64,000 nt of DNA. It comes from Torymus aiolomorphi (lineage: Eukaryota; Arthropoda; Insecta; Hymenoptera; Torymidae). Of the stretch, positions 1-64,000 are shown in pieces. The notes beneath the pieces are model-generated. The model did no database searches. It saw nothing but the letters and a program-made list of their open reading frames with translations, and was not told the DNA's origin. Location: NCBI GenBank assembly GCA_036365515.1, contig CM070873.1, forward strand, positions 264,548,575-264,612,574. The letters run 5' to 3'. Each line of letters starts with the position of its first letter. The first letter of the stretch is position 1. A program made the translations under genes and the position numbers.

Positions 1-590
1 AACGTATCCTAGAATTTAGTTAAATATTATTTTAAGTATGACCCTTTTGTCCCTTCTAGTATGGTTGGCGAAGTTATCCACAAACAACCGTAAGTAAGGA
101 ATAATGCCCTCATACTGTGTAGAATAAACACAAACATTATTCTAGCATGATTGTCACATGTCAAGCATATTCTTAGATTTTAGTAGATTGTCAAAAAGCA
201 ACTGCATGTATAGAAATCCCTAATCATTTGCAAATAAAAATACTCTGACCATTATCTATTTATCAATTTCGCTGGTATTTGGTCGTTTATACCTTATAAA
301 AAAAAAAAAAATCAGCTGATTAATCAGACCAAAAAATCGTCTGACTGAAAATCCGAAAGAAGAGTTTGCGATGATAAGTAGCTTATTTATCTATTTCTCG
401 CAATTTTCAAGTATTATTTATTAACTACAAACAGTAATAAAAACATTATAGTTGATGATGCAGCGATCCACGTGCACTCGCAGTTTATTCCCGACGTACG
501 ATTTCAAACTCACAAACTGAGAGAGAGCCCGTACACGTGATTCGAGTATGAACTCGAGGAGTGGACCACGTAGCTGGGCATTTAGTCTCG
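1..590. other. AT-rich non-coding DNA, no gene seen
   Basis: I see no credible coding frame. The stretch has an A-run near 300 followed by short TGATTAATCAG-like words that resemble the arrays of the foldback elements further on. It is probably intron or 5' flank of the Ctr1-type gene whose last exon lies at 6381. Confidence 0.4.
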
Positions 591-594
591 AATT

Positions 595-697
595 TATAGT
601 CAGTACTCAGTGCTCAAACTTCCAATATGACGGCAATGTTCATGTATATCTCTACGTACATTGAAAGTTTGTAGCACTGAGTACTGACTAAATTCCA
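595..697. repeat. Imperfect hairpin (about 33-bp arms)
   Basis: The left arm, beginning with TAGTCAGTACTCAGTGCT near 597, is repeated inverted at about 676-697. A loop of about 35 bases separates them. No protein is implied; it looks like a small foldback repeat. Confidence 0.6.
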
Positions 698-859
698 GCC
701 TTACAGTGCAAGCGCCTAGGTAGCGCCAGTTTACACAAACACGCGCTTACACTTGCACTCATACACACGCGAGCACGGATGATTGAGGACGATGAGGATG
801 GCGAGCACGAGGGGACGACATTGCATCGTCTACGTAAACTCGAGCGTGAGATACGTTTA

Positions 860-2130
860 TGTGACACTTAGAGCATGTACTCCTGGAGACAGCAAGTTAA
901 ATGAGAAAATCGTGGTCGGTTTTCGTACGGTGCGAGAGAGAAAGAAAAAACGAGTGCCCCTCGTTTGTTTCTCTCGCACTATGCTGTGATTGGCTACTCG
1001 CGCTCCCCTCCAAACCAAGACATAACTGAAATTTTCAACGTACGCATACCAGAAGACGGATTAAAATGTCATGGAAATTTTTTTTTTTATTAAATTAACA
1101 TGTATAAACATACATAATTATATACTATAAACAATAGTACATTACGCTACCAGTGCGTACAGTATTTTTTGATACGATGCGTGGAAAGCTAGATTTTGAG
1201 TACACGTTTTTTGCCAACCGTATGCAAAATCGAGCTTTGCGCACGAGTATCGAAATAGTACATTTCGACACGGGTGGGGAAGTCGATTATTTAGCTGGTG
1301 TGACTTTTTGCACGAGCGAAGCGAGTGCAAAAAAGTCACACCAGCTAAATAATCGACTTACGCACTAGTTTCGAACGGTATTTTATACCACGAGCGCCGA
1401 AAAATCATACCAAAGTTGTGATTTTGAGGTTAGAGTGGTATAAAAATATTTTATAGCACGGTGTGACCTAAGTTCTTACTTAGGTCACGCCTATCCGTGA
1501 CTTAAGTAGTCGATTATTGCACCGTGTTTATCGCGCTCGCTGCGCTCGCGCGCTAACCTCCCGGTACAGAAATGGACTGCTTAAGGCACGAGTAGGCGTG
1601 ACAGCGGACTTAGGTAAACGTGCTATAAAATAATATACGATACTTATGACTTGAGTGGCCCATCACACGACGTGAATTATCACCCTCGCTACGCTCGGGC
1701 GCTAATCTCACGCCGTGCAAATGGGCCACTTAAGTCACACGTATCGTAATGTACTATTATTTCATATCAAAACGAATACTAACCTTCGAAAACCAAGTAT
1801 TTCACAACCTTGCATTTGTTCATCAAGTCTACAATTAGGAACAACACACTTTCTAACCATTTTGTATTAACTTTTCGTAAGATTTTTTACATTTCATTAA
1901 AATATAAACACGAATAAAAAGATTTAAAAACGTTCAAATGCGTGTTTTCATTTACTTTGAGAGGGGCGAACTAAGAGGATAGAACAAGCAATCACAGCAC
2001 AGTGTGAGAAAGACAGACAAAGGACACTTTATCTTCTGTCTCTCTTGCACCGTACAAAAACCGACCACGATTTTTTAACACGACATGCTGCCTCCAGGAG
2101 TATATGCTCTAAGATGTGACAGCAGCGCGG
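860..2130. repeat. Foldback element with ~145-bp inverted arms
   Basis: The arm at about 862-1010 (it contains AGAGCATGTACTCCTGGAG and ATCGTGGTCGGTTTT) recurs inverted at about 1970-2125. The roughly 950 bp between the arms holds the hairpin cluster described separately. No transposase remnant is visible. Confidence 0.6.
1250..1745. repeat. Cluster of three cruciform-like hairpins
   Basis: Three successive palindromes are centred near 1322, 1536 and 1690. The first (about 1283-1360) has arms AAGTCGATTATTTAGCTGG of about 37 bp and is nearly perfect. Each has a similar apex made of CTCGC or GAGCG words separated by one to three bases. Related copies lie at 15240-15395 and 22725-22790. They may be very short non-autonomous elements, or structures that extrude as cruciforms. 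Confidence 0.6.
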
Positions 2131-2238
2131 CTATATCAAGCGTTTTCTTATTCGGGCCATTCCACGTAAATGCGTTATATAGAGACCCTGCGTAGGGACT
2201 CGTGACGCCAGAGTATGCGAAGTATATCTATATCTATG

Positions 2239-2290
2239 ACACACACACACACGCGCGCGCGCGCACGCAAGCACGCACGCACGCACGCGG
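2239..2290. repeat. CA/CG-type microsatellite
   Basis: Alternating purine-pyrimidine tract of CA then CG then ACGC units. No coding potential is seen. Confidence 0.85.
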
Positions 2291-2581
2291 CTTCCAGGAA
2301 TAACCACTTATCTCCACTTTTTATTGTTTCGAGTAAATCGAGTTTTTAGTTTCGCATCGATGTTTAATATCAAGACAAATGAGGTTGAATCCCTGGCGAA
2401 AAAATCATGTGATTAATCATATGATTTATCACTTGATTTCGCACTGGATTTCTCACGTGATTAATCACGTGAAAAATCACGTGACAATACAAACATAAAA
2501 AAATAATATATAACGCTTATTCGTTAGTGAAACTTGTTTCCTTAATAGATAGCAAATACATTATCGCAGAAAAAAACGATA

Positions 2582-3143
2582 AGGTAAAAGACCCAGAAGA
2601 TGGACACTTATGACTCTAAAAATTTTCAATCATTTTTTTCGCAGTGAAAATCATTAGCTAGGGTAAAAATTTCGGTATATGTATAAGCCGAATACATTTT
2701 TGTAACGAATAAGACCAAATATTGTTAATAAATGATTAAAATACAAAATTTAAATCGACTTTAAGTAATGACTAAATTGTCGGAGAAGATGGACGGGTGA
2801 TTTTTTCTTTGCAGGAGTAGTCGGACAATTTTGGTAGTAATAGTTGGACAGCGAAATTACATGTAGTTTAAATGGTCCAACTATTGCTACCACTAAATTC
2901 ATATGGAAGGTATAGATGGACAGCACCATCTGCTCTGACCATAACCTCAATATTTGGTTCTCTTAATTTTTTCTTTTTGTAAGCCACAAATCGACTTCAA
3001 ATTAGCTTCATAAGAAAGTTCATACAAAAAAGAAAATTAGAAAACAAAATGTTTCGACATTTTTTAATTTTATATATGATTTTTGTCTCTGTCCATCCAT
3101 TGCTTCAACTTTTCAAAGTGTCCATCTTCTGGATCTTTTACCT
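2582..3143. mobile_element. MITE with AGGTAAAAGA TIRs, TA target
   Basis: Inverted termini of about 28 bp (AGGTAAAAGAYCCAGAAG) are flanked by TA on both sides (2580-2581 and 3144-3145). This fits the Tc1/mariner/pogo superfamily. The first ten bases match the ends of the 10.8-kb element at 37019-47774, so the two are probably related. It is non-autonomous; no transposase frame is seen. Confidence 0.75.
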
Positions 3144-3155
3144 TATATAAATACT

Positions 3156-3226
3156 CAACCGAGAATCGAACTCATGAACTTTGGGTTCCTGCGCAGGCAC
3201 GCTATCCATTACGCTATCACTCGCCT
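3156..3226 (-). repeat. tRNA-derived (SINE-like) pol III head
   Basis: On the minus strand an A box (TAGCGTAATGGATAGCGTG, 3216-3198) is followed about 25 bases later by a B box (GAGTTCGATTCTC, 3173-3161). The D arm and part of the T arm fold, but the acceptor and anticodon arms do not. I read it as a decayed tRNA or the head of a SINE rather than a functional tRNA. Confidence 0.45.
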
Positions 3227-3929
3227 GAAAGATTGTGGTCATTTTCACCTACATAAGGTGCATTCTCCATATTTATTGCTATTTCAAATTGATTATATAT
3301 GTAAAATATCAATGGTTTGTAAAAATTATTTATTTATACACTATATTAATACAATGCGTAACTTACGTTAAAACATTAATTAATGTTTATTTAAATTTAA
3401 ATTATATAATTAAATTCGAATAACTTGAGAATGTAGTGCCAGTAAAGTAGAAATCAGGTACCTACAAAACTAATTTTTTTTTTTAAACAAAATACCGAAT
3501 TATTTTTGTAAGATGTTATGAATGTAAAATTGTAAATAATGATCATTACGTTTTTAAAAATTTTTATTACTTTTGAAAAAGTTATTCGTCGGAATTATGG
3601 GTCGGAAATTTGATGTGTCTTTTTTTCTGCGATAATGTATTTGCTATCCATTGAGAAAACAAGTTTCATTAACGAATAAGCGTTATATATTATTTTTTTA
3701 TGTTTGTATTGTCACATGATTTTTCACGTGATTAATCACGTGAGAAATCGCGCCAAATCGTCACGTGAGAAATCCAGTGAGAAATGGTGATAAATCATAT
3801 GATTAATCACGTGATTTTTTTCGCCAGGGATGCAACACTGCATCTATGAATACTAATGAATACTAATCTAAATAACATATATTTTACTATAGTAACTAGA
3901 ACAAATAGCATTCATGTCTTAGAAAACGA

Positions 3930-4310
3930 CTTTCATTTGCATGGTTATTCCGGGAATAAACAAAAATTTCAGTGGAGTTACGTGGGTTTTCTGGTCTCAA
4001 TGGCAATTATATTGTTTTTTCGGCAATTACACGATAAATGTGAACTATCGCTCACGGGAGCTTGTAGGAGCAAATGTGTGTACTCTTTTTAATACAGCCA
4101 TCTTGTTATGGGTATACTTACAAGAATAAGGAACGCCTGTCTCATTGGAAAAGTGGAGTTGTATCGTTTTTCCAGGATATTGGATGAAAAAAGTGGAGTT
4201 TTTTTTTTCGGGAATTATTCTAAAAAAATGTGGAGTTATGTGGTTTTTCGAGTTATTCTAAAAAAAAAAAATGGAGATACGTGGTTATTCCCGGAAGCCA
4301 CAGATATAGA
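3930..4310 (+). repeat. Short-word repeat region (TGGTTATTCCCGG words)
   Basis: The words TGGTTATTCC, TGGAGTTACGTGG and GGAATTATTC recur in imperfect form, for example at 3941, 3973, 4190 and 4270. It resembles the internal word arrays of the neighbouring foldback elements, but I could not find matched termini. Confidence 0.35.
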
Positions 4311-4393
4311 TATATTTTACCATAGGTTTACTCGAAAAGTTTTCGATTTTGCCGCGCCATTCTCGGTCTCTATATGCATATGTTTCTGCATGT

Positions 4394-4891
4394 CCCTACT
4401 AAAAAATCTCAGGTGAGATCTCATGTCAAAATCTCACCTGAGATTCTGCTACAGATGCTGCGGAAAACTTATCTAAATTGAAAAGCAGCTTTATCAGTAT
4501 TGAAAATTGCCTATTAGGATGTTTTACCCCCCAATATGAACTCAAATATACACGTTTTACACAATTTTTCAATTTTTAGAAATTGGTACATGAGATTTTA
4601 TCTGAGATCTCACCTGAGATCTAATCTGAGAAATCACCTGAGAACTCATGTACCGAATTTGTAAAAATTGAACAATTGTGTAAAGTGCTTCTAAACGTGT
4701 ATTTTAGAGTTCATCTTGGGGGTAAAACATCCTAATAGGCAAGTTCCAGTACTGATAAAGCTGCTTTTTAATTTAGGTAAGTTTTCCGCAACATCTGGAG
4801 CAGAATCTCAGGTGAGATTTTGACATGAGATCTCACCTGAGACCTCACCCGAGAAATCACCTGAGATCTCACCTGAGATTTTTCAGTAGGG
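4394..4891. mobile_element. Foldback DNA element, CCCTACT termini, CTCACCTGAG words
   Basis: Inverted ends start CCCTACTRAAAAATCTCAGG and are packed with TCTCACCTGAGATCTCA words. The two halves (about 4394-4600 and 4700-4891) are near mirror images. GT lies on both flanks (4392-4393 and 4892-4893), a candidate 2-bp TSD. There is no coding capacity. It has the same architecture as the elements at 2391, 23252 and 49029. Confidence 0.7.
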
Positions 4892-4984
4892 GTTTGTTCC
4901 AGTTTTCGTAAACGACGCGGTGTATCGCGTCTCCTCGTGCCTGCCACCCTTATCGTCCTCAGTCATCCACGCTTGCGTGTATGT

Positions 4985-5040
4985 GAGTGCAGTGTGTGTG
5001 TGCGTGCGTGCGTGCATGCATGCATGTGTGTGTGTGTGTT
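4985..5040. repeat. (TG)n / GTGC microsatellite
   Basis: A run of TG and TGCG units, followed by non-repetitive sequence up to the next foldback. The apparent open frames over this tract are low-complexity artefacts. Confidence 0.8.
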
Positions 5041-5185
5041 ATGTAAACTGGTACTACCTGTACGCTTGGAATCTAAGTGTGCAGCTCCATGGTCGACTCC
5101 ACGAGTCCATAGTTTCATACTCAAATCCACGTGTATCGTGCATTTACGGGCTCACTTTTGGCATATATGTGAGTTTGAAATCGTA

Positions 5186-5455
5186 CACGGAGAAGATTAG
5201 GCACCGTTCTCGACGACACTTTCATTACCAACCATTCGTATGGAATCGTTGCTAACGGCGCTACGAATTATCGGGTGTGACGCAGTGTCGTCAAGAATGA
5301 CTTAGAGTCGTTTACCCTGGGTCGTTCTTCACGACACTGCGTCGTTTTTGACGAAACTGATGCGACACTCCCGACAGTTCGTAGCGTCGTTACATACGAA
5401 TCGTTGGTAACGAAACAAAAATTGTCGTCGAGAACGGTGCCTAACCTTCTCCGTG
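5186..5455. mobile_element. Small foldback element, CACGGAGAAG termini, GTCGT/ACGAC words
   Basis: The ends CACGGAGAAGRTTAGGCACC are inverted copies, continuing for about 65 bp. The interior is an array of ACGAC/GTCGT words. No clear TSD was found and there is no coding frame. It shares the word-array design of the CCC-terminated elements but not their terminus. Confidence 0.6.
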
Positions 5456-5580
5456 ACGTCGGGAGTGGCGTTATCTGATAAATCATCTGATTTTTTTATA
5501 TGTTTCTAATCATTCTTTTGTTTTCGTTGTGCATTTTTCATGATATAACAAAGTCTTGGCTATTTCTCTCTTCTATTCTC

Positions 5581-5804
5581 ATGGGCCTGAAGTTTGCATC
5601 GTTGGAATCCAACGAAATAATTTTTTACAATTAATTAAAATAACTATACAGTAAACATTTTTATCTAAACTTTTTTCATTAAGTTATTTTATACTATAAA
5701 ATACTAAATCTTCAGGCGAAACCAAAATTAATCAATATAACTTTGAAGTAAAATCTATTTTTTTTTATTTCGTTGCACTCCAACGTTGCAAACTTCAGAC
5801 CCAT
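5581..5804. mobile_element. 224-bp MITE with 8-bp TSD (hAT-type)
   Basis: Inverted termini ATGGGYCTGAAGTTTGCA run about 38 bp and are bounded by a perfect direct repeat CTATTCTC at 5573-5580 and 5805-5812. An 8-bp TSD points to hAT (less likely P or Merlin). The interior is AT-rich and non-coding. Confidence 0.8.
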
Positions 5805-5825
5805 CTATTCTCTGCTATAATAGAT

Positions 5826-6065
5826 CGTCGGATGGGAAGAGACAGGTCCCTATCTCCGCGAAGCACGTGAAAAGGTCCTGGTCCTATCTCTGGCGTGCAC
5901 GTACGAAGGTACCATCTGGTATCTAGGCCTGTCTTATACACCGGTCCGTATACGGATACGTTTGTGTATACGCATGAAAGAAACGGACATTCTGATGATC
6001 AGATCAGCTGAGATAGGACTTTTTCACGTGCTGAGATATAGAACCTTTTCCTTCCCACCCGACGA
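5826..6065. mobile_element. TIR element, CGTCGGRTGGGAAG termini
   Basis: About 60 bp at each end are inverted copies (CGTCGGATGGGAAGAGAC on the left), sharing CACGTGAAAA and CCTATCTC words. No TSD could be settled and there is no coding frame. It lies about 300 bp before the Ctr1 exon. Confidence 0.55.
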
Positions 6066-6380
6066 AATATTAAGACATGACTTATAAAGTATACAAGTGA
6101 AATGATCAATTTTATAGAAAAAAAATTTGCTCAAATTTCGGCATATTTTTCATTGCATATCTTAAATCTTATATAATAAATGATAATTGCCGCTAGTAAA
6201 AGTCACTGGCAGCATTACGACGAAAAATCGAGTTTTAACTGAAATCTAAAGAAAGCACTTAACTTTGAATTTGAAATGAGCGCACTAGTAATGGGGATAA
6301 TGACACATGTGTAAGGTGGTCTTGAAGTAGAATAAAGGTGTATTTTAGATGAATAAAAGTATACTGTTTTTTCTTATTAG

Positions 6381-6582
6381 GCCAACGATGCTTTCATGGA
6401 TGCACGTCTTTCAAACTGTTCTGCACATTGTGCAGATAATCCTATCGTATTTCCTGATGTTGATCTTCATGACGTATAACACGTGGTTGTGCACTGGAGT
6501 GGTGCTGGGCGCCGCGATAGGATATTTTCTGTTTGGCTGGAAGAAATCGGTTATTGTGGATGTGACTGAACACTGCCATTAA
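6381..6582 (+). CDS. Ctr1A: Ctr1-type high-affinity copper transporter, last exon (partial)
   Basis: This is the 3' coding exon of a plasma-membrane copper(I) uptake protein (SLC31 family), which works as a trimer. It opens after a splice acceptor (pyrimidine-rich tract, TTATTAG at 6374-6380). It contributes one base to a split codon, then 66 residues and a TAA stop. Seen in the translation: transmembrane helix 2 with the family MxxxM motif (MLIFM), then a short turn, helix 3 with GxxxG (GAAIG), FGWKKS, and the C-terminal HCH metal-handing motif. All are in the places expected from animal Ctr1. The extracellular Met-rich N-terminus and helix 1 are not found in the 6.38 kb upstream, so the preceding intron is long and TE-filled or the gene starts outside the window. 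The symbol is by family; Ctr1A versus a paralog is not decidable. Confidence 0.93.
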
Positions 6583-7430
6583 CGTTTAATTCGCCGGTGT
6601 CAAGCCGGCGAGGATGCACCGACAAAAGTTTTCATAGCCACAAAGGATCAATCCTAATGAATTTTTCATAGTCCACGTGGTATGTGCATGCAGAAAAAAA
6701 TCACGAAAATCTCATTAATGCCTAATAACTGCATTCTAATGGAAAGACTGGACAACTTCGCCATTCTTCTCTGCGAGAACTGAATAGTATTGCGGGCGAT
6801 AAATAATAAATACCAAGATTTTTATAGAGATTGATGTAGTCGGCATATAGTTTTCCTGATCGCATTAGCTTTACGTTTCAAAACAAGGCTTGGCCTGTTA
6901 AATTCAATGTTTGAAAATTGTGCGCACGAAAAGATGTATGGTTGAATCTCGCTGACTGATAAGATCTATTTTTATACAAGTCGATAATATTTTTGAAAAC
7001 TCGTATCTTATGTACTAGGATTTTTTTATTTGATTTTTCACTTTAAATAAGTTTACAATGTGAATAAACTCTTTATGAATAATATCTTGTAAAAAATAAC
7101 GGTCTTTTCGAACGCACATTCAAGCGAATGGAATTCAAATTGTACATATTGTTGATTCTTACTATAAATATACATATATATATATATAAATATATATACA
7201 CACATACATATTTACGTTAAATGCGCATGAAATTATGCACACCTTCTATAACTTGTTCTTTATATAGTTTACCTTTTTATACGTAACAATCCGCAAAAAT
7301 TTACTTTTATACGATTATGTCATTATAGTAATATACATGGAAAAGGTGTGCGGTGTAACGTAAGTTGTTTACTATGTAAAAAAAATTTATTAACCTGTTA
7401 ATAAAGGTTGAATTATGATACTGTAAAAAA
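6583..7430 (+). other. Probable 3' UTR and 3' flank of the Ctr1 gene
   Basis: AT-rich non-coding sequence follows the stop. AATAAA signals at about 7073 and 7400 are candidate polyadenylation sites. A (TA)n tract lies at 7165-7200. The transcript end cannot be fixed from sequence alone. Confidence 0.5.
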
Positions 7431-7460
7431 TGATATAAATTATTTGTTATGCCTTCTAAC

Positions 7461-7960
7461 CCATTAATGCCTGAAATAAATTTTCGTGTGCAAGTTCAAG
7501 CGTACAATTCAAATAGAAAAACGGGGTCATTTTTTCTCAATATCATGTATAGGGGGTTTTCGAGGGTGCTCTTTCAGAATCTGGCATTGGTTCTGCATAA
7601 AAACTTCAAAAACCTTATTATTTTTTGGGGGTTTTCAATAAATCGTGATTTTTAAGTCAATTTTTTTTAAACTCAATTATTTTATGCTAGCCGATTTTAA
7701 ATAACCATATAATCAATAGGAATCGTGTTATCAGTGCCTAAACTTAACGAAACCATGGTTATAAAAGTATTTTCATGTTTTGGTTTTTGCAAAATGGTCA
7801 TTTTTGTACAATAATGTTATAAAAAACTTCGTGAATTTTTTTTCGCGAAAAGGATCAACTTTACAAAAAAATTTTATAGAGCAAAAAATGCATAGAATTA
7901 GCCAAAGAATACGTGTGAATTTTTTCGCGCACGAAAATTTGTTATTTCAGGCGTTAATGG
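7461..7960. mobile_element. ~500-bp MITE with CCATTAAYGCCTGAAATA termini
   Basis: The first and last roughly 38 bp are inverted copies (CCATTAATGCCTGAAATAAA on the left). The interior is AT-rich, and the short open frames in it do not resemble a protein. TSD unclear. Confidence 0.65.
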
Positions 7961-8089
7961 CTTAAGGAGAACAAAAAATAGATTTAAATAAAATATGACA
8001 AAAAGCAATGGCAGTTATATAATCAAATCCATATAGATATATGACAAGTTTATTTACATATTTTTTACTTAATTATAAAAGATGTTGAT

Positions 8090-8434
8090 ATCCATCAAAT
8101 TTGTTTCTTTTTATTGGCTATGGGTCCTCCTTTTGGGACCCGAGTTGCCACCATTCATATGTATTGCCCATTGGGTCTTTTTGTAAGAATTTGTGCTTCA
8201 GATTGGGTGAGGTTCCCGTACTGACCCTTAGTGATAGACTGTTGATTAGTGCACTCAGCGCATCTAGCTCACCAGCCTACCACAGGTTATATCGAGAACC
8301 TCAAGTCCGATTCAGGAGACACCTTTTTGAAAGTGCTCCCGAAAAATTCGGACCGACGAGGACTCGACCCACGCCCCTAAGCAACGTTTGTTTCCGAAGG
8401 CAAGCGCCTTGCCAACTGAGCCAAACGCCGCACA
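8090..8434 (-). mobile_element. tRNA-derived SINE
   Basis: Read on the minus strand, it starts with a tRNA-like head near 8434. The A box is TGGCTCAGTTGGCAAGGCG and the B box is GGGTCGAGTCC. A 250-bp body follows, and it ends near 8090 with repeated GGGTCC/GGACCC words and CAATAAAAAG. That order (pol III head, body, short tail) is typical of SINEs. A 115-codon open frame on the plus strand is incidental. Confidence 0.6.
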
Positions 8435-8985
8435 GTGTGTTATTTTAAAAATTTTGTACTCAAAATCAAAGATCTCAGGATAGAGGAAAGACAAGGGGGT
8501 TTTAAAAAATGGGTTTTGTTGGTTGAATTATCACCTTTCTGGGAAATACTTAAATGCAGCTGCAAAATTGCCGAAGCCCTTAAAAATCGTCTTAAAATCA
8601 ACTTTTTTATCATTTTTGTTAGTTTTTGGTAAATATCTTTTCAATAATCATATATTTTTTAAAAACCAATATTTTCATCAAAAAAATATATAAAACAGCT
8701 ACAATTTGACTGGAAAAAAAAATTTTTCAAATTCATTTTTAAAGGTTTTTAACTGTTTTAAGCAGCGAAAATACTTACAATAAGTATAATACTAATAAAG
8801 TAATTACGAGTAATATACATTCATTGTAATTATAATAAATTACAATAGTGTAGGTTCATACATAAATAAAAACATATGAAAACTCTAAAAAAACCTTCTT
8901 ATTTTAAAAAAATATGTCTTTCAATCATCGTTTTAAGTTCGTTACATGAAATAAATTTATTTATCTTCAAAATAATTTATATATA

Positions 8986-9031
<46 letters not shown>

Positions 9032-9695
9032 ACACACACACACACCCACACACACACACACACACAAAATGTGTACATGTTTGTAGATATAGATGATTTA
9101 AATACATCTTTAGGTATGTACAATTTATAAGATTTTATTTGCAGTTTTTACAGATAAATAAATTTATTTTATCTAATGAACTTATAACTATGATTGAAAG
9201 ACTTTTTTTTTAAATAAGAACGTTTTTTTTTTAAGTTTTTATGTATATATGAACCAATAATATTATAATTTATTATAATTACAATGAATATATATTAATC
9301 ATAATCTGCATACTTTGTTAGTATTATACTTATTTATTGTAAGTATTTTCGCTGCTTAAAATAGTTAAAAACCGTAAAAAATGAATTAAAAAAATTTTTT
9401 TTCCAATCAAATTGTACGTTTTTTTTTATCTATTTTTTGATGAAAATATTGGTTTTTAAAAAATCTATGGTTATTAAAATGATATTTATCAAAAACTAAC
9501 AAAAATGATAAAAAAGTTGATTTTAATACGATTTTTAAGGGCTTCGGCAATTTTGCAGCTGCATTTGAGTATTTTTCCCAGAAAGGTGATAATTCAACCA
9601 ACAAAACCCATTTTTTAAAACGCCCTTATCTTTCCTCTATTCTGAGATCTTTGATTTTGAGTAAAAAATTTTTAAAATAACACTGTGCGCCGCTC
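8434..9695. repeat. Giant foldback, ~540-bp arms around a CA microsatellite
   Basis: 8434-8970 and 9150-9695 are inverted copies, including the segment AATTTTGCAGCTGCATTT in the left part. They meet around a (CA)n tract at 8988-9067. A transcript of it would be a long double-stranded hairpin. No coding sequence is present. Confidence 0.75.
8988..9067. repeat. (CA)n microsatellite
   Basis: Near-pure CA repeat of about 40 units with a few CCC interruptions, at the centre of the surrounding foldback. Confidence 0.95.
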
Positions 9696-9699
9696 CTCT

Positions 9700-11030
9700 G
9701 TCAAATTTATTCATCCATCTGAATGCTTTTACAATTAGTACAATAAAATGATTAAAAAGCTGACTAGCATAATATCATTTCTGCCACGTATATTTTAGCT
9801 TTAAACAGCTAATATAAAAAAAAATATTTTAGTTTCAGATGTAACTGCAATGAATTTACTTATAAATTGTACATAATGTTTCATGTACTCACTATTAAAA
9901 TTTAATCGTTAGTACATCATACGTTCCAAATAAACTATATAAATTAGATAGTTAAACTTATTGATTATGTCATGTAGAGTTAGTAATAACTCATAAAAAT
10001 ATTTACTTATGTATTTAATTATAACTTATTTTGTAAAAATTCAAGTAACTATGAAATGTTTTTCTTGTGAATATTTTTATATTTTAGTCATATCTGCATT
10101 ACAGTTAATTTTCTGCATTATTGTTACAATCCTCTATGTTTATATATTTATAACAAAGTTTTATAGTATAATACATTTTTTTCAATTATTTTATAATAAC
10201 AAAAATAAATTATAATATAAATATACTGTTTCGTAAATTTTAGATCTACCAAACTTAAAATAAAAAAAACAACGCTCAGTTGAACATTTAAAATACTTTT
10301 CTAAAATTGTGTGTGTGTGTGTGTGTGTGCGTGTACGTGTGCGTGTGTGTGTGTATCTCAAAAGAATTTTCGAATAAATTCGAATTCTAGAATAAAATTT
10401 GTTTTGACTCAGTTTTTATCTAAACGATACATAATATAAAAGAACAAGAAAATGTATTTCTTGCAAAAAATACTTTCTTTTAGTTATTTGAAGATAAATT
10501 TTATTTTGTTGCTCTAATTAAGGCAAATGTAACTAAGATATGCTTATACGTATTTTATGATTAAGTTAATGATATTTATATATCATCACAAGCTAGTGGC
10601 ATAATAACAAATGAGGCACTCTATTCTGAGTTTTTCACAAAGTGAGCAAAGCGATATACACATTTTTCTTTAATTGTCTAACATACAATCAAAATTCATA
10701 ATATGACAACATAATGAAATATAGTAAAATCGAAAAAAAATCTACAATAATTTAGTACTACTTAAAATATATTGTATAATATGTATTTTTAAAGTCTGAC
10801 TTCAAAAGATTGTTAGTAATTCCATAGAAAGTTACTAAAATTGCTGAAAGATTTTTATTGGTTTGTCACAGCATCATTTTATATGTAACATTTCAAATGA
10901 ACTAAGTTTAGAATAAAATTTAAGTAGAGGCTTGATATATACAATTCGATTATTGATGTAACAATAGAATGTAAAATAAGTATTATGAATAACAAAAATG
11001 TTATTTAAACAAAAATTAGAAAGTTGAAAA
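9700..11030. other. AT-rich DNA, no gene seen
   Basis: Only low-complexity AT-rich sequence and a (GT)n microsatellite at 10309-10352. The short open frame at 10009-10215 is Ile/Tyr/Phe-rich as expected by chance from this composition. Confidence 0.5.
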
Positions 11031-11489
11031 CATAACTATTAGTTATTAGGTACGACCGCTACTCTTTAGATGCGACCGCTACTCGAAAGAGCCTTATAGT
11101 TTCACCATCGTCAAAAATGTATCGCCTCTAAACCCAACATTTCATAGCACCAAAATATGTTTTGGGTCGTTGAAAACTCCGTTAGAGCATTTTTAACGAT
11201 GTATGTATGGATGGACGTATGTATATGTAACCAAGTTACCAAGTTCCACTGATAACTCAAAGAGATTTTTAATGCTCGAACTCAGGTTCAGAGATCAGTT
11301 GTCGTATTATAATAAAAAGGGTCTGGCTCTATGTAGATACAAATCCATTGTAAAATGCAAAACTCGCAGAACAATTAAAAATCATAAAGTAGTAGTTTAT
11401 GTAACGAGAGTGTAAAGTATACTTCACGCACGGGCAATTACAGCTGCGCACTCGTGCCGGCTGTGCCGGCAGGAGAGTCGCCTTGTTTT

Positions 11490-12565
11490 TGTTACTGGTG
11501 CTAGTCCGGGCGCTGGTAACATTTGAGCATAAATTTTTAGCTCCCCTTAGTAACTTGGGGTATTCTGATGTTTTTCGGTGCACTGAATTGAAATTTGTTG
11601 GTTACGAAGCTCGAAACCCGTTAGTTTTTTTGTTATAAACAAATTACTGATTTGCAGTAAACAAAAAATCGTTTTTTGCAATTAAAAAAAATTGCGTTAC
11701 GTTTTCTAGGAATTTTTGAATCGAAAGTGTTCTTAGAAGTTTTTTCGTAAAACGCATACTTTTTGAGTTCAAAATTATTGAATTTTCATATTTCATGAGA
11801 ATGGACGGGAATAAAAGCTCAATCGTATTTTGTGAAAACTTTATCAATTTTTAATTCAAAAAGTATGCGTTTTACGAAAAAACTTCTAAGAACACTTTCG
11901 ATTCAAAAATACCTAGAAAACGTAACGCAATTTTTTTTAATTGCAAAAAATGATTTTTTGTTTATTGCAAATCAGTAATTTGTTTATAACAAAAAAACTA
12001 ACGGGTTTCGAGCTTCGTAACCAACAAATTTCGATTCAGTGCACCTAAAAACATCAGAATACCCCAAGTTACTGAGGAGAGCTAAAAATTTAGGCCGTTG
12101 TTATATGTACGACAGATTTCCTAACCTCAAAAAATGTACAACATGTATTAATAGATGAAAGGATATTTGAAAATTTTTAAAATTACATAAATTTTGACAA
12201 TTAGGTATTGGTAATTGACTAAAGAAATAATATTCCTTCTTGTGTGGAAACTATTTTCTTGTGAAAAGTACACGATAGTAAAGTACGAACTTTACGATGG
12301 ATGTGTTAAAAACATTATTTGTACGACAGATTTCCAAACCTCAAAATGTACGATATGCATATTAAAACATGAAAGGACACTTGGAAATTTTGACAATTTT
12401 TGATAATTGACTAAAGAAATAATATTCTTTCTTGTGTGGAAACTATTTTTTTGCCTGTTATATCAAAATTCTCGTTACTGAAACGATGAGTATTTTTGTC
12501 GCGGTATATAGTAACCCCGAAAAATTTATGTTCAAATGTCACCAGCGCCCGGACTATGCGTGACG
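11490..12565. repeat. Nested foldback with ~250-bp arms
   Basis: 11534-11810 pairs inverted with 11835-12090 (shared AACGGGTTTCGAGCTTCGTA and AAACGCATACTTTTT). Outside this, TCCGGGCGCTGGTRACATTTG at about 11506 recurs inverted at about 12535-12556, giving an outer stem. Between the two stems lie two direct copies of a segment of about 190 bp (about 12105 and 12310). Non-coding. Confidence 0.65.
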
Positions 12566-12586
12566 TATTCACGCCCAAGTTGCATA

Positions 12587-13900
12587 GGGGAGGGCGGGGC
12601 ACGTGTGAAATCCTAACTTTGATTAAAAATAACAACTAAACCGCGTATTATTTCAAAATCTATAAAAACGGAATAATTAGATCAGAAAAAAATAAAATAA
12701 AATAAACTATTAACTTTTTCTTCATTTTCTTTTAATTATTGATAAAATGCAGAAAAGAAATTCTGAAAAAAATGCTCTACGTGCCCCACCGGCGGGTGGA
12801 TTGTGGCACCCGACGGGGCACGCATGGCACGATCAAATTTAATATTTTACTATAGGTATTTTTCAATTCTTTTTTCCAATAATTAATTCTTTAATAATTA
12901 TGCCATAATAAAATAATTAATTAGTCTATTGAAAATTTAAAATTTTATTTTTATTAAGGAACATAACAATTTTTATTTTAAAATAGATTATTACATTTTA
13001 ATAAATGATTATATATTATAAATTCCTTCTTATAAAATATGATCACAACATAATACTTTTGTTTGATTAACAAATTATCATTATTATTACAATAAGTTTA
13101 AATTTAAAGATTTCGCATCATTTTCATCTATGTAGCATATTTGAACTACCTGACCATTGAAAAAGGCAGTTTGAGTATCTACAATTGATTCTTCAGGTAT
13201 TACTTCTCTAAAGTAATTTTCATTATTTACTGAAGCTGAATTATTATTAACAATGGATAAATCAAGCTGATTTGTGTTTAAGTCTTCAAGTGGCTTTTTT
13301 CTACTCTAAATATAACTTAATACGCAGTCGAAATAATCGTTATTTACTTATTAATGTAATAATTGAAACTAAAAACTAGTTAAAACTAAATTATTGCACT
13401 GCGTAGTTGTTAACTCATCTTGCTCCGTTTTTGGTTTGTAGGTTTGTAGGTTACATCATTTCGCTCGGCGGCTGCCGCGGCGCACTGATACGCCCGAGTG
13501 TGCCACGCGTGCCCCGCCAGGGTGTCACGTCATGCCCCATTTTAATACCATTTTCATTTTTTAATTATATTATTTATAAAGATTTTCTGAAAATAACAAA
13601 AACAGGGCTTGAAAGATAAAAGTTGTAACTATCAAATAGGTTTGGTCTCATTTAGAAAAAAATCATTTTCTCGTTGCTCCAAGCGACTTAAAAATGAAGT
13701 CAACCTTGTTTCTAAGCACCGATTTTCAATCTTATTAAATTAAATGTTAAACATTATCTATAATCTCAAAAGTATAGAGGAAAATTCTAAAAGCATATCT
13801 AATTAGGTTTACGTAAAAATTACATTTTTTGCATTCATTAATATTAAAAATATGAGGGTGTCAAACTTAACTACCTGACACATTATGCCCCGCCCTCCCC
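12587..13900. mobile_element. TA-flanked DNA transposon, GGGGAGGGCGGGGCA termini
   Basis: The 15-bp inverted ends GGGGAGGGCGGGGCA have TA on both flanks (12585-12586 and 13901-13902). Subterminal GC-rich inverted segments at about 12779-12832 and 13478-13545 also match. The TA target suggests a Tc1/mariner/pogo relative. The only coding trace is the minus-strand exon remnant at 13087-13305, so the copy is probably internally deleted. Confidence 0.75.
13087..13305 (-). pseudogene. C-terminal coding exon remnant inside the TA element
   Basis: On the minus strand a splice acceptor (TATATTTAG, ending at 13306) opens an uninterrupted 72-codon frame that ends in TAA at 13087. The peptide is acidic and asparagine-rich, beginning SRKKPLEDLN and ending SLNLNLL. 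It contains no domain I recognise. The position inside a TA-flanked transposon suggests the tail of its own lost transposase; a captured host exon is the alternative. Confidence 0.45.
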
Positions 13901-14194
13901 TACAATATTTTTTGCAATTGTGTGCGTATAGTTGATGCGTGAAGTGGCATTTAGGGGAGAGAGGGGCACTACTGGTCGAAAAACTTTCGTTTAGGATATA
14001 TTTAAAAGCAATTGATTTCCACAATATTAAAAAATCGTTACTTACTTATTAATTCTTCGGGAAATAAATGTCGTTACTTTGCAAAACGATAAAAGCAGGG
14101 GCGTCATCTTAACATTTTCCTAGGTCTGGTATTTTCGTAAACTCGTCTCCCCCCACCCCCCTTTTTTCGAAAATTAAAGTGCTTATACTTTATA

Positions 14195-14827
14195 GCCCAA
14201 ATAACCGGGTGACGCGAGGTCCACGCATATAAGGGAGTCACGTAGACATGCATTAATTAGCAATTATTTAAATAATTTTTAAACCCAAGCCGCCGGGGCG
14301 CGAGGTCTACGCATATAAGGGAGTCATGTAGTCATGCATTAATTAGCAATTACTTAAATAATTTTTAAACCCAAGTAACCAGGGGACGCTAGTTCCACGC
14401 ATATTAGGGAATTACGTAGACGTGCAACAATAAGCAAGACAATTATTTAAACAATTTTTAAACCTAAGTAGGCGGGGGATATAAGGTCCATGCATATAAG
14501 AGAGTCATGAAGACATGAAACAATCAGCAAAACGATAATTTGAATAATTTTTAAACCCAAGTAGTCAGTGGACGCGAGATCCACGCATATAAGGGAGTCA
14601 CGTAGACGTGCGACGTAAGCAAGACTTTTATTTCAAAAATTCTTAATCTTTATAACTCGACCCCTTATATGCGTGGACCTCGCGGCTCCGGCTACATGGA
14701 TTTAAAAATTATTTAAATAATAGTCTTGCTTATTGTTGCATGTCTACGTGACTCCCTTATATGCGTGGATCTCGCGTCCCCCGGCTACTTGGGTTTAAAA
14801 ATTATTTAAATAATCGTTTTGCTTATT
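14195..14827. repeat. Satellite-type array with head-to-head inversion
   Basis: About four forward units of roughly 105 bp share TAATTTTTAAACCCAAG, GGTCCACGCATATAAGGG and GTCACGTAGACATGC. They turn at about 14645 into inverted copies. Same family as 16552-16720, 58585-60284 and 63901-64000. Confidence 0.8.
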
Positions 14828-14973
14828 GCTTCCTCATAGAGGAAGCTTTGTAACGGTGAACAAAATTTTCGAAAAAAAAATGTTCAAAAAGATGTTTTAA
14901 GGCGATATATGTGTATATTAGTTGATTTTGATCATTTTTGTTTTCGTGGGTGTAAGTGTGTGTGAGTATGTGT

Positions 14974-15005
<32 letters not shown>

Positions 15006-15239
15006 TTGAACTCTTCATATCTCCGAAACGAATCGACCGATTTCGTCGGGTAAAGCTTATTCTCTTTGTCTCGCGGGAAAAGAAAGGTACCCTGATGGAT
15101 TTGAGTTTTTATTGATTTTCTTTTGTTTTATAACCAAAAAACGATTTTGAATTTTTAGTTTTTTTGATTTTTTCATATCTTACAGTCATTATTACATATT
15201 ATAATAAACTTTATACCACTCTAACCTCAAAATCACAAC

Positions 15240-15395
15240 TTTGATATGATTTTTCGGCGCTCGTGGTATAAAATACCGTTCGAAACTAGTGCGTAAGTCG
15301 ATTATTTAGGTGGTGTGGTTTTTTCGCACTCGCTTCGCTCGTGCAAAAAGTCACACCAGCTAAATAACCGACTTCCCCACCTGTGTCGAAATGTA
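15240..15395. repeat. Hairpin copy, GCACTCGCTTCGCTCGTGC apex
   Basis: An inverted copy of the hairpin at 1250-1420, including flanking sequence. It lies inside the Helentron-like insertion. Confidence 0.7.
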
Positions 15396-15401
15396 CTATT
15401 T

Positions 15402-16400
15402 CTTGAAAGGTATTTAAATTACCTATATTTTCCTTTTTTAAAATTTAAAATATCTTCACTCTGTCAATTGTTATTAAGGAAAACTTTTTTATATTTCATA
15501 AATTAATTTTTCAAAAAATAATTTATTTATCGACTTGAAATAAATAACCAAATATTACACTAATTGAAGACTATATGTGGTTAAAATTTCAAGAGATTAT
15601 CTTCATTTGTTTTTTAGAAAAAAAATTATTTTCCAAAAACGAATTTTGAATTTTCAGTTTTTTTATTTTTTCATATTTACAGTCATTATTACATAATATA
15701 ATAAACTTTTCTTGAAAGGTATTTAAATTACCTATATTTTCCTTTTTTAAAATTTAAAATATCTTCACTTTGTCATTTGTTATTAAGTAAAACTTTTTTA
15801 TATTTCATAAATTAATTTCTCAAAAAATATTTTATTTATCGACTTGAAATTTTAACCAGTTATTACACTAATTGAAGACTATATGTGGTTAAAATTTCAA
15901 GAGATGATCTTCATTTGTTTTTTAGAAAAGAATTATTTTAGAAAAAATTTGCGTTTTCGTTGTCGCACGATAACTAGAGCAAAAATTATCCAATCGTCCT
16001 GAAATTTGGCACAGATGTAGCTTTTATATAGCTTCAGATCGAGTTCGTTGCCCAAAAAATCGGTCCATTACGAAAAAGGTATTTGAGGTAAAAAATTTTT
16101 TTAAAAAATTTTCGAATCGCATTTTCTCAGAGATTACTTGATTTATCGACTTAAAATTTTAACCACTTATTAAACTTATAGAAGACTATATTTGGTTAAA
16201 ATTTCAAGAGATTATCTTCATTTGTTTTTTAGAAAAGAATTATTTTAGAAAAAATTTGCGTTTTCGTTGTCGCACGATAACAAGAGCAAAAATTACCCAA
16301 TCGTCCTGAAATTTGGCACAGATGTAGCTTTTATATATCTTCAGATCAAGTTCGTTGCCCAAAAAAATCGGTTCATTACGAATAAAAATATAAAACGCAC
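15402..16400. repeat. ~310-bp tandem duplication (about three copies)
   Basis: Segments containing GAAGACTATATNTGGTTAAAA followed by TTCAAGAGATNATCTTCATTTG recur at about 15565, 15875 and 16180. The adjoining GTTGTCGCACGATAACNAGAG is present in two. Related sequence flanks the 37-kb transposon (36640-37010 and 47777-48110). Non-coding. Confidence 0.7.
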
Positions 16401-16551
16401 AGTTTAACCTGAATCCGGACCCATGACCCTCTCCTAGTTAGTCTAACCGTACAAGATAAAGTATTAAATTTTAAATATTAGAAGTAAAAATTAATTAAAG
16501 GGATCAATAAATTAAGTTTGAGGAAGCTACGTGCCAATGAATTGGCAGAGG

Positions 16552-16720
16552 TTTTTTTTCATGTCTACATGACTCCCTTATATGCGTGGACCTCATATCA
16601 TCCGGCTACTTAGGTTTAATAATTATTTAAATAATTGTTTGCTTATTTTTTCATGTCTACATGACTCCCTTATATGCGTGGACCTTATATCCCCCGCCTA
16701 CTTGGGTTTAAAAATTGTTT
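16552..16720. repeat. Satellite units, inverted arm (continued)
   Basis: Two reverse-orientation units (CATGTCTACATGACTCCC, TATGCGTGGACC) continue the array interrupted at 14828. Confidence 0.8.
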
Positions 16721-16899
16721 GTTTATTTCGAATCACTTCCTTAAAAAAGGTCATCGGAGCTTATGGTACAGCAGTTAAGTTTTGTATTCGCAAGTTGTTA
16801 TGCGTGGGTCACTTGGCGTTTCTAGCTCTGGTTTTCCATACCCTCTGGCTAGCAAGGTCTGGTTTCACCAGAGCTACCATACACAACTTGACGCCCCTG

Positions 16900-18120
16900 G
16901 ATAAAAGTATATATTTTTTTATTATTCTTTTCAAACTAACCTGCTGTTGGTGCCACTCTCACTAACCTACACCCGCAGTCTATCTCTCTTATATCTATGG
17001 TTAGAGGTGCCACTCTTGCTAACCTACACACACAATCTATCTCTCTTATGTCTATGGTCTACGGCTCCCAGTCGTGCCGCGCATTTTTTGTAATTGCTAA
17101 GAACTTTCTTATTTTTAATCAAGGATAAAAGATCAAAAAAGAAAATTAAAGTTCAAGAGCTAAGCTTGTTAATGCGCCCCTTATGAAATATGTATAAACG
17201 TTAATTAAAACTTAAACCAACGACTGAAAATTACTTGCCGACGACATTCCTGAGCTCCAAATTTTGACTTCAATATTTATTAGAAATATATTTAATTTTT
17301 GTAAGTTTCAAATCATTAATAAAAGCGTGGTAGGCTAAGGATTGAATCTCAAAAAGAAAAATATAAAAATATTCCTTTAAAATATTAAAATTTTAGATGC
17401 CAAAGTAACCCAGGCTGCCAACGTTGCTCGTCTCTCTCCTACGTGCGTGAAGTGTTTTATTTCACGCACGGAAAATTTATGACGGTGTCTAAAGTAAACT
17501 TCATGCACCGAAAATTTCACTTCACACATGAATTTTACGCACCCAATTGCAAAAAATCGTTTTTTTTAGTATAACTTCCACAGATGTGATTTCACACGAA
17601 AATGTTGTTCACAAAAGTGGTAGATATAATTGAAATACTTTTTTTTCTATGATAACTTTTTCCGTACAGTAGCATTCTTCAAAGTTATTTGCCAAAAACA
17701 TCAAAATTTGTCAAAAAAAAAAGACGCTTTTCGCACTTAACTTGTGAGATATCGATTTACATAAAAGCTTTAAATACAAGAGCTAAGTAATTTCTCGCAA
17801 GTTAAACTTTAAAACCCGATTTAAAACGCCTAAATACACTAAAATAGTCGATTCTTGTTTAGTACTCAACAGGATTTGATTTTACACAGTAAGATTAAAT
17901 ACAAACGTTATAGATAATATTAAAGGCAAACTTTCTTCAATTTATGTACAATCAATTCCTGGCGTTCTAGACCTATAAAAATGATTTTTAACGTCTAAAT
18001 ACACCTGAAATAGTCGATTTTCGGATATAATTAATTCAATAGGATTTGATTTCTTATATAAATATTGAATACAAAAGTGGTTTTTGGAAGCACGCTGTTA
18101 TAAAATAATATATCAGTATT
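16900..18120. other. Repeat-rich non-coding DNA
   Basis: 16946-17060 is a 60-bp unit in two tandem copies (GTGCCACTCTCACTAACCTAC), with a further inverted copy at 56050-56106. 17400-17540 contains TTCACGCACGGAAAAT-type words. The rest is AT-rich with no credible gene. Confidence 0.5.
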
Positions 18121-18247
18121 TGAGATGTAACAGTTTTTGCAATAGTGAAGATATAAGGTTCTCTTGGTTAGTAGCAGTCGTGCCTTATATGTAAAAACGA
18201 AATTTTTGCATAGACAGCAAGGGGTTGGCGTGGCCCCTCCAGTTATT
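18121..18247 (+). mobile_element. 3' fragment of a second Helitron-like family
   Basis: GAAGATATAAGGTTC, then CTTATATGTAAAAACGAA, then a GC-rich hairpin GGGGTTGGCGTGGCCCC, then TCCAG followed by T. The same arrangement recurs at 29345-29463, and its first part at 23205-23238. A hairpin a few bases before a CTRG-like end, followed by T, is how Helitrons end. Confidence 0.45.
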
Positions 18248-18285
18248 TCTCATTTAATTTTTTATCACCCATGCTTGCTTTTTTT

Positions 18286-18995
18286 TTTATACATTTCCCT
18301 TCTTAAAAAAGTGATGAGCGGCCATGTTGAAGTATCTAAAAGCTTGATTTTGATTGGTCTATATAGAATAGGCGCCAAGATTTGATTTATGAATTGTTTA
18401 AGACTGATAGGTTTGATTTTCAAAAATATAATTGATTTTTAGATTTAAAAAAGTATAACTAAATCAAAATAGCATTTTAAAATAAGAAAAACAAGCTGAC
18501 TGGTCCAAATAAAACCCACAAAGTATGGAATTATGAAATATTTCAACTAAAAATGTCTTAAATAGTATTAATCACTTAAAATTTGGTTTTGTATAACAAA
18601 ATAGTATTAAAATTAAAGGACTATGAATAGTGTTCTGATAACAGTTAAATTTCTAGTCTCCAAATTTTTCTATTGTAGGAATAAAGTAAAATAAATACAA
18701 TCCAAGTTTCAATAAAAAATATTGGATAAATTTGCGCGGGATGTTAAAAAATAAAATAAATTTTAAATTCATAATATTTCAATATTAATTGTATGTAGTA
18801 CATACAATCACGGCAAAGGAAGAGCGCGCGCAGGGCCCTTTCTACATATGTGTGTTCTGTCTGTTGTAGACAACTTCTCTCTATGTCTGTCTCTGTCTTA
18901 CATAAACGGAACAGATCTATTTGTCTTTGTCGGGAACACACAGAACATACATAAGTGTAGAAAGGCCCCAGCGCGTCTGAACTTGCTATATATAG
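18286..18995 (+). mobile_element. Non-autonomous Helitron (copy H1)
   Basis: The 5' part reads TTCCCTTCTTAAAAAAGTGA. The body is shared with copies at 53156 and 55546 (GGACTATGAAAACTGTTCTG-like segment). The 3' part has a GC-rich stem then CTATATATAG just before T. It is disrupted near the 3' end by a foldback of about 150 bp (arms GGGCCTTTCTACAT, about 18833-18975). Confidence 0.6.
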
Positions 18996-19284
18996 TCTCT
19001 ATTTCCCTTCTTAAAAAAGTGATGAGTGGCCGTGTTGAAGCATCTAAAGGCTTGATTTTGATTGGTCGATAAGAAGAAGGCGCGAAAAATTTATGTTTGA
19101 ATTTTTAAATGAAATTTTTACATTTAGAGTAGTATAAAAGTAGTATAAACTTTTACATTTAGAGTAGTAGGTTAAGTACTGACTTAGAAAAAATTCTTAA
19201 GTTAAAAGTAAAACGTAATAAAGATAGCATACATAACTGCAAAAACAGAAAAGTAACGCGCGAAGCGCGTTTGAATATAGCTAG
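18996..19284 (+). mobile_element. Non-autonomous Helitron (copy H2), abuts H1
   Basis: It begins TCTCTATTTCCCTTC exactly where H1 ends. It ends with the hairpin CGCGC-GAA-GCGCG, ten bases, then CTAG followed by T. These are the canonical Helitron 5' TC and 3' hairpin-CTRR signatures; there is no TSD, as expected. There is no coding capacity in 289 bp. Confidence 0.7.
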
Positions 19285-19289
19285 TATGT

Positions 19290-20820
19290 ATAAATTTAAG
19301 AAGAAAAAAAATAGAACATATACAAAATAAATCCATTGTTTATGAATTAATTTGTTTAATATAAATAGTTTATACTCTGATACATCAATTATTCCATCAT
19401 CATCCTTGCATTATGAGTCTGGAGATAAATAAGTAACAGAGGATGGAGTAACAGAGTTCATGCTCAGATTTCAATAAAATTTGGTGAATCACTAGATATG
19501 GCATTAAAAAGGTTTCAGTTCAACTTTTACGAGGCTAAAGCACTTAAAACGCAAAGTATTATTATTAACAAATTTTTTTTAAAAACCAACAGAACAAAGT
19601 TGTATATAAGTTTTTCGCATATTTTAAACAAAAAATGTTATCCGTAAATTTTATTTAGGATGCATCATTTCAAAGGAAAAAAATAAGTATCTGAAAAGTT
19701 CCCTCTTTAGATGATACTTTCTAAGAAAAATTTAGTGCATACTCTTTTTCATTAAAATACCGTAAACAATAATAATGTTTTTGGATAAAAGCATTCAATT
19801 TCATATGATTTTCTATAAAACACACTTTATTATTAACAAAATTTTGCGTTTTCATAAACTTATAGCTCTACAAAAAATTAATACCACTATTTTCATCACA
19901 ATATCAAATAGCAAATCAAAGTTTATTAAAATTTTAGTATCAATATCAAAACTACCTTTTGTTGTCTATAAAATTACCGTAAAGGCATAGTTAAATAAAA
20001 AAGTTTCATACTTCTAATTTTTGTTATAAAATTTGTTTTCATCACATGAAATACTCTTTTTTGGTATTATAATGTCATTCCTCTTATCAAATCAGCAACC
20101 ATTATAAATATAATACATAAATTTTATTCTATAGGTGAGTTCAAGTTAAAAAAATACTTTTATAGTAAACAGATTTTTTTACACACAAAAATAAAATTCA
20201 AATTTTTCTTTTTAAAGTATTACTAGTTTAATCACTATAAACCATGATTGAAAGATTTTTTAATTTTACTATAATTAAGAATTAAATTTTAGACTGAGAA
20301 GTTAAAATACTAACAGCACCATATTCTAAATTCAATAATATGATATTCTGTTATTTATATATAAAATTAAATTGCCTGAATAAATCTGTGTTCAGGAAGG
20401 ATTAATATGTACAGATGTATAGATAACTCTTTTAAGGATAACAAATCTTCAATTAATAGTTAATAGTTGTGAATTATTTCAATCTGGATAATATAACTCT
20501 TTTATTATTAAAGAAATTTTGCGAAACTGTTTATTCATACTACAAAGAAAAGTTAATAAATATATACTTATCATTGAATTTGTCAAATTGTCACTCTATT
20601 TATTGTGCATTCAATCAGTTCTGGTATTTATGAAGTAGCAGGTACAATTTCAGCATATATTTGAACAATTATAAAAAAAATTAAGAATTTTTAAAATTTA
20701 TATATTAAAATATGTACCTTTTACTGAACTTATTTGTTAATTATGCATAAGTTTATACGCTTAATTTAAATGTGTGCAATAATGCTATTTGTATAAAAAA
20801 TACTGTTCAATTCAATGAGT
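19290..20820. other. AT-rich DNA downstream of Rab9, no gene seen
   Basis: No coding frame of interest. TTTATT at 20599-20604 (AATAAA on the minus strand) is a candidate Rab9 polyadenylation signal, giving a 3' UTR of about 200 bp or more. Confidence 0.4.
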
Positions 20821-20822
20821 AC

Positions 20823-21607
20823 CTAATCTGATCCAGAGATAGGCATACAACAACTGGAACGCTGTGATGATTGTTGTTTTGATAAATCAACAGTATCTTC
20901 AATTAATGGACGTTCCATGCGTGCTTCCAGTTTTGCCCATGCTGCAACAGCTGCACCAAAAGCAACTTCTACATTGGTAGCATCTTTTGCTGATGTTTCA
21001 ACAAGAGGAAGATCTCCATTCTCTACACACCAAGCCTTTGCTTCTTCTGTTGATATTTGCTTCTCTGATTCTGACACATCAACCTATAAAAATAAGTACA
21101 CTAACTATAGTATTGCCCAATCTTTTATATAAATATTAAAAGCAAATTTATTAGTAATCACTAACGAGTATCTATTTAATAATTAAAATTACTTACTTTA
21201 TTACCAACAATTATAAAAGGGAACGTTGACTCCTCTTGTACATCAGCATAATAAAGAAATTCTGATTTCCATACAGTTAAATTCCGAAAACTAACACGAT
21301 CATCAACTGCATATGTTAATAAGCAAATATCAGATCCTCTGTAAAATGGAGTCCTCAGTGTTTTAAACCTCTCTTGTCCAGCTGTATCCCAAATTTGTAA
21401 AGTATAAGACTCTCCATTTATCTCTATATCTTTATTGAGGAATTCCACACCAATAGTATGAAAACTTTGCTCATCAAAATGGTTTGACACAAATCTATTC
21501 ATTAAACAAGATTTTCCAACGCCACCATCACCCAAAATGACTACTTTCAGTAAAGTAGATCTTTGTGAGTTACGATTAGAGTTGTTTGTTCTTTGGACTG
21601 TCATCAT
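20823..21607 (-). CDS. Rab9: Rab9 small GTPase (two exons, complete)
   Basis: Late-endosome Rab that, in studied animals, drives return of mannose-6-phosphate receptors from late endosomes to the trans-Golgi. Exon 1 is 21607-21197, exon 2 is 21083-20823, with a phase-0 GT-AG intron of 113 bp, giving 223 aa. Seen: P-loop GDGGVGKS (26-33), switch I HTIGVEF (50-56), switch II WDTAGQERF (73-81), NKVD (136-139, spanning the splice junction) and ETSAK (166-170). The run LRTPFYRGSDICLLTY and the YADV segment are characteristic of Rab9 rather than Rab7. The start is the first of two adjacent ATGs, and the N-terminal extension of about 16 residues is Asn/Ser-rich. Oddity: the prenylation cysteines CC are at 215-216, followed by seven more residues, rather than at the extreme C-terminus. 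A GTATGC just after the CC codons could be an unused donor to another last exon. Family assignment is firm. Confidence 0.95.
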
Positions 21608-22720
21608 TTTAAGATGATTGATAAATATTTTTAATAAAAATTATTTACTGTAACTCCAATGCTCTATAAATCTTTATACATAGAAATATAAAAAATCAGT
21701 TATATGCAAACAGTACAACAATGTAACATCCAATTTTAATACATTTCTATTTATGAATACTAGCAGTTTTAATTATTTAACTTGATTAAACTGAAAGTAA
21801 AACTGAGTCTTACTTGATTTCTCTTCTTTAAAAAGATCCTTTCCAAAATGATTTTTCAAACTTTTGTTTTGATTTAAAATGACAAGTTATTGTTTTTTCA
21901 ACTCGTTGTTTATAGAATACCAAACTTTTAAGAGCTCAATAACTATTAGTAAATAAGAACAGGAAACAAACAAAATTTCTAACCTCAGCTATGCACTATA
22001 CTTTTTCGAAAAGCACGTAAAACGAAAATCATGATAGATTAATTCCACTTATTGTCATTGTACATGGTAAAAGACTTCAATCATAATGAAGTACTCCTAT
22101 TTATCTCGCATAAGCAAAGTCGCTTTCCAGTTTCAGCTTTTACAAGTTTTAACGACTTCTATTATTATAACACGTCTAATACTCATTAAATGAGAATGAC
22201 AAAATATCAACACTATCATTGCATAGTGCATACTATCGCTTTCTGTAATATAGGTACTAATTTTCAGGTGTGTTGCATAGTGCGTGCAGCTGATTCACGG
22301 ATAAGAGCAATACACTGTACCTATACGGTATCAGTATGTATGTACAATAGTACGCGTACAACATAGTTATTGTACATCTATAACATACACCAGAATTAAA
22401 ACAAATATAAAATAACTTCGAATCGAAGGCAATTTGGCAACTCGAAAAACTTTATAAGTACAACTTTCATTTCGAGTACACTGACTATTATTATGTTATT
22501 ACTGTCGACTGTTGAACTACCGAGCTGCCAAACAGCTGCTCCGCCGCGAGTGGATGAGTGTCAGGTCAGGTGTTCAGCTACGTAATGCAAATATTTGCGC
22601 GCACAATTTTGCCTCTGAAATAATGGAATTTTAATATGTTTCTAAATTACAGGATTTTTAATGCTGCAGTTATAACGTAAATACAATATTATTAGCCTTA
22701 TATCCGTGGTTATATGGAAA
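21608..22720 (-). other. Upstream region of Rab9
   Basis: AT-rich, with a less AT-rich island at about 22500-22620 (GCTGCTCCGCCGCGAG) that may mark the promoter or first non-coding exon. No TATA box or splice pair could be assigned confidently. Confidence 0.35.
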
Positions 22721-22724
22721 AAGT

Positions 22725-23045
22725 GCTCAACTCGCTTCCCTCGTGCGAAAAACGTCACATGAGCTAAATAATCACCTTCCGCACCCGTGCCGAAATATAC
22801 ATTCTATAAACATTTTGCGCCATTCAAACCGGATATTTCCTCATTAACCAATCACATCACTTTTTTAAATGCTTCACAACATCTTGCCATCGTTTTTTTA
22901 AGAGGTTTGCGCCATTCAAACCAGATATTTCGATTCCTCATTAGCCAATCACATCACTTCTTTAAATGCTTCACAACATCCTGCCATCGTTTTTTTAAGA
23001 GAGGAGAAACTTGTCATCGCTTTTTTAAGAGAGAAAAGTTATAGA
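22725..23045 (-). mobile_element. Helitron 5' ends (tandem) plus a hairpin fragment
   Basis: Read on the minus strand from about 23038: TCTCTCTTAAAAAAGCGATG, then again TCTCTTAAAAAAACGATGGC, then GTGATTGGCTAATGAGG and a second copy of that segment. The Helitron family's 5' end is thus duplicated in tandem. Next to it (22725-22790) is a truncated copy of the CTCGCTTCNCTCGTGC hairpin seen at 1250 and 15240. Confidence 0.5.
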
Positions 23046-23049
23046 TCGC

Positions 23050-23240
23050 ATAAAAAAAACTTTTTCCCATACGACATTTTTATGTAGAATTAATTCATCG
23101 CAAGTTAAAAACTTTAAAAATCGATTTAAAACCCTTAAATACACTAAAATAGTCGATTTTTGTTTATTACTTAACAGGATTTCAAATCTCTCAATGATGA
23201 AGATATAAGGTTCGCCTGTGAAGTATAGCGATCGTGCCTT
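23050..23240. repeat. Fragment shared with 17780-18190
   Basis: AATACACTAAAATAGTCGAT and GAAGATATAAGGTTC occur in the same order as at 17830-18155. It is part of a dispersed element, probably the second Helitron-like family, broken here by the insertions that follow. Confidence 0.55.
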
Positions 23241-23251
23241 AAGGTGGCTCG

Positions 23252-23851
23252 CCCGGTCAAAAATATCCAGTTGGGAAATCCAACTGGATTTTCCAAGAGG
23301 GAAATTCAGCTGGGGAAGAGTGGATTCCAGCTGGATTTTGGTGGATTTCCCGTCGGATTCCCAGTTGATGATACCAAATATTCCCACCCATTTTTAACTG
23401 GATATTTAAGTGGATTCCCACCTAGATATAACAGGATTCCTATGCATTATTAACTGGATTTCCATTGAATAGAAAAGCGAAAGTTAGATGGATTCCCATC
23501 TATATTAAACTGGATTTTTACATGGATTTCCGCCGTCACGCTGGGATTCCCATTTATTATTAAGTAGAATTTTGAGTGGATTCCCATTTAATAGAAATGC
23601 GAAAGTTAGGTGGATTCCCACCAACATTTAACTGGATTTTTACATGGATTTCCGCCTTCGCCCAGGAATTCCCATTTATTATAAGTGGATTTCCATTTAA
23701 TCCAGTTAAAAATGGGTGGGAATATTTGATATCATCAACTGGGAATCCGACTGGAAATCCACCAAAATCCAGCTGGAATCCACTCTTCCCCAGCTGGATT
23801 TCCCTCTTGGAAAATCCAGTTGGATTTCCCAACTGGATATTTTTGACCGGG
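23252..23851. mobile_element. Foldback DNA element, CCCGGTC termini, TGGATTCCCA words
   Basis: A 600-bp palindrome. Both ends read inward as CCCGGTCAAAAATATCCAG and continue inverted for over 100 bp. The interior is arrays of TGGATTCCCA and CCAGTTGGGA words. The open frames on both strands over it are mirror translations of the words. No convincing TSD. It ends only 12 bp before the mariner. Confidence 0.75.
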
Positions 23852-24637
23852 TCCGGTGTTATATACCGGGTGTCCCATTTTAAAACCACCAGGCAAATAT
23901 CTCGAAAACTAAGGGAGATGGAAAAAAACTTTTAATACAAAAGTTGTAGGGTTCAGAGGGGCCCAACTGATAGTGACCTTGGTTATGACCTTGAGGTCAA
24001 TGATCAAGGTCATTTGAAGGTCAAATCGATTTTTTCAAATGGGAACCCCCACTTTTGACCTCGTAAATGGAAAGAGCGGAAAATTTTACGTTGAGATATG
24101 TCCTTGAGTCAAGGTCATGGTCATGGTCATGGTCGTGCTTAAAATCAAAATCAATCAACGCATAACATTCCCATAATTAGGCATACGAGTGTTAAATGCA
24201 GAAGTTGTAGGGTTTGGAGCGGCCCAACTGATCGTGACCTTGGTTATGACCTTGAGGTCAATGATCAAGGTCATTTGAAGGTCAAATCTATTTTTTCAAA
24301 TGGGAACCCCTATTTTTGACCTCGTAAATGGAAAGAGCGGAAAATTTTATTATTTTTACTATTATCAATATTTACCAGGGTTAACCACTTATATCAAATA
24401 ATAACAAAAGTTAATAAGTGTTGACCACCTGTATCCAATAGTGACCGGTAGTATTCAGCATTGATCGGTAATAGTCAATAATTATTACTGTTTACATCAA
24501 ATTGTTTTCAAATTGAGCACACTTATATTGGCACAAAAAATTAAACTTTTTCGTTTTAAAATATTGTATAGTATAATAACATATTATTTCTTTTGTGGTG
24601 TGTTTTGATAAATAATTGCATTTACAACTAAAAAAGA

Positions 24638-25705
24638 ATGCCTGACTATTCTGCTAATGAAATAGTTGACATTCTTCTTATTTTAGGAGAATGTCGACGA
24701 AACTATCGAGAGGCAAGCAGATTGTATCGTGCTCGGTTCCCTCAACGACAACATCCTGATCATACGGTAATACGTGACATTGAACTGCGCGGTCGACAAG
24801 GAAACTTCGTTCGAAGAAGGAGGACACTGAATGAACACGATTATGAAAATAATCCTCGCTTTCTTGCTGTTCTAGCCATGGTACATTTAAATGTTCATGT
24901 CAGTTTACGCGAAATCGAGTTAACAATGGGTATTCCAAGATCTACGGCCAGTAGATATTTACGATATGCGCGTTACCATCCTTACCACAATACTCTAAAT
25001 CAAGCTTTAACTGTGGAAGATTATCGACGGAGAATAACATTTTGCCAATGGGCAACACAACAAATTACTGATGATGAAAATTTCTTTAACAATGTTCTTT
25101 TTAGCGACGAGGCTACATTTCAGAGTACTGGTATGTTGAATCGCCATAATTGCCACTACTGGTCTCCTGTTAATCCTCATTGGATGCGAGAAGTTGATCA
25201 TCAGCATCGCTGAAATGTAACGGTATGGTGTGGTATTATTAACGGATGTCTGATTGGACCTTATTTTTTTGAAGGTCACGTAACTCAACATACTTATTTA
25301 CAGTTGCTGAGAGACGAGCTGCCACTCTTTCTAGACAACGTTGATCTCCATACAAGGGTCAGAATGTGGCTACAACAAGATGGTGCTCCTCCACATTATG
25401 CCAGAATTGTCAGAGATTTTCTTAATGAAAGGTTTAACGGCCGATGGATTGGTAGAGGAGGTCCCGTAGCATGGCCACCAAGATCTCCAGATCTGACATC
25501 TGCAGATTTTTATTTATGGGGCTTCCTAAAAAATACAGTCTACCGCAACAGGCCAACTACAAGAGATGACATGATTTAAAGGATTACACAAATCTGCTTA
25601 AGTATTCCACGTCAAGTATTATTAAATACTGTTAGAAACTTTAAAAGGAGAATAGAATGTTGTCAACAAGTAAATGGTGCAACTTTTGAGCATCTTCTTC
25701 AGTAA
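24638..25705 (+). pseudogene. Mariner-family (DD41D) transposase with two nonsense codons
   Basis: One reading frame of 356 codons spans the whole gene. It is broken by TGA at 25211-25213 and TAA at 25577-25579 but has no frameshift. The N-terminus (about 1-110) is a helix-turn-helix region of the type annotated as DUF4817 in insect transposases (ANEIVDILLILGECRRNYRE). The catalytic part shows LFSDEATF (first Asp), WCGI, LQQDGAPPHY (second Asp) and RSPDLTSADF (third Asp). I count 41 residues between the second and third Asp, so DD41D. The C-terminus NFKRRIECC...FEHLLQ is typical of the group. It is probably inactive as read, though recently so, since all catalytic residues remain. Confidence 0.9.
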
Positions 25706-25769
25706 ATGGTGACCGAAACACTTGGATCCTATGACTAAATACACATGAACGTGGAATTTTCCAATGAAT

Positions 25770-25992
25770 TTTTAGCTGGCCTGATCATCCCCGACCTTGT
25801 CTTAACTGGCCGGGTCATCTCCGACCTTGCCTTAACTGACCGGGTCATCTCCGACCTTGCCTTAACTGGCCGGGTCATCTCCGACCTTGCCTTAACTGTC
25901 CGGGTCATCTCCGACCATGCCTTAACTGGCCGGGTAATCTCCGACCTTGCCTTAGGTGACCGGGTCATCTCCGACTTTGCTCTTAACTGCAC
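25770..25992. repeat. 30-bp tandem repeat inside the mariner
   Basis: About seven to eight copies of a 30-bp unit (GGCCGGGTCATCTCCGACCT core), just downstream of the transposase frame. Repeating open frames on both strands come from the period being divisible by three. Confidence 0.9.
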
Positions 25993-26804
25993 GGAAACTG
26001 ACCATAACTTTGACCATGACCTTGACCCAAGGTCACATCAGAATTTTTCGGTTTTTCTATTTACGAGGTCAAAAGTGAGGGTTGCCGTTAAACAAAATTG
26101 ATTTAACCTTCAAACGACATCATCCTTGACCTCAAGTTCATGGTCAAGGTCACGATCAGTTGGGCCCCTCCAAACACTACAACTTCTGTATTTAACACTC
26201 GTATGCGTAATTATGGAAATGTTTGGATGCGTTGATTGATTTTGATTTTAAACATGACCATGACCATGACCATGGCCTTGACTCAAAGACATATCTAAAC
26301 GTAAAATTTTCCGCTCTTTCCATTTACGAGGTCAAAAGTGGGGGTTCCCATTTGAAAAAATCGATTTGACCTTCAAATGACCTTGATCATTGACCTCAAG
26401 GTCATAACCAAGGTTACGATCAGTTGGGCCCCTCTGAACCCTACAACTTTTGTATTTAACAATTTGTCTCGTATACCTAATTATGGGAATGTTTTGATGC
26501 GTTTATTGATTTTGATTTTTAACATGACCATGACCATGAGCATGACCTTGACTCAAGGACATATCTGAACGTAAAATTTTTCGCTCTTTCCATTTACGTC
26601 AAAAGTGGGGGTTCCCATTTGAAAAAATCGATTTGACCTTCAAATGAACTTGATCATTGACCTCAAGGTGATAACCAAGGTCACGATCAGTTGGGCCCCT
26701 CTGAACCCTACAACTTTTGTATTAAAAGTTTTTTTCCATCTCCCTTAGTTTTCGAGATATTTGCCTGGTGGTTTTAAAATGGTACACCCGGTATATGTAT
26801 ATAA

Positions 26805-27425
26805 ATATACAAATTTTTTACGGTGCTTACTTCACATGTTATAATTTGAGAAACAATATAGTATGAAAAAAGAGTTCTTGAAGTAACAAAAAAAAATTTT
26901 TTCAAAGAAATTTGAATGTTGTTAAAGAAGATATCGCCAATTGAAAAAAAAAATCAACAAAACCGATAAACCTTTTTCATTTTTCATCCGATTTTAATTT
27001 TCAAAGTCTTATTTTATTCCTTGTTCAATTTTAGGGGGACGTAGCGATATAAAAATTGGAAAATTTTCAAAACCTACAAAGTTATAAGCAATTGTTTGTA
27101 GATTTGTGACTGAATTTTATAAACAATTGCTTATAACTTTGCATGTTTTGAAAATTTTCCAATTTTTATATCGCTACCTCCCCCTAAAATTGAACAAGGA
27201 ATACAATAAAACCTTGAAAATTAAAATCGGATGAAAATTGAAAAAGATTTATTAGTTTTGTTGATTTTTTTTTTCAATTGGCGATATCTTCTTTAACAAT
27301 ATTCAAATTTCTTTGAAAAAAATTTTTTGTTAATTCAAGAACTCTTTTTTCATACTATATTGTTTCTCAAATTATAACATGTGAAGTAAGCATCGTAAAA
27401 AATTTGTATATTTATATATATTATC
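26805..27425. repeat. Foldback with ~290-bp arms
   Basis: 26805-27090 and 27125-27425 are inverted copies (ATACAAATTTTTTACGGTGC at the left edge). They directly abut the mariner's right end. Both arms are AT-rich and non-coding. Confidence 0.75.
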
Positions 27426-27429
27426 GCGC

Positions 27430-27895
27430 CTAAGCTACCTTAAGGAGGTTCGATACCGAAATGAAAAAGGTTACGTCATTCTAAAAACTTAATATTGTTG
27501 TTCTTCGATTGATTTTCTATTAGTTTGCGAAATTTCAGATCGTTTGGTAACTCGGTTATGAAATTATTCAACTTCAAAGTTCAACTCTTATACACGGGTT
27601 CTTATGGAGAAGTACCGTGATAAAACACAAAACACTTAGTATGCGATTCTTTAAAAAAGGTTACAGCGAATCAAAAAACTACAGGCAATATAGCAAATAT
27701 ACAGAAGAATATTTACACGCAATCTAAATGCGCTAGACAACGCCGATTCAGGGTACTGCAGCAAAATGTAAACATACGATCGAGTTCGTTGGCTGCGAGA
27801 AGAGGTGGAGAGAGCAACAGCAGAGCAGCGCGCGCGGTGCGAGGGGACCGCCTCTCCACGCTCCGCGAGCGGAATGCTATCGAATTACCATCATG
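27430..27895. other. Non-coding DNA with a GC-rich patch
   Basis: CCTTAAGGAGGTTCG at 27438 resembles CCTTAAGGTGGCTCG at 23237, suggesting the intervening 4.2 kb entered one older repeat. 27790-27880 is purine- and CG-rich (GCAGCGCGCGCGGTGCGAGG). No frame is convincing. Confidence 0.35.
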
Positions 27896-27899
27896 GTAG

Positions 27900-29324
27900 T
27901 GTTATGACCCAAGTCGGGGCCTGGGAGCAGAAGGGCGCTTCTGCAATGGTCGCCGGGTTGACCAAGTAGATTTGTGGAATTCGTTGTTCGATTAAGCGCT
28001 AAAGCGCAAGGAATTGCGGGAACTTTAAATGAGAACTCGAACAAATAGGCTTTAACTTTGGAGTTTATTCAATTTAAATAAATACTTGTAGACTTTAACA
28101 AATAAAATAAACTTTCCACCGTGACTCGATACAATCAAAAGTAACGTAGAATATAATTTGCGACTGATATTACAGCGTGATCACAGTGCTTGCACTAGTG
28201 CAACTAACTACAGAGCTTCTCATGTGCTCGGTAGCGACTGACTCTGGCGGCCCGGGGCTCTCCTTTTATATTCTCAGCGGCGACCTTGGGCTGTTGACGG
28301 CTTCCCCTCTCTTTCGCGTCACGTGACTCTTCCTCAGTTTCCAGCCTAGTAGGAGCCTAGGAGGGCCGAAGCCTTATCCCCTCTCTTCATTGCGAGTGCG
28401 TGATTGGTTGATGGCCCGATGACGTGAGTGAGCTGAGGCAGTCGGTGGTGGGGGTGAAGTGGCTTAAACTAAACCGGTTCCTCGGCCTAACGATTTCCGA
28501 GAAGTGTTTTTGTCCTTTGGATTCCTGGAATTGCTGTTGTTTACGTTCCGCGGTCGTGACCTTCCCGGAATCGTGAGGTGACCCTCAGTGCAAATGGATT
28601 CCTGGAATTGTTGTTGTTTACGTTCCGCGGTCGTGATCTTCCCGGAATCGTGAGGTGACCCTCAGCGCAAATGGATTCCTGGAATTGTTGTTGTTTACGT
28701 TCCGCGGTCGTGACCTTCCCGGAATCGTGAGGTGACCCTCAGCGCAAATGGATTCCTGGAATTGTTGTTGTTTAGGTTCCGCGGTCGTGACCTTCCCGGA
28801 ATCGTGAGGTGACCCTCAGCGCAAATGGATTCCTGGAATTGTTGTTGTTTACGTTCCGCAGCTGTAACCTTCTTGGAATTGTCGGGTGACCTTCTGATTT
28901 CCTAGAATCTCAGAGCAGGAGATAATTCTTGGAAGAGCTTTTTACCCTGAGCGAGCTTCCTTTATTCAATTGTTAATTCAATTATCATGTCTATTTTATT
29001 ATCAATTATTAATCGACGATCGCTCGGCTATTATTTATGTATTTATCGTCAGTCATTTATTCCTATTCGCGTTATCGTAAATTCGTTTATTATTTATTTA
29101 TTTTTCGAAGCGGTTGATATAATTTATATGAAACAAATTAATGATTTTATTGTTAAAATCTCCAACAGGTTTTTATTTATGGAAATACGTTTGAATACGT
29201 TTGCTATTTAATTGGTTGATTTATTTAATATTGATTTTGAAATCAATCTTTTACATTCGAAATTATCATTGTAGACCGATCCTAAATATTCTGTTACTCG
29301 TTCACGAGAGCGCAGTTCATAACA
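27900..29324. mobile_element. Solo LTR 1 (1425 bp, TSD GTAG)
   Basis: It starts TGTTATGACC and ends TTCATAACA, giving the TG...CA termini with an inverted TGTTATGA. A 4-bp direct repeat GTAG lies at 27896-27899 and 29325-29328. No internal gag-pol is present, so it is best read as a solo LTR left by LTR-LTR recombination. CTTTTATATT near 28262 resembles a TATA box. A 77-bp tandem array lies at 28519-28890. BEL/Pao versus Gypsy cannot be decided from the LTR alone. Confidence 0.75.
28519..28890. repeat. 77-bp tandem repeat within LTR 1
   Basis: About 4.8 nearly identical copies start GGATTCCTGGAATT at 28519, 28596, 28673, 28750 and 28827. Each contains ACGTTCCGCGGTCGTGA. The low divergence implies recent amplification. 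Confidence 0.92.
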
Positions 29325-29344
29325 GTAGCGACAATGTCTCTACC

Positions 29345-29463
29345 ATGAAAACGCACCCTTATATGTAAAAAACGAAGTTTTTGCATAATCTGGGATGCAG
29401 ACAGCGGAGGGTTGGTGCGGCAAGCGAAGCGAGGTGCGCGCGCAGGGAGGCGCGGCCCCCTAG
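29345..29463 (+). mobile_element. Helitron-like 3' end
   Basis: CTTATATGTAAAAAACGAAG, then GC-rich hairpin sequence, then CCCCTAG followed by TT. Related to 18121-18247. It lies about 40 bp beyond the candidate S6K polyadenylation signal. Confidence 0.5.
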
Positions 29464-29499
29464 TTTACATTAAAAACACTACCAAAATTCATTTAATTA

Positions 29500-29868
29500 A
29501 ATCTTTTATTACATCAATTCACAAGACTTTATCATAATTAATATTTTTTATTTTTAGTATATAAAAATTGGGGGTATCTATCAAAAGAATATGATTTACA
29601 TCATATTATACTGTTTTCCCAAATTTATGATCCATTTCAATTAAATATTTATAATAGTATGCTATATCATGTTATTTTATATACATTGACTTTGATATTC
29701 CATGCTATTGTGTGCACAGCCATTCAGCATCTACTTCATTGCCTTAAATTTAGATGCATTCATGATCACTTAAAAACTTATTTTCCCTGAGAATCATTTT
29801 ATATCTAATAGGTTGGTTTAGAACCCAATATACTAACTAAAACTTATATGAGCAAATTTAGAACAAAA
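29500..29868 (-). other. Probable 3' UTR of S6K
   Basis: AT-rich sequence after the S6K stop. TTTATT at 29505-29510 (AATAAA on the minus strand) is the likely poly(A) signal. Confidence 0.45.
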
Positions 29869-32068
<2,200 letters not shown>

Positions 32069-32591
32069 GCCTCCGATTGGTGGAGGGCAAAGGCCACGCT
32101 GAGGGCCACGGCAAGGGCCTCCACTGCTAGCGTCGCCGTCGTCGTCGTAGCTGTAGCGACTCTCAAAGAGTCGTCCCCGCAAGTAAAGTCGACGGCGACG
32201 GTTCCGTGTCCTCGGTCTGCGAGGACAAGTACATGCATCGGATTGTCGCTCAGGCTTGTTGTAACTTGCCACAAAAATGCTCTAACCGAGACGGCACGTC
32301 GGACTGACAGCGAGCAGCTGCTGCTCACTTACCTCTTGCTACTGTACGATTGTACGACTGTATACCTATGCTAGCAAGTATTAATGCACTCCTGCACAAC
32401 GCTGCCAACACTGTTTACATGCGCGCACGTGCGCCGCTTGCTGTCGAGACGTTTCAGTTGTTCCGTAAATTTCTTCCTTCCCTTTCTCACATTTCCTTCC
32501 TTTGCCTCCTGCTTATTGCTATATTTTCTTCCGGCAAGCGAGAACCGACGGTGCTTAGGGTGAATGTACATAAGCGCCGCGCTGCGCTTAC
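32069..32591 (-). promoter_or_regulatory. GC-rich 5' flank / 5' UTR of S6K
   Basis: CpG-containing, relatively GC-rich DNA upstream of the S6K start, in contrast to the AT-rich surroundings. This is expected of a broadly expressed gene's promoter. No TATA box is evident. It is cut at 32592 by solo LTR 2, which sits about 520 bp from the start codon. GGGTGAATGTACATAAGCG at 32561 is the edge of a repeat. Confidence 0.45.
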
Positions 32592-35573
32592 TGTTACGAA
32601 CCCAGTGGCCATAAACTAAAGTCTTTAATATAGAGCGGCAAGCGAATGTAATATTTGACAAATGAAATTCTAGAATGGCCCTAGGGTTTTATATAGGTAG
32701 TGGGATCGTCGTCCAATTAAGTACAAAAGTACAAATAGCACAAGAAATAAATTTATTACACTTTCTCAAATTATAAATTAAGTGACATAAATTGTTATTT
32801 TATAGTTGAATTTTGATTTAAAGGCTACGCTATCGTCTTATGCACAAATATAAATTTAAATAAAATTAATCAAAGATATAATTGATGTTACATTCGTGGA
32901 TGGTATTAGTTATTACATAAAATTATTAATTATTAACTGGTTAACTTAAAATCTTATCTATCTTTTACTAGATGCTATGTAAAAAGTACGAAAATTAATA
33001 TAAAAGTTAATTGAATGAATTGAATTTGTTATTGCGATTCAAGATCCTTAATTGAAATTAATAAAGAGAATTTATTACGTATTTATATTAAGTAATCTTA
33101 CTAATCTTATATCTTAAATTCTCAAAGACTTATCTACCTTATTATGCTATCAAAATACAGAGTTAATTGATTTATACTTTAAATTATTTATCCTTGAATT
33201 TAGATATTATGATTTGAAATATTTAAAATAAAGTCTAATTTATATTAATTGATCTTAATAATTTTAATAATCTTAACTTCTTAAAATCGTATCTAATTCG
33301 TTATTCTTTAGAACACAGAGTTAAATATAAAGAGTGAATTAATTTGTAAATTATCTATCTTTAAATTCGCTATTATGACTTGAATCTCTTAATCGACTTA
33401 ATGACGAGACGATTTGCAAATATATATATATTTATATGTTATCTGATTTATCCGTCGGATTCGGTGTTGATTGGGGCTCTTCCTTCGATATGGACGGCCG
33501 TGGACCCAACTTCAATCACCCGTTGTCCTGGTATTCACCCTGAAGTCCCAAGGAAAACCACAGCCTCAAAAACCTTGGGCAGGACAGCTCTCCCTCCTCT
33601 GATTGGTGAGGTTGTTGATCCTTTCGTTGTTGTTAACTTGTTGTTGTTGAATGCAGTTGACCTGTCGAAAGATCGTCGAAGTAATTGAAACTGGTTGATG
33701 ACTCGTTGAAACTTCTCGAAACTCGTCCAAACTCGTTGAAACTGGTTAAAGCTCGTTCAAACTTGTTGAAACTCGTTGAAGATTGTTGAAACTTGTTAAT
33801 ACTTGTTAACAGTTAACACTTGATGAAAACTGTTGAAACTTGATATAAAATCGTTGAAAATGCGTTGATCTTGATATAACTATATATATTCAGCGTAATT
33901 CTTGAAGATACGTGGGTGCTGATAGGTACAAGATTGGATTATTTCTCTAAGCGAGACTGCCTGTCGGTGTGCTGGGCTCCCTTTTATATGGTGAGCGCGG
34001 ACCTAAAAGCCGTTGAGGATGATCCCTCTCCCCCTGGTGGCGAAAACTTGAATACATCTATCGCCTGTGGAAGTGCTGTAGGACCTCAAAATCTGAAAGG
34101 AGGCTCCGCCCCCTTCTTCTGTGGTAGGAGATACTGCTTCTCTCATTGGTTCCCCTATTGGCCGGTTACCTATTACGTAATTTCATGGAATTGTTTACTA
34201 CCTAGGGGTTCTTGGAATAAAATGTCCGTTAGAATACTCTGCAAAAGATTGTCATGTATGTTAGATTACGTTTAATGACGTATTATTAATAATAATATTA
34301 ATCAACATATTATGCAACTTGTATCACCGGTAATTTATTGTTACTTTATTTATTTATCCGGTCTCTTCCTTATTAATCATAATGATCTCAATTTATTAGT
34401 GAAAAGTGCTCAAAACAATAAATTGTTAACTAACTGATAAACTATCGCTAATAACTTTATTAATTACTCAGTTTAATTGTTTTAATTAATCTTTATTAAC
34501 CTCTCAAGTTAGGTTTATATGTTATCATTATTAACTATACGTTGCATAACATTGTTGCATATTGTCTTAATTGTCTATCAAATTGCAATTATTTTTAGTA
34601 TTATTTATCAGTACCATTAACATTATTAATCAATAAACCAATAGTTATGATATTATTAATTAATTGTATGTTCAAATTACGTTTTATTACACAACTCCTA
34701 ATTTTCTAGTAAATACCGTTGATAATTGCATAATAATGGCTTTATTTATTTATTGCAATTGATATTAATCATTCTCGGATTGGTCGTAGTTTGTTAACTT
34801 TATAACGTTGCATGATATTATTAACCTTCAATTTGCGTTGAGCAACGTTTGGTTACTATTGTCCCGGAAAACTACTTAATTATAAACAATTGTTGTTATT
34901 ACACGTCAGTACCTCCAAGAATAGCCAATTATCCGGATAACTCGAGATTGTTCTTAAATTTGTTGTTAATTATCTATAATTGCGTTTTATTGTTTATCTT
35001 TAGCTCTTGTGATAAATTATTGTTATTAATATTATTAATATCCTTAGTCGGTTATGATGATTGTTGCTAATCAACTCCTTAACTATTTTTAGTTATTATA
35101 TTTGTTTATTTACACAACGTTGCACAACGTTATTATCCTCCGATTATACGTCGCGCAACGTTTGCTATACAATACCGCGCATTCTTAAATAATTATAAGC
35201 TTTATATTTTAACAGTTAATTATCAGCGACGGTGATGCTCATGATTTGTTAATTATTATTATATGGTTGTTTCTTAACCTGAAATTATGACAGCGTTGCT
35301 TCTGTTATTTAAATGATTATCAGAACATCAATTATTCCCAAGATTTTAATAGCATTTGTAGTATTATTAATAATAATCTCCGTATTTGTTATAATTTTTA
35401 ACCTATTATTATTATTTCCAATCATTTCCACGAATCATAAGGTTTATTCTCATGTTAGCAATACGCATGAATGAGTAGTGTAAAAGGGTTCGATCGATTG
35501 CACTCATTGTCAAAGGGGCCTAGAATTTGGGTCTATGTCGGTTATGTAGTCCAAGGAACGTCAGTTCCTTACA
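32592..35573. mobile_element. Solo LTR 2 (2982 bp, TSD CTTAC)
   Basis: It starts TGTTACGAAC and ends GTTCCTTACA. A 5-bp direct repeat CTTAC lies at 32587-32591 and 35574-35578. Joining the flanks gives a sequence matching an uninterrupted repeat copy at about 35612-35660, which serves as an empty site. A CTTTTATATGG box near 33982 and GGGCTC just before it parallel LTR 1. A run of GTTGAAACTC-like words lies at 33670-33860. There is no gag or pol. The length is large for an LTR; a non-autonomous element is the alternative. Confidence 0.72.
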
Positions 35574-35578
35574 CTTAC

Positions 35579-35723
35579 GCCGCGCTCGCTGCGTCTACAT
35601 AGACGCTTTTGGGTGAATGTACATAAGCGCCGCGCTGCGCCTACGCCGCGCTGTGCTGCGCGGTTCTCTGCTTGCGCTGGTCCATAGTTCCGTTTCTATA
35701 TTCCATTGTTAATGGTACAATTC
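35579..35723. repeat. GC-rich repeat fragment (GGGTGAATGTACATAAGCG family)
   Basis: GGGTGAATGTACATAAGCGC and GCCGCGCTGCGC words recur here (35611), at 32561 on the far side of LTR 2, and inverted at 54909-54942. Probably the terminus of a dispersed non-autonomous element. Confidence 0.6.
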
Positions 35724-35726
35724 TAA

Positions 35727-36179
35727 GGGACTGTCTACATAAGAGGCACACGTGCCGTGCGCCTTGCGTCTTGCGCCTCACGTCCTTTCCACATGGAGTG
35801 CGTCGTGCGCCGTGCGTCGCGTCGTGCGCCGCGTTCCGATCGCTTGAATACAGCAACTGTATGCTGATTGGTTAATTCTTTTGACGAAACTAGATGGTAA
35901 AAGAGAATTTTAACCAATCAGCATAGAGTTGCTGTATTCAAGCGATCGGAACGCGGCGCACGACGCGACGCACGACACACGACGCACTTCATGTGGAAAG
36001 GACGTCATGGAAAAAAATCGTCGTCCGATATCTAGCATACTCGTGATCCATGGCAACAGATTAACATATTGAACTTCTGCCATGGGTCATGAATATGCTA
36101 GATATCGGACAACGATTTTTTTTCACGAGGCGCAAGACACAAGGCGCAAGGCACGTGTGCCTCTAATATAGACAGTCTC
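35727..36179. mobile_element. Harbinger-like MITE with nested hairpins (TSD TAA)
   Basis: The ends GGGACTGTCTACATAAGAGG (left) and its near-inverse on the right are flanked by TAA (35724-35726 and 36180-36182), fitting the PIF/Harbinger 3-bp target. Inside are a stem formed by 35840-35885 and 35905-35960 (AACCAATCAGCAT) and a separate perfect-looking hairpin at 36010-36122 (CCGATATCTAGCATA). Non-coding. Confidence 0.72.
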
Positions 36180-36210
36180 TAAAGATCTGTGTCATACATC
36201 TATCATTTTC

Positions 36211-36594
36211 ATGGTCATGATCATGATTGAAGCCAAAATAAAAAAATTAGAAAAATGTGTAATTTCATTAAAGTTATTGAAATTGTTAAAAAATTTTTTT
36301 ATCCAAGATAGTGATAATAGAATCAGTGCTAAATTAGCCAGAAACTGGTTTTATAATCAACAAGAAATATTTCCAGTATTATGCCCACCCATATTCAATA
36401 TTTGCAATTTGATAAAAAAAGATGTAGATGAATTTTTTTAAAATATTGTAAATATGACAAACCAAAATCTTAAATGTAATGAAGTATATGATGCAATTAA
36501 TCATATTAAAAATAAGTATAGTTACAACAAATTAGAGAAATTATTCCATATTTATATTGATATATTTAAGAAAACTTATAAGATTAAATGTTAA
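36211..36594 (+). pseudogene. Unidentified ORF remnant with one in-frame stop
   Basis: A single frame runs 128 codons from ATG at 36211 to TAA at 36592-36594. It is interrupted only by TAA at 36439-36441; the second half restarts at an in-frame ATG at 36454. The first part contains KLARNWFYNQQEIFPVLCPP and the second is Lys/Tyr-rich (LEKLFHIYIDIFKKTYKIKC). I recognise no domain. The frame stays open upstream to the edge of the Harbinger-like MITE, which may have truncated it. It could also be chance in AT-rich DNA. Confidence 0.3.
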
Positions 36595-36599
36595 TTACA

Positions 36600-37016
36600 A
36601 GTCGACGTTAATATTGTACTTTCTTTAGGTTAAAATTTTCTTATCGTTTTTTTCAAATCGTAATTTCCAGAGAACGCTTCGATGAATCAGCTCTAAATTT
36701 ATAGACAATTTTGTGTGTAATATTGGTAATATATGGGGCAAATTTTCACCAAGATTGTTCGATTACTTTTTGAGACATTTGATATTTAAAATTTTCGTAT
36801 TTTGCAAAGTCATTTTCTTTGTCGCATGATAACTAGAGAAAAAAAAATTGGTTTAATCATGTTGAAATATTGTGGAGATGTAGAGTTTATATATGTTTAT
36901 CGTATAAGTAAAAAAAACTTTTAGGTAAAAGAATTGTCTCATAATTTTTAGAGATATTTAAGGTTAAATTTTTTTTACGTATTTTTGAAAATCGCAATTT
37001 CTCAATGACGACTTAA
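36600..37016. repeat. Dispersed repeat, left flank of the 37-kb transposon
   Basis: GAGACATTTGATATTTAAAA and CGCATGATAACTAGAG are shared with 47830-47940 and with the 310-bp repeat at 15402-16400. The transposon inserted into this repeat; its other half resumes after 47776. Confidence 0.6.
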
Positions 37017-37737
37017 TAAGGTAAAAGTACCCATTATGAAACAGCTCAAATCGTGACCCCTTCATGGAACAGTTTAAAATATAGTAAAATAAAGTCTATT
37101 AATGATATAGATAAACAATATCAAAATTTTATCTGAATAGTGAAAGTTTATTATGTAATATGCAAAGAGATTCACAGTTCTACATGATAATTATAATTTT
37201 AAAAAAATACTCAAATCTGTGGCTATTGAAGTCAATGGTGCTGGTTTCATACGTTTTATTTTATTAACTGTAACTATGCACTCTCCAACACTTTTCAAAT
37301 ATCAATCTTTTTATAATATGCATTATTTTACTCATAGATTACAGTTTTACAGTAGTTTTTCTGCAACAATAAAGATTTTCAATAAATATTTTAGTGTTTC
37401 ATAATTGCCGCATACAAACGAGTGTAGTCCGAGTTTATGGAACAGCCAAAGGTGGCGTTCCGAGTTCGGGGACCTCTGTCTCTAAGCATATCCCCTTTAT
37501 GGAGCGCGTTTTCACTCAACAGTTTTAAAGTTATTTATTACATTTAACATTATCTTGAGACGTGCGTGAACAATCATTTGAGTTTCCTGCATCATTTTAC
37601 TAATGAGTAAGTATATATTTGTTTGTGAAATTCTGATTGTGAAATATAAATAACAAACCTAACAATCAGTTTGTAAGTTACATTCCTTTAGAAATTTGTT
37701 TTTTATTTTTTACAGATTTTATGAAACTCAAGAAAAA

Positions 37738-38045
37738 TGACAGCGAAAAAAAAAAATAAAGGCACAACATAAGACAAATAAAATGAGACTACGGAAGATA
37801 TTAAAGAGATGTTAAAAAAGAATGCTTAGCACAACAAAGTTATTCGCAAGAAAGTTCAACCAGACAAAAGGAAACTAAAAATCAAAAGGAGACTGTATTC
37901 TGCATTACAATTGCAAAAAAGCTTTTAATCCAGTTAATGCTGCACTGCAAATTGCAGCTAAATTGAATGTCCCGGCCACATCTCTCCACAGAGCTGTAAA
38001 GATCCACAAGAATCTCCTTAAAGACCTGGCTCGTCTAAAGTTTTG
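37738..38045 (+). pseudogene. Degenerate transposase N-terminus (psq-type HTH)
   Basis: A start-like ATGACAGCGAAAAA at 37738 leads into a basic but broken stretch. At about 37900-38045 the translation reads QKAFNPVNAALQIAAKLNVP then ATSLHRAVK. This matches the spacing of the pipsqueak/CENP-B-type DNA-binding helix-turn-helix (AV...AAK.F.VP..TL.R). The frame needs a one-base correction in the A-run at 37914-37920 and ends at TGA just after 38041. It would bind the element's own ends. Non-functional as read. Confidence 0.55.
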
Positions 38046-38091
38046 AAACCTTATATAGAAAAGTATTATAGAACTAAGCAACAGTTTAAAT

Positions 38092-38267
38092 AAGGATAAT
38101 TGCATATTGAATGAAGAATGGTTACTCGATAACTGTGAAGATTTTACAACAGAAAATTTGATTGAGAAACTAAGTCAATGGCGTTCGTACAATCTAATTG
38201 CAAATTATTCATGTAACTATATTAACATTTTTCTTATTTTAATCATGTTGAATTTTTTTAGGAGTTT
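38092..38267 (+). pseudogene. Transposon ORF segment interrupted by the 8.8-kb element (left part)
   Basis: An open stretch ending LIEKLSQWRS (to about 38190) is followed by intron-like AT-rich sequence and an acceptor TTTTTTTAG (to 38261) with exon sequence GAGTTT. There the CCCACATAG element enters. Deleting that element and one TTT copy makes the exon continue into 47077 in frame. Confidence 0.5.
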
Positions 38268-38759
38268 CCCACATAGCATGAAAAGTTTTGATGAAACCTT
38301 TCAAGAAATATTTCATGAAAAGCTTGCCACAACCTTGCTGCAATATTACAGAAACCTCTCAAAAATATTTTCAGTAAGATTTCAAGAAACCTTACAGAAA
38401 CATTTTAGAAACTTTTCAATTAATGTTAAAAGTTGACCATCAAAATACATTTCATGAAATAATACTGCAAGCTTTTCTAAAGCTTTCATGAAATCTTTCT
38501 TACAATGTCTCTGAAAAGAAACATGTAATATTTCATGAAATATTATGGAAAGGTGTTGAAAAAATTTCTCAAAAAGATGCTTTTATTCCTACAGAACCAT
38601 TCAAGAAACATTATTAAGACCTTGCAAAAATATTTCACGAAAGGTTGTAAGGAAACCTTACAAAAACATTTCCTGTATCATTGTCTGAAACGTTTTAGCA
38701 AAGTTTTCGATACATTTTTGATGCGGAATAGATACCGTGAAAAAGCATTTCAAGAAATG

Positions 38760-39778
38760 TGTTTGGGAATTCAATAATTTGAATTCCCGCGGTTACACTC
38801 AGCTCGGCACGACTCACGGCGCTGCCACGGCGCGGCAGCACCTCGCGGCCTCCTGGCGGAACAGCCGGGACGCTACACTGATTAACAAGGTATATTCGCG
38901 CTATTTCGATCTCTCTCGCGCTCTCACATGTAAATGTGAGAGGAATTAGTTTGATTCGCGAAGTGAATCGTCAAGACCAAGAAGAAGGAAGTGGATCAAG
39001 GCCTCGCTCTCTTTTTCATCAGCCGTGCCACGAGGAGCATCTCTCCGCTGCGCACCTGTAAAATCTCATCGGTTGTTCTCAAGTTTTTCACTGGCTCAAC
39101 TCAACACTGGATCAACTCAAACAGGCTCTACTCAATCTCTCACTGAAAACTCACATCACTCCTCACTCACGCAATACTCAAGGTGCAACGACGATTAGTA
39201 AAATCGACTCTATTGCAAGGTAAAAACTCTCACCATACTAGAGGTTATGTTGCCAACCACGTGTTGGCACCGGCGGCAAGTGTAACAGTGAACATGTGTG
39301 AATTAGCAAAACTCAAGGCAGCAATTCAATTACAATTGTTTGCCATTCCTCATTTTTGACAGCTTCATTGTGCGTGAGCCCAGGAGGGAATTTAAGGAAA
39401 AACTCAAGGAACTCTCAACGGACAATCTCATTACACTCGAAGACATACTCAAATATCACAGGTTAGTTGTCTCTAGTGAGAGACTACTACTCCATTATTG
39501 ACAGCACTCATATTTTGGAATTGCTGACACACTACTCACCTACAACTTATTCAAATAAATGTAATTTAAACTCCCTTTGTAATTTATGTTAATTATTGAA
39601 CAGATTTTGAATTTATTAGTCGACGTTGAAATGTATTTATGAACCAAATTTGTAATTTATTTAAGAAGTGACTTTTGTGAATATAATTTCTACTTCCAAT
39701 TTACTTCTGTGTGTGAATTAAATTTATTTTAGCACCCACAGCATGTTTACTCACATATAATTATGGCTTACTCAAACA
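38760..39778. mobile_element. Solo LTR 3 (1019 bp, TSD AAATG)
   Basis: It starts TGTTTGGGAATTC and ends CTTACTCAAACA, with inverted TGTTTG/CAAACA. The 5-bp duplication AAATG lies at 38755-38759 and 39779-39783. The neighbouring array monomers read CAAGAAATGTTACTGC without interruption, a direct empty-site control. It is GC-richer than its host array and has no internal coding region. Confidence 0.82.
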
Positions 39779-42700
39779 AAATGTTACTGCAAGGTTTTTC
39801 AAAGCTTTCGAGAAAGTTTTCTCGCAAACATTCTCTGAAGAAACATTTCATGAAATATTACGAAAAGGTTTCAAAAAGATTTCTTGAAAAGATTTTTTTA
39901 TGAAACTGAGAATGTATAAAATATTTCCGAAACCTTTCAAAAATATTTCACGAAACTTTATATGGAAACATTACATAAACTTTTACTGTATCATTGCCTA
40001 AAATGTTTTGGCAAAGTTTTCGCAACGTTTCTGATACGCAATAGACACCATGAAAAAGCAATTCAAAAAATGTTACTGCAAAGTTTTTCAAAGCTTTCCA
40101 GAAAGTTTTCTCGCAAACATTCTCTGAAGAAACATTTCATGAAATATTACGAAAAGGTTACAAAAAGATTTCTTAAAAAGATTTTTTTATGAAACTGAAA
40201 ATGTATAAAATATTTCCGAAACCTTTCAAAAATATTTCACGAAAGGTTATAAGGAAACATTTCAAAAACTTTTTCTGTATCATTACCTAAAACGTTTTGG
40301 CAAAGTTTTCGCAACGTTTCTGATACGCAATAGACACCATGAAAAAGCAATTCAAAAAATGTTACTGCAAAGTTTTTCAAAGCTTTCCAGAAAGTTTTCT
40401 CGCAAACATTCTCTGAAGAAACATTTCATGAAATATTACGAAAAGGTTTCAAAAAGATTTCTTGAAAAGATTTTTTTATGAAACTGAAAATGTATAAAAT
40501 ATTTCCGAAACCTTTCAAAAATATTTCACGAAAGGTTATAAGGAACCATTTCAAAAACTTTTTCTGTATCATTGCCTAAAACGTTTTAGCAAAGTTTTCG
40601 CAACGTTTCTGGTACGGATTAGACACAGTGAAAAAGCAATTCAAGAAATGTTACTGCAAAGTTTTTCAAAGCTTTCCAGAAAGTTATCTCTCAAACATTC
40701 TGTAAAGAAACATTTCATGAAATATTACGAAAAGTTTTCAAAAAGATTTCTTGGAAATATTTTTTTATGATACTGAAAATGTATAAAATATTTGTGAAAC
40801 CTTGCCAAAATATTTCACGAAAGGTTATAAGGAAACATTTTAAAAACATTTCCTGTATCATTGTCTGAAACGTTTTAGCAAAGTTTACGCAACGTTTTGG
40901 TTACGAAATAGACATCGTGAAAAAGCATTTCAAGAAATGTTACTGCAAGGTTTTCCAAAGCCTTCCCGAAATTTTTTTTTGAAAAAATTCTTAAAGAAAC
41001 ATTTCATGAAATATTACGAAAAGGTTTTCAAAAGCTTTCTTAGAAAGATTTTTTTATGAAACTGAAAATGTATAAAATATTTGTGAAACCTTTCAAAAAT
41101 ATTTCACGAAGGTTATAAGGAAACATTTCAAAAACTTTTTCTGTATCATTGCCTAAAACGTTTTAGCAAAGTTTTCGCAACGTTTCTGATACGGAATAGA
41201 CACCGTGAAAAAGCATTTCAAGAAATGTTACTGCAAGGTTTTCCAAAGCCTTCCCGAAATTTTTTTTGAAAAAATTCTTAAAGAAACATTTCATGAAATA
41301 TTACGAAAAGGTTTTCAAAAGCTTTCTTAGAAAGATTTTTTTATGAAACTGAAAATGTATAAAATATTTGTGAAACCTTTCAAAAATATTTCACGAAGGT
41401 TATAAGGAAACATTTCAAAAACTTTTTCTGTATCATTGCCTAAAACGTTTTAGCAAAGATTTCGCAACGTTTCTGATACGCAATATCCCACATAGCATGA
41501 AAAGTTTTGGTGAAACCTTTCAAGAAATATTTCATGAAAAGCTTGCCACAACCTTGCAGCAATATTACAGAAACCTCTCAAAAATATTTTCAGAAAGATT
41601 TCAGGAAACCTCACCGAAACATTTTAAAAACTTTTCAATGAATGTTAAAAGTAGACCATCAAAATATATTTCATGAAATAATAATGCGAGCTTTTCTAAA
41701 GCTTTCATGAAATCTTTCTTACAACGTCTCTGAAAAGAAACGTGTAATATTTCATGAAATATTATGGAAAGGTGTTGAAAAAATTTCTCAAAATATGTGT
41801 TTATTCCTACAGAACCATTCAAGAAACATTCTTAAAACCTTACAAAAATATTTCACGAAAGGTTATAAGGAAACCTTTCCAAAACATTTCCTGTCTCATT
41901 GTATGAAACGTTTTAGCAAAGTTTACGCAACGTTTTGCAAACGCACTTCAAAAAATGTTACTGCAAGGTTTTACAAAGCTTTCCCAGAATTTTTAGCGCA
42001 AACTTCCTATAAAGAAACATTTCATGAAATGTTACGAAAAGGTTTGAAAAAGATTTCTTGGAAGGATTTTTTTATGAAACTGAAAATTTAAAAAAATATT
42101 TCCGAAACCTTTTAAAAATATTTCACTAAAAGTTATAAGAAAGCTTTCAAAAACACTTCCTGTATCATTTTCTGAAACGTTTTAGCAAAGTTTTAGCAAC
42201 GTTTTGGATACGATATTGGCATCGTGAAAAGGCACTTCAAGAAATGTTACTGCAAGGTTTTACAAGACTTTCCCGAATTTCTATAGCAAACCTTCGACAA
42301 AGAAACATTTCATGAAATGTTACGAAAAGGTTTGAAAAAGATTTCTTGGTAGGATTTTTTTATGAAACTGAAAATGTAAAAAAATATTTCCGAAAGCTTT
42401 TAAAAATATTTCACGAAAAGTTATAAGAAACCCTTTCAAAAGAATTTCTGTATCATTGCTTCAAATGTTTCCACAATGTTTTCGCAATTTTTTGATACGG
42501 TATAGACATCATGAAAATTCATTTCAAGAAATGTTACTGCAAGGATTTACAAGGCTTTCCCGAAATTTTTAGCGCAAATTTTCTATAAAGAAACATTTCA
42601 TGAAATGTTACGAAAAGGTTTTAAAAAGATTTCTTGAAGTATTATTTTATGAAACCTGAAAATGTAAAAAAATATTTCCGAAACCCTGCAAAAATATTTC

Positions 42701-45055
42701 ACGAAAAGTTATAAGGAAGCCTTCAAAAACATTTTCTGAAACATTTTCTGAAACCTTTTAGTAAAGTTTACGCAACGTTTTCGATGCGATATTGACATCG
42801 TGAAAACGCATTTCAAGAAATGTTAATGCAAGGTTTTACAAGGTTTTCCCGAAATTTTTTCGGAAACTTTCTATAAAGAAACATTTCATAAAATATTACG
42901 AAAGGCTTTCAACAAGATTTCTTGGAAGTATTTTTTTATGAAACTGAAAATGTAAAAAAATATTTCTGAAACCCTGCAAAAATATTTCACGAAAAGTTAT
43001 AAGGAAGCCTTCAAAAACATTTTCTGAAACATTTTCTGAAACCTTTTAGTAAAGTTTACGCAACGTTTTGGATGCGATATTGACATCGTGAAAACGCATT
43101 TCAAGAAATGTTAACGCAAGGTTTTACAAGACTTTCCCGAAATTTTTCTCGCAAACTTTCTATAAAGAAACCTTTCATGAAATGTTATGAAAAGGTTTAA
43201 AAAAGAATTCTTGGTAGAATTTTTTTATGAAACCGAAAATGTAAAAAAATATTTCCGAAACCTAGCAAAAATATTTCACGAAAAGTTATAAGGAAGCTTT
43301 CAAAAACATTTCCTGTATCATTTTCTGAAACGTTTTAGCAAAGTTTTAGCAACGTTTTGGATACGATATTGGCATCGTGAAAAGGCACTTCAAGAAATGT
43401 TACTGCAAGGTTTTACAAGACTTTCCCGAATTTCTATAGCAAACCTTCGACAAAGAAACATTTCATGAAATGTTACGAAAAGGTTTGAAAAAGATTTCTT
43501 GGTAGGATTTTTTTATGAAACTGAAAATGTAAAAAAATATTTCCGAAAGCTTTTAAAAATATTTCACGAAAAGTTATAAGAAACCCTTTCAAAAGAATTT
43601 CTGTATCATTGCTTCAAATGTTTCCACAATGTTTTCGCAATTTTTTGATACGGTATAGACATCATGAAAATTCATTTCAAGAAATGTTACTGCAAGGATT
43701 TACAAGGCTTTCCCGAAATTTTTAGCGCAAATTTTCTATAAAGAAACATTTCATGAAATGTTACGAAAAGGTTTTAAAAAGATTTCTTGAAGTATTATTT
43801 TATGAAACCTGAAAATGTAAAAAAATATTTCCGAAACCCTGCAAAAATATTTCACGAAAAGTTATAAGGAAGCCTTCAAAAACATTTTCTGAAACATTTT
43901 CTGAAACCTTTTAGTAAAGTTTACGCAACGTTTTCGATGCGATATTGACATCGTGAAAACGCATTTCAAGAAATGTTAATGCAAGGTTTTACAAGGTTTT
44001 CCCGAAATTTTTTCGGAAACTTTCTATAAAGAAACATTTCATAAAATATTACGAAAGGCTTTCAACAAGATTTCTTGGAAGTATTTTTTTATGAAACTGA
44101 AAATGTAAAAAAATATTTCTGAAACCCTGCAAAAATATTTCACGAAAAGTTATAAGGAAGCCTTCAAAAACATTTTCTGAAACATTTTCTGAAACCTTTT
44201 AGTAAAGTTTACGCAACGTTTTGGATGCGATATTGACATCGTGAAAACGCATTTCAAGAAATGTTAATGCAAGGTTTTACAAGGCTTTCCCGAATTTTTT
44301 TCGGAAACTTTCTATAAAGAAACATTTCATAAAATATTACGAAAAGCTTTCAAAAAGATTTCTTGGAAGTATTTTTTTATGAAACTGAAAATGTAAAAAA
44401 ATATTTCTGAAACCATGCAAAAATATTTCCTTTCCCGAAAAGTTATAAGGAAGCTTTCAAAAACATTTCCTGTATCATTTTCTGAAACGTTTTAGCAAAG
44501 TTTTCGCAACGTTTTCGATACGATATTGACAGCGTATTAAACGCATTTCAAGAAATGTTACTGCAAGGATTTACGAAGCTTTTCCGTAATTTTTCTCGCA
44601 AACTTTCTCTAAAGAAAGATTTCATGAAATGTTACGATAAGGTTTTAAAAAGATTTCTTGGAAGAATTTTTTTATGAAAATGAAAATGTAAATAAATATT
44701 TCCGAAATCTTGCAAAAATATTTCGCGAAATGTCATAACGAAATCTTTCAAAAACATTTCCTGTATCATTTTCTGAAACGTTATTGCTAAGTTTTAGCAA
44801 CGTTTTCGATATGAATTGACATCGTAAAAACGCATTTCAAGAAATATTACTGCAAGGATTTACGAAGCTTTCCCGAAATTTTTCTTGCAAACTTTCTCTA
44901 AAGAAACATTTCATGAAATATTACGAAAACGTTTCAAAAAGTTTACTTGGAAAGATTTTTTTATGAAACTGAAAATGTAAAAAAATATTTCGGAAAGCTT
45001 GCAAAATCATGTCACGAAAAGTTATAAGGAAGCTTTCAAAAACCTTTCCTGTATC
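39779..45055. repeat. ~288-bp tandem array with higher-order structure
   Basis: About 16-17 monomers, each with TTTCATGAAATATTACGAAA and GTATCATTGCCTAAAACG-like landmarks. From about 42161 to 44470 four-monomer blocks of about 1153 bp repeat almost identically: TGTATCATTTTCTGAAACG at 42161, 43314 and 44471. That points to recent unequal exchange. Confidence 0.85.
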
Positions 45056-45064
45056 ATTCTTACA

Positions 45065-45490
45065 CGCCCTCCGGTCTTAAAGCCATTTTAACTCAAACGT
45101 AGATCCCTAACTTATCGGCACATAAATATTATGTTTTTTTATCACATCTAAAAAAAAATTTTAGGAAAAAGCGTTTTTTCACACCCACCGAAATTGGTTT
45201 AAGCATACTGTATTAAATTTCCATATGATTCCATCCATTAGATTTTTCCAAAAACGTTTTCCAAATTAGTAATTAACCCGAACAAAGCATGAAACATTTC
45301 AAAATCCATTTTATAGAAATCTAATTAATGCAATGATTTAAAAATTTAATAGGGCATTTCACTTAATGTTATGTCGGAGAGCATGAAGAACGCTTTTTCT
45401 AAAATTCTTGTTTAAATACGATAAAAGAATTAAAGTTTAGGTGCCGGTAAGGTAGGGATCATGTCGGTACTTCACATGGCCTTAACAAAA
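45065..45490. mobile_element. MITE inserted in the array (possible TTAA target)
   Basis: TTAAAGCCATTTTAAC at the left and its imperfect inverse on the right (CATGGCCTTAA, about 45475-45486) share about 45 bp, including GTAGATCCCTAACTTATCGG. TTAA borders both ends, hinting at a piggyBac- or Kolobok-type target, but the terminal match is imperfect. Confidence 0.5.
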
Positions 45491-45621
45491 GAATTAGTTG
45501 AGTCTATTAAATATCATAGTCGAAAGTACTCAATATGTTGTCTTCTAATCAAATGTTTGTAATTTTTATTCAAGTTTACTCTATACTTAGCTAAAATTAA
45601 AATTTTGTACGGTAGAAGCGT

Positions 45622-45698
45622 TGCGTAGCGTAGTGGTTAGCGCGTCAGCCTTGTAATCCGAGGGTCTCGAGTTCGATCCCACCTTAGGTCAAAATTTT
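45622..45698 (+). repeat. tRNA-like pol III unit (Thr-TGT-like, decayed)
   Basis: A box TAGCGTAGTGGTTAGCGCG, loop CTTGTAA (would-be TGT anticodon) and B box GAGTTCGATCCC. The D stem pairs perfectly, but the anticodon stem has only 3 of 5 pairs and the T and acceptor stems fail. I call it a tRNA-derived repeat or tRNA pseudogene. Confidence 0.5.
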
Positions 45699-45959
45699 TT
45701 TCTGCGTTTTTTCTGTAAGATAATTTGTAAATGCGAAATTGCAAGCGATAATTAATATAAATTAATGCAAATATATAATAATTTAATATTAAAAAACATA
45801 TCTGATATAATAACTATTCATATATATTAAGTTGCAGGAGTTCAGGAAAGATCATCAACTTGAAAAGTCTACAAGGAAAAAACTTGTTTTCAAAATTGTT
45901 AAAAAAAAATATTAAAACATTTCTATTTCCGATTTCTTTTGAAAAATATTTTTTTAAAT

Positions 45960-46990
45960 CTTTTTAAAATGTTTCAAAAACCTTACTTGATGGTTTTGAG
46001 GCCTCTTAGAAACTTGCGTAAAACATTGTCGTATCCTTTCAGAAATATTTCACAGAACTTTTCAGGAAACCTTTCCAATATCTTTCACAAAATATTTCTT
46101 GAAATATTTTTTAAATATTTCAAAAACCTTATGTGATGATTTGGCAACCTCTTAGAAACTTGCGTAAAACATGGTCGTAACCTTTCAGAAATATTTCACG
46201 AACTTTTCAGGAAACCTTTCGAAAAATATTTTTGTAAATCTTTTCGAAATATTTCAGAAACCTTTCGTGATGGTTTAGAGACCTCTTAGAAACTTGCGTA
46301 AAACATTGTCGTAACATTTCAGAAATATTTCACAGAACTTTTTCAGGAAACCTTTCAGATACCTTTCGAAAAATATTTTTGTAAATCTTTTTAAAATATT
46401 TCAGAAACCTTTCGTCATAGTTTTCAGACCTCTTAGAAACTTGCATAAAACATTGTCGTAACATTTCAGAAATATTTCACAGAACTTATTAGGAAACCAT
46501 TAAGATACCTTTCGAAAAATGTTTTTTAAAACTTGTTGAAATATTTTGAAAAGTTTTCGTGATGGTTTTGAGACCTCTTAGAAACTTGTGTAGAACATTG
46601 TCGTAACTTTTCAGAAATATTTCACAGAACTTTTCAGGAAACCTTTCAGATACCTTTCGAAAAATATTTTTTGAAAACTTGTTGAAATATTTTGAAAAGT
46701 TTTCGTAATGTGTTGAGACATCTGAGGCACTTGCATAAAATATTGTCACAACCTTTCAGAAATATGTCTTGTAACTTTTCAGGAAAAGCTTTCAGAAAAT
46801 ATTTCCAGAATTCTTTTTAAAACGATTTAAAAACCTTTCATGAAATTTTTGGGCATCTGAGGCACTTTCCTGAAACATTGTCAAAACCTTTTAGAAAACT
46901 TTCATGTAACCTTTTAGGAAAGGTGTCAAATATATTTCAAGAAATATTTTTGAACGTTTATTGCACGGACATATGAACCTTTTAGAAACC
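45960..46990. repeat. ~140-bp tandem array (right part of the 8.8-kb element)
   Basis: About seven diverged units with CCTCTTAGAAACTTGCGTAA followed by CATTGTCGTAAC and TTTCAGAAATATTTCAC. They differ from the 288-bp monomers but share the same TTTC/GAAA words. Confidence 0.75.
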
Positions 46991-47076
46991 TTTTTCCGAA
47001 ATATTTTTGCAAGGTTTCCAACCTTTCATGAAACCTTTTGAAAACCTTGCAGAAACATTTCGTGCTATGTGGGTTT

Positions 47077-47265
47077 TTCTCCATCTGCAATATAGTATAC
47101 AATGATCAAACACAAGAATCTATCAGTCGAACAGTCAATAATGAGATTTGTCAAAAAAGTGTAATAACTTCTGAAAAAATAAATCTTCACTCGAGTAATC
47201 TTGAAAATAACTTAAAAAGTAATACGATGGAAGAAGAAACTATGCTCGAAATGAAAATAGTGTAG
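47077..47265 (+). pseudogene. C-terminal part of the split transposon ORF
   Basis: Immediately after the CCCACATAG element, an open frame (TTCTCCATCTGC onwards) encodes about 62 residues (FSICNIVYNDQTQESISRT, then Asn/Ser/Glu-rich) to a TAG at 47263-47265. It is in frame with the acceptor exon GAGTTT at 38262. No known domain, but its place before the right TIR fits a transposase tail. Confidence 0.5.
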
Positions 47266-48256
47266 CAAATAATAAATCCAAACCAAAAAATAAATTAATT
47301 GTAATTTCAGATATTTAAAAATAAGTATTAAGTATTTTAAGTTGTATGCAATTATTGTATTAATTTGATACGTTTAAAATTGTATTTTATATTCATGTTT
47401 TTTAATAAAAAAATTATAAAAAATTTAAAATCATCATTTGTATATCATAAGCCTCTTATTGTAAGTAAAATAGTACATAAGTTATGAAATTAAAACTGAT
47501 TTCTATCCTGTTCCAAAATGGGGATATCGATTATAGAACGGGGAGACAATCTGTAAAAATGTCGTTCCATAATACGTACTTGGTGTCGGTTTGGTTTTTT
47601 AATTGTAATAATTACAATTCGTATTCAATTTGCTTTAAGGTCTCATTTTAATCTTTGATCTTTACCCCATCGATTGATATCCAAAAATTGTAAATATTAC
47701 TCCTGTACAATAGTTTTAATCTCAATCCAAACTCTAAACTAGCAAAAACTGTTCCATAAAGGGTACTTTTACCTTATATCAGTTCGAAATTTATAGACTA
47801 TTTTATATGCGATATAGGCAATACCTATGTAAAATTTCATCCAAATTATATGGTTAGTTTTTGAGATATTTGATATTTAAAATTTTGGTATTTCTGGAAA
47901 TGACTTTCTATTCGCACAATAACTAGAGTAAAATTTAATTACTTTAGAATTTGATGGAGATGTAGATTTGATGAAGGTGTAGAGTTTGTATATTATTTAT
48001 GACATGAATTGTTAGGGTAAAAGAATTAGTTTATAAATTTCTGAGATATTTGAAGTTAAAACTGTTAAAACTGTTTTAACAGTTCATAGCCCTCTTTTCA
48101 AATCGTAATTTTTCGGGAACGGTTTTATGTATATGTTACTAGAAAATGGAAATGACGCGCGCGTATCGTGCATGTGTTGTTTACTTCCTTTTGTTTTTTA
48201 TTGAGGTTAATTTACAACCAGCTCTTCAGAAACATGAAACTAGTCAGATACGCTGG
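47266..48256. other. Right end of the pogo-like element, then repeat DNA
   Basis: Up to 47774 this is 3' non-coding sequence of the transposon, including GGGGATATCG...GGGGAGACAATC. From 47777 on it is the dispersed repeat also seen at 36640-37010. 48140-48256 shows nothing recognisable. Confidence 0.45.
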
Positions 48257-48690
48257 CCAATTATTTTGAGTTTGAATTAATTTTTCGAATAATCGCCATT
48301 TGAAGTGGATATAGTAAGAATTACCCTTTCTCAATTTTGAGATAAAAATTTTAAAGTTGAAATGGTTATGGTTCATGGGCATATAATTTTATATACACTC
48401 ATTTTGCTTTTAGAAATTTATATAAATGTTTTTGTTACCTGCCACTGATATTTTTGTTTACACAATATTTTATTTGCTTTTGTTTTTTATGAAGATGGTG
48501 TAATACTCGTACTTTATCATTAATCCTGTTTTATCGGCTGAACATGTCAAAATCATTAATATTAAAAATAATTATTTGTGTCTTAAACAAATTGAATAAA
48601 ATAAGTGTGAAATAACAAAAAATTTAAATAATAAGAAAAAAAAATGAGATTTACAAATATTAATAAATTATTAAATCATTGAAAAAGTAA
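48257..48690. repeat. Duplicated segment, partner of 52524-53140
   Basis: TTTTTCGAATAATCGC, AGTAAGAATTACCCT, AAGATGGTGTAA and TTAAATCATTGAAAAA occur in the same order and direction at 52535-53135, at about 80-90% identity by eye. The pair brackets the foldback at 49029-52506. Confidence 0.6.
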
Positions 48691-49797
48691 ATTGGAATCG
48701 TCCAATGAGATGGCACGATTTTAAAATTGACTAGACACGTTCGGAAAAAATCAACTTCCCTCGGGTGTAAATAACTGGAGTAAAATTGTTGTAATTTTTT
48801 ATTTTTTGATAATGTGAGTAAATTTAAAATTTTACTCTGGTAAAACTGACCTCAAGAAATAATTAAATTTAAGGTAGTTGACCGCTCAATGCCGTCATAA
48901 AAATTACAATATCGGAAAAATTGTGCTGTAAGCATATTATGTAGGCATGTTCGGCAAGAATCAACTTCTGTCGGGTGTAAACTCATTTTTAAGAAAATTT
49001 AAAGAAAATCAATTTTCTGGTGAACTATCTCTATTGAAAAAAATCATGTGACTAATCATATGATTAATCCAGTGATTAATCACATGATTAATCATATGAT
49101 AAATCATGTGATCAATCATGTGATTAATCGTGTGGTTAATCATGTGATCAATCATATGATTAATCACATGATATTATCGACGGAAAAATCATGTGATTAA
49201 TCACATGATTAATCACATGATTGATCACATGAATTTTTCCAGAATCCAGGAATATGCTCTGCTGAATTTATAACTTAATTTATTTATTATCTAGCAGTTT
49301 ACCACTGCTATATTATAAATGAAAAATAATAGTTAAATGAAACATTTGCAATATAATATAATTATTTGTATATTACAGTTATTTAGATAATTAATTCAAT
49401 TGAAGATATAGACAATTTTATTGTTATTACAATTATAATGTTCCGACATAACTGAAGAATGGGACAAAATAAGAACTTCTAAATATATTCTGCCCTAATG
49501 AAAAGATGGGATATTTGGATTAGTGGGTATAGATGAGCAATTGATATACGATAAATGGGCCCTATGGGTTTTCCTTGCGGGTCCCATATGACTGATATAA
49601 AACTAGTTAACATTTCTTTTTCGGATTACAAACATTTTATTCGAATAATAATCAATATTACTTCTTATACTACTTTGATAAAAGTATATTTTTATTATAA
49701 ATTAAGGCTATAACTGTAAATAAACAATAAAGACACGCAACATACCTGTATATAGGAATAAGATTATTATAAATGATATTGTTATTAATGTAGAGAA

Positions 49798-50040
49798 ATG
49801 ATGTTTAAGGAGCCTCGTGCTCGCGCTACTCGACTCCGACCCGTGGTAGCAAATTCACACGAAGCCGGAGCCGAGCGCGCCCACGTGTACTCGATTTTGG
49901 CAGCTACCATGAACAGTTGCGACGACATCGGCGACAGCGCGAGGAGGCCACTACTTGGCGATGATGTTTCTATTAAAAAAAAAGAGAAGATATTTTACAT
50001 AAAGTCAGCTGCTCAAAATTTTAGAATTGTTTATGTTTAA
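49798..50040 (+). CDS. GC-rich ORF inside foldback, possible captured exon
   Basis: An 80-codon frame stands out for GC content in AT-rich DNA up to about 49970, then fades into AT-rich codons. An internal ATG at 49910 would give MNSCDDIGDSARRPLLGDD. That resembles the short cytosolic N-termini with an acidic dileucine sorting signal found on many lysosomal or endosomal membrane transporters. I cannot assign a family. It may be a first coding exon, with a weak donor GTTTCT at about 49967, caught between the element's inverted arms. It could equally be non-coding promoter DNA. Confidence 0.3.
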   Translation: MMFKEPRARATRLRPVVANSHEAGAERAHVYSILAATMNSCDDIGDSARRPLLGDDVSIKKKEKIFYIKSAAQNFRIVYV

Positions 50041-50249
50041 TTTGTGAGTTAACTAATATTTTTTATTCAACAAAATTTTTTCTGATTCTTTATTAAAAAC
50101 CATTTAAAATGAGCCCTGGAACGATATTAGCAAACATTTAAAATGATCCATTTGGAAAGTCTCAGATTCGCTACTTATTAGTATACCTTCATCTGAAAAA
50201 AAGAAAATAATAAGTACAGCAGAATATTTTTGATTGGACAAAATTTTTA

Positions 50250-51834
50250 CTGAATCTTTATTAAAATCCCTTTCAAATAAGCCCTGATCGATTTTCGCAA
50301 ACCCACGTGAAAAGAATTGTATATTTTTTTAATGTCAGTAGAAACCAATAATTGGTATTTTTGACAACCTGCTGGATTTGAGATCTTAATATTATTCATA
50401 TATCTTATGTCATTGATCTTGTCGCTGAATTTTCTCAAAGCATGAAAAATATATTAAACATCTATTTTCAACAATATTTTCAACAGGCATTTATACTTTC
50501 CTAAATTGTCAATGGGAGATGCTTACACTGTTAATACACTCTATTTGTAAACTTCATGTCTATTCGAAACTGAATTTTATAAGTAATCCATTATTATGTG
50601 TACCAAAGCTAAAAGTAAAATACTATAAAAAAGTTGCAATCAAATTAGTTGAAAGACAATTAAGAATTGTATATTTCAATGCGCATACAAATACTTCTTA
50701 CTGAATAATTTTCAAATAAAATATGGTGTTCTTATTAAGGCTTCGTTTCATGAATTTCATAAACTATGTAATCTACAAACTTATAACTCACTAAGATCCA
50801 TAATACAATTATTTAATTTTCAACTTAACACTGAATAGTTTATGAAATTTCATGAAGCGGAGGCTTAATAAGAAAACCATATTTTATTTGAAAATTATTG
50901 GTTATGGAGTATACGTCTGTGCATTTGAATTTGCAATTGCTAAATTGTCTTTCAACTACTTTATTGCAACTTTTTTATAGTTATTTACTTTTAGCTTTGG
51001 CACACGATAATATAGATTACTTATAAAATTGTTTCGAATAGATATGAAAATTACAAATATAGTTAAGCGTCTCCTATTGAAAATTTAGGACAGTAAATAA
51101 AAATATTATTACTTATAAGCCAGTAAAAAATATTGTTGAAAATAAATATTTAATATATTTTTCATGCTTTGAAAAAATCAGCTACAAGATCCATGACATG
51201 AGATATATGAATAATATTAAAATATCAAATCCAGCAGGTTGTCGAAAAAGCCCTGATCGATGTTCGCAAACCCACTTGAAAAGAATTGTATATTTTTTTA
51301 ATGTCAGTAGAAACTAATAATTGGTATTTTTGACAACCTGCTGGATTTGAGATCTTAATATTATTCATATATCTTATGTCATGGATCTTGTCGCTGAATT
51401 TTCTCAAAGCATGAAAAATATATTAAACATCTATTTTCAACAATATTTTCAACAGGCATTTATACTTTCCTAAATTGTCAATGGGAGACGCTTACACTGT
51501 TAATACACTCTATTTGTAAACTTCATATCTATTCGAAACTGAATTTTATAAGTAATCTATTATTATGTGTACCAAAGCTAAAAGTAAAATACTATAAAAA
51601 AGTTGCAATCAAATTAGTTGAAAGACAATTAAGAATTGTATATTCCAATGCGCATACAAATACTTCTTACTCAATAATTTTCAAATAAAATATGGTGTTC
51701 TTATTAAGGCTTCGTTTCATGAATTTCATAAACTATGTAATCTACAAACTTATAACTCATTAAGATCCATAATACAATTATTTAATTTTCAATTTACGCT
51801 GAATAGTTTATGAAATTTCATGAAGCAAAGGCTT
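50250..51834. repeat. Forward-reverse-forward triplicated segment
   Basis: 50250-50870 and 51247-51834 are direct copies (ATGTCAGTAGAAACYAATAA, ATGGGAGAYGCTTACACTG). 50885-51240 is an inverted, slightly shorter copy. The open frames at 50247 and 51225 on the minus strand are the same chance frame in the two direct copies. Confidence 0.8.
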
Positions 51835-52523
51835 AATTTATAATAAAAATATACTTTTATCGAAGTAGTATAAGAAGTAATATTGATTATTATTCGAATA
51901 AAATGTTTGTAATCCGAAAAAAAATGTTAACTAGTTTTATATCAGTCACATGGGACCCGCAAGGAAAACCCATAGGGCCCATTTATCGTACATCAATTGC
52001 TCATCTATACCCACTAATCCAAATATCCCATCTTTTCATTAGGGCAGAATATATTTAGAAGTTCTTATTTTGTCCCATTCTTCAGTTATGTCGGAACATT
52101 ATAATTGTAATAACAATAAAATTGTCTATATCTTCAATTGAATTAATTATCTAAATAACTGTAATATACAAATAATTATATTATATTGCAAATGTTTCAT
52201 TTAACTATTATTTTTCATTTATAATATAGTAGTGGTAAACTGCTAGATAATAAATAAATTAAGTTATAAATTCAGCAGAGCATATTCCTGGATTCTGGAA
52301 AAATTCATGTGATCAATCATGTGATTAATCATGTGATTAATCACATGATTTTTCCGTCGATAATATCATGTGATTAATCATATGATTGATCACATGATTA
52401 ACCACATGATTAATCACGTTTGATCACATGATTTATCATATGATTAATCATGTGATTAATCACTGGATTAATCATATGATTAGTCACATAATTTTTTTCA
52501 ATAGGGTACCTTAAATTATATTT

Positions 52524-53140
52524 GAATTTGAACTAATTTTTCGAATAATCGCGATTTAAGAAGTGAATATAGTAAGAATTACCCTCACTCAATTTTGAGG
52601 TAAATATTTTAAAGTTTAAACGTTTATGGTTCACGGGAATATAATTATACGTACACTCATTTTGCCTTTACAAAGTTATGTAAATGTTTTTATTGGCTGT
52701 CACTGATATTTACATAATATTTTATTTGCTGTTTTTTTTATTAAGATGGTGTAAGAAATGATAAAATCAACAATCAACGATATTTTATTGAAAATAAAAG
52801 AAGAGGATGACGAAAATCATAACGGACCATTAAAAAACTAAAAATTAGAAGTGTAATTTCAATTTTTATAATATGTACACAATTATTTATAATAAAGATA
52901 CAGAATTATTGAATAATAATATATTTATAATGTAAAAAATGGAGTTATTATATATGATTTTGAAAATGTGAGTAAGTTGGTTTCAGGGTAGATAGCAATT
53001 TTTTAATTTTATATTTTAATATATTACCTTTTTTTTTTTAAATAAAGTAAGTGTCAAGTAACAAATAATTTCAATAATAAGAAGAAACTATGCAATTTTT
53101 TAAATATTAATGAATTATTAAATCATTGAAAAAAAGTCTA
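52524..53140. repeat. Duplicated segment, partner of 48257-48690
   Basis: Direct-orientation copy of the sequence left of the 3.5-kb foldback. See the 48257 entry for shared landmarks. Confidence 0.6.
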
Positions 53141-53475
53141 ATAAATAAACATATTTTCTCTGTCTTAAAAGAATAATGACGGAAATGTGAAGCCAAAATA
53201 AAACCTTTGCGATTGGTCAAGTCCGTTTAAATGGAACCCGCGATTAGTCGGCAGTGACGTTAGCTATTAGCTTAAGATCTTAACTGATTCGTCCAAATAA
53301 AACCCATATAATTTAAAATTATGAAATATTTAAACTAAAGATGTAAGTTATAATAGTACTTAATTCCCATCGCTACTGTGGCCACTTCATAGATTTGAAA
53401 AGTTATTTTGTATTTATGTGTTATAATTTTGTTAGTTTTAACCCAATTCACCATAAACGTAAAAAAACTTATATC

Positions 53476-53545
53476 CGGTAATCATTTATTTAAATAAATG
53501 ATTACTTGATGAGGCTAGAAAACTAACTAGCGAAACGTTGTGGCT
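53476..53545 (+). other. Hammerhead-ribozyme-like core (speculative)
   Basis: TTGATGAG (53505-53512), then stem GCTAG...CTAGC (53513-53517 and 53527-53531, 9-nt loop), then GAAAC (53532-53536). This is the order and spacing of a hammerhead catalytic core. It deviates at C3 (T here), and no clear UH cleavage site with paired helices was found. A perfect 14-bp hairpin (53477-53504) abuts it. It lies in the segment inserted in Helitron H3. Probably a decayed ribozyme or chance. Confidence 0.25.
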
Positions 53546-53631
53546 TTTTTAAAAATGGAAAGTTAGTGTTTTTTTTGTGTACCTGGGTTGATCCTCATCA
53601 TCGTTTCTTATCATTGTGTATTAATGACTTA

Positions 53632-54337
53632 CAAGGGGAGCACTAGGGATGCGGGTCCTGGATTTGACTAAAACTGTAGGAGGTACTTCTTTATGACAAA
53701 TAAAAAGACACGTGTTTCGGGGTTTTTCTGAATGGGCCTTTTGTTCCGAGACCCAAGCTATGTTATGTCTAAAATGACCAATTTTTGATAAAAATTTGGC
53801 CTCTTTCTTTGGTTATAGCTTTTTGAATATTTCTGTTATGTAAATGGGCTACAGAGTTTATAAAAGAAGGCAAAAGAATCTTTAATTTAAGCTGTGTTTC
53901 ATTAAAAAATGTCAATTTTTATAAAAGTTATAGGCTATTAACAATAGAGTAAGAAGATAGCTTAAAATACCACCCGTTAAATGCTTCAAAAAAATGAGAA
54001 AATTTTAGTGATTTTCTTACTCTATTTTTAATAGCCTATAACTTTTTTAAAAATCGACATTTTTTAATGAGACACAGCTTAAATTAAAACTTTTTTTGCC
54101 TTCTTTTATAAACTCTCTAGCCCATTTATATGACAGAAATATTCAGAAAGCTATAGCCAAAGAAAGAGACCACATTTTTATCAAAAAATGTTCATTTTAG
54201 ACATAAAATAGCTTGGATCTCGGAACGAAAGGCCCATTCAGAAAAATCCCGTGACACGTGTCTCATTATTTGTGGTAAAGAAGTACCTCCTGCAGTTTTA
54301 GCCAAATCCAGGACCCTCATCCCTGGTGTTCCCCTTG
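53632..54337. mobile_element. 706-bp foldback element, CAAGGGGARCACYAGGGATG termini, TSD TTA
   Basis: The arms are inverted for over 300 bp each. TTA flanks both ends (53629-53631 and 54338-54340). The sister Helitron H4 lacks it and reads TTAATGACTTAGAGTTTAAC at the same point, confirming the insertion. A 3-bp TTA/TWA target suggests PIF/Harbinger, but there is no transposase. Confidence 0.78.
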
Positions 54338-54652
54338 TTAGTTTAACATTGTATAACAAAAAAGTATTATTATTTTGTCTGTAGTTAATAATGAAGGACT
54401 ATGAAAACTGTTCTGAATACGGTTAAATTTCTAACTTCGATATTTTTGTATTTTAGGAATAAACTAAAATAAATATAAATACAATCCAAGTTTTAATAGA
54501 AAATATTGGATGAATTTGTGTATGTTAAAAAATAAAATGAATTTTAAATTCATAATATTTCAATATTAATTGTATAAGAGGTGAACGCAGCGCGCTTGAA
54601 CTGGCTAGTATATTTAAAAGATATATTATACATATGGGAACGATACATTAAT

Positions 54653-54687
54653 TTGGAGGAATCTACGTGCCAATGAATTGGCAGCGG
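54653..54687 (+). mobile_element. Detached Helentron-like 3' end
   Basis: GGAGGAATCTACGTGCCAAT, then GAATTGGCAGCGG and TTT. It matches the 3' terminus of the insertion at 14828-16551. The matching 5' part was not found nearby. Confidence 0.5.
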
Positions 54688-54689
54688 TT

Positions 54690-55545
54690 TAATTTGTTTC
54701 TCCACTTCATTTTTACCCCTTTTTACTACTTCATCTAAACTATCCCTTCATTTATTTAACTTTTCATTTTGGAGCATATACACATCGTCCGTGATTTATA
54801 AATATCATAGACATGCAACTGCTCATTTTTTTGTAAGAATATACGAATGGAACGGAACGGCAGGGCTAAGCTTCAGCGCAGTGGCAGCACGGTGCTGCAC
54901 GGGGCGGCGCAGCGCTTATGTACATTCACCCTTATGCCGCCATACGCTATCTCATTTACCTCTCAATCCTCTCATTTTCATAAGCTAAACTGTCAGACGT
55001 CAGCCTGTCAGTAAGTATAATGTATAAGTAATCCAAGCTTATTCTGCCAAAGATTTCTTTGATAACACCCCTTTTCGCTTTCCCAAACACTTAAAAAATT
55101 GTTCCCTAAATTATGCACTAGCTGCGTTCACATTTAAAAGATATATTTAAATTTATAAATCTGTTTATTTATTTTTTTAAATAACATATTAAGATAATCG
55201 GTGTAAAAATCATATTTTTACAGTTAGTTTTAAAATTGTATTACCTAACTACACGTTATTTAACAATACATTATGTACAAGTTCATGTAATTTTAAAATA
55301 CCTATAGCGGTTTTAGAATCGTGATATTCACCGTCAAAGTTGTATGGCAAACATTCAACTGCAGGCATGCACTAAATGTAACGTTTTTGAAGTTATTTTG
55401 AAAAATCTTTTTGGAGTCTTTTAAAAAAATCAATACGTTGAACGGAATATCTTGATAAACAAAATGAGAAACGGGAAGGAGAAGCTAACGGTTCCAGCCG
55501 AAAGTCATTGTAATCTAAAAAGTGCCAGTGTCCGGCGGGTACATA
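54690..55545. other. Non-coding DNA with repeat fragments
   Basis: 54855-54945 is a GC-rich fragment ending in the inverse of GGGTGAATGTACATAAGCG (family of 32561 and 35611). 54946-55545 is AT-rich with no gene seen. Confidence 0.4.
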
Positions 55546-56046
55546 TCTTCTCTCTCTCTTAAAAGAATGATGACGGAAATGTGAAGCCGAAATAAAACCT
55601 TTGCGATTGGTCAAATCCGTTTAAATGGAACCCGTGATTGGTCTGCAGTGACGTTAACTATTAGCTTAAGGTCTTAACTGATTCGTCCAAATAAAACCCA
55701 TATAATTTGAAATTATGAAATATTTAAACTAAAGATATAAGTTATAAATTGTATTAATGACTTAGAGTTTAACATTGTATAACAAAGAAGTATTATTATT
55801 TTGTCTGTAGTTAATAATGAAGGACTATGAAAACTGTTCTGAATACGGTTAAATTTCTAACCTTGAAGTTTTTGTATTTTAGGAATAAACTAAAATAAAT
55901 ATAAATACAATCCAAGTTTTAATAGAAAATATTGGATGAATTAGTTTATGTTAAAAAATAAAATGAATTTTAAATTCATAATATTTCAATATTAGCTCTA
56001 TAACAGGTGAAGCGAAGATCGCGCGCAGCACGCTTGAACTGGCTAG
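55546..56046 (+). mobile_element. Non-autonomous Helitron (copy H4, intact outline)
   Basis: 5' TCTTCTCTCTCTCTTAAAAG, 3' GC-rich stem then GAACTGG-CTAG (ending 56046) followed by T. About 500 bp, non-coding. It is the cleanest copy here and serves as the reference for insertions in H3. Confidence 0.72.
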
Positions 56047-56164
56047 TAGGTATCATAGACACAAGAGAGATAGACTGCGGGTGTAGGTTAGTGAGAGTGG
56101 CACCTGTTGAGAGAGAGACAGATGCATAGATGGTATATGTAATAGAAGGTATGCTGTCTCTCTC

Positions 56165-56700
56165 TAACGCATGTGCGCGAACATGGTTAGGGACTCGCCA
56201 CAAATGGGACCGTGCCGTCGCCGCCCGGGTGCCGGTGCCATTAGCGTGCCGAGCGCTTTTCGAATCGGAGTGCGCCGTCTAAGAGTATTGCTTCCGTGCT
56301 CCAAGCCCTTTTGGAGATGTGAGTTTGCCATCTGCAATCTGTTTATGACGAAAAAAATCAAGCATAGCCTGGATTGCTCCGAAATATTCTGCAGGTAAAA
56401 TCATTGTTAAATTATTGTATATTTTGTTAATGTCAACATTATGTTAGTTTTACGGTGTTATAACACCTTTTTTTTTGTTTAATACTGTTTAATAATATGC
56501 TTGATTTTTTTCGTCATAAATAAAGATTGCAGATGGCAAACTCACATGTCCAAAAGGGCTTGGAGCACGGAAGCAATACTCTTAGACGCCGCACTCCGAT
56601 TCGAAAAGCGCTCGGCACGCTATGGCACCGACACCCGGGCGGCGACGGCACGGTCCTATTTGTGGCGAGTCCCTTAGGCTTTGGCCACATATGTGAATAC
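56165..56700. repeat. Foldback with ~195-bp GC-rich arms
   Basis: 56165-56360 and 56498-56700 are inverted copies (AAGCCCTTTTGGAGATGTGAG, GGTGCCGGTGCC-type sequence). They surround a 130-bp AT-rich centre. The mirror-image open frames (CSKPFW.CEFAICNL) on both strands arise from the palindrome. Confidence 0.75.
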
Positions 56701-56704
56701 GCTT

Positions 56705-57862
56705 GCGCATGAATGCGTAGGCTGTGACTCCAATAGAGTACAGAGTTCTGTTTCGCGTGCTGTACGAGTGCTGTTTCGCGTGCCATGTCGTGGCAGCACG
56801 CGTGTGGAACGTTTAGTATTTATATCTAGTGTAGAAAGGTCTCGCCAGTTATCCTCTGCGCATGTGCGCACCGCCAGCTGATTTTAAAGAAAAAGTGAAC
56901 TTATTTATTAATAATAAATTATTTACAAAATTACAATGTATATTTAATACTTTTATTATGTATAATATCATTACATTTCAATATATATTTATGTTTACTT
57001 TTGCAAAAATAAAGAAATACTAAAAAATTTATATTTATTATTATTAAAAAAAGGCATAGAAATAAATTGATAATGCATTTGAAATTTTTAAAATTTATTT
57101 CAATAGCAAATATAAAAAGTTATACATTAGTAAATATTAGTAAAACATTAGTAAAACATTAGTAAAATATTAGGTATTAATACCTACGGAAAAATATTAT
57201 ACGATATAGAATTATAAAATTCACTTATACAAGATACAAAATTACAAGCAAAAGGCAGCAATGGTAGTATTTCACAAAATTTAATAAAGAATAATAAAAA
57301 GCATTTTTTTTTTTACGATTGAATTTAATTATATTCACTCGTTGGAGTACTTAAAATTCATAAAATTTGAAAAAGGAATCTAAAAACATTCTTATTAAAC
57401 TTAAAAAAATTACTAATACAAGATGAAAAATTAGAATCATTATTTTTTAATGTTTTTTAAAAATTTTCATTATTTTTAGAAAAGCTAGGCCTTTTCTTTG
57501 TTTAGGTAACATATTAAAAATCATTATAATGATGTTGATTCTGGCTGTTTTCATGTTAACATTTTCAACCTGCATTTTTGATAAGGCTTTCAATTCGATA
57601 TTCGATGGCTGTTTCCTCTTCCTTTTCTTAGAAGTTTTAGTATAAATATTTTTGTCAGAACTTAACATAGCTACATTTCTCCGAGATCAACTGGCGGTGC
57701 GCACATGCGCAGAGGATAACTGGCGAGACCTTTCTACACTATAAGATATAAATACTAAACGTCCCACACACGTGCTGCCACGACATGGCACGCGAAACAG
57801 CACTCGTACAGCACGCGAAACAGCACTCTGTACTCTATTGGAGTCACAGCCGTACGACGCAG
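56705..57862. mobile_element. TIR element with ~170-bp inverted ends
   Basis: 56705-56885 (GCTGTGACTCCAATAGAGTA) recurs inverted at 57680-57862. The 800 bp between is AT-rich. A minus-strand frame at 57447-57668 (Lys/Asn-rich) has no recognisable domain. TSD undetermined. Sequence outside the left end (56680-56700) recurs inverted near 58030-58055, so this element is nested in a larger palindrome. Confidence 0.65.
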
Positions 57863-57895
57863 CGGAATCACTAGACGGCCTAAGCGAAACTCGCT

Positions 57896-57994
57896 AGTGC
57901 CAACTGTACAGGAAAGTCATTATGACTTCGTGAACCCTCTAATAGAAGTTCCTCACGAAACAAATAGTGACTTTCCTGCAAAGTTGGCATTACA
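57896..57994. repeat. Hairpin repeat
   Basis: GTGCCAACTGTACAGGAAAG pairs with its inverse near 57970-57994. Small and non-coding. Confidence 0.6.
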
Positions 57995-58099
57995 AAGTTT
58001 TCCTAGTGACTCCACTGCGCTATACGGATTCGTACGCAAGCGTATTCACATATGTGGCCCTTCCCTTAGAGGTGCTACAAGGGTTGGTTTTACGACACG

Positions 58100-58580
58100 G
58101 TGAAGAGGTTTCATACCGTATAATACCAAAATCAGTATAATACGCCAAATTTGTCATAAACTGCGATATTATACTACAAATGGTATTATACCAAAAATGC
58201 CTCATACTATAGTATTATACTGGTAGTATACTACTGTGTATGATATGATCTGTGACGTATAATACCCAAAAATTCTCATAATCAGCAGAATTGAATTTTG
58301 AATCTATAATTAAAACTCGTTTAATTAAGAATTAAATTTTTAATCTTTCCTTAAACAAGCGGTTAATTGGAGATTGCATTTTTAATTCTTAATTAAACGA
58401 GTTTTAATTAAAAATTCAAAACTTATTTATTCAATAAAACATGACCAATTAAATATTTTTAGAACCGTGCCTCCTGCATGATATTTTGACAAAAATTAAA
58501 TAATGCATAAAATATGCACTTTTTAGAAAAATGCATTACTCTTATTTTACACGCGTATGGGATGAAAAAAAAGGGGGGAA
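58100..58580. other. TATAATAC-word region and AT hairpin, no gene
   Basis: GTATAATACCA-like words recur at 58115-58275. 58290-58430 folds into a hairpin (AACTCGTTTAATTAAGAATT). No coding frame. Confidence 0.5.
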
Positions 58581-58584
58581 AATG

Positions 58585-60284
58585 GCCACGCATATATAAA
58601 GGAAGTGACGTAAACTTGCGACACTATTATTTAAATAATTATTAAATCCAAGTAACCGTGGGATAGGACGACCATGCATGTATCAAAATTCCGAAGACGT
58701 GCAACACGATTATTTAAATAATTCTCAACCCCAAGTCGCCGGTGGATGCGAGTTCCACGCGTAAACGGGAGTGCGTCAGACCTGTATACGTGGCCAAACA
58801 ATTACTTAAATAATTCTTAACCCCAAACAGGCGGGGGATGCGAGTTCCACGCGTATACGGGAGCGCGTCAGACGTGTATACATGGCAAAATAATTATTTA
58901 AATAATTCTTGACCCCAAGTAGGCGGGGGAAGCGAGTTCTACGCGTTCATGGGAGCGTGTCAGAAGTGCATACATTGCAAAATAATTATTTAAATAATTC
59001 TTAACCCCAAGTAGGCGGGGGATGCGCATCCTACCTGGATACGGGAGCGCGTCAGTCGTGCATACATGGCAAAATAATTAGTTAAACAATTCTTAACACC
59101 AAGCAAGCGGGGGTACGAGTCCCACGCGTAAACGGGAGTGCGTCAGACCTGTATACGTGGCAAAACAATTACTTAAATAATTATTAATCCCAAGCAGGCG
59201 GGGCATGCGAGTCCCACGTCTATACGGGAGTGCATCAGACGTGTATACATGGCAAAATAATTATTTAAATAATTCTTGACCCCAAGCAGGCGGGGGATGC
59301 GACTTCCACGCGTATACGGGAGCGCGTCAGACGTGTATACATGGCAAAATAATTATTTAAATAATTCTTGATCTCAAGCAGGCGGGGGGTGCGAGTTCCA
59401 CGCATAAACGGGAGTGTGTCAGACCTGTATACATGGCAAAATAATTATTTAAATAATTCTTAACCCCAAACAGGCGGGGGATACGAGTCCCACGCGTATA
59501 CGGGAGTGCGTCAGACGTGTATGTATAGCAAAATAATTATTTAAAAAATTCTTAACCCCAAGCAGGCGGGGGATGCGAGTTCTACGTGTTCACGGGAGGG
59601 CGTCAGACCTGTATACATGGCAAAATAATTATTTAAATAATTCTTAATCCCAAACAGGCGGGGGATACGAGTCCCACGCGAATACGGGAGCGCGTCAGAC
59701 GTGCATACATGGCAAAATAATTATTTAAATAATTCTTAACCCCAAGTAGGCGGGGGATACGAATTCCACGTGTATACGGGAGCGCGTCACACGTGTATAC
59801 ATGGCATAATAATTATTTAAATAATTCTTAACCCCAAGTAGGCGGCGGATGCGAGTTGTACCTGAATACGGGAGCGCGTCAGACGTGCATACATGGCAAA
59901 ATAATTATTTAAATAATTCTTAACCCCAAGTAGGCGGGGGATGCGAGTTCCACGCGTATACGGGAGGGCGTGAGACGTACATACATGGCAAAGTAATTAT
60001 TTAAATAATTCTTAACCCCAAGTAGGCGGGGGATGCGAGTTCCACGCGTATACGGGAGGGCGTGAGACGTACATACATGGCAAAGTAATTATTTAAATAA
60101 TTCTTAACCCCAAACAGGCGGGGGATGCGAGTTCGACGCATATACGGGAGCGCGTCAGACGTGTATACATGGCAAAATAATTGTTTAAATAATTATTTTG
60201 CCATATATGCACGTCTAACGCGCTCCCGTATACGCGTGGAACTCGCATCCCCCGCCTACTTGGGTTTAAGAATTATTTAAATAA
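58585..60284. repeat. 92-bp satellite array with terminal inversion
   Basis: About 17-18 units (AATTATTTAAATAATTCTTA, CCCCAAGTAGGCGGGGGATG, CGCGTATACGGGAGCGCGTC) run in one direction. The last, after about 60190, is in reverse through a palindromic TTGTTTAAATAATTATTTT junction. Units near 59940-60100 are almost identical. The unit is a relative of the arrays inside the hAT-like element at 14096-16899. Confidence 0.9.
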
Positions 60285-60315
60285 ACGGAAACACGGAAAT
60301 GGACAAAGAGGGAGA

Positions 60316-62847
60316 ATGGACATATATAGGCACAGGGGGAAGTCAACGTTAGACTACCTGATAACAAATATGGAAGGAAGGGAAATAATAGAAGACATGA
60401 GTATAGGTAATAACGAGGATTCAGATCATCAACCGATAGAGGCAGTGTTGAAACTGAGAACGGAGCAGAGAGAAAAGGACAATGGAACAAGAACAGACTG
60501 GTCAGAGAAAGGAATAAGGCAGTACATAGGAAACCTAGCAGAGAAAGAAAAAGCAAAGACACGGAAAGAACTAAAAGAAAAGGTAAAAAGAAGCATAGTA
60601 GTAACAAATTACAGCATAGACAACAAAGCAAAACTGGAGAAATGGTGGGACAAAACATGCCACGTGAGGAAAATAGAACTGAAAAGATTTCTAAGAGACT
60701 GCAAAACGGGAGTGAGAAGTACCTCGGAATACATAGAAAAGAAAAGAATACAGAGAGTGGATAAAGAAAAAGAAAATAGAGTGGAGTGAGAAGATGATAG
60801 AAGAGATAGAAAGAGATACAGAAGCGCGAGAAGCTTCTGGAAAATAATAAACGCAGGGAAAGACAGAAACCAAGAAGTAAGTGACAAAATAAAGAAAGAA
60901 GAATGGATGACATTCCTGAAAGAGCAACTAAAAGGCACGGAAATACAGGAAGGAGAGATAGAAAACATGGAAAGAAAACAAGAGAGGTTGATGTGGGAAG
61001 AAGATGAGATAGGCCAGGAGGAGGTCCGAAGTGCAATAAATAAACTAAAGAGGAGGAAAGCAGCCGGAGAAGACGGAATACAAAACGAAGCGTGGATATT
61101 TGGAGAGGAAGAAATTGTAGAAGAACTAAAAGGAATACTAAACGAAATATGGAAGAAAGGTGAGATACCAGAGAAGTGGAAAGTAGGAACCGTAAAGCCA
61201 ATCTTTAACAAAGGAAAGAGAGACGAGGTAAAGAACTACAGAGGACTGACGCTGATGGATACAGGGTACAAAATGTACGCAGAGATACTGAGGAAAAGAT
61301 TAGAGGATTTTCTGGAAGAAGGAAAAAAGCTAGGAGACCTGCAGTTTGGTTTCAGGAAAGGAAGAGGCACCATAGACGCAGTGTTTGTGCTAAAAAGTGC
61401 AGTAGAATCGAAATTGAAGAAAGAAGGAGGAAAGGCTTGGACATGCTTGGCGGATCTCAAAGGTGCCTTTGACAACATAAAAAGAGAATCGATATGGAAA
61501 GAAATGGAGAAGATGGGAGTAAACACGAAATTGAGAAACAGAATTAAAGAAATATACGAAGATACGAAGTGTGAGGTAGTGGTGAAGGGAAAAAAGCTAG
61601 GAATGTTCAAAACGGAAGAACGGGTGAGCCAAGGATGCCCGCTTAGCCCGACACTTTTCAATGTGAGCATGGCGGGATTGGAGGAAGAATTGAGCAAAGT
61701 GCAGGAAGGAGGAATAGTGATAGGAAAAAAGAAGATATACTCAATAGGATACGCGTATGATGTTATCCTACTGGCAAATAATGAAGAAGGTATGAAGGAG
61801 ATGATAAAAAGGTTCGGCAAATTTATAGAAAGAAGAGGAATGGAGTTGAACACCAAAAAGACAAAAATTATAATGTTCAGAAGAAATGGAAGAAGGGGGT
61901 CGACCCGGTGTTCAAATGGAAGGAAGAAACATACCTGGGATACAAGATACAGAGTAACAACGGAGACACGAAACATATAGAGTACATAGCAGAAAAAGCA
62001 AACGCCGTTTTGGGAAGCGTATGGAGCATAGGAGAAAGGAAATTCAAAGAAGACTTGGAGAGAAGGATGAAGCTATTTGACGCATTAGTACGCAGCGTTA
62101 TAACTTACGGAGCGGAAATATGGGGCTACAAGGAATGGAAGGAGATAGAGAAAATTAAGAATAAGTACATAAAGTGGACCCTGAGACTGGACAGAACAAC
62201 GCCCAGTCATATAATACACGAAGAAACGAACAGATGGAAGATAGCAATACAGACCGGAAAAAGAGCGATGAAGTATGAGCAGAAAGTAGCGCAAAGCGAA
62301 GGGAATACAATAATAAAAGAATGCATGAGAGTGATAACAAGCAGTAATGCGAAGTCGGAAATGGGAGAGAGAAGAAGGAAATTCTACGAAGACAAAGGAT
62401 GGTCGGCGAGCGAAGGGAGTAGAAGGATTGCAGAAGGAGAAACAGTATGGCCAGAGATGGTGAAGAGAGGAACGGACGAAGAAAAGCAGAGGAGAACGGC
62501 AGAAATAAGAGAGTCAAGGTTTGCAAAAGAGATAAGTAATATCATTTTCCAGCAGGAGACACCAAGCTACCTTAAGAACACGGAAACGAAAAAGAAGAAA
62601 GAGCTCGAGGCACAGGCAAGATTTAGACTAGGGAGCGAGAATAGGAGCACGAGGTACTGGAGCAGAGAGGAGGAGAAGAGGTGCAGAATAAAACAGCGAA
62701 GAGACCCTTAAACATATATTCGAAGAGCGTGAGGCTACAAGAGTGCAAGGAAAGAGATGGGAAGAGATTGTCAACGGTGAAAGAAAGACCCTGTCGAAAC
62801 TGATGGAAACGCGATGGAAAAGAAGGAGAGCAGAACAAGACAGGTAA
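60316..62847 (+). pseudogene. LINE ORF2: endonuclease remnant, reverse transcriptase, C-terminal region
   Basis: The first frame begins in the apurinic endonuclease C-terminus (STLDYLITN, then SDHQPIEA). It meets TGA at 60787-60789 but stays in frame through the reverse transcriptase. RT motifs seen: YRGLTLMDTGYKMYAEIL, LQFGFRKGRGTIDAV, DLKGAFDNI, RVSQGCPLSPTLFN. The catalytic box is GYAYD instead of the usual YADD, so one essential Asp is lost. A frameshift in the G-run near 61893 moves the frame to the region LGYKIQ...VITYGAEIWGYKEW (from 61908). A second frameshift near 62690 reaches a degenerate C/H-type tail (TLKHIFEE). Clade (R1/Jockey/other) not decided. Clearly inactive. Confidence 0.85.
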
Positions 62848-63053
62848 AGAGAACCGAATGAGAATGGAGTGAGAACGACAACAAAGACCGGAAATGTAGA
62901 AGAACCCTATGGAATGGCAGATAATCGAACAGCGGTAGCTGTGAGAGAGCCCTAAGCACACAGGATGATAATGGAGGAAAACACAACCAGAAGACACACT
63001 AGATAAAAGCAGGAAAGCGCGAGTAGTAAAGAGGTTAAGAGGTCCGAGTAAGC

Positions 63054-63467
63054 ATGGAGGCAGAAATGGAGATAATGATGAAGAGAATAACAGACCTGGA
63101 TCTGAGAGTTCAAGGAGAAATAGAGAGGAAGTTATGCTGGGAAGAAAAGATGAAGAAAGAACATGCAGTGCAAGAGGACAGATATGAAAAAGAGATAAAG
63201 AAGCTGAAGGAAAGGTTAGAAAAAGTGGAAAGGATGTGGGAGCTAAAAGAGAAAAAATACCTCAGAATAGAAGATGTAGATAAAGAATACACTTTAGTAA
63301 TAAAAAGAGGATGGAACTGGAAAAGTGAGAAAGTGAGAGATTGGATGGAGAGGCAGACAAAACCAATGCAGAACGGAATAGGAATGAGGTGGCTCATATT
63401 CAAAGATAAATTACCTTTGGAGGAAAGCGGAGAAAGCAGCGAAGGAAGGAGTTTTCACCTTGAATGA
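63054..63467 (+). pseudogene. Coiled-coil ORF in the 3' part of the LINE
   Basis: 137 codons, dominated by a Glu/Lys-rich predicted coiled coil (residues about 1-75), then KEYTLVIKRGWNWKSEKVRD and a tryptophan-rich segment. It ends HLE at TGA. A one-base shift near the end would extend it by about 55 Lys/Glu-rich codons to about 63615. No zinc knuckle is seen. It resembles a LINE ORF1-like accessory protein but sits after ORF2, which is unusual. Chance opening in purine-rich DNA is possible. Confidence 0.45.
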
Positions 63468-63900
63468 GGTACTCACAGCAGCGCAGAGAAAGGAGAGGTG
63501 GAAGAAAACAGGAAAAGAGAGAAAAACACAAATAACAGAAACGGACAAAGAAAGAGAGAAAGAGAAAGAAAGCAGCAAAAAGAACATAGCGCAAGAATCA
63601 AAAGATGAGAAGTAGAAGAGGAAAAAGAGGCAGTAGAAAAGAGAAAGCAGCTAAGCAAAAGCAGAAGAACACAGACACAAACACCACACACACATTTATA
63701 CACATTAAAGGAAATAATTTAGTTTAAATGTTATATTATTTAAAGTTTATATTTTATACTTTCATATTCTTTTACAAACACGCAAACAGCTACACAGACG
63801 CAAACACAGAATTGAGACGGAGTCGGATTAAAAATAAGAACAAATTGTAAAATGTACAAATATAGCTATAGCCAATAAAGCATTGTTATTATTGTTATTG

Positions 63901-64000
63901 CCATGTATACACGTCTGACGCGCTCCCGTATACGCGTGGAACTCGCATCCCCCGCCTGCTTGCGGTCAAGAATTATTTAAATAATTATTTTGCCATGTAT
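63901..64000. repeat. Satellite array resumes (reverse orientation)
   Basis: One reverse unit (GTATACGCGTGGAACTCGCA, GAATTATTTAAATAATTATT) in the same direction as 60190-60284. It confirms that the LINE landed in the inverted arm; the array continues past the window. Confidence 0.88.

Follow-up and report, generated by a model that had tools for sequence, protein, structure and literature searches.

The closest described relatives of the elements analyzed here are the TRC transposons, SmTRC1 and its relatives, which, in the available excerpts of the original account, have CCC-starting ends, 2-bp flanking repeats and a Transposase_21 domain (PMC1636069). The 2-bp flanking repeats are given there for 7 of 14 copies, and the elements measure 4.5, 5.2 and 9.2 kb. 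Spongebob, a CACTA element of Hydra and insects, also starts with CCC and is flanked by a 2-bp duplication in its Hydra copies, and it has non-autonomous copies in insects (PMC4298943, in excerpt). In plant CACTA elements the subterminal repeats are recognized by TNPA, and Jozin combines an A-run at offset 9 with a 12-bp subterminal motif (portions of PMC8978399 and PMC2613891).

Within the window, the 64,000-nucleotide stretch of Torymus aiolomorphi DNA studied here, all five elements proposed by the first-pass annotation were located, and the plan ascribed to them, in which transposon ends are adjoined by arrays of short words, is supported. They are as follows, none with an assigned strand:
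2391..3829: E1, a foldback, non-autonomous TRC/CACTA-like element; AT/AT flanks; ATCA-NN-TGAT words with a period of 12
4394..4891: E2, non-autonomous; GT/GT flanks; CTCA-NN-TGAG words; genomic copies with 2-bp target duplications
23252..23851: E3, non-autonomous; CCA-NN-TGG words without a clear single period; 2-bp flanks unmatched
38268..47073: E4, large and non-autonomous; CCCACATAGC ends; TTTC-NN-GAAA words every 11-12 bp; TTT flanks
49029..52506: E5, a non-autonomous foldback; ATCA-NN-TGAT words as in E1; CTC at the left, CCC at the right
We regard the five as non-autonomous animal TRC (CACTA/EnSpm) elements with a predicted dimer-docking lattice, a joint reading to which we assign a probability of about 0.87.

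CCC-starting inverted termini, originally claimed for every element, are present at both ends of E1 to E4 and at the right end of E5, and the left end of E5 reads CTC instead. The A-run described behind the CCC terminus of four of the five elements was recovered at offset 7-8. E1 carries CCCTGGCGAAAAAA and E3 carries CCCGGTCAAAAAT at each end; E2 ends read CCCTACT(A/G) and then the A-run, E4 ends read CCCACATAGCA(T/C)GAAA with the early A-run absent, and the right end of E5 is CCCTATTGAAAAAAA. The arms of E5 are 501 nt long and 99% complementary. E4 contains a solo-LTR-like insert as well as the following feature:
41487..45058, plus strand: a second internal CCCACATAGC start in E4, followed by a tandem array of about 288 bp made of words of the same type
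The window holds 49 CCC...GGG pairs, against 1-8 in 20 block shuffles, a count that does not single out the five elements: many of the pairs come from other repeats, and CCC has a low rank when all 64 triplets are compared.

Exact flank comparison bore out the annotated matching flanks AT (E1), GT (E2) and TTT (E4). Flanking repeats of 2 bp thus occur in three of the five window copies (AT, GT and, in E4, TT), where chance would give 0.078 per element (P about 0.004), and E3 and E5 have no such match. Repeats of 1 bp were found in two of the five and of 3 bp in E4 alone (TTT), and exact flanking repeats of 4-10 bp were absent from all five. Searches with joined flanks returned no clean empty site within the window. 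The joined flanks of E3 and E5 did score above shuffles; the E5 match was rejected as an empty site, its alignment covering only the right flank, which has a diverged duplicate, and the E3 match was set aside with the right flank running into a neighboring TA element as its likely, unaligned, cause.

The target duplication was then read from copies across the 1.08-Gb host genome, as the first-pass annotation had proposed, and came to 2 bp in both families run, E2 and E4. Such duplications flank 25 of 28 genomic E2 copies, equivalent to 23 of 26 sites because three of the copies share one duplicated site, as judged by their flanks. They were also found in 8 of 10 chosen E4 end pairs and in five of six further end pairs. 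The end patterns themselves are abundant: exact matches number 796 for E2 and 1,315 for E4, and matches with at most one mismatch number 1,634 for a family with TCCA-type words and 81 for a family of giant elements, with no match to the reversed pattern in any of the four controls. Several superfamilies were rejected on these data. No TTAA flank of the piggyBac or Kolobok kind occurs in the five elements, and the 2-bp duplications of E2 and E4 vary; the 8-9 bp duplications of hAT, P and Mutator were found in 0 of 5 window elements, 0 of 28 E2 copies and 0 of 10 E4 pairs; the E2 duplication is TA, as in Tc1/mariner, in 8 of 25 cases and something else in 17; and a 3-bp match, as expected of PIF/Harbinger (TWA), occurs in one of five window elements, one of 28 E2 copies and one of 10 E4 pairs. 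In IMG/VR, scans with the patterns of ends and words picked up 16 loci; all of them lacked an exact inverted partner and an array of at least four equal dyads, and the scan of prokaryote contigs gave no locus.

These results bear on whether the five might come from several superfamilies that are not related, their CCC ends having arisen by convergence. The ends of piggyBac elements also begin with CCC, and E3, E4 and E5 each lack some feature of the plan. However, 2-bp duplications recur in both families examined, TTAA flanks are missing from all five and the geometry of the ends is similar, and we consider convergence very improbable. A placement is available for the group, which the first-pass annotation could not assign to a named superfamily, as CCC starts with 2-bp flanks have been published for TRC (PMC1636069 and PMC4298943, in the portions available).

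Like CACTA (EnSpm) elements, the five carry subterminal arrays in which short motifs stand in both orientations, weakly so in E3. The arrays delimited in E1 and E5 are:
2391..2490, plus strand: E1 5-prime end and word array, with 6 symmetric CANNTG words
3714..3829, minus strand: E1 3-prime end and word array, with 5 symmetric CANNTG words
49029..49235, plus strand: E5 left word array, with 13 symmetric CANNTG words
52300..52506, minus strand: E5 right word array, with 12 CANNTG words, 11 of them symmetric
The CANNTG count of each array was compared with 300 dinucleotide shuffles. It exceeded all of them in both arrays of E1 and of E5, in the 3-prime array of E2 and in the 5-prime array of E3. 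In the 5-prime and middle arrays of E2 and the 3-prime array of E3 the count equaled the highest shuffle, and E4, which has TTTC-NN-GAAA as its word, showed no enrichment. Clusters of at least three symmetric CANNTG words per 60 bp are confined to E1, E2, E3 and E5. The annotated idea of a word unique to each element survives in that the letters differ, and fails for E1 and E5, which share a word and whose arrays cross-match by blastn.

The words can be read as a half-site of four bases, two variable bases and the inverted half-site, often spaced at 12 bp, with family-specific letters (the sets being ATCA, CTCA, TCCA, TTTC and TTCT), and this grammar looks common to the families despite the different letters. 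E3 is the weakest case: its best dyad count goes no higher than the maximum of the shuffles, a spacer of 7 rather than 2 is the strongest overall, and the element was not flagged in the array scan. CANNTG is also the E-box bound by bHLH proteins, and the words might be docking sites of host regulators, read by these and not by a protein of the element. The CANNTG core in the words of E1, E2, E3 and E5, and in those of the TCCA-type transposase element, would fit such a role. Against it, the central two bases of the words vary, and the same grammar is found without a CANNTG core in E4 and in the giant family (TTCT-NN-AGAA), which makes host-factor docking quite improbable in our judgment.

The position of the words is also regular. 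In 11 of the 16 ends compared, some of which are related, 19 bp separate the tip from the first dyad axis; in E4 the axis is at 17, and the right end of that element mixes spacers of 0, 1 and 2. In E2 copies, which share descent, the first word keeps to offset 16 in nearly all ends (26 of 28 on the left, 27 of 28 on the right). This regularity, together with a 4-NN-4 grammar that recurs with other letters across several families, argues against the words being by-products of slippage and inversion in the foldback arms, perhaps kept for hairpins or hairpin transcripts (replication, small RNAs), rather than protein sites. Long near-perfect arms do show such turnover, E2 copies vary from 498 to 568 bp with 7-15 TCANNTGA words, and E4 has undergone a 288-bp tandem expansion; on balance, we hold the by-product explanation to be unlikely. 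Our preferred reading is that a dimeric, family-specific protein probably docks on the lattice.

A Pfam scan of 20 stop-to-stop ORFs of the window elements (11 of 26 listed in E4, 7 of 15 in E5, 2 of 21 in the E1-E2 stretch and none in E3) gave nothing above cut-off and no piece of a transposase. Since Transposase_21 is absent from the scanned ORFs, E1-E5 are filed under TRC/CACTA by their ends, duplication and plan. The GC-rich segment of E5 at ~49.8-50.0 kb likewise matched no Pfam family above cut-off, and Rfam and ARAGORN returned no matches. In the host genome, PF02992 (Transposase_21) gave 150 scored matches out of 344 candidates, against 0 matches across 14 control genomes, and open frames of 779, 733 and 732 aa match it with E values of 3.5e-10, 4.9e-11 and 1.9e-11, respectively. 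A transposase between CCC-type ends, which the first-pass annotation had suggested seeking, was found elsewhere in the genome, where three loci of the same plan, with other end sequences, hold a PF02992 match inside inverted CCC ends with dyad words and a 2-bp duplication:
C1:49909174-49924223: element of 15,050 bp
C1:18639310-18676022: giant of 36.7 kb
C4:60234324-60271139: giant of 36.8 kb, of which about 100-140 bp per end were read
Three transposase loci chosen for long open frames were read at 10 kb. L105, in its 10-kb read, has neither a CCC end nor an array, and no left end of L107 was found within about 12 kb upstream. Among the first 100 places listed for the E2 and for the E4 end pattern, inspection by eye noticed no listed PF02992 match between a listed pair. 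At 30 short transposase loci the CCC and A-run string alone means little because it occurs in 18; it adjoins words only at L060, and a stricter array test was passed by 0 of the 30 versus 1 of 29 control loci. E1-E5 look like deletion- or MITE-like members of several TRC families, tied to the transposase by the common plan.

TRC ends resembling ours come from Tribolium (CCCTAGTAGCACC...) and Aedes (CCCAGTCAAC), although published TRC elements reach 9.2 kb, versus 15 to 36.8 kb for the transposase elements with paired ends here, and a half-site lattice was not found in the TRC text examined (PMC1636069). Spongebob, similar in its CCC and 2-bp duplication, differs in its end CCCAGCCAACATTGAC, which has no A-run, and the text examined yielded no word array (PMC4298943). 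Plant CACTA elements (Jozin, En/Spm, Tgm) share direct and inverted motif copies, a DNA-binding partner protein and motifs that diverge between families, as well as the Jozin A-run and 12-bp motif; they differ in their CACTA tip and 3-bp duplication (CCC and 2 bp here), in lacking the long foldback arms of E1, E2, E3 and E5, and in that half-sites here flip their orientation roughly every 6 bp (PMC8978399, PMC2613891, in excerpt). No published description of a half-site lattice was found in the literature searched, a body from which most subscription papers were out of reach.

Under the mechanism we propose, the CCC tips would be where the transposase cuts. Either the transposase or a TnpA-like partner, acting as a dimeric DNA-binding protein, would dock on the lattice of alternating half-sites, in which the first dyad axis is usually found at 19 bp from the tip. 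Within the arms, the lattice may help the two element ends to pair. Families would then diverge by switching half-site letters with the geometry kept, the arrays being putative binding sites that may co-evolve with the transposase.

Tentatively, and at somewhat worse than even odds, we suggest that this fixed lattice (first axis at 19 bp, 4-NN-4 dyads, half-sites alternating every ~6 bp) serves as a dimer scaffold whose half-site letters change jointly with a family-specific binding domain, and that animal CACTA families within one genome diversify in this way. If so, families would be insulated from one another, and passengers of ~130 bp to ~10 kb, as well as the ~37-kb giants, would be sorted to their own enzyme. 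With 150 scored Transposase_21 matches in the genome, ends and words may form a readable code tying passenger to enzyme. A conserved geometry, combined with interchangeable half-sites, would account for the unrelated look of these foldbacks, and suggests a candidate annotation rule: CCC, an A-run at 7-8, a dyad axis at 19 and a 2-bp duplication. It would also make the co-evolution of transposase and site testable with natural pairs.

All five elements described in the first-pass annotation were found at their places in the window (C1:264548575-264612574; assembly of 1.0846 Gb in 21 contigs).

Elements of the window
2391-3829, element E1
4394-4891, element E2
23252-23851, element E3
38268-47073, element E4
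49029-52506, element E5

Their bodies, which had been called unrelated, do differ in size and sequence, except that the arrays of E1 and E5 are related. The ends of E1, E2, E3 and E5 consist of CCC, 4-5 bases and 5-7 A starting at offset 7 or 8, with CTC instead of CCC at the left end of E5; E4 ends in CCCACATAGCA(T/C)GAAA, without an early A-run. Among the five window copies, exact flanking repeats of 2 bp were observed at E1, E2 and E4, of 1 bp at E4 and E5, of 3 bp at E4 only, and of 4 to 10 bp at none.

Exact E2-type ends occur 796 times genome-wide, compared with 0 for the reversed pattern, and a whole-genome search with E2 yielded 1,450 candidates, 40 of them scored. When 28 copies, the window copy included, were read with their flanks, 25 had 2-bp duplications of varied letters (TA 8, AT 4, TT 3, others). 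Flank matches were found at 1 bp in 5/28, at 3, 4 and 6 bp in 1/28 each, and at the remaining lengths up to 10 bp in 0/28. Three of the copies share one duplicated site, as judged by flanks, leaving 23/26 sites with a 2-bp duplication. Two longer E2-ended pairs, C1:127003085-127007096 (4.0 kb) and C1:127821820-127826198 (4.4 kb), each have an extra internal end. E4-type exact ends number 1,315 genome-wide; 2-bp duplications flank eight of ten pairs chosen on C1, spaced 5-8 kb, from the first 100 places among those listed. The left end of one of the other two pairs is probably an internal start, because its 14-base left flank also stands before the internal start at window position 41487.

Further repeats lie within and beside the elements. 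The whole-element genome search with E1 mostly matched a separate ~568-bp repeat nested within it (2580-3147, ends TAAGGTAAAAGA...), for which no clear target duplication was seen by eye in 30 fetched genomic loci, the window's included. Another inverted-repeat element, with ends GGCTTCCRGGAATAACCAC (2290-4299), appears to enclose E1. E4 contains a solo-LTR-like insert of 1,019 bp (38760-39778; TG...CA ends, AAATG on either side) and tandem arrays of a 288-289 bp unit built of E4 words (39779-45058), possibly a satellite derived from the subterminal array. Neither ARAGORN nor a box scan called the tRNA-like A and B box sequences visible by eye at ~3150-3225 (-) in E1 and 45620-45690 (+) in E4. 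A diverged copy of E5's right flank (52514-52754), in direct orientation, lies on the other side of the element, upstream, at 48259-48503 (85% over 248 bp). Elsewhere in the window are a TA-flanked transposon (23861-26796) with a stop-interrupted transposase-like frame and a DUF4817 helix-turn-helix match (24638-25213), a foldback that looks Harbinger-like by eye, ending in CAAGGGG and flanked by TTA (53627-54342), and a strongly purine-rich LINE with reverse transcriptase (60300-62900), whose protein at 60.9-62.0 kb has Bombus and Camponotus as its two best named matches, which gives the window a hymenopteran appearance.

In CACTA and TRC elements the transposase domain is Transposase_21 (Pfam). 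The host genome yielded 344 candidates and 150 scored matches, and the search tool's 14 control genomes, of unstated kind, yielded 0. Three 10-kb loci (L105, L106 and L107), selected because their open frames are long and their copies repeated, were read, and three open frames with the domain were found (779, 733 and 732 aa). L107 has the end CCCTGTTGAAAATATCCACGCGGA and 18 TCCA-NN-TGGA words within ~960 bp, its left end not being found in ~12 kb upstream; L106 has the end CCCTTATGAAAAAATTCTGTAGAA and TTCT-NN-AGAA words; the 10 kb of L105 contain neither a CCC-type end nor words. A CCC and A-run string is by itself uninformative at short loci, 18/30 of which contain it. At one of these, L060, the string adjoins TTCT-NN-AGAA words. 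A stricter array test was passed by 0/30 short loci, L060 included, and by 1/29 control loci.

Inverted pairs with the L106 or L107 end pattern
C1:18639310-18676022, giant, L106 pattern, inverted pair, 36,713 bp, flanks GT/GT
C4:60234324-60271139, giant, L106 pattern, inverted pair, 36,816 bp, flanks CT/CT
C1:49909174-49924223, L107-type element, 15,050 bp, encloses a Transposase_21 match, flanks AA/AA
C1:49546027-49563836, L107-type pair, 17,810 bp, Transposase_21 match enclosed, matching 2-bp flanks, end pairing less certain

The giants were fetched in part: ~7.4 kb from the start and ~0.5 kb from the far end of the C1 copy, and ~100-140 bp per end of the C4 copy. All four 70-bp ends are identical, and each giant has a Transposase_21 match ~2.2 kb inside and a 733-aa open frame. 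An E2-like element (L106:8178-9778; CTCA-CG-TGAG word, TA/TA flanks) is nested in the 36.7-kb giant. The genome has further inverted pairs of the giants' end pattern, with the two ends ~10 to 57 kb apart. A 26.8-kb pair on contig C2 has AA/AA flanks and no scored Transposase_21 match inside; a 244-bp passenger has ATA/ATA flanks without a 2-bp match. The L107 pattern occurs at 1,634 places genome-wide with at most 1 mismatch; the 17,810-bp pairing is less certain because another inward end sits 339 bp from its left end.

The words can be read as dyads of two inverted 4-base half-sites around a variable two-base centre. With every 4-mer dyad scored at spacers 0-9 per element or array, a 2-bp centre ranked top or tied top in E1-left (ATCA), E2 (CTCA, which shares first place with TCTC at spacer 4), E3 (TCCA), both E5 ends (ATCA) and E4-left (TTTC). 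The claim of a distinct word per element thus holds for the letters of E1/E5, E2, E3 and E4, but not between E1-left and the E5 ends. The best dyad of E1-right is TCAC at spacer 0; in E4-right AAAT at spacer 0 precedes GAAA-NN-TTTC. The best E3 count, 4, is no more than the shuffle maximum, and spacer 7 is strongest there over all dyads summed. TTTC..GAAA dyads in E4-left, counted at spacers 0-8, fall 8/8 at spacer 2, and E4-right has 5 of them at spacer 0 and 10 each at spacers 1 and 2. The arrays of E1 and E5, like the middle and right ones of E2, have 12 as their leading period; for E4 it is 11-12, and in E3 no single period stands out clearly. Sixteen partly interrelated ends from the window and fetched loci were compared for dyads in which three or more of the four pairs match. 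Eleven of them have such an axis at 19 bp from the tip, E1-left has it at 18 and E4 at 17 at either end; it is absent at 19 from the best three dyads of the L060 end and of E5-right, which is altered at its first word. Among E2 copies, which share descent, the first TCANNTGA word has CANNTG at offset 16 in 26/28 left and 27/28 right ends.

CANNTG is the E-box core bound by bHLH proteins. Host bHLH proteins could be drawn to this core, which is present in the words of E1, E2, E3, E5 and the L107 (TCCA) family. However, the lattice of alternating half-sites is also kept in E4 and in the giants, whose words have no CANNTG.

The window elements have the end, duplication and subterminal features of CACTA/TRC elements. 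No transposase was seen in the 20 ORFs scanned from E4, E5 and the E1-E2 stretch, as would be expected of non-autonomous copies. Animal TRC elements, as described by DeMarco and colleagues, share with them CCC starts and 2-bp repeats (7/14 copies; PMC1636069; here flanking E1, E2 and E4), and the Hydra copies of Spongebob are described likewise (PMC4298943). The plant CACTA element Jozin is reported to have CACTA, four bases and an A-run at offset 9, and a repeated 12-bp subterminal motif (PMC8978399); an A-run near the tip is common to Jozin and E1, E2, E3 and E5, whereas the tip is CACTA in the one and CCC (CTC at E5-left) in the others. Plant CACTA subterminal repeats, according to one account, vary from family to family and are recognised by the TNPA protein (PMC2613891).

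The plan is common to the elements, two families (E2 and E4) have 2-bp duplications, and transposase genes lie between ends of the same plan. We propose that a dimer would bind each 4-NN-4 dyad, that the alternating half-sites would form a lattice along the arm, and that the distance to the tip would place the catalytic domain at CCC, while the letters of the half-sites may keep the families apart.
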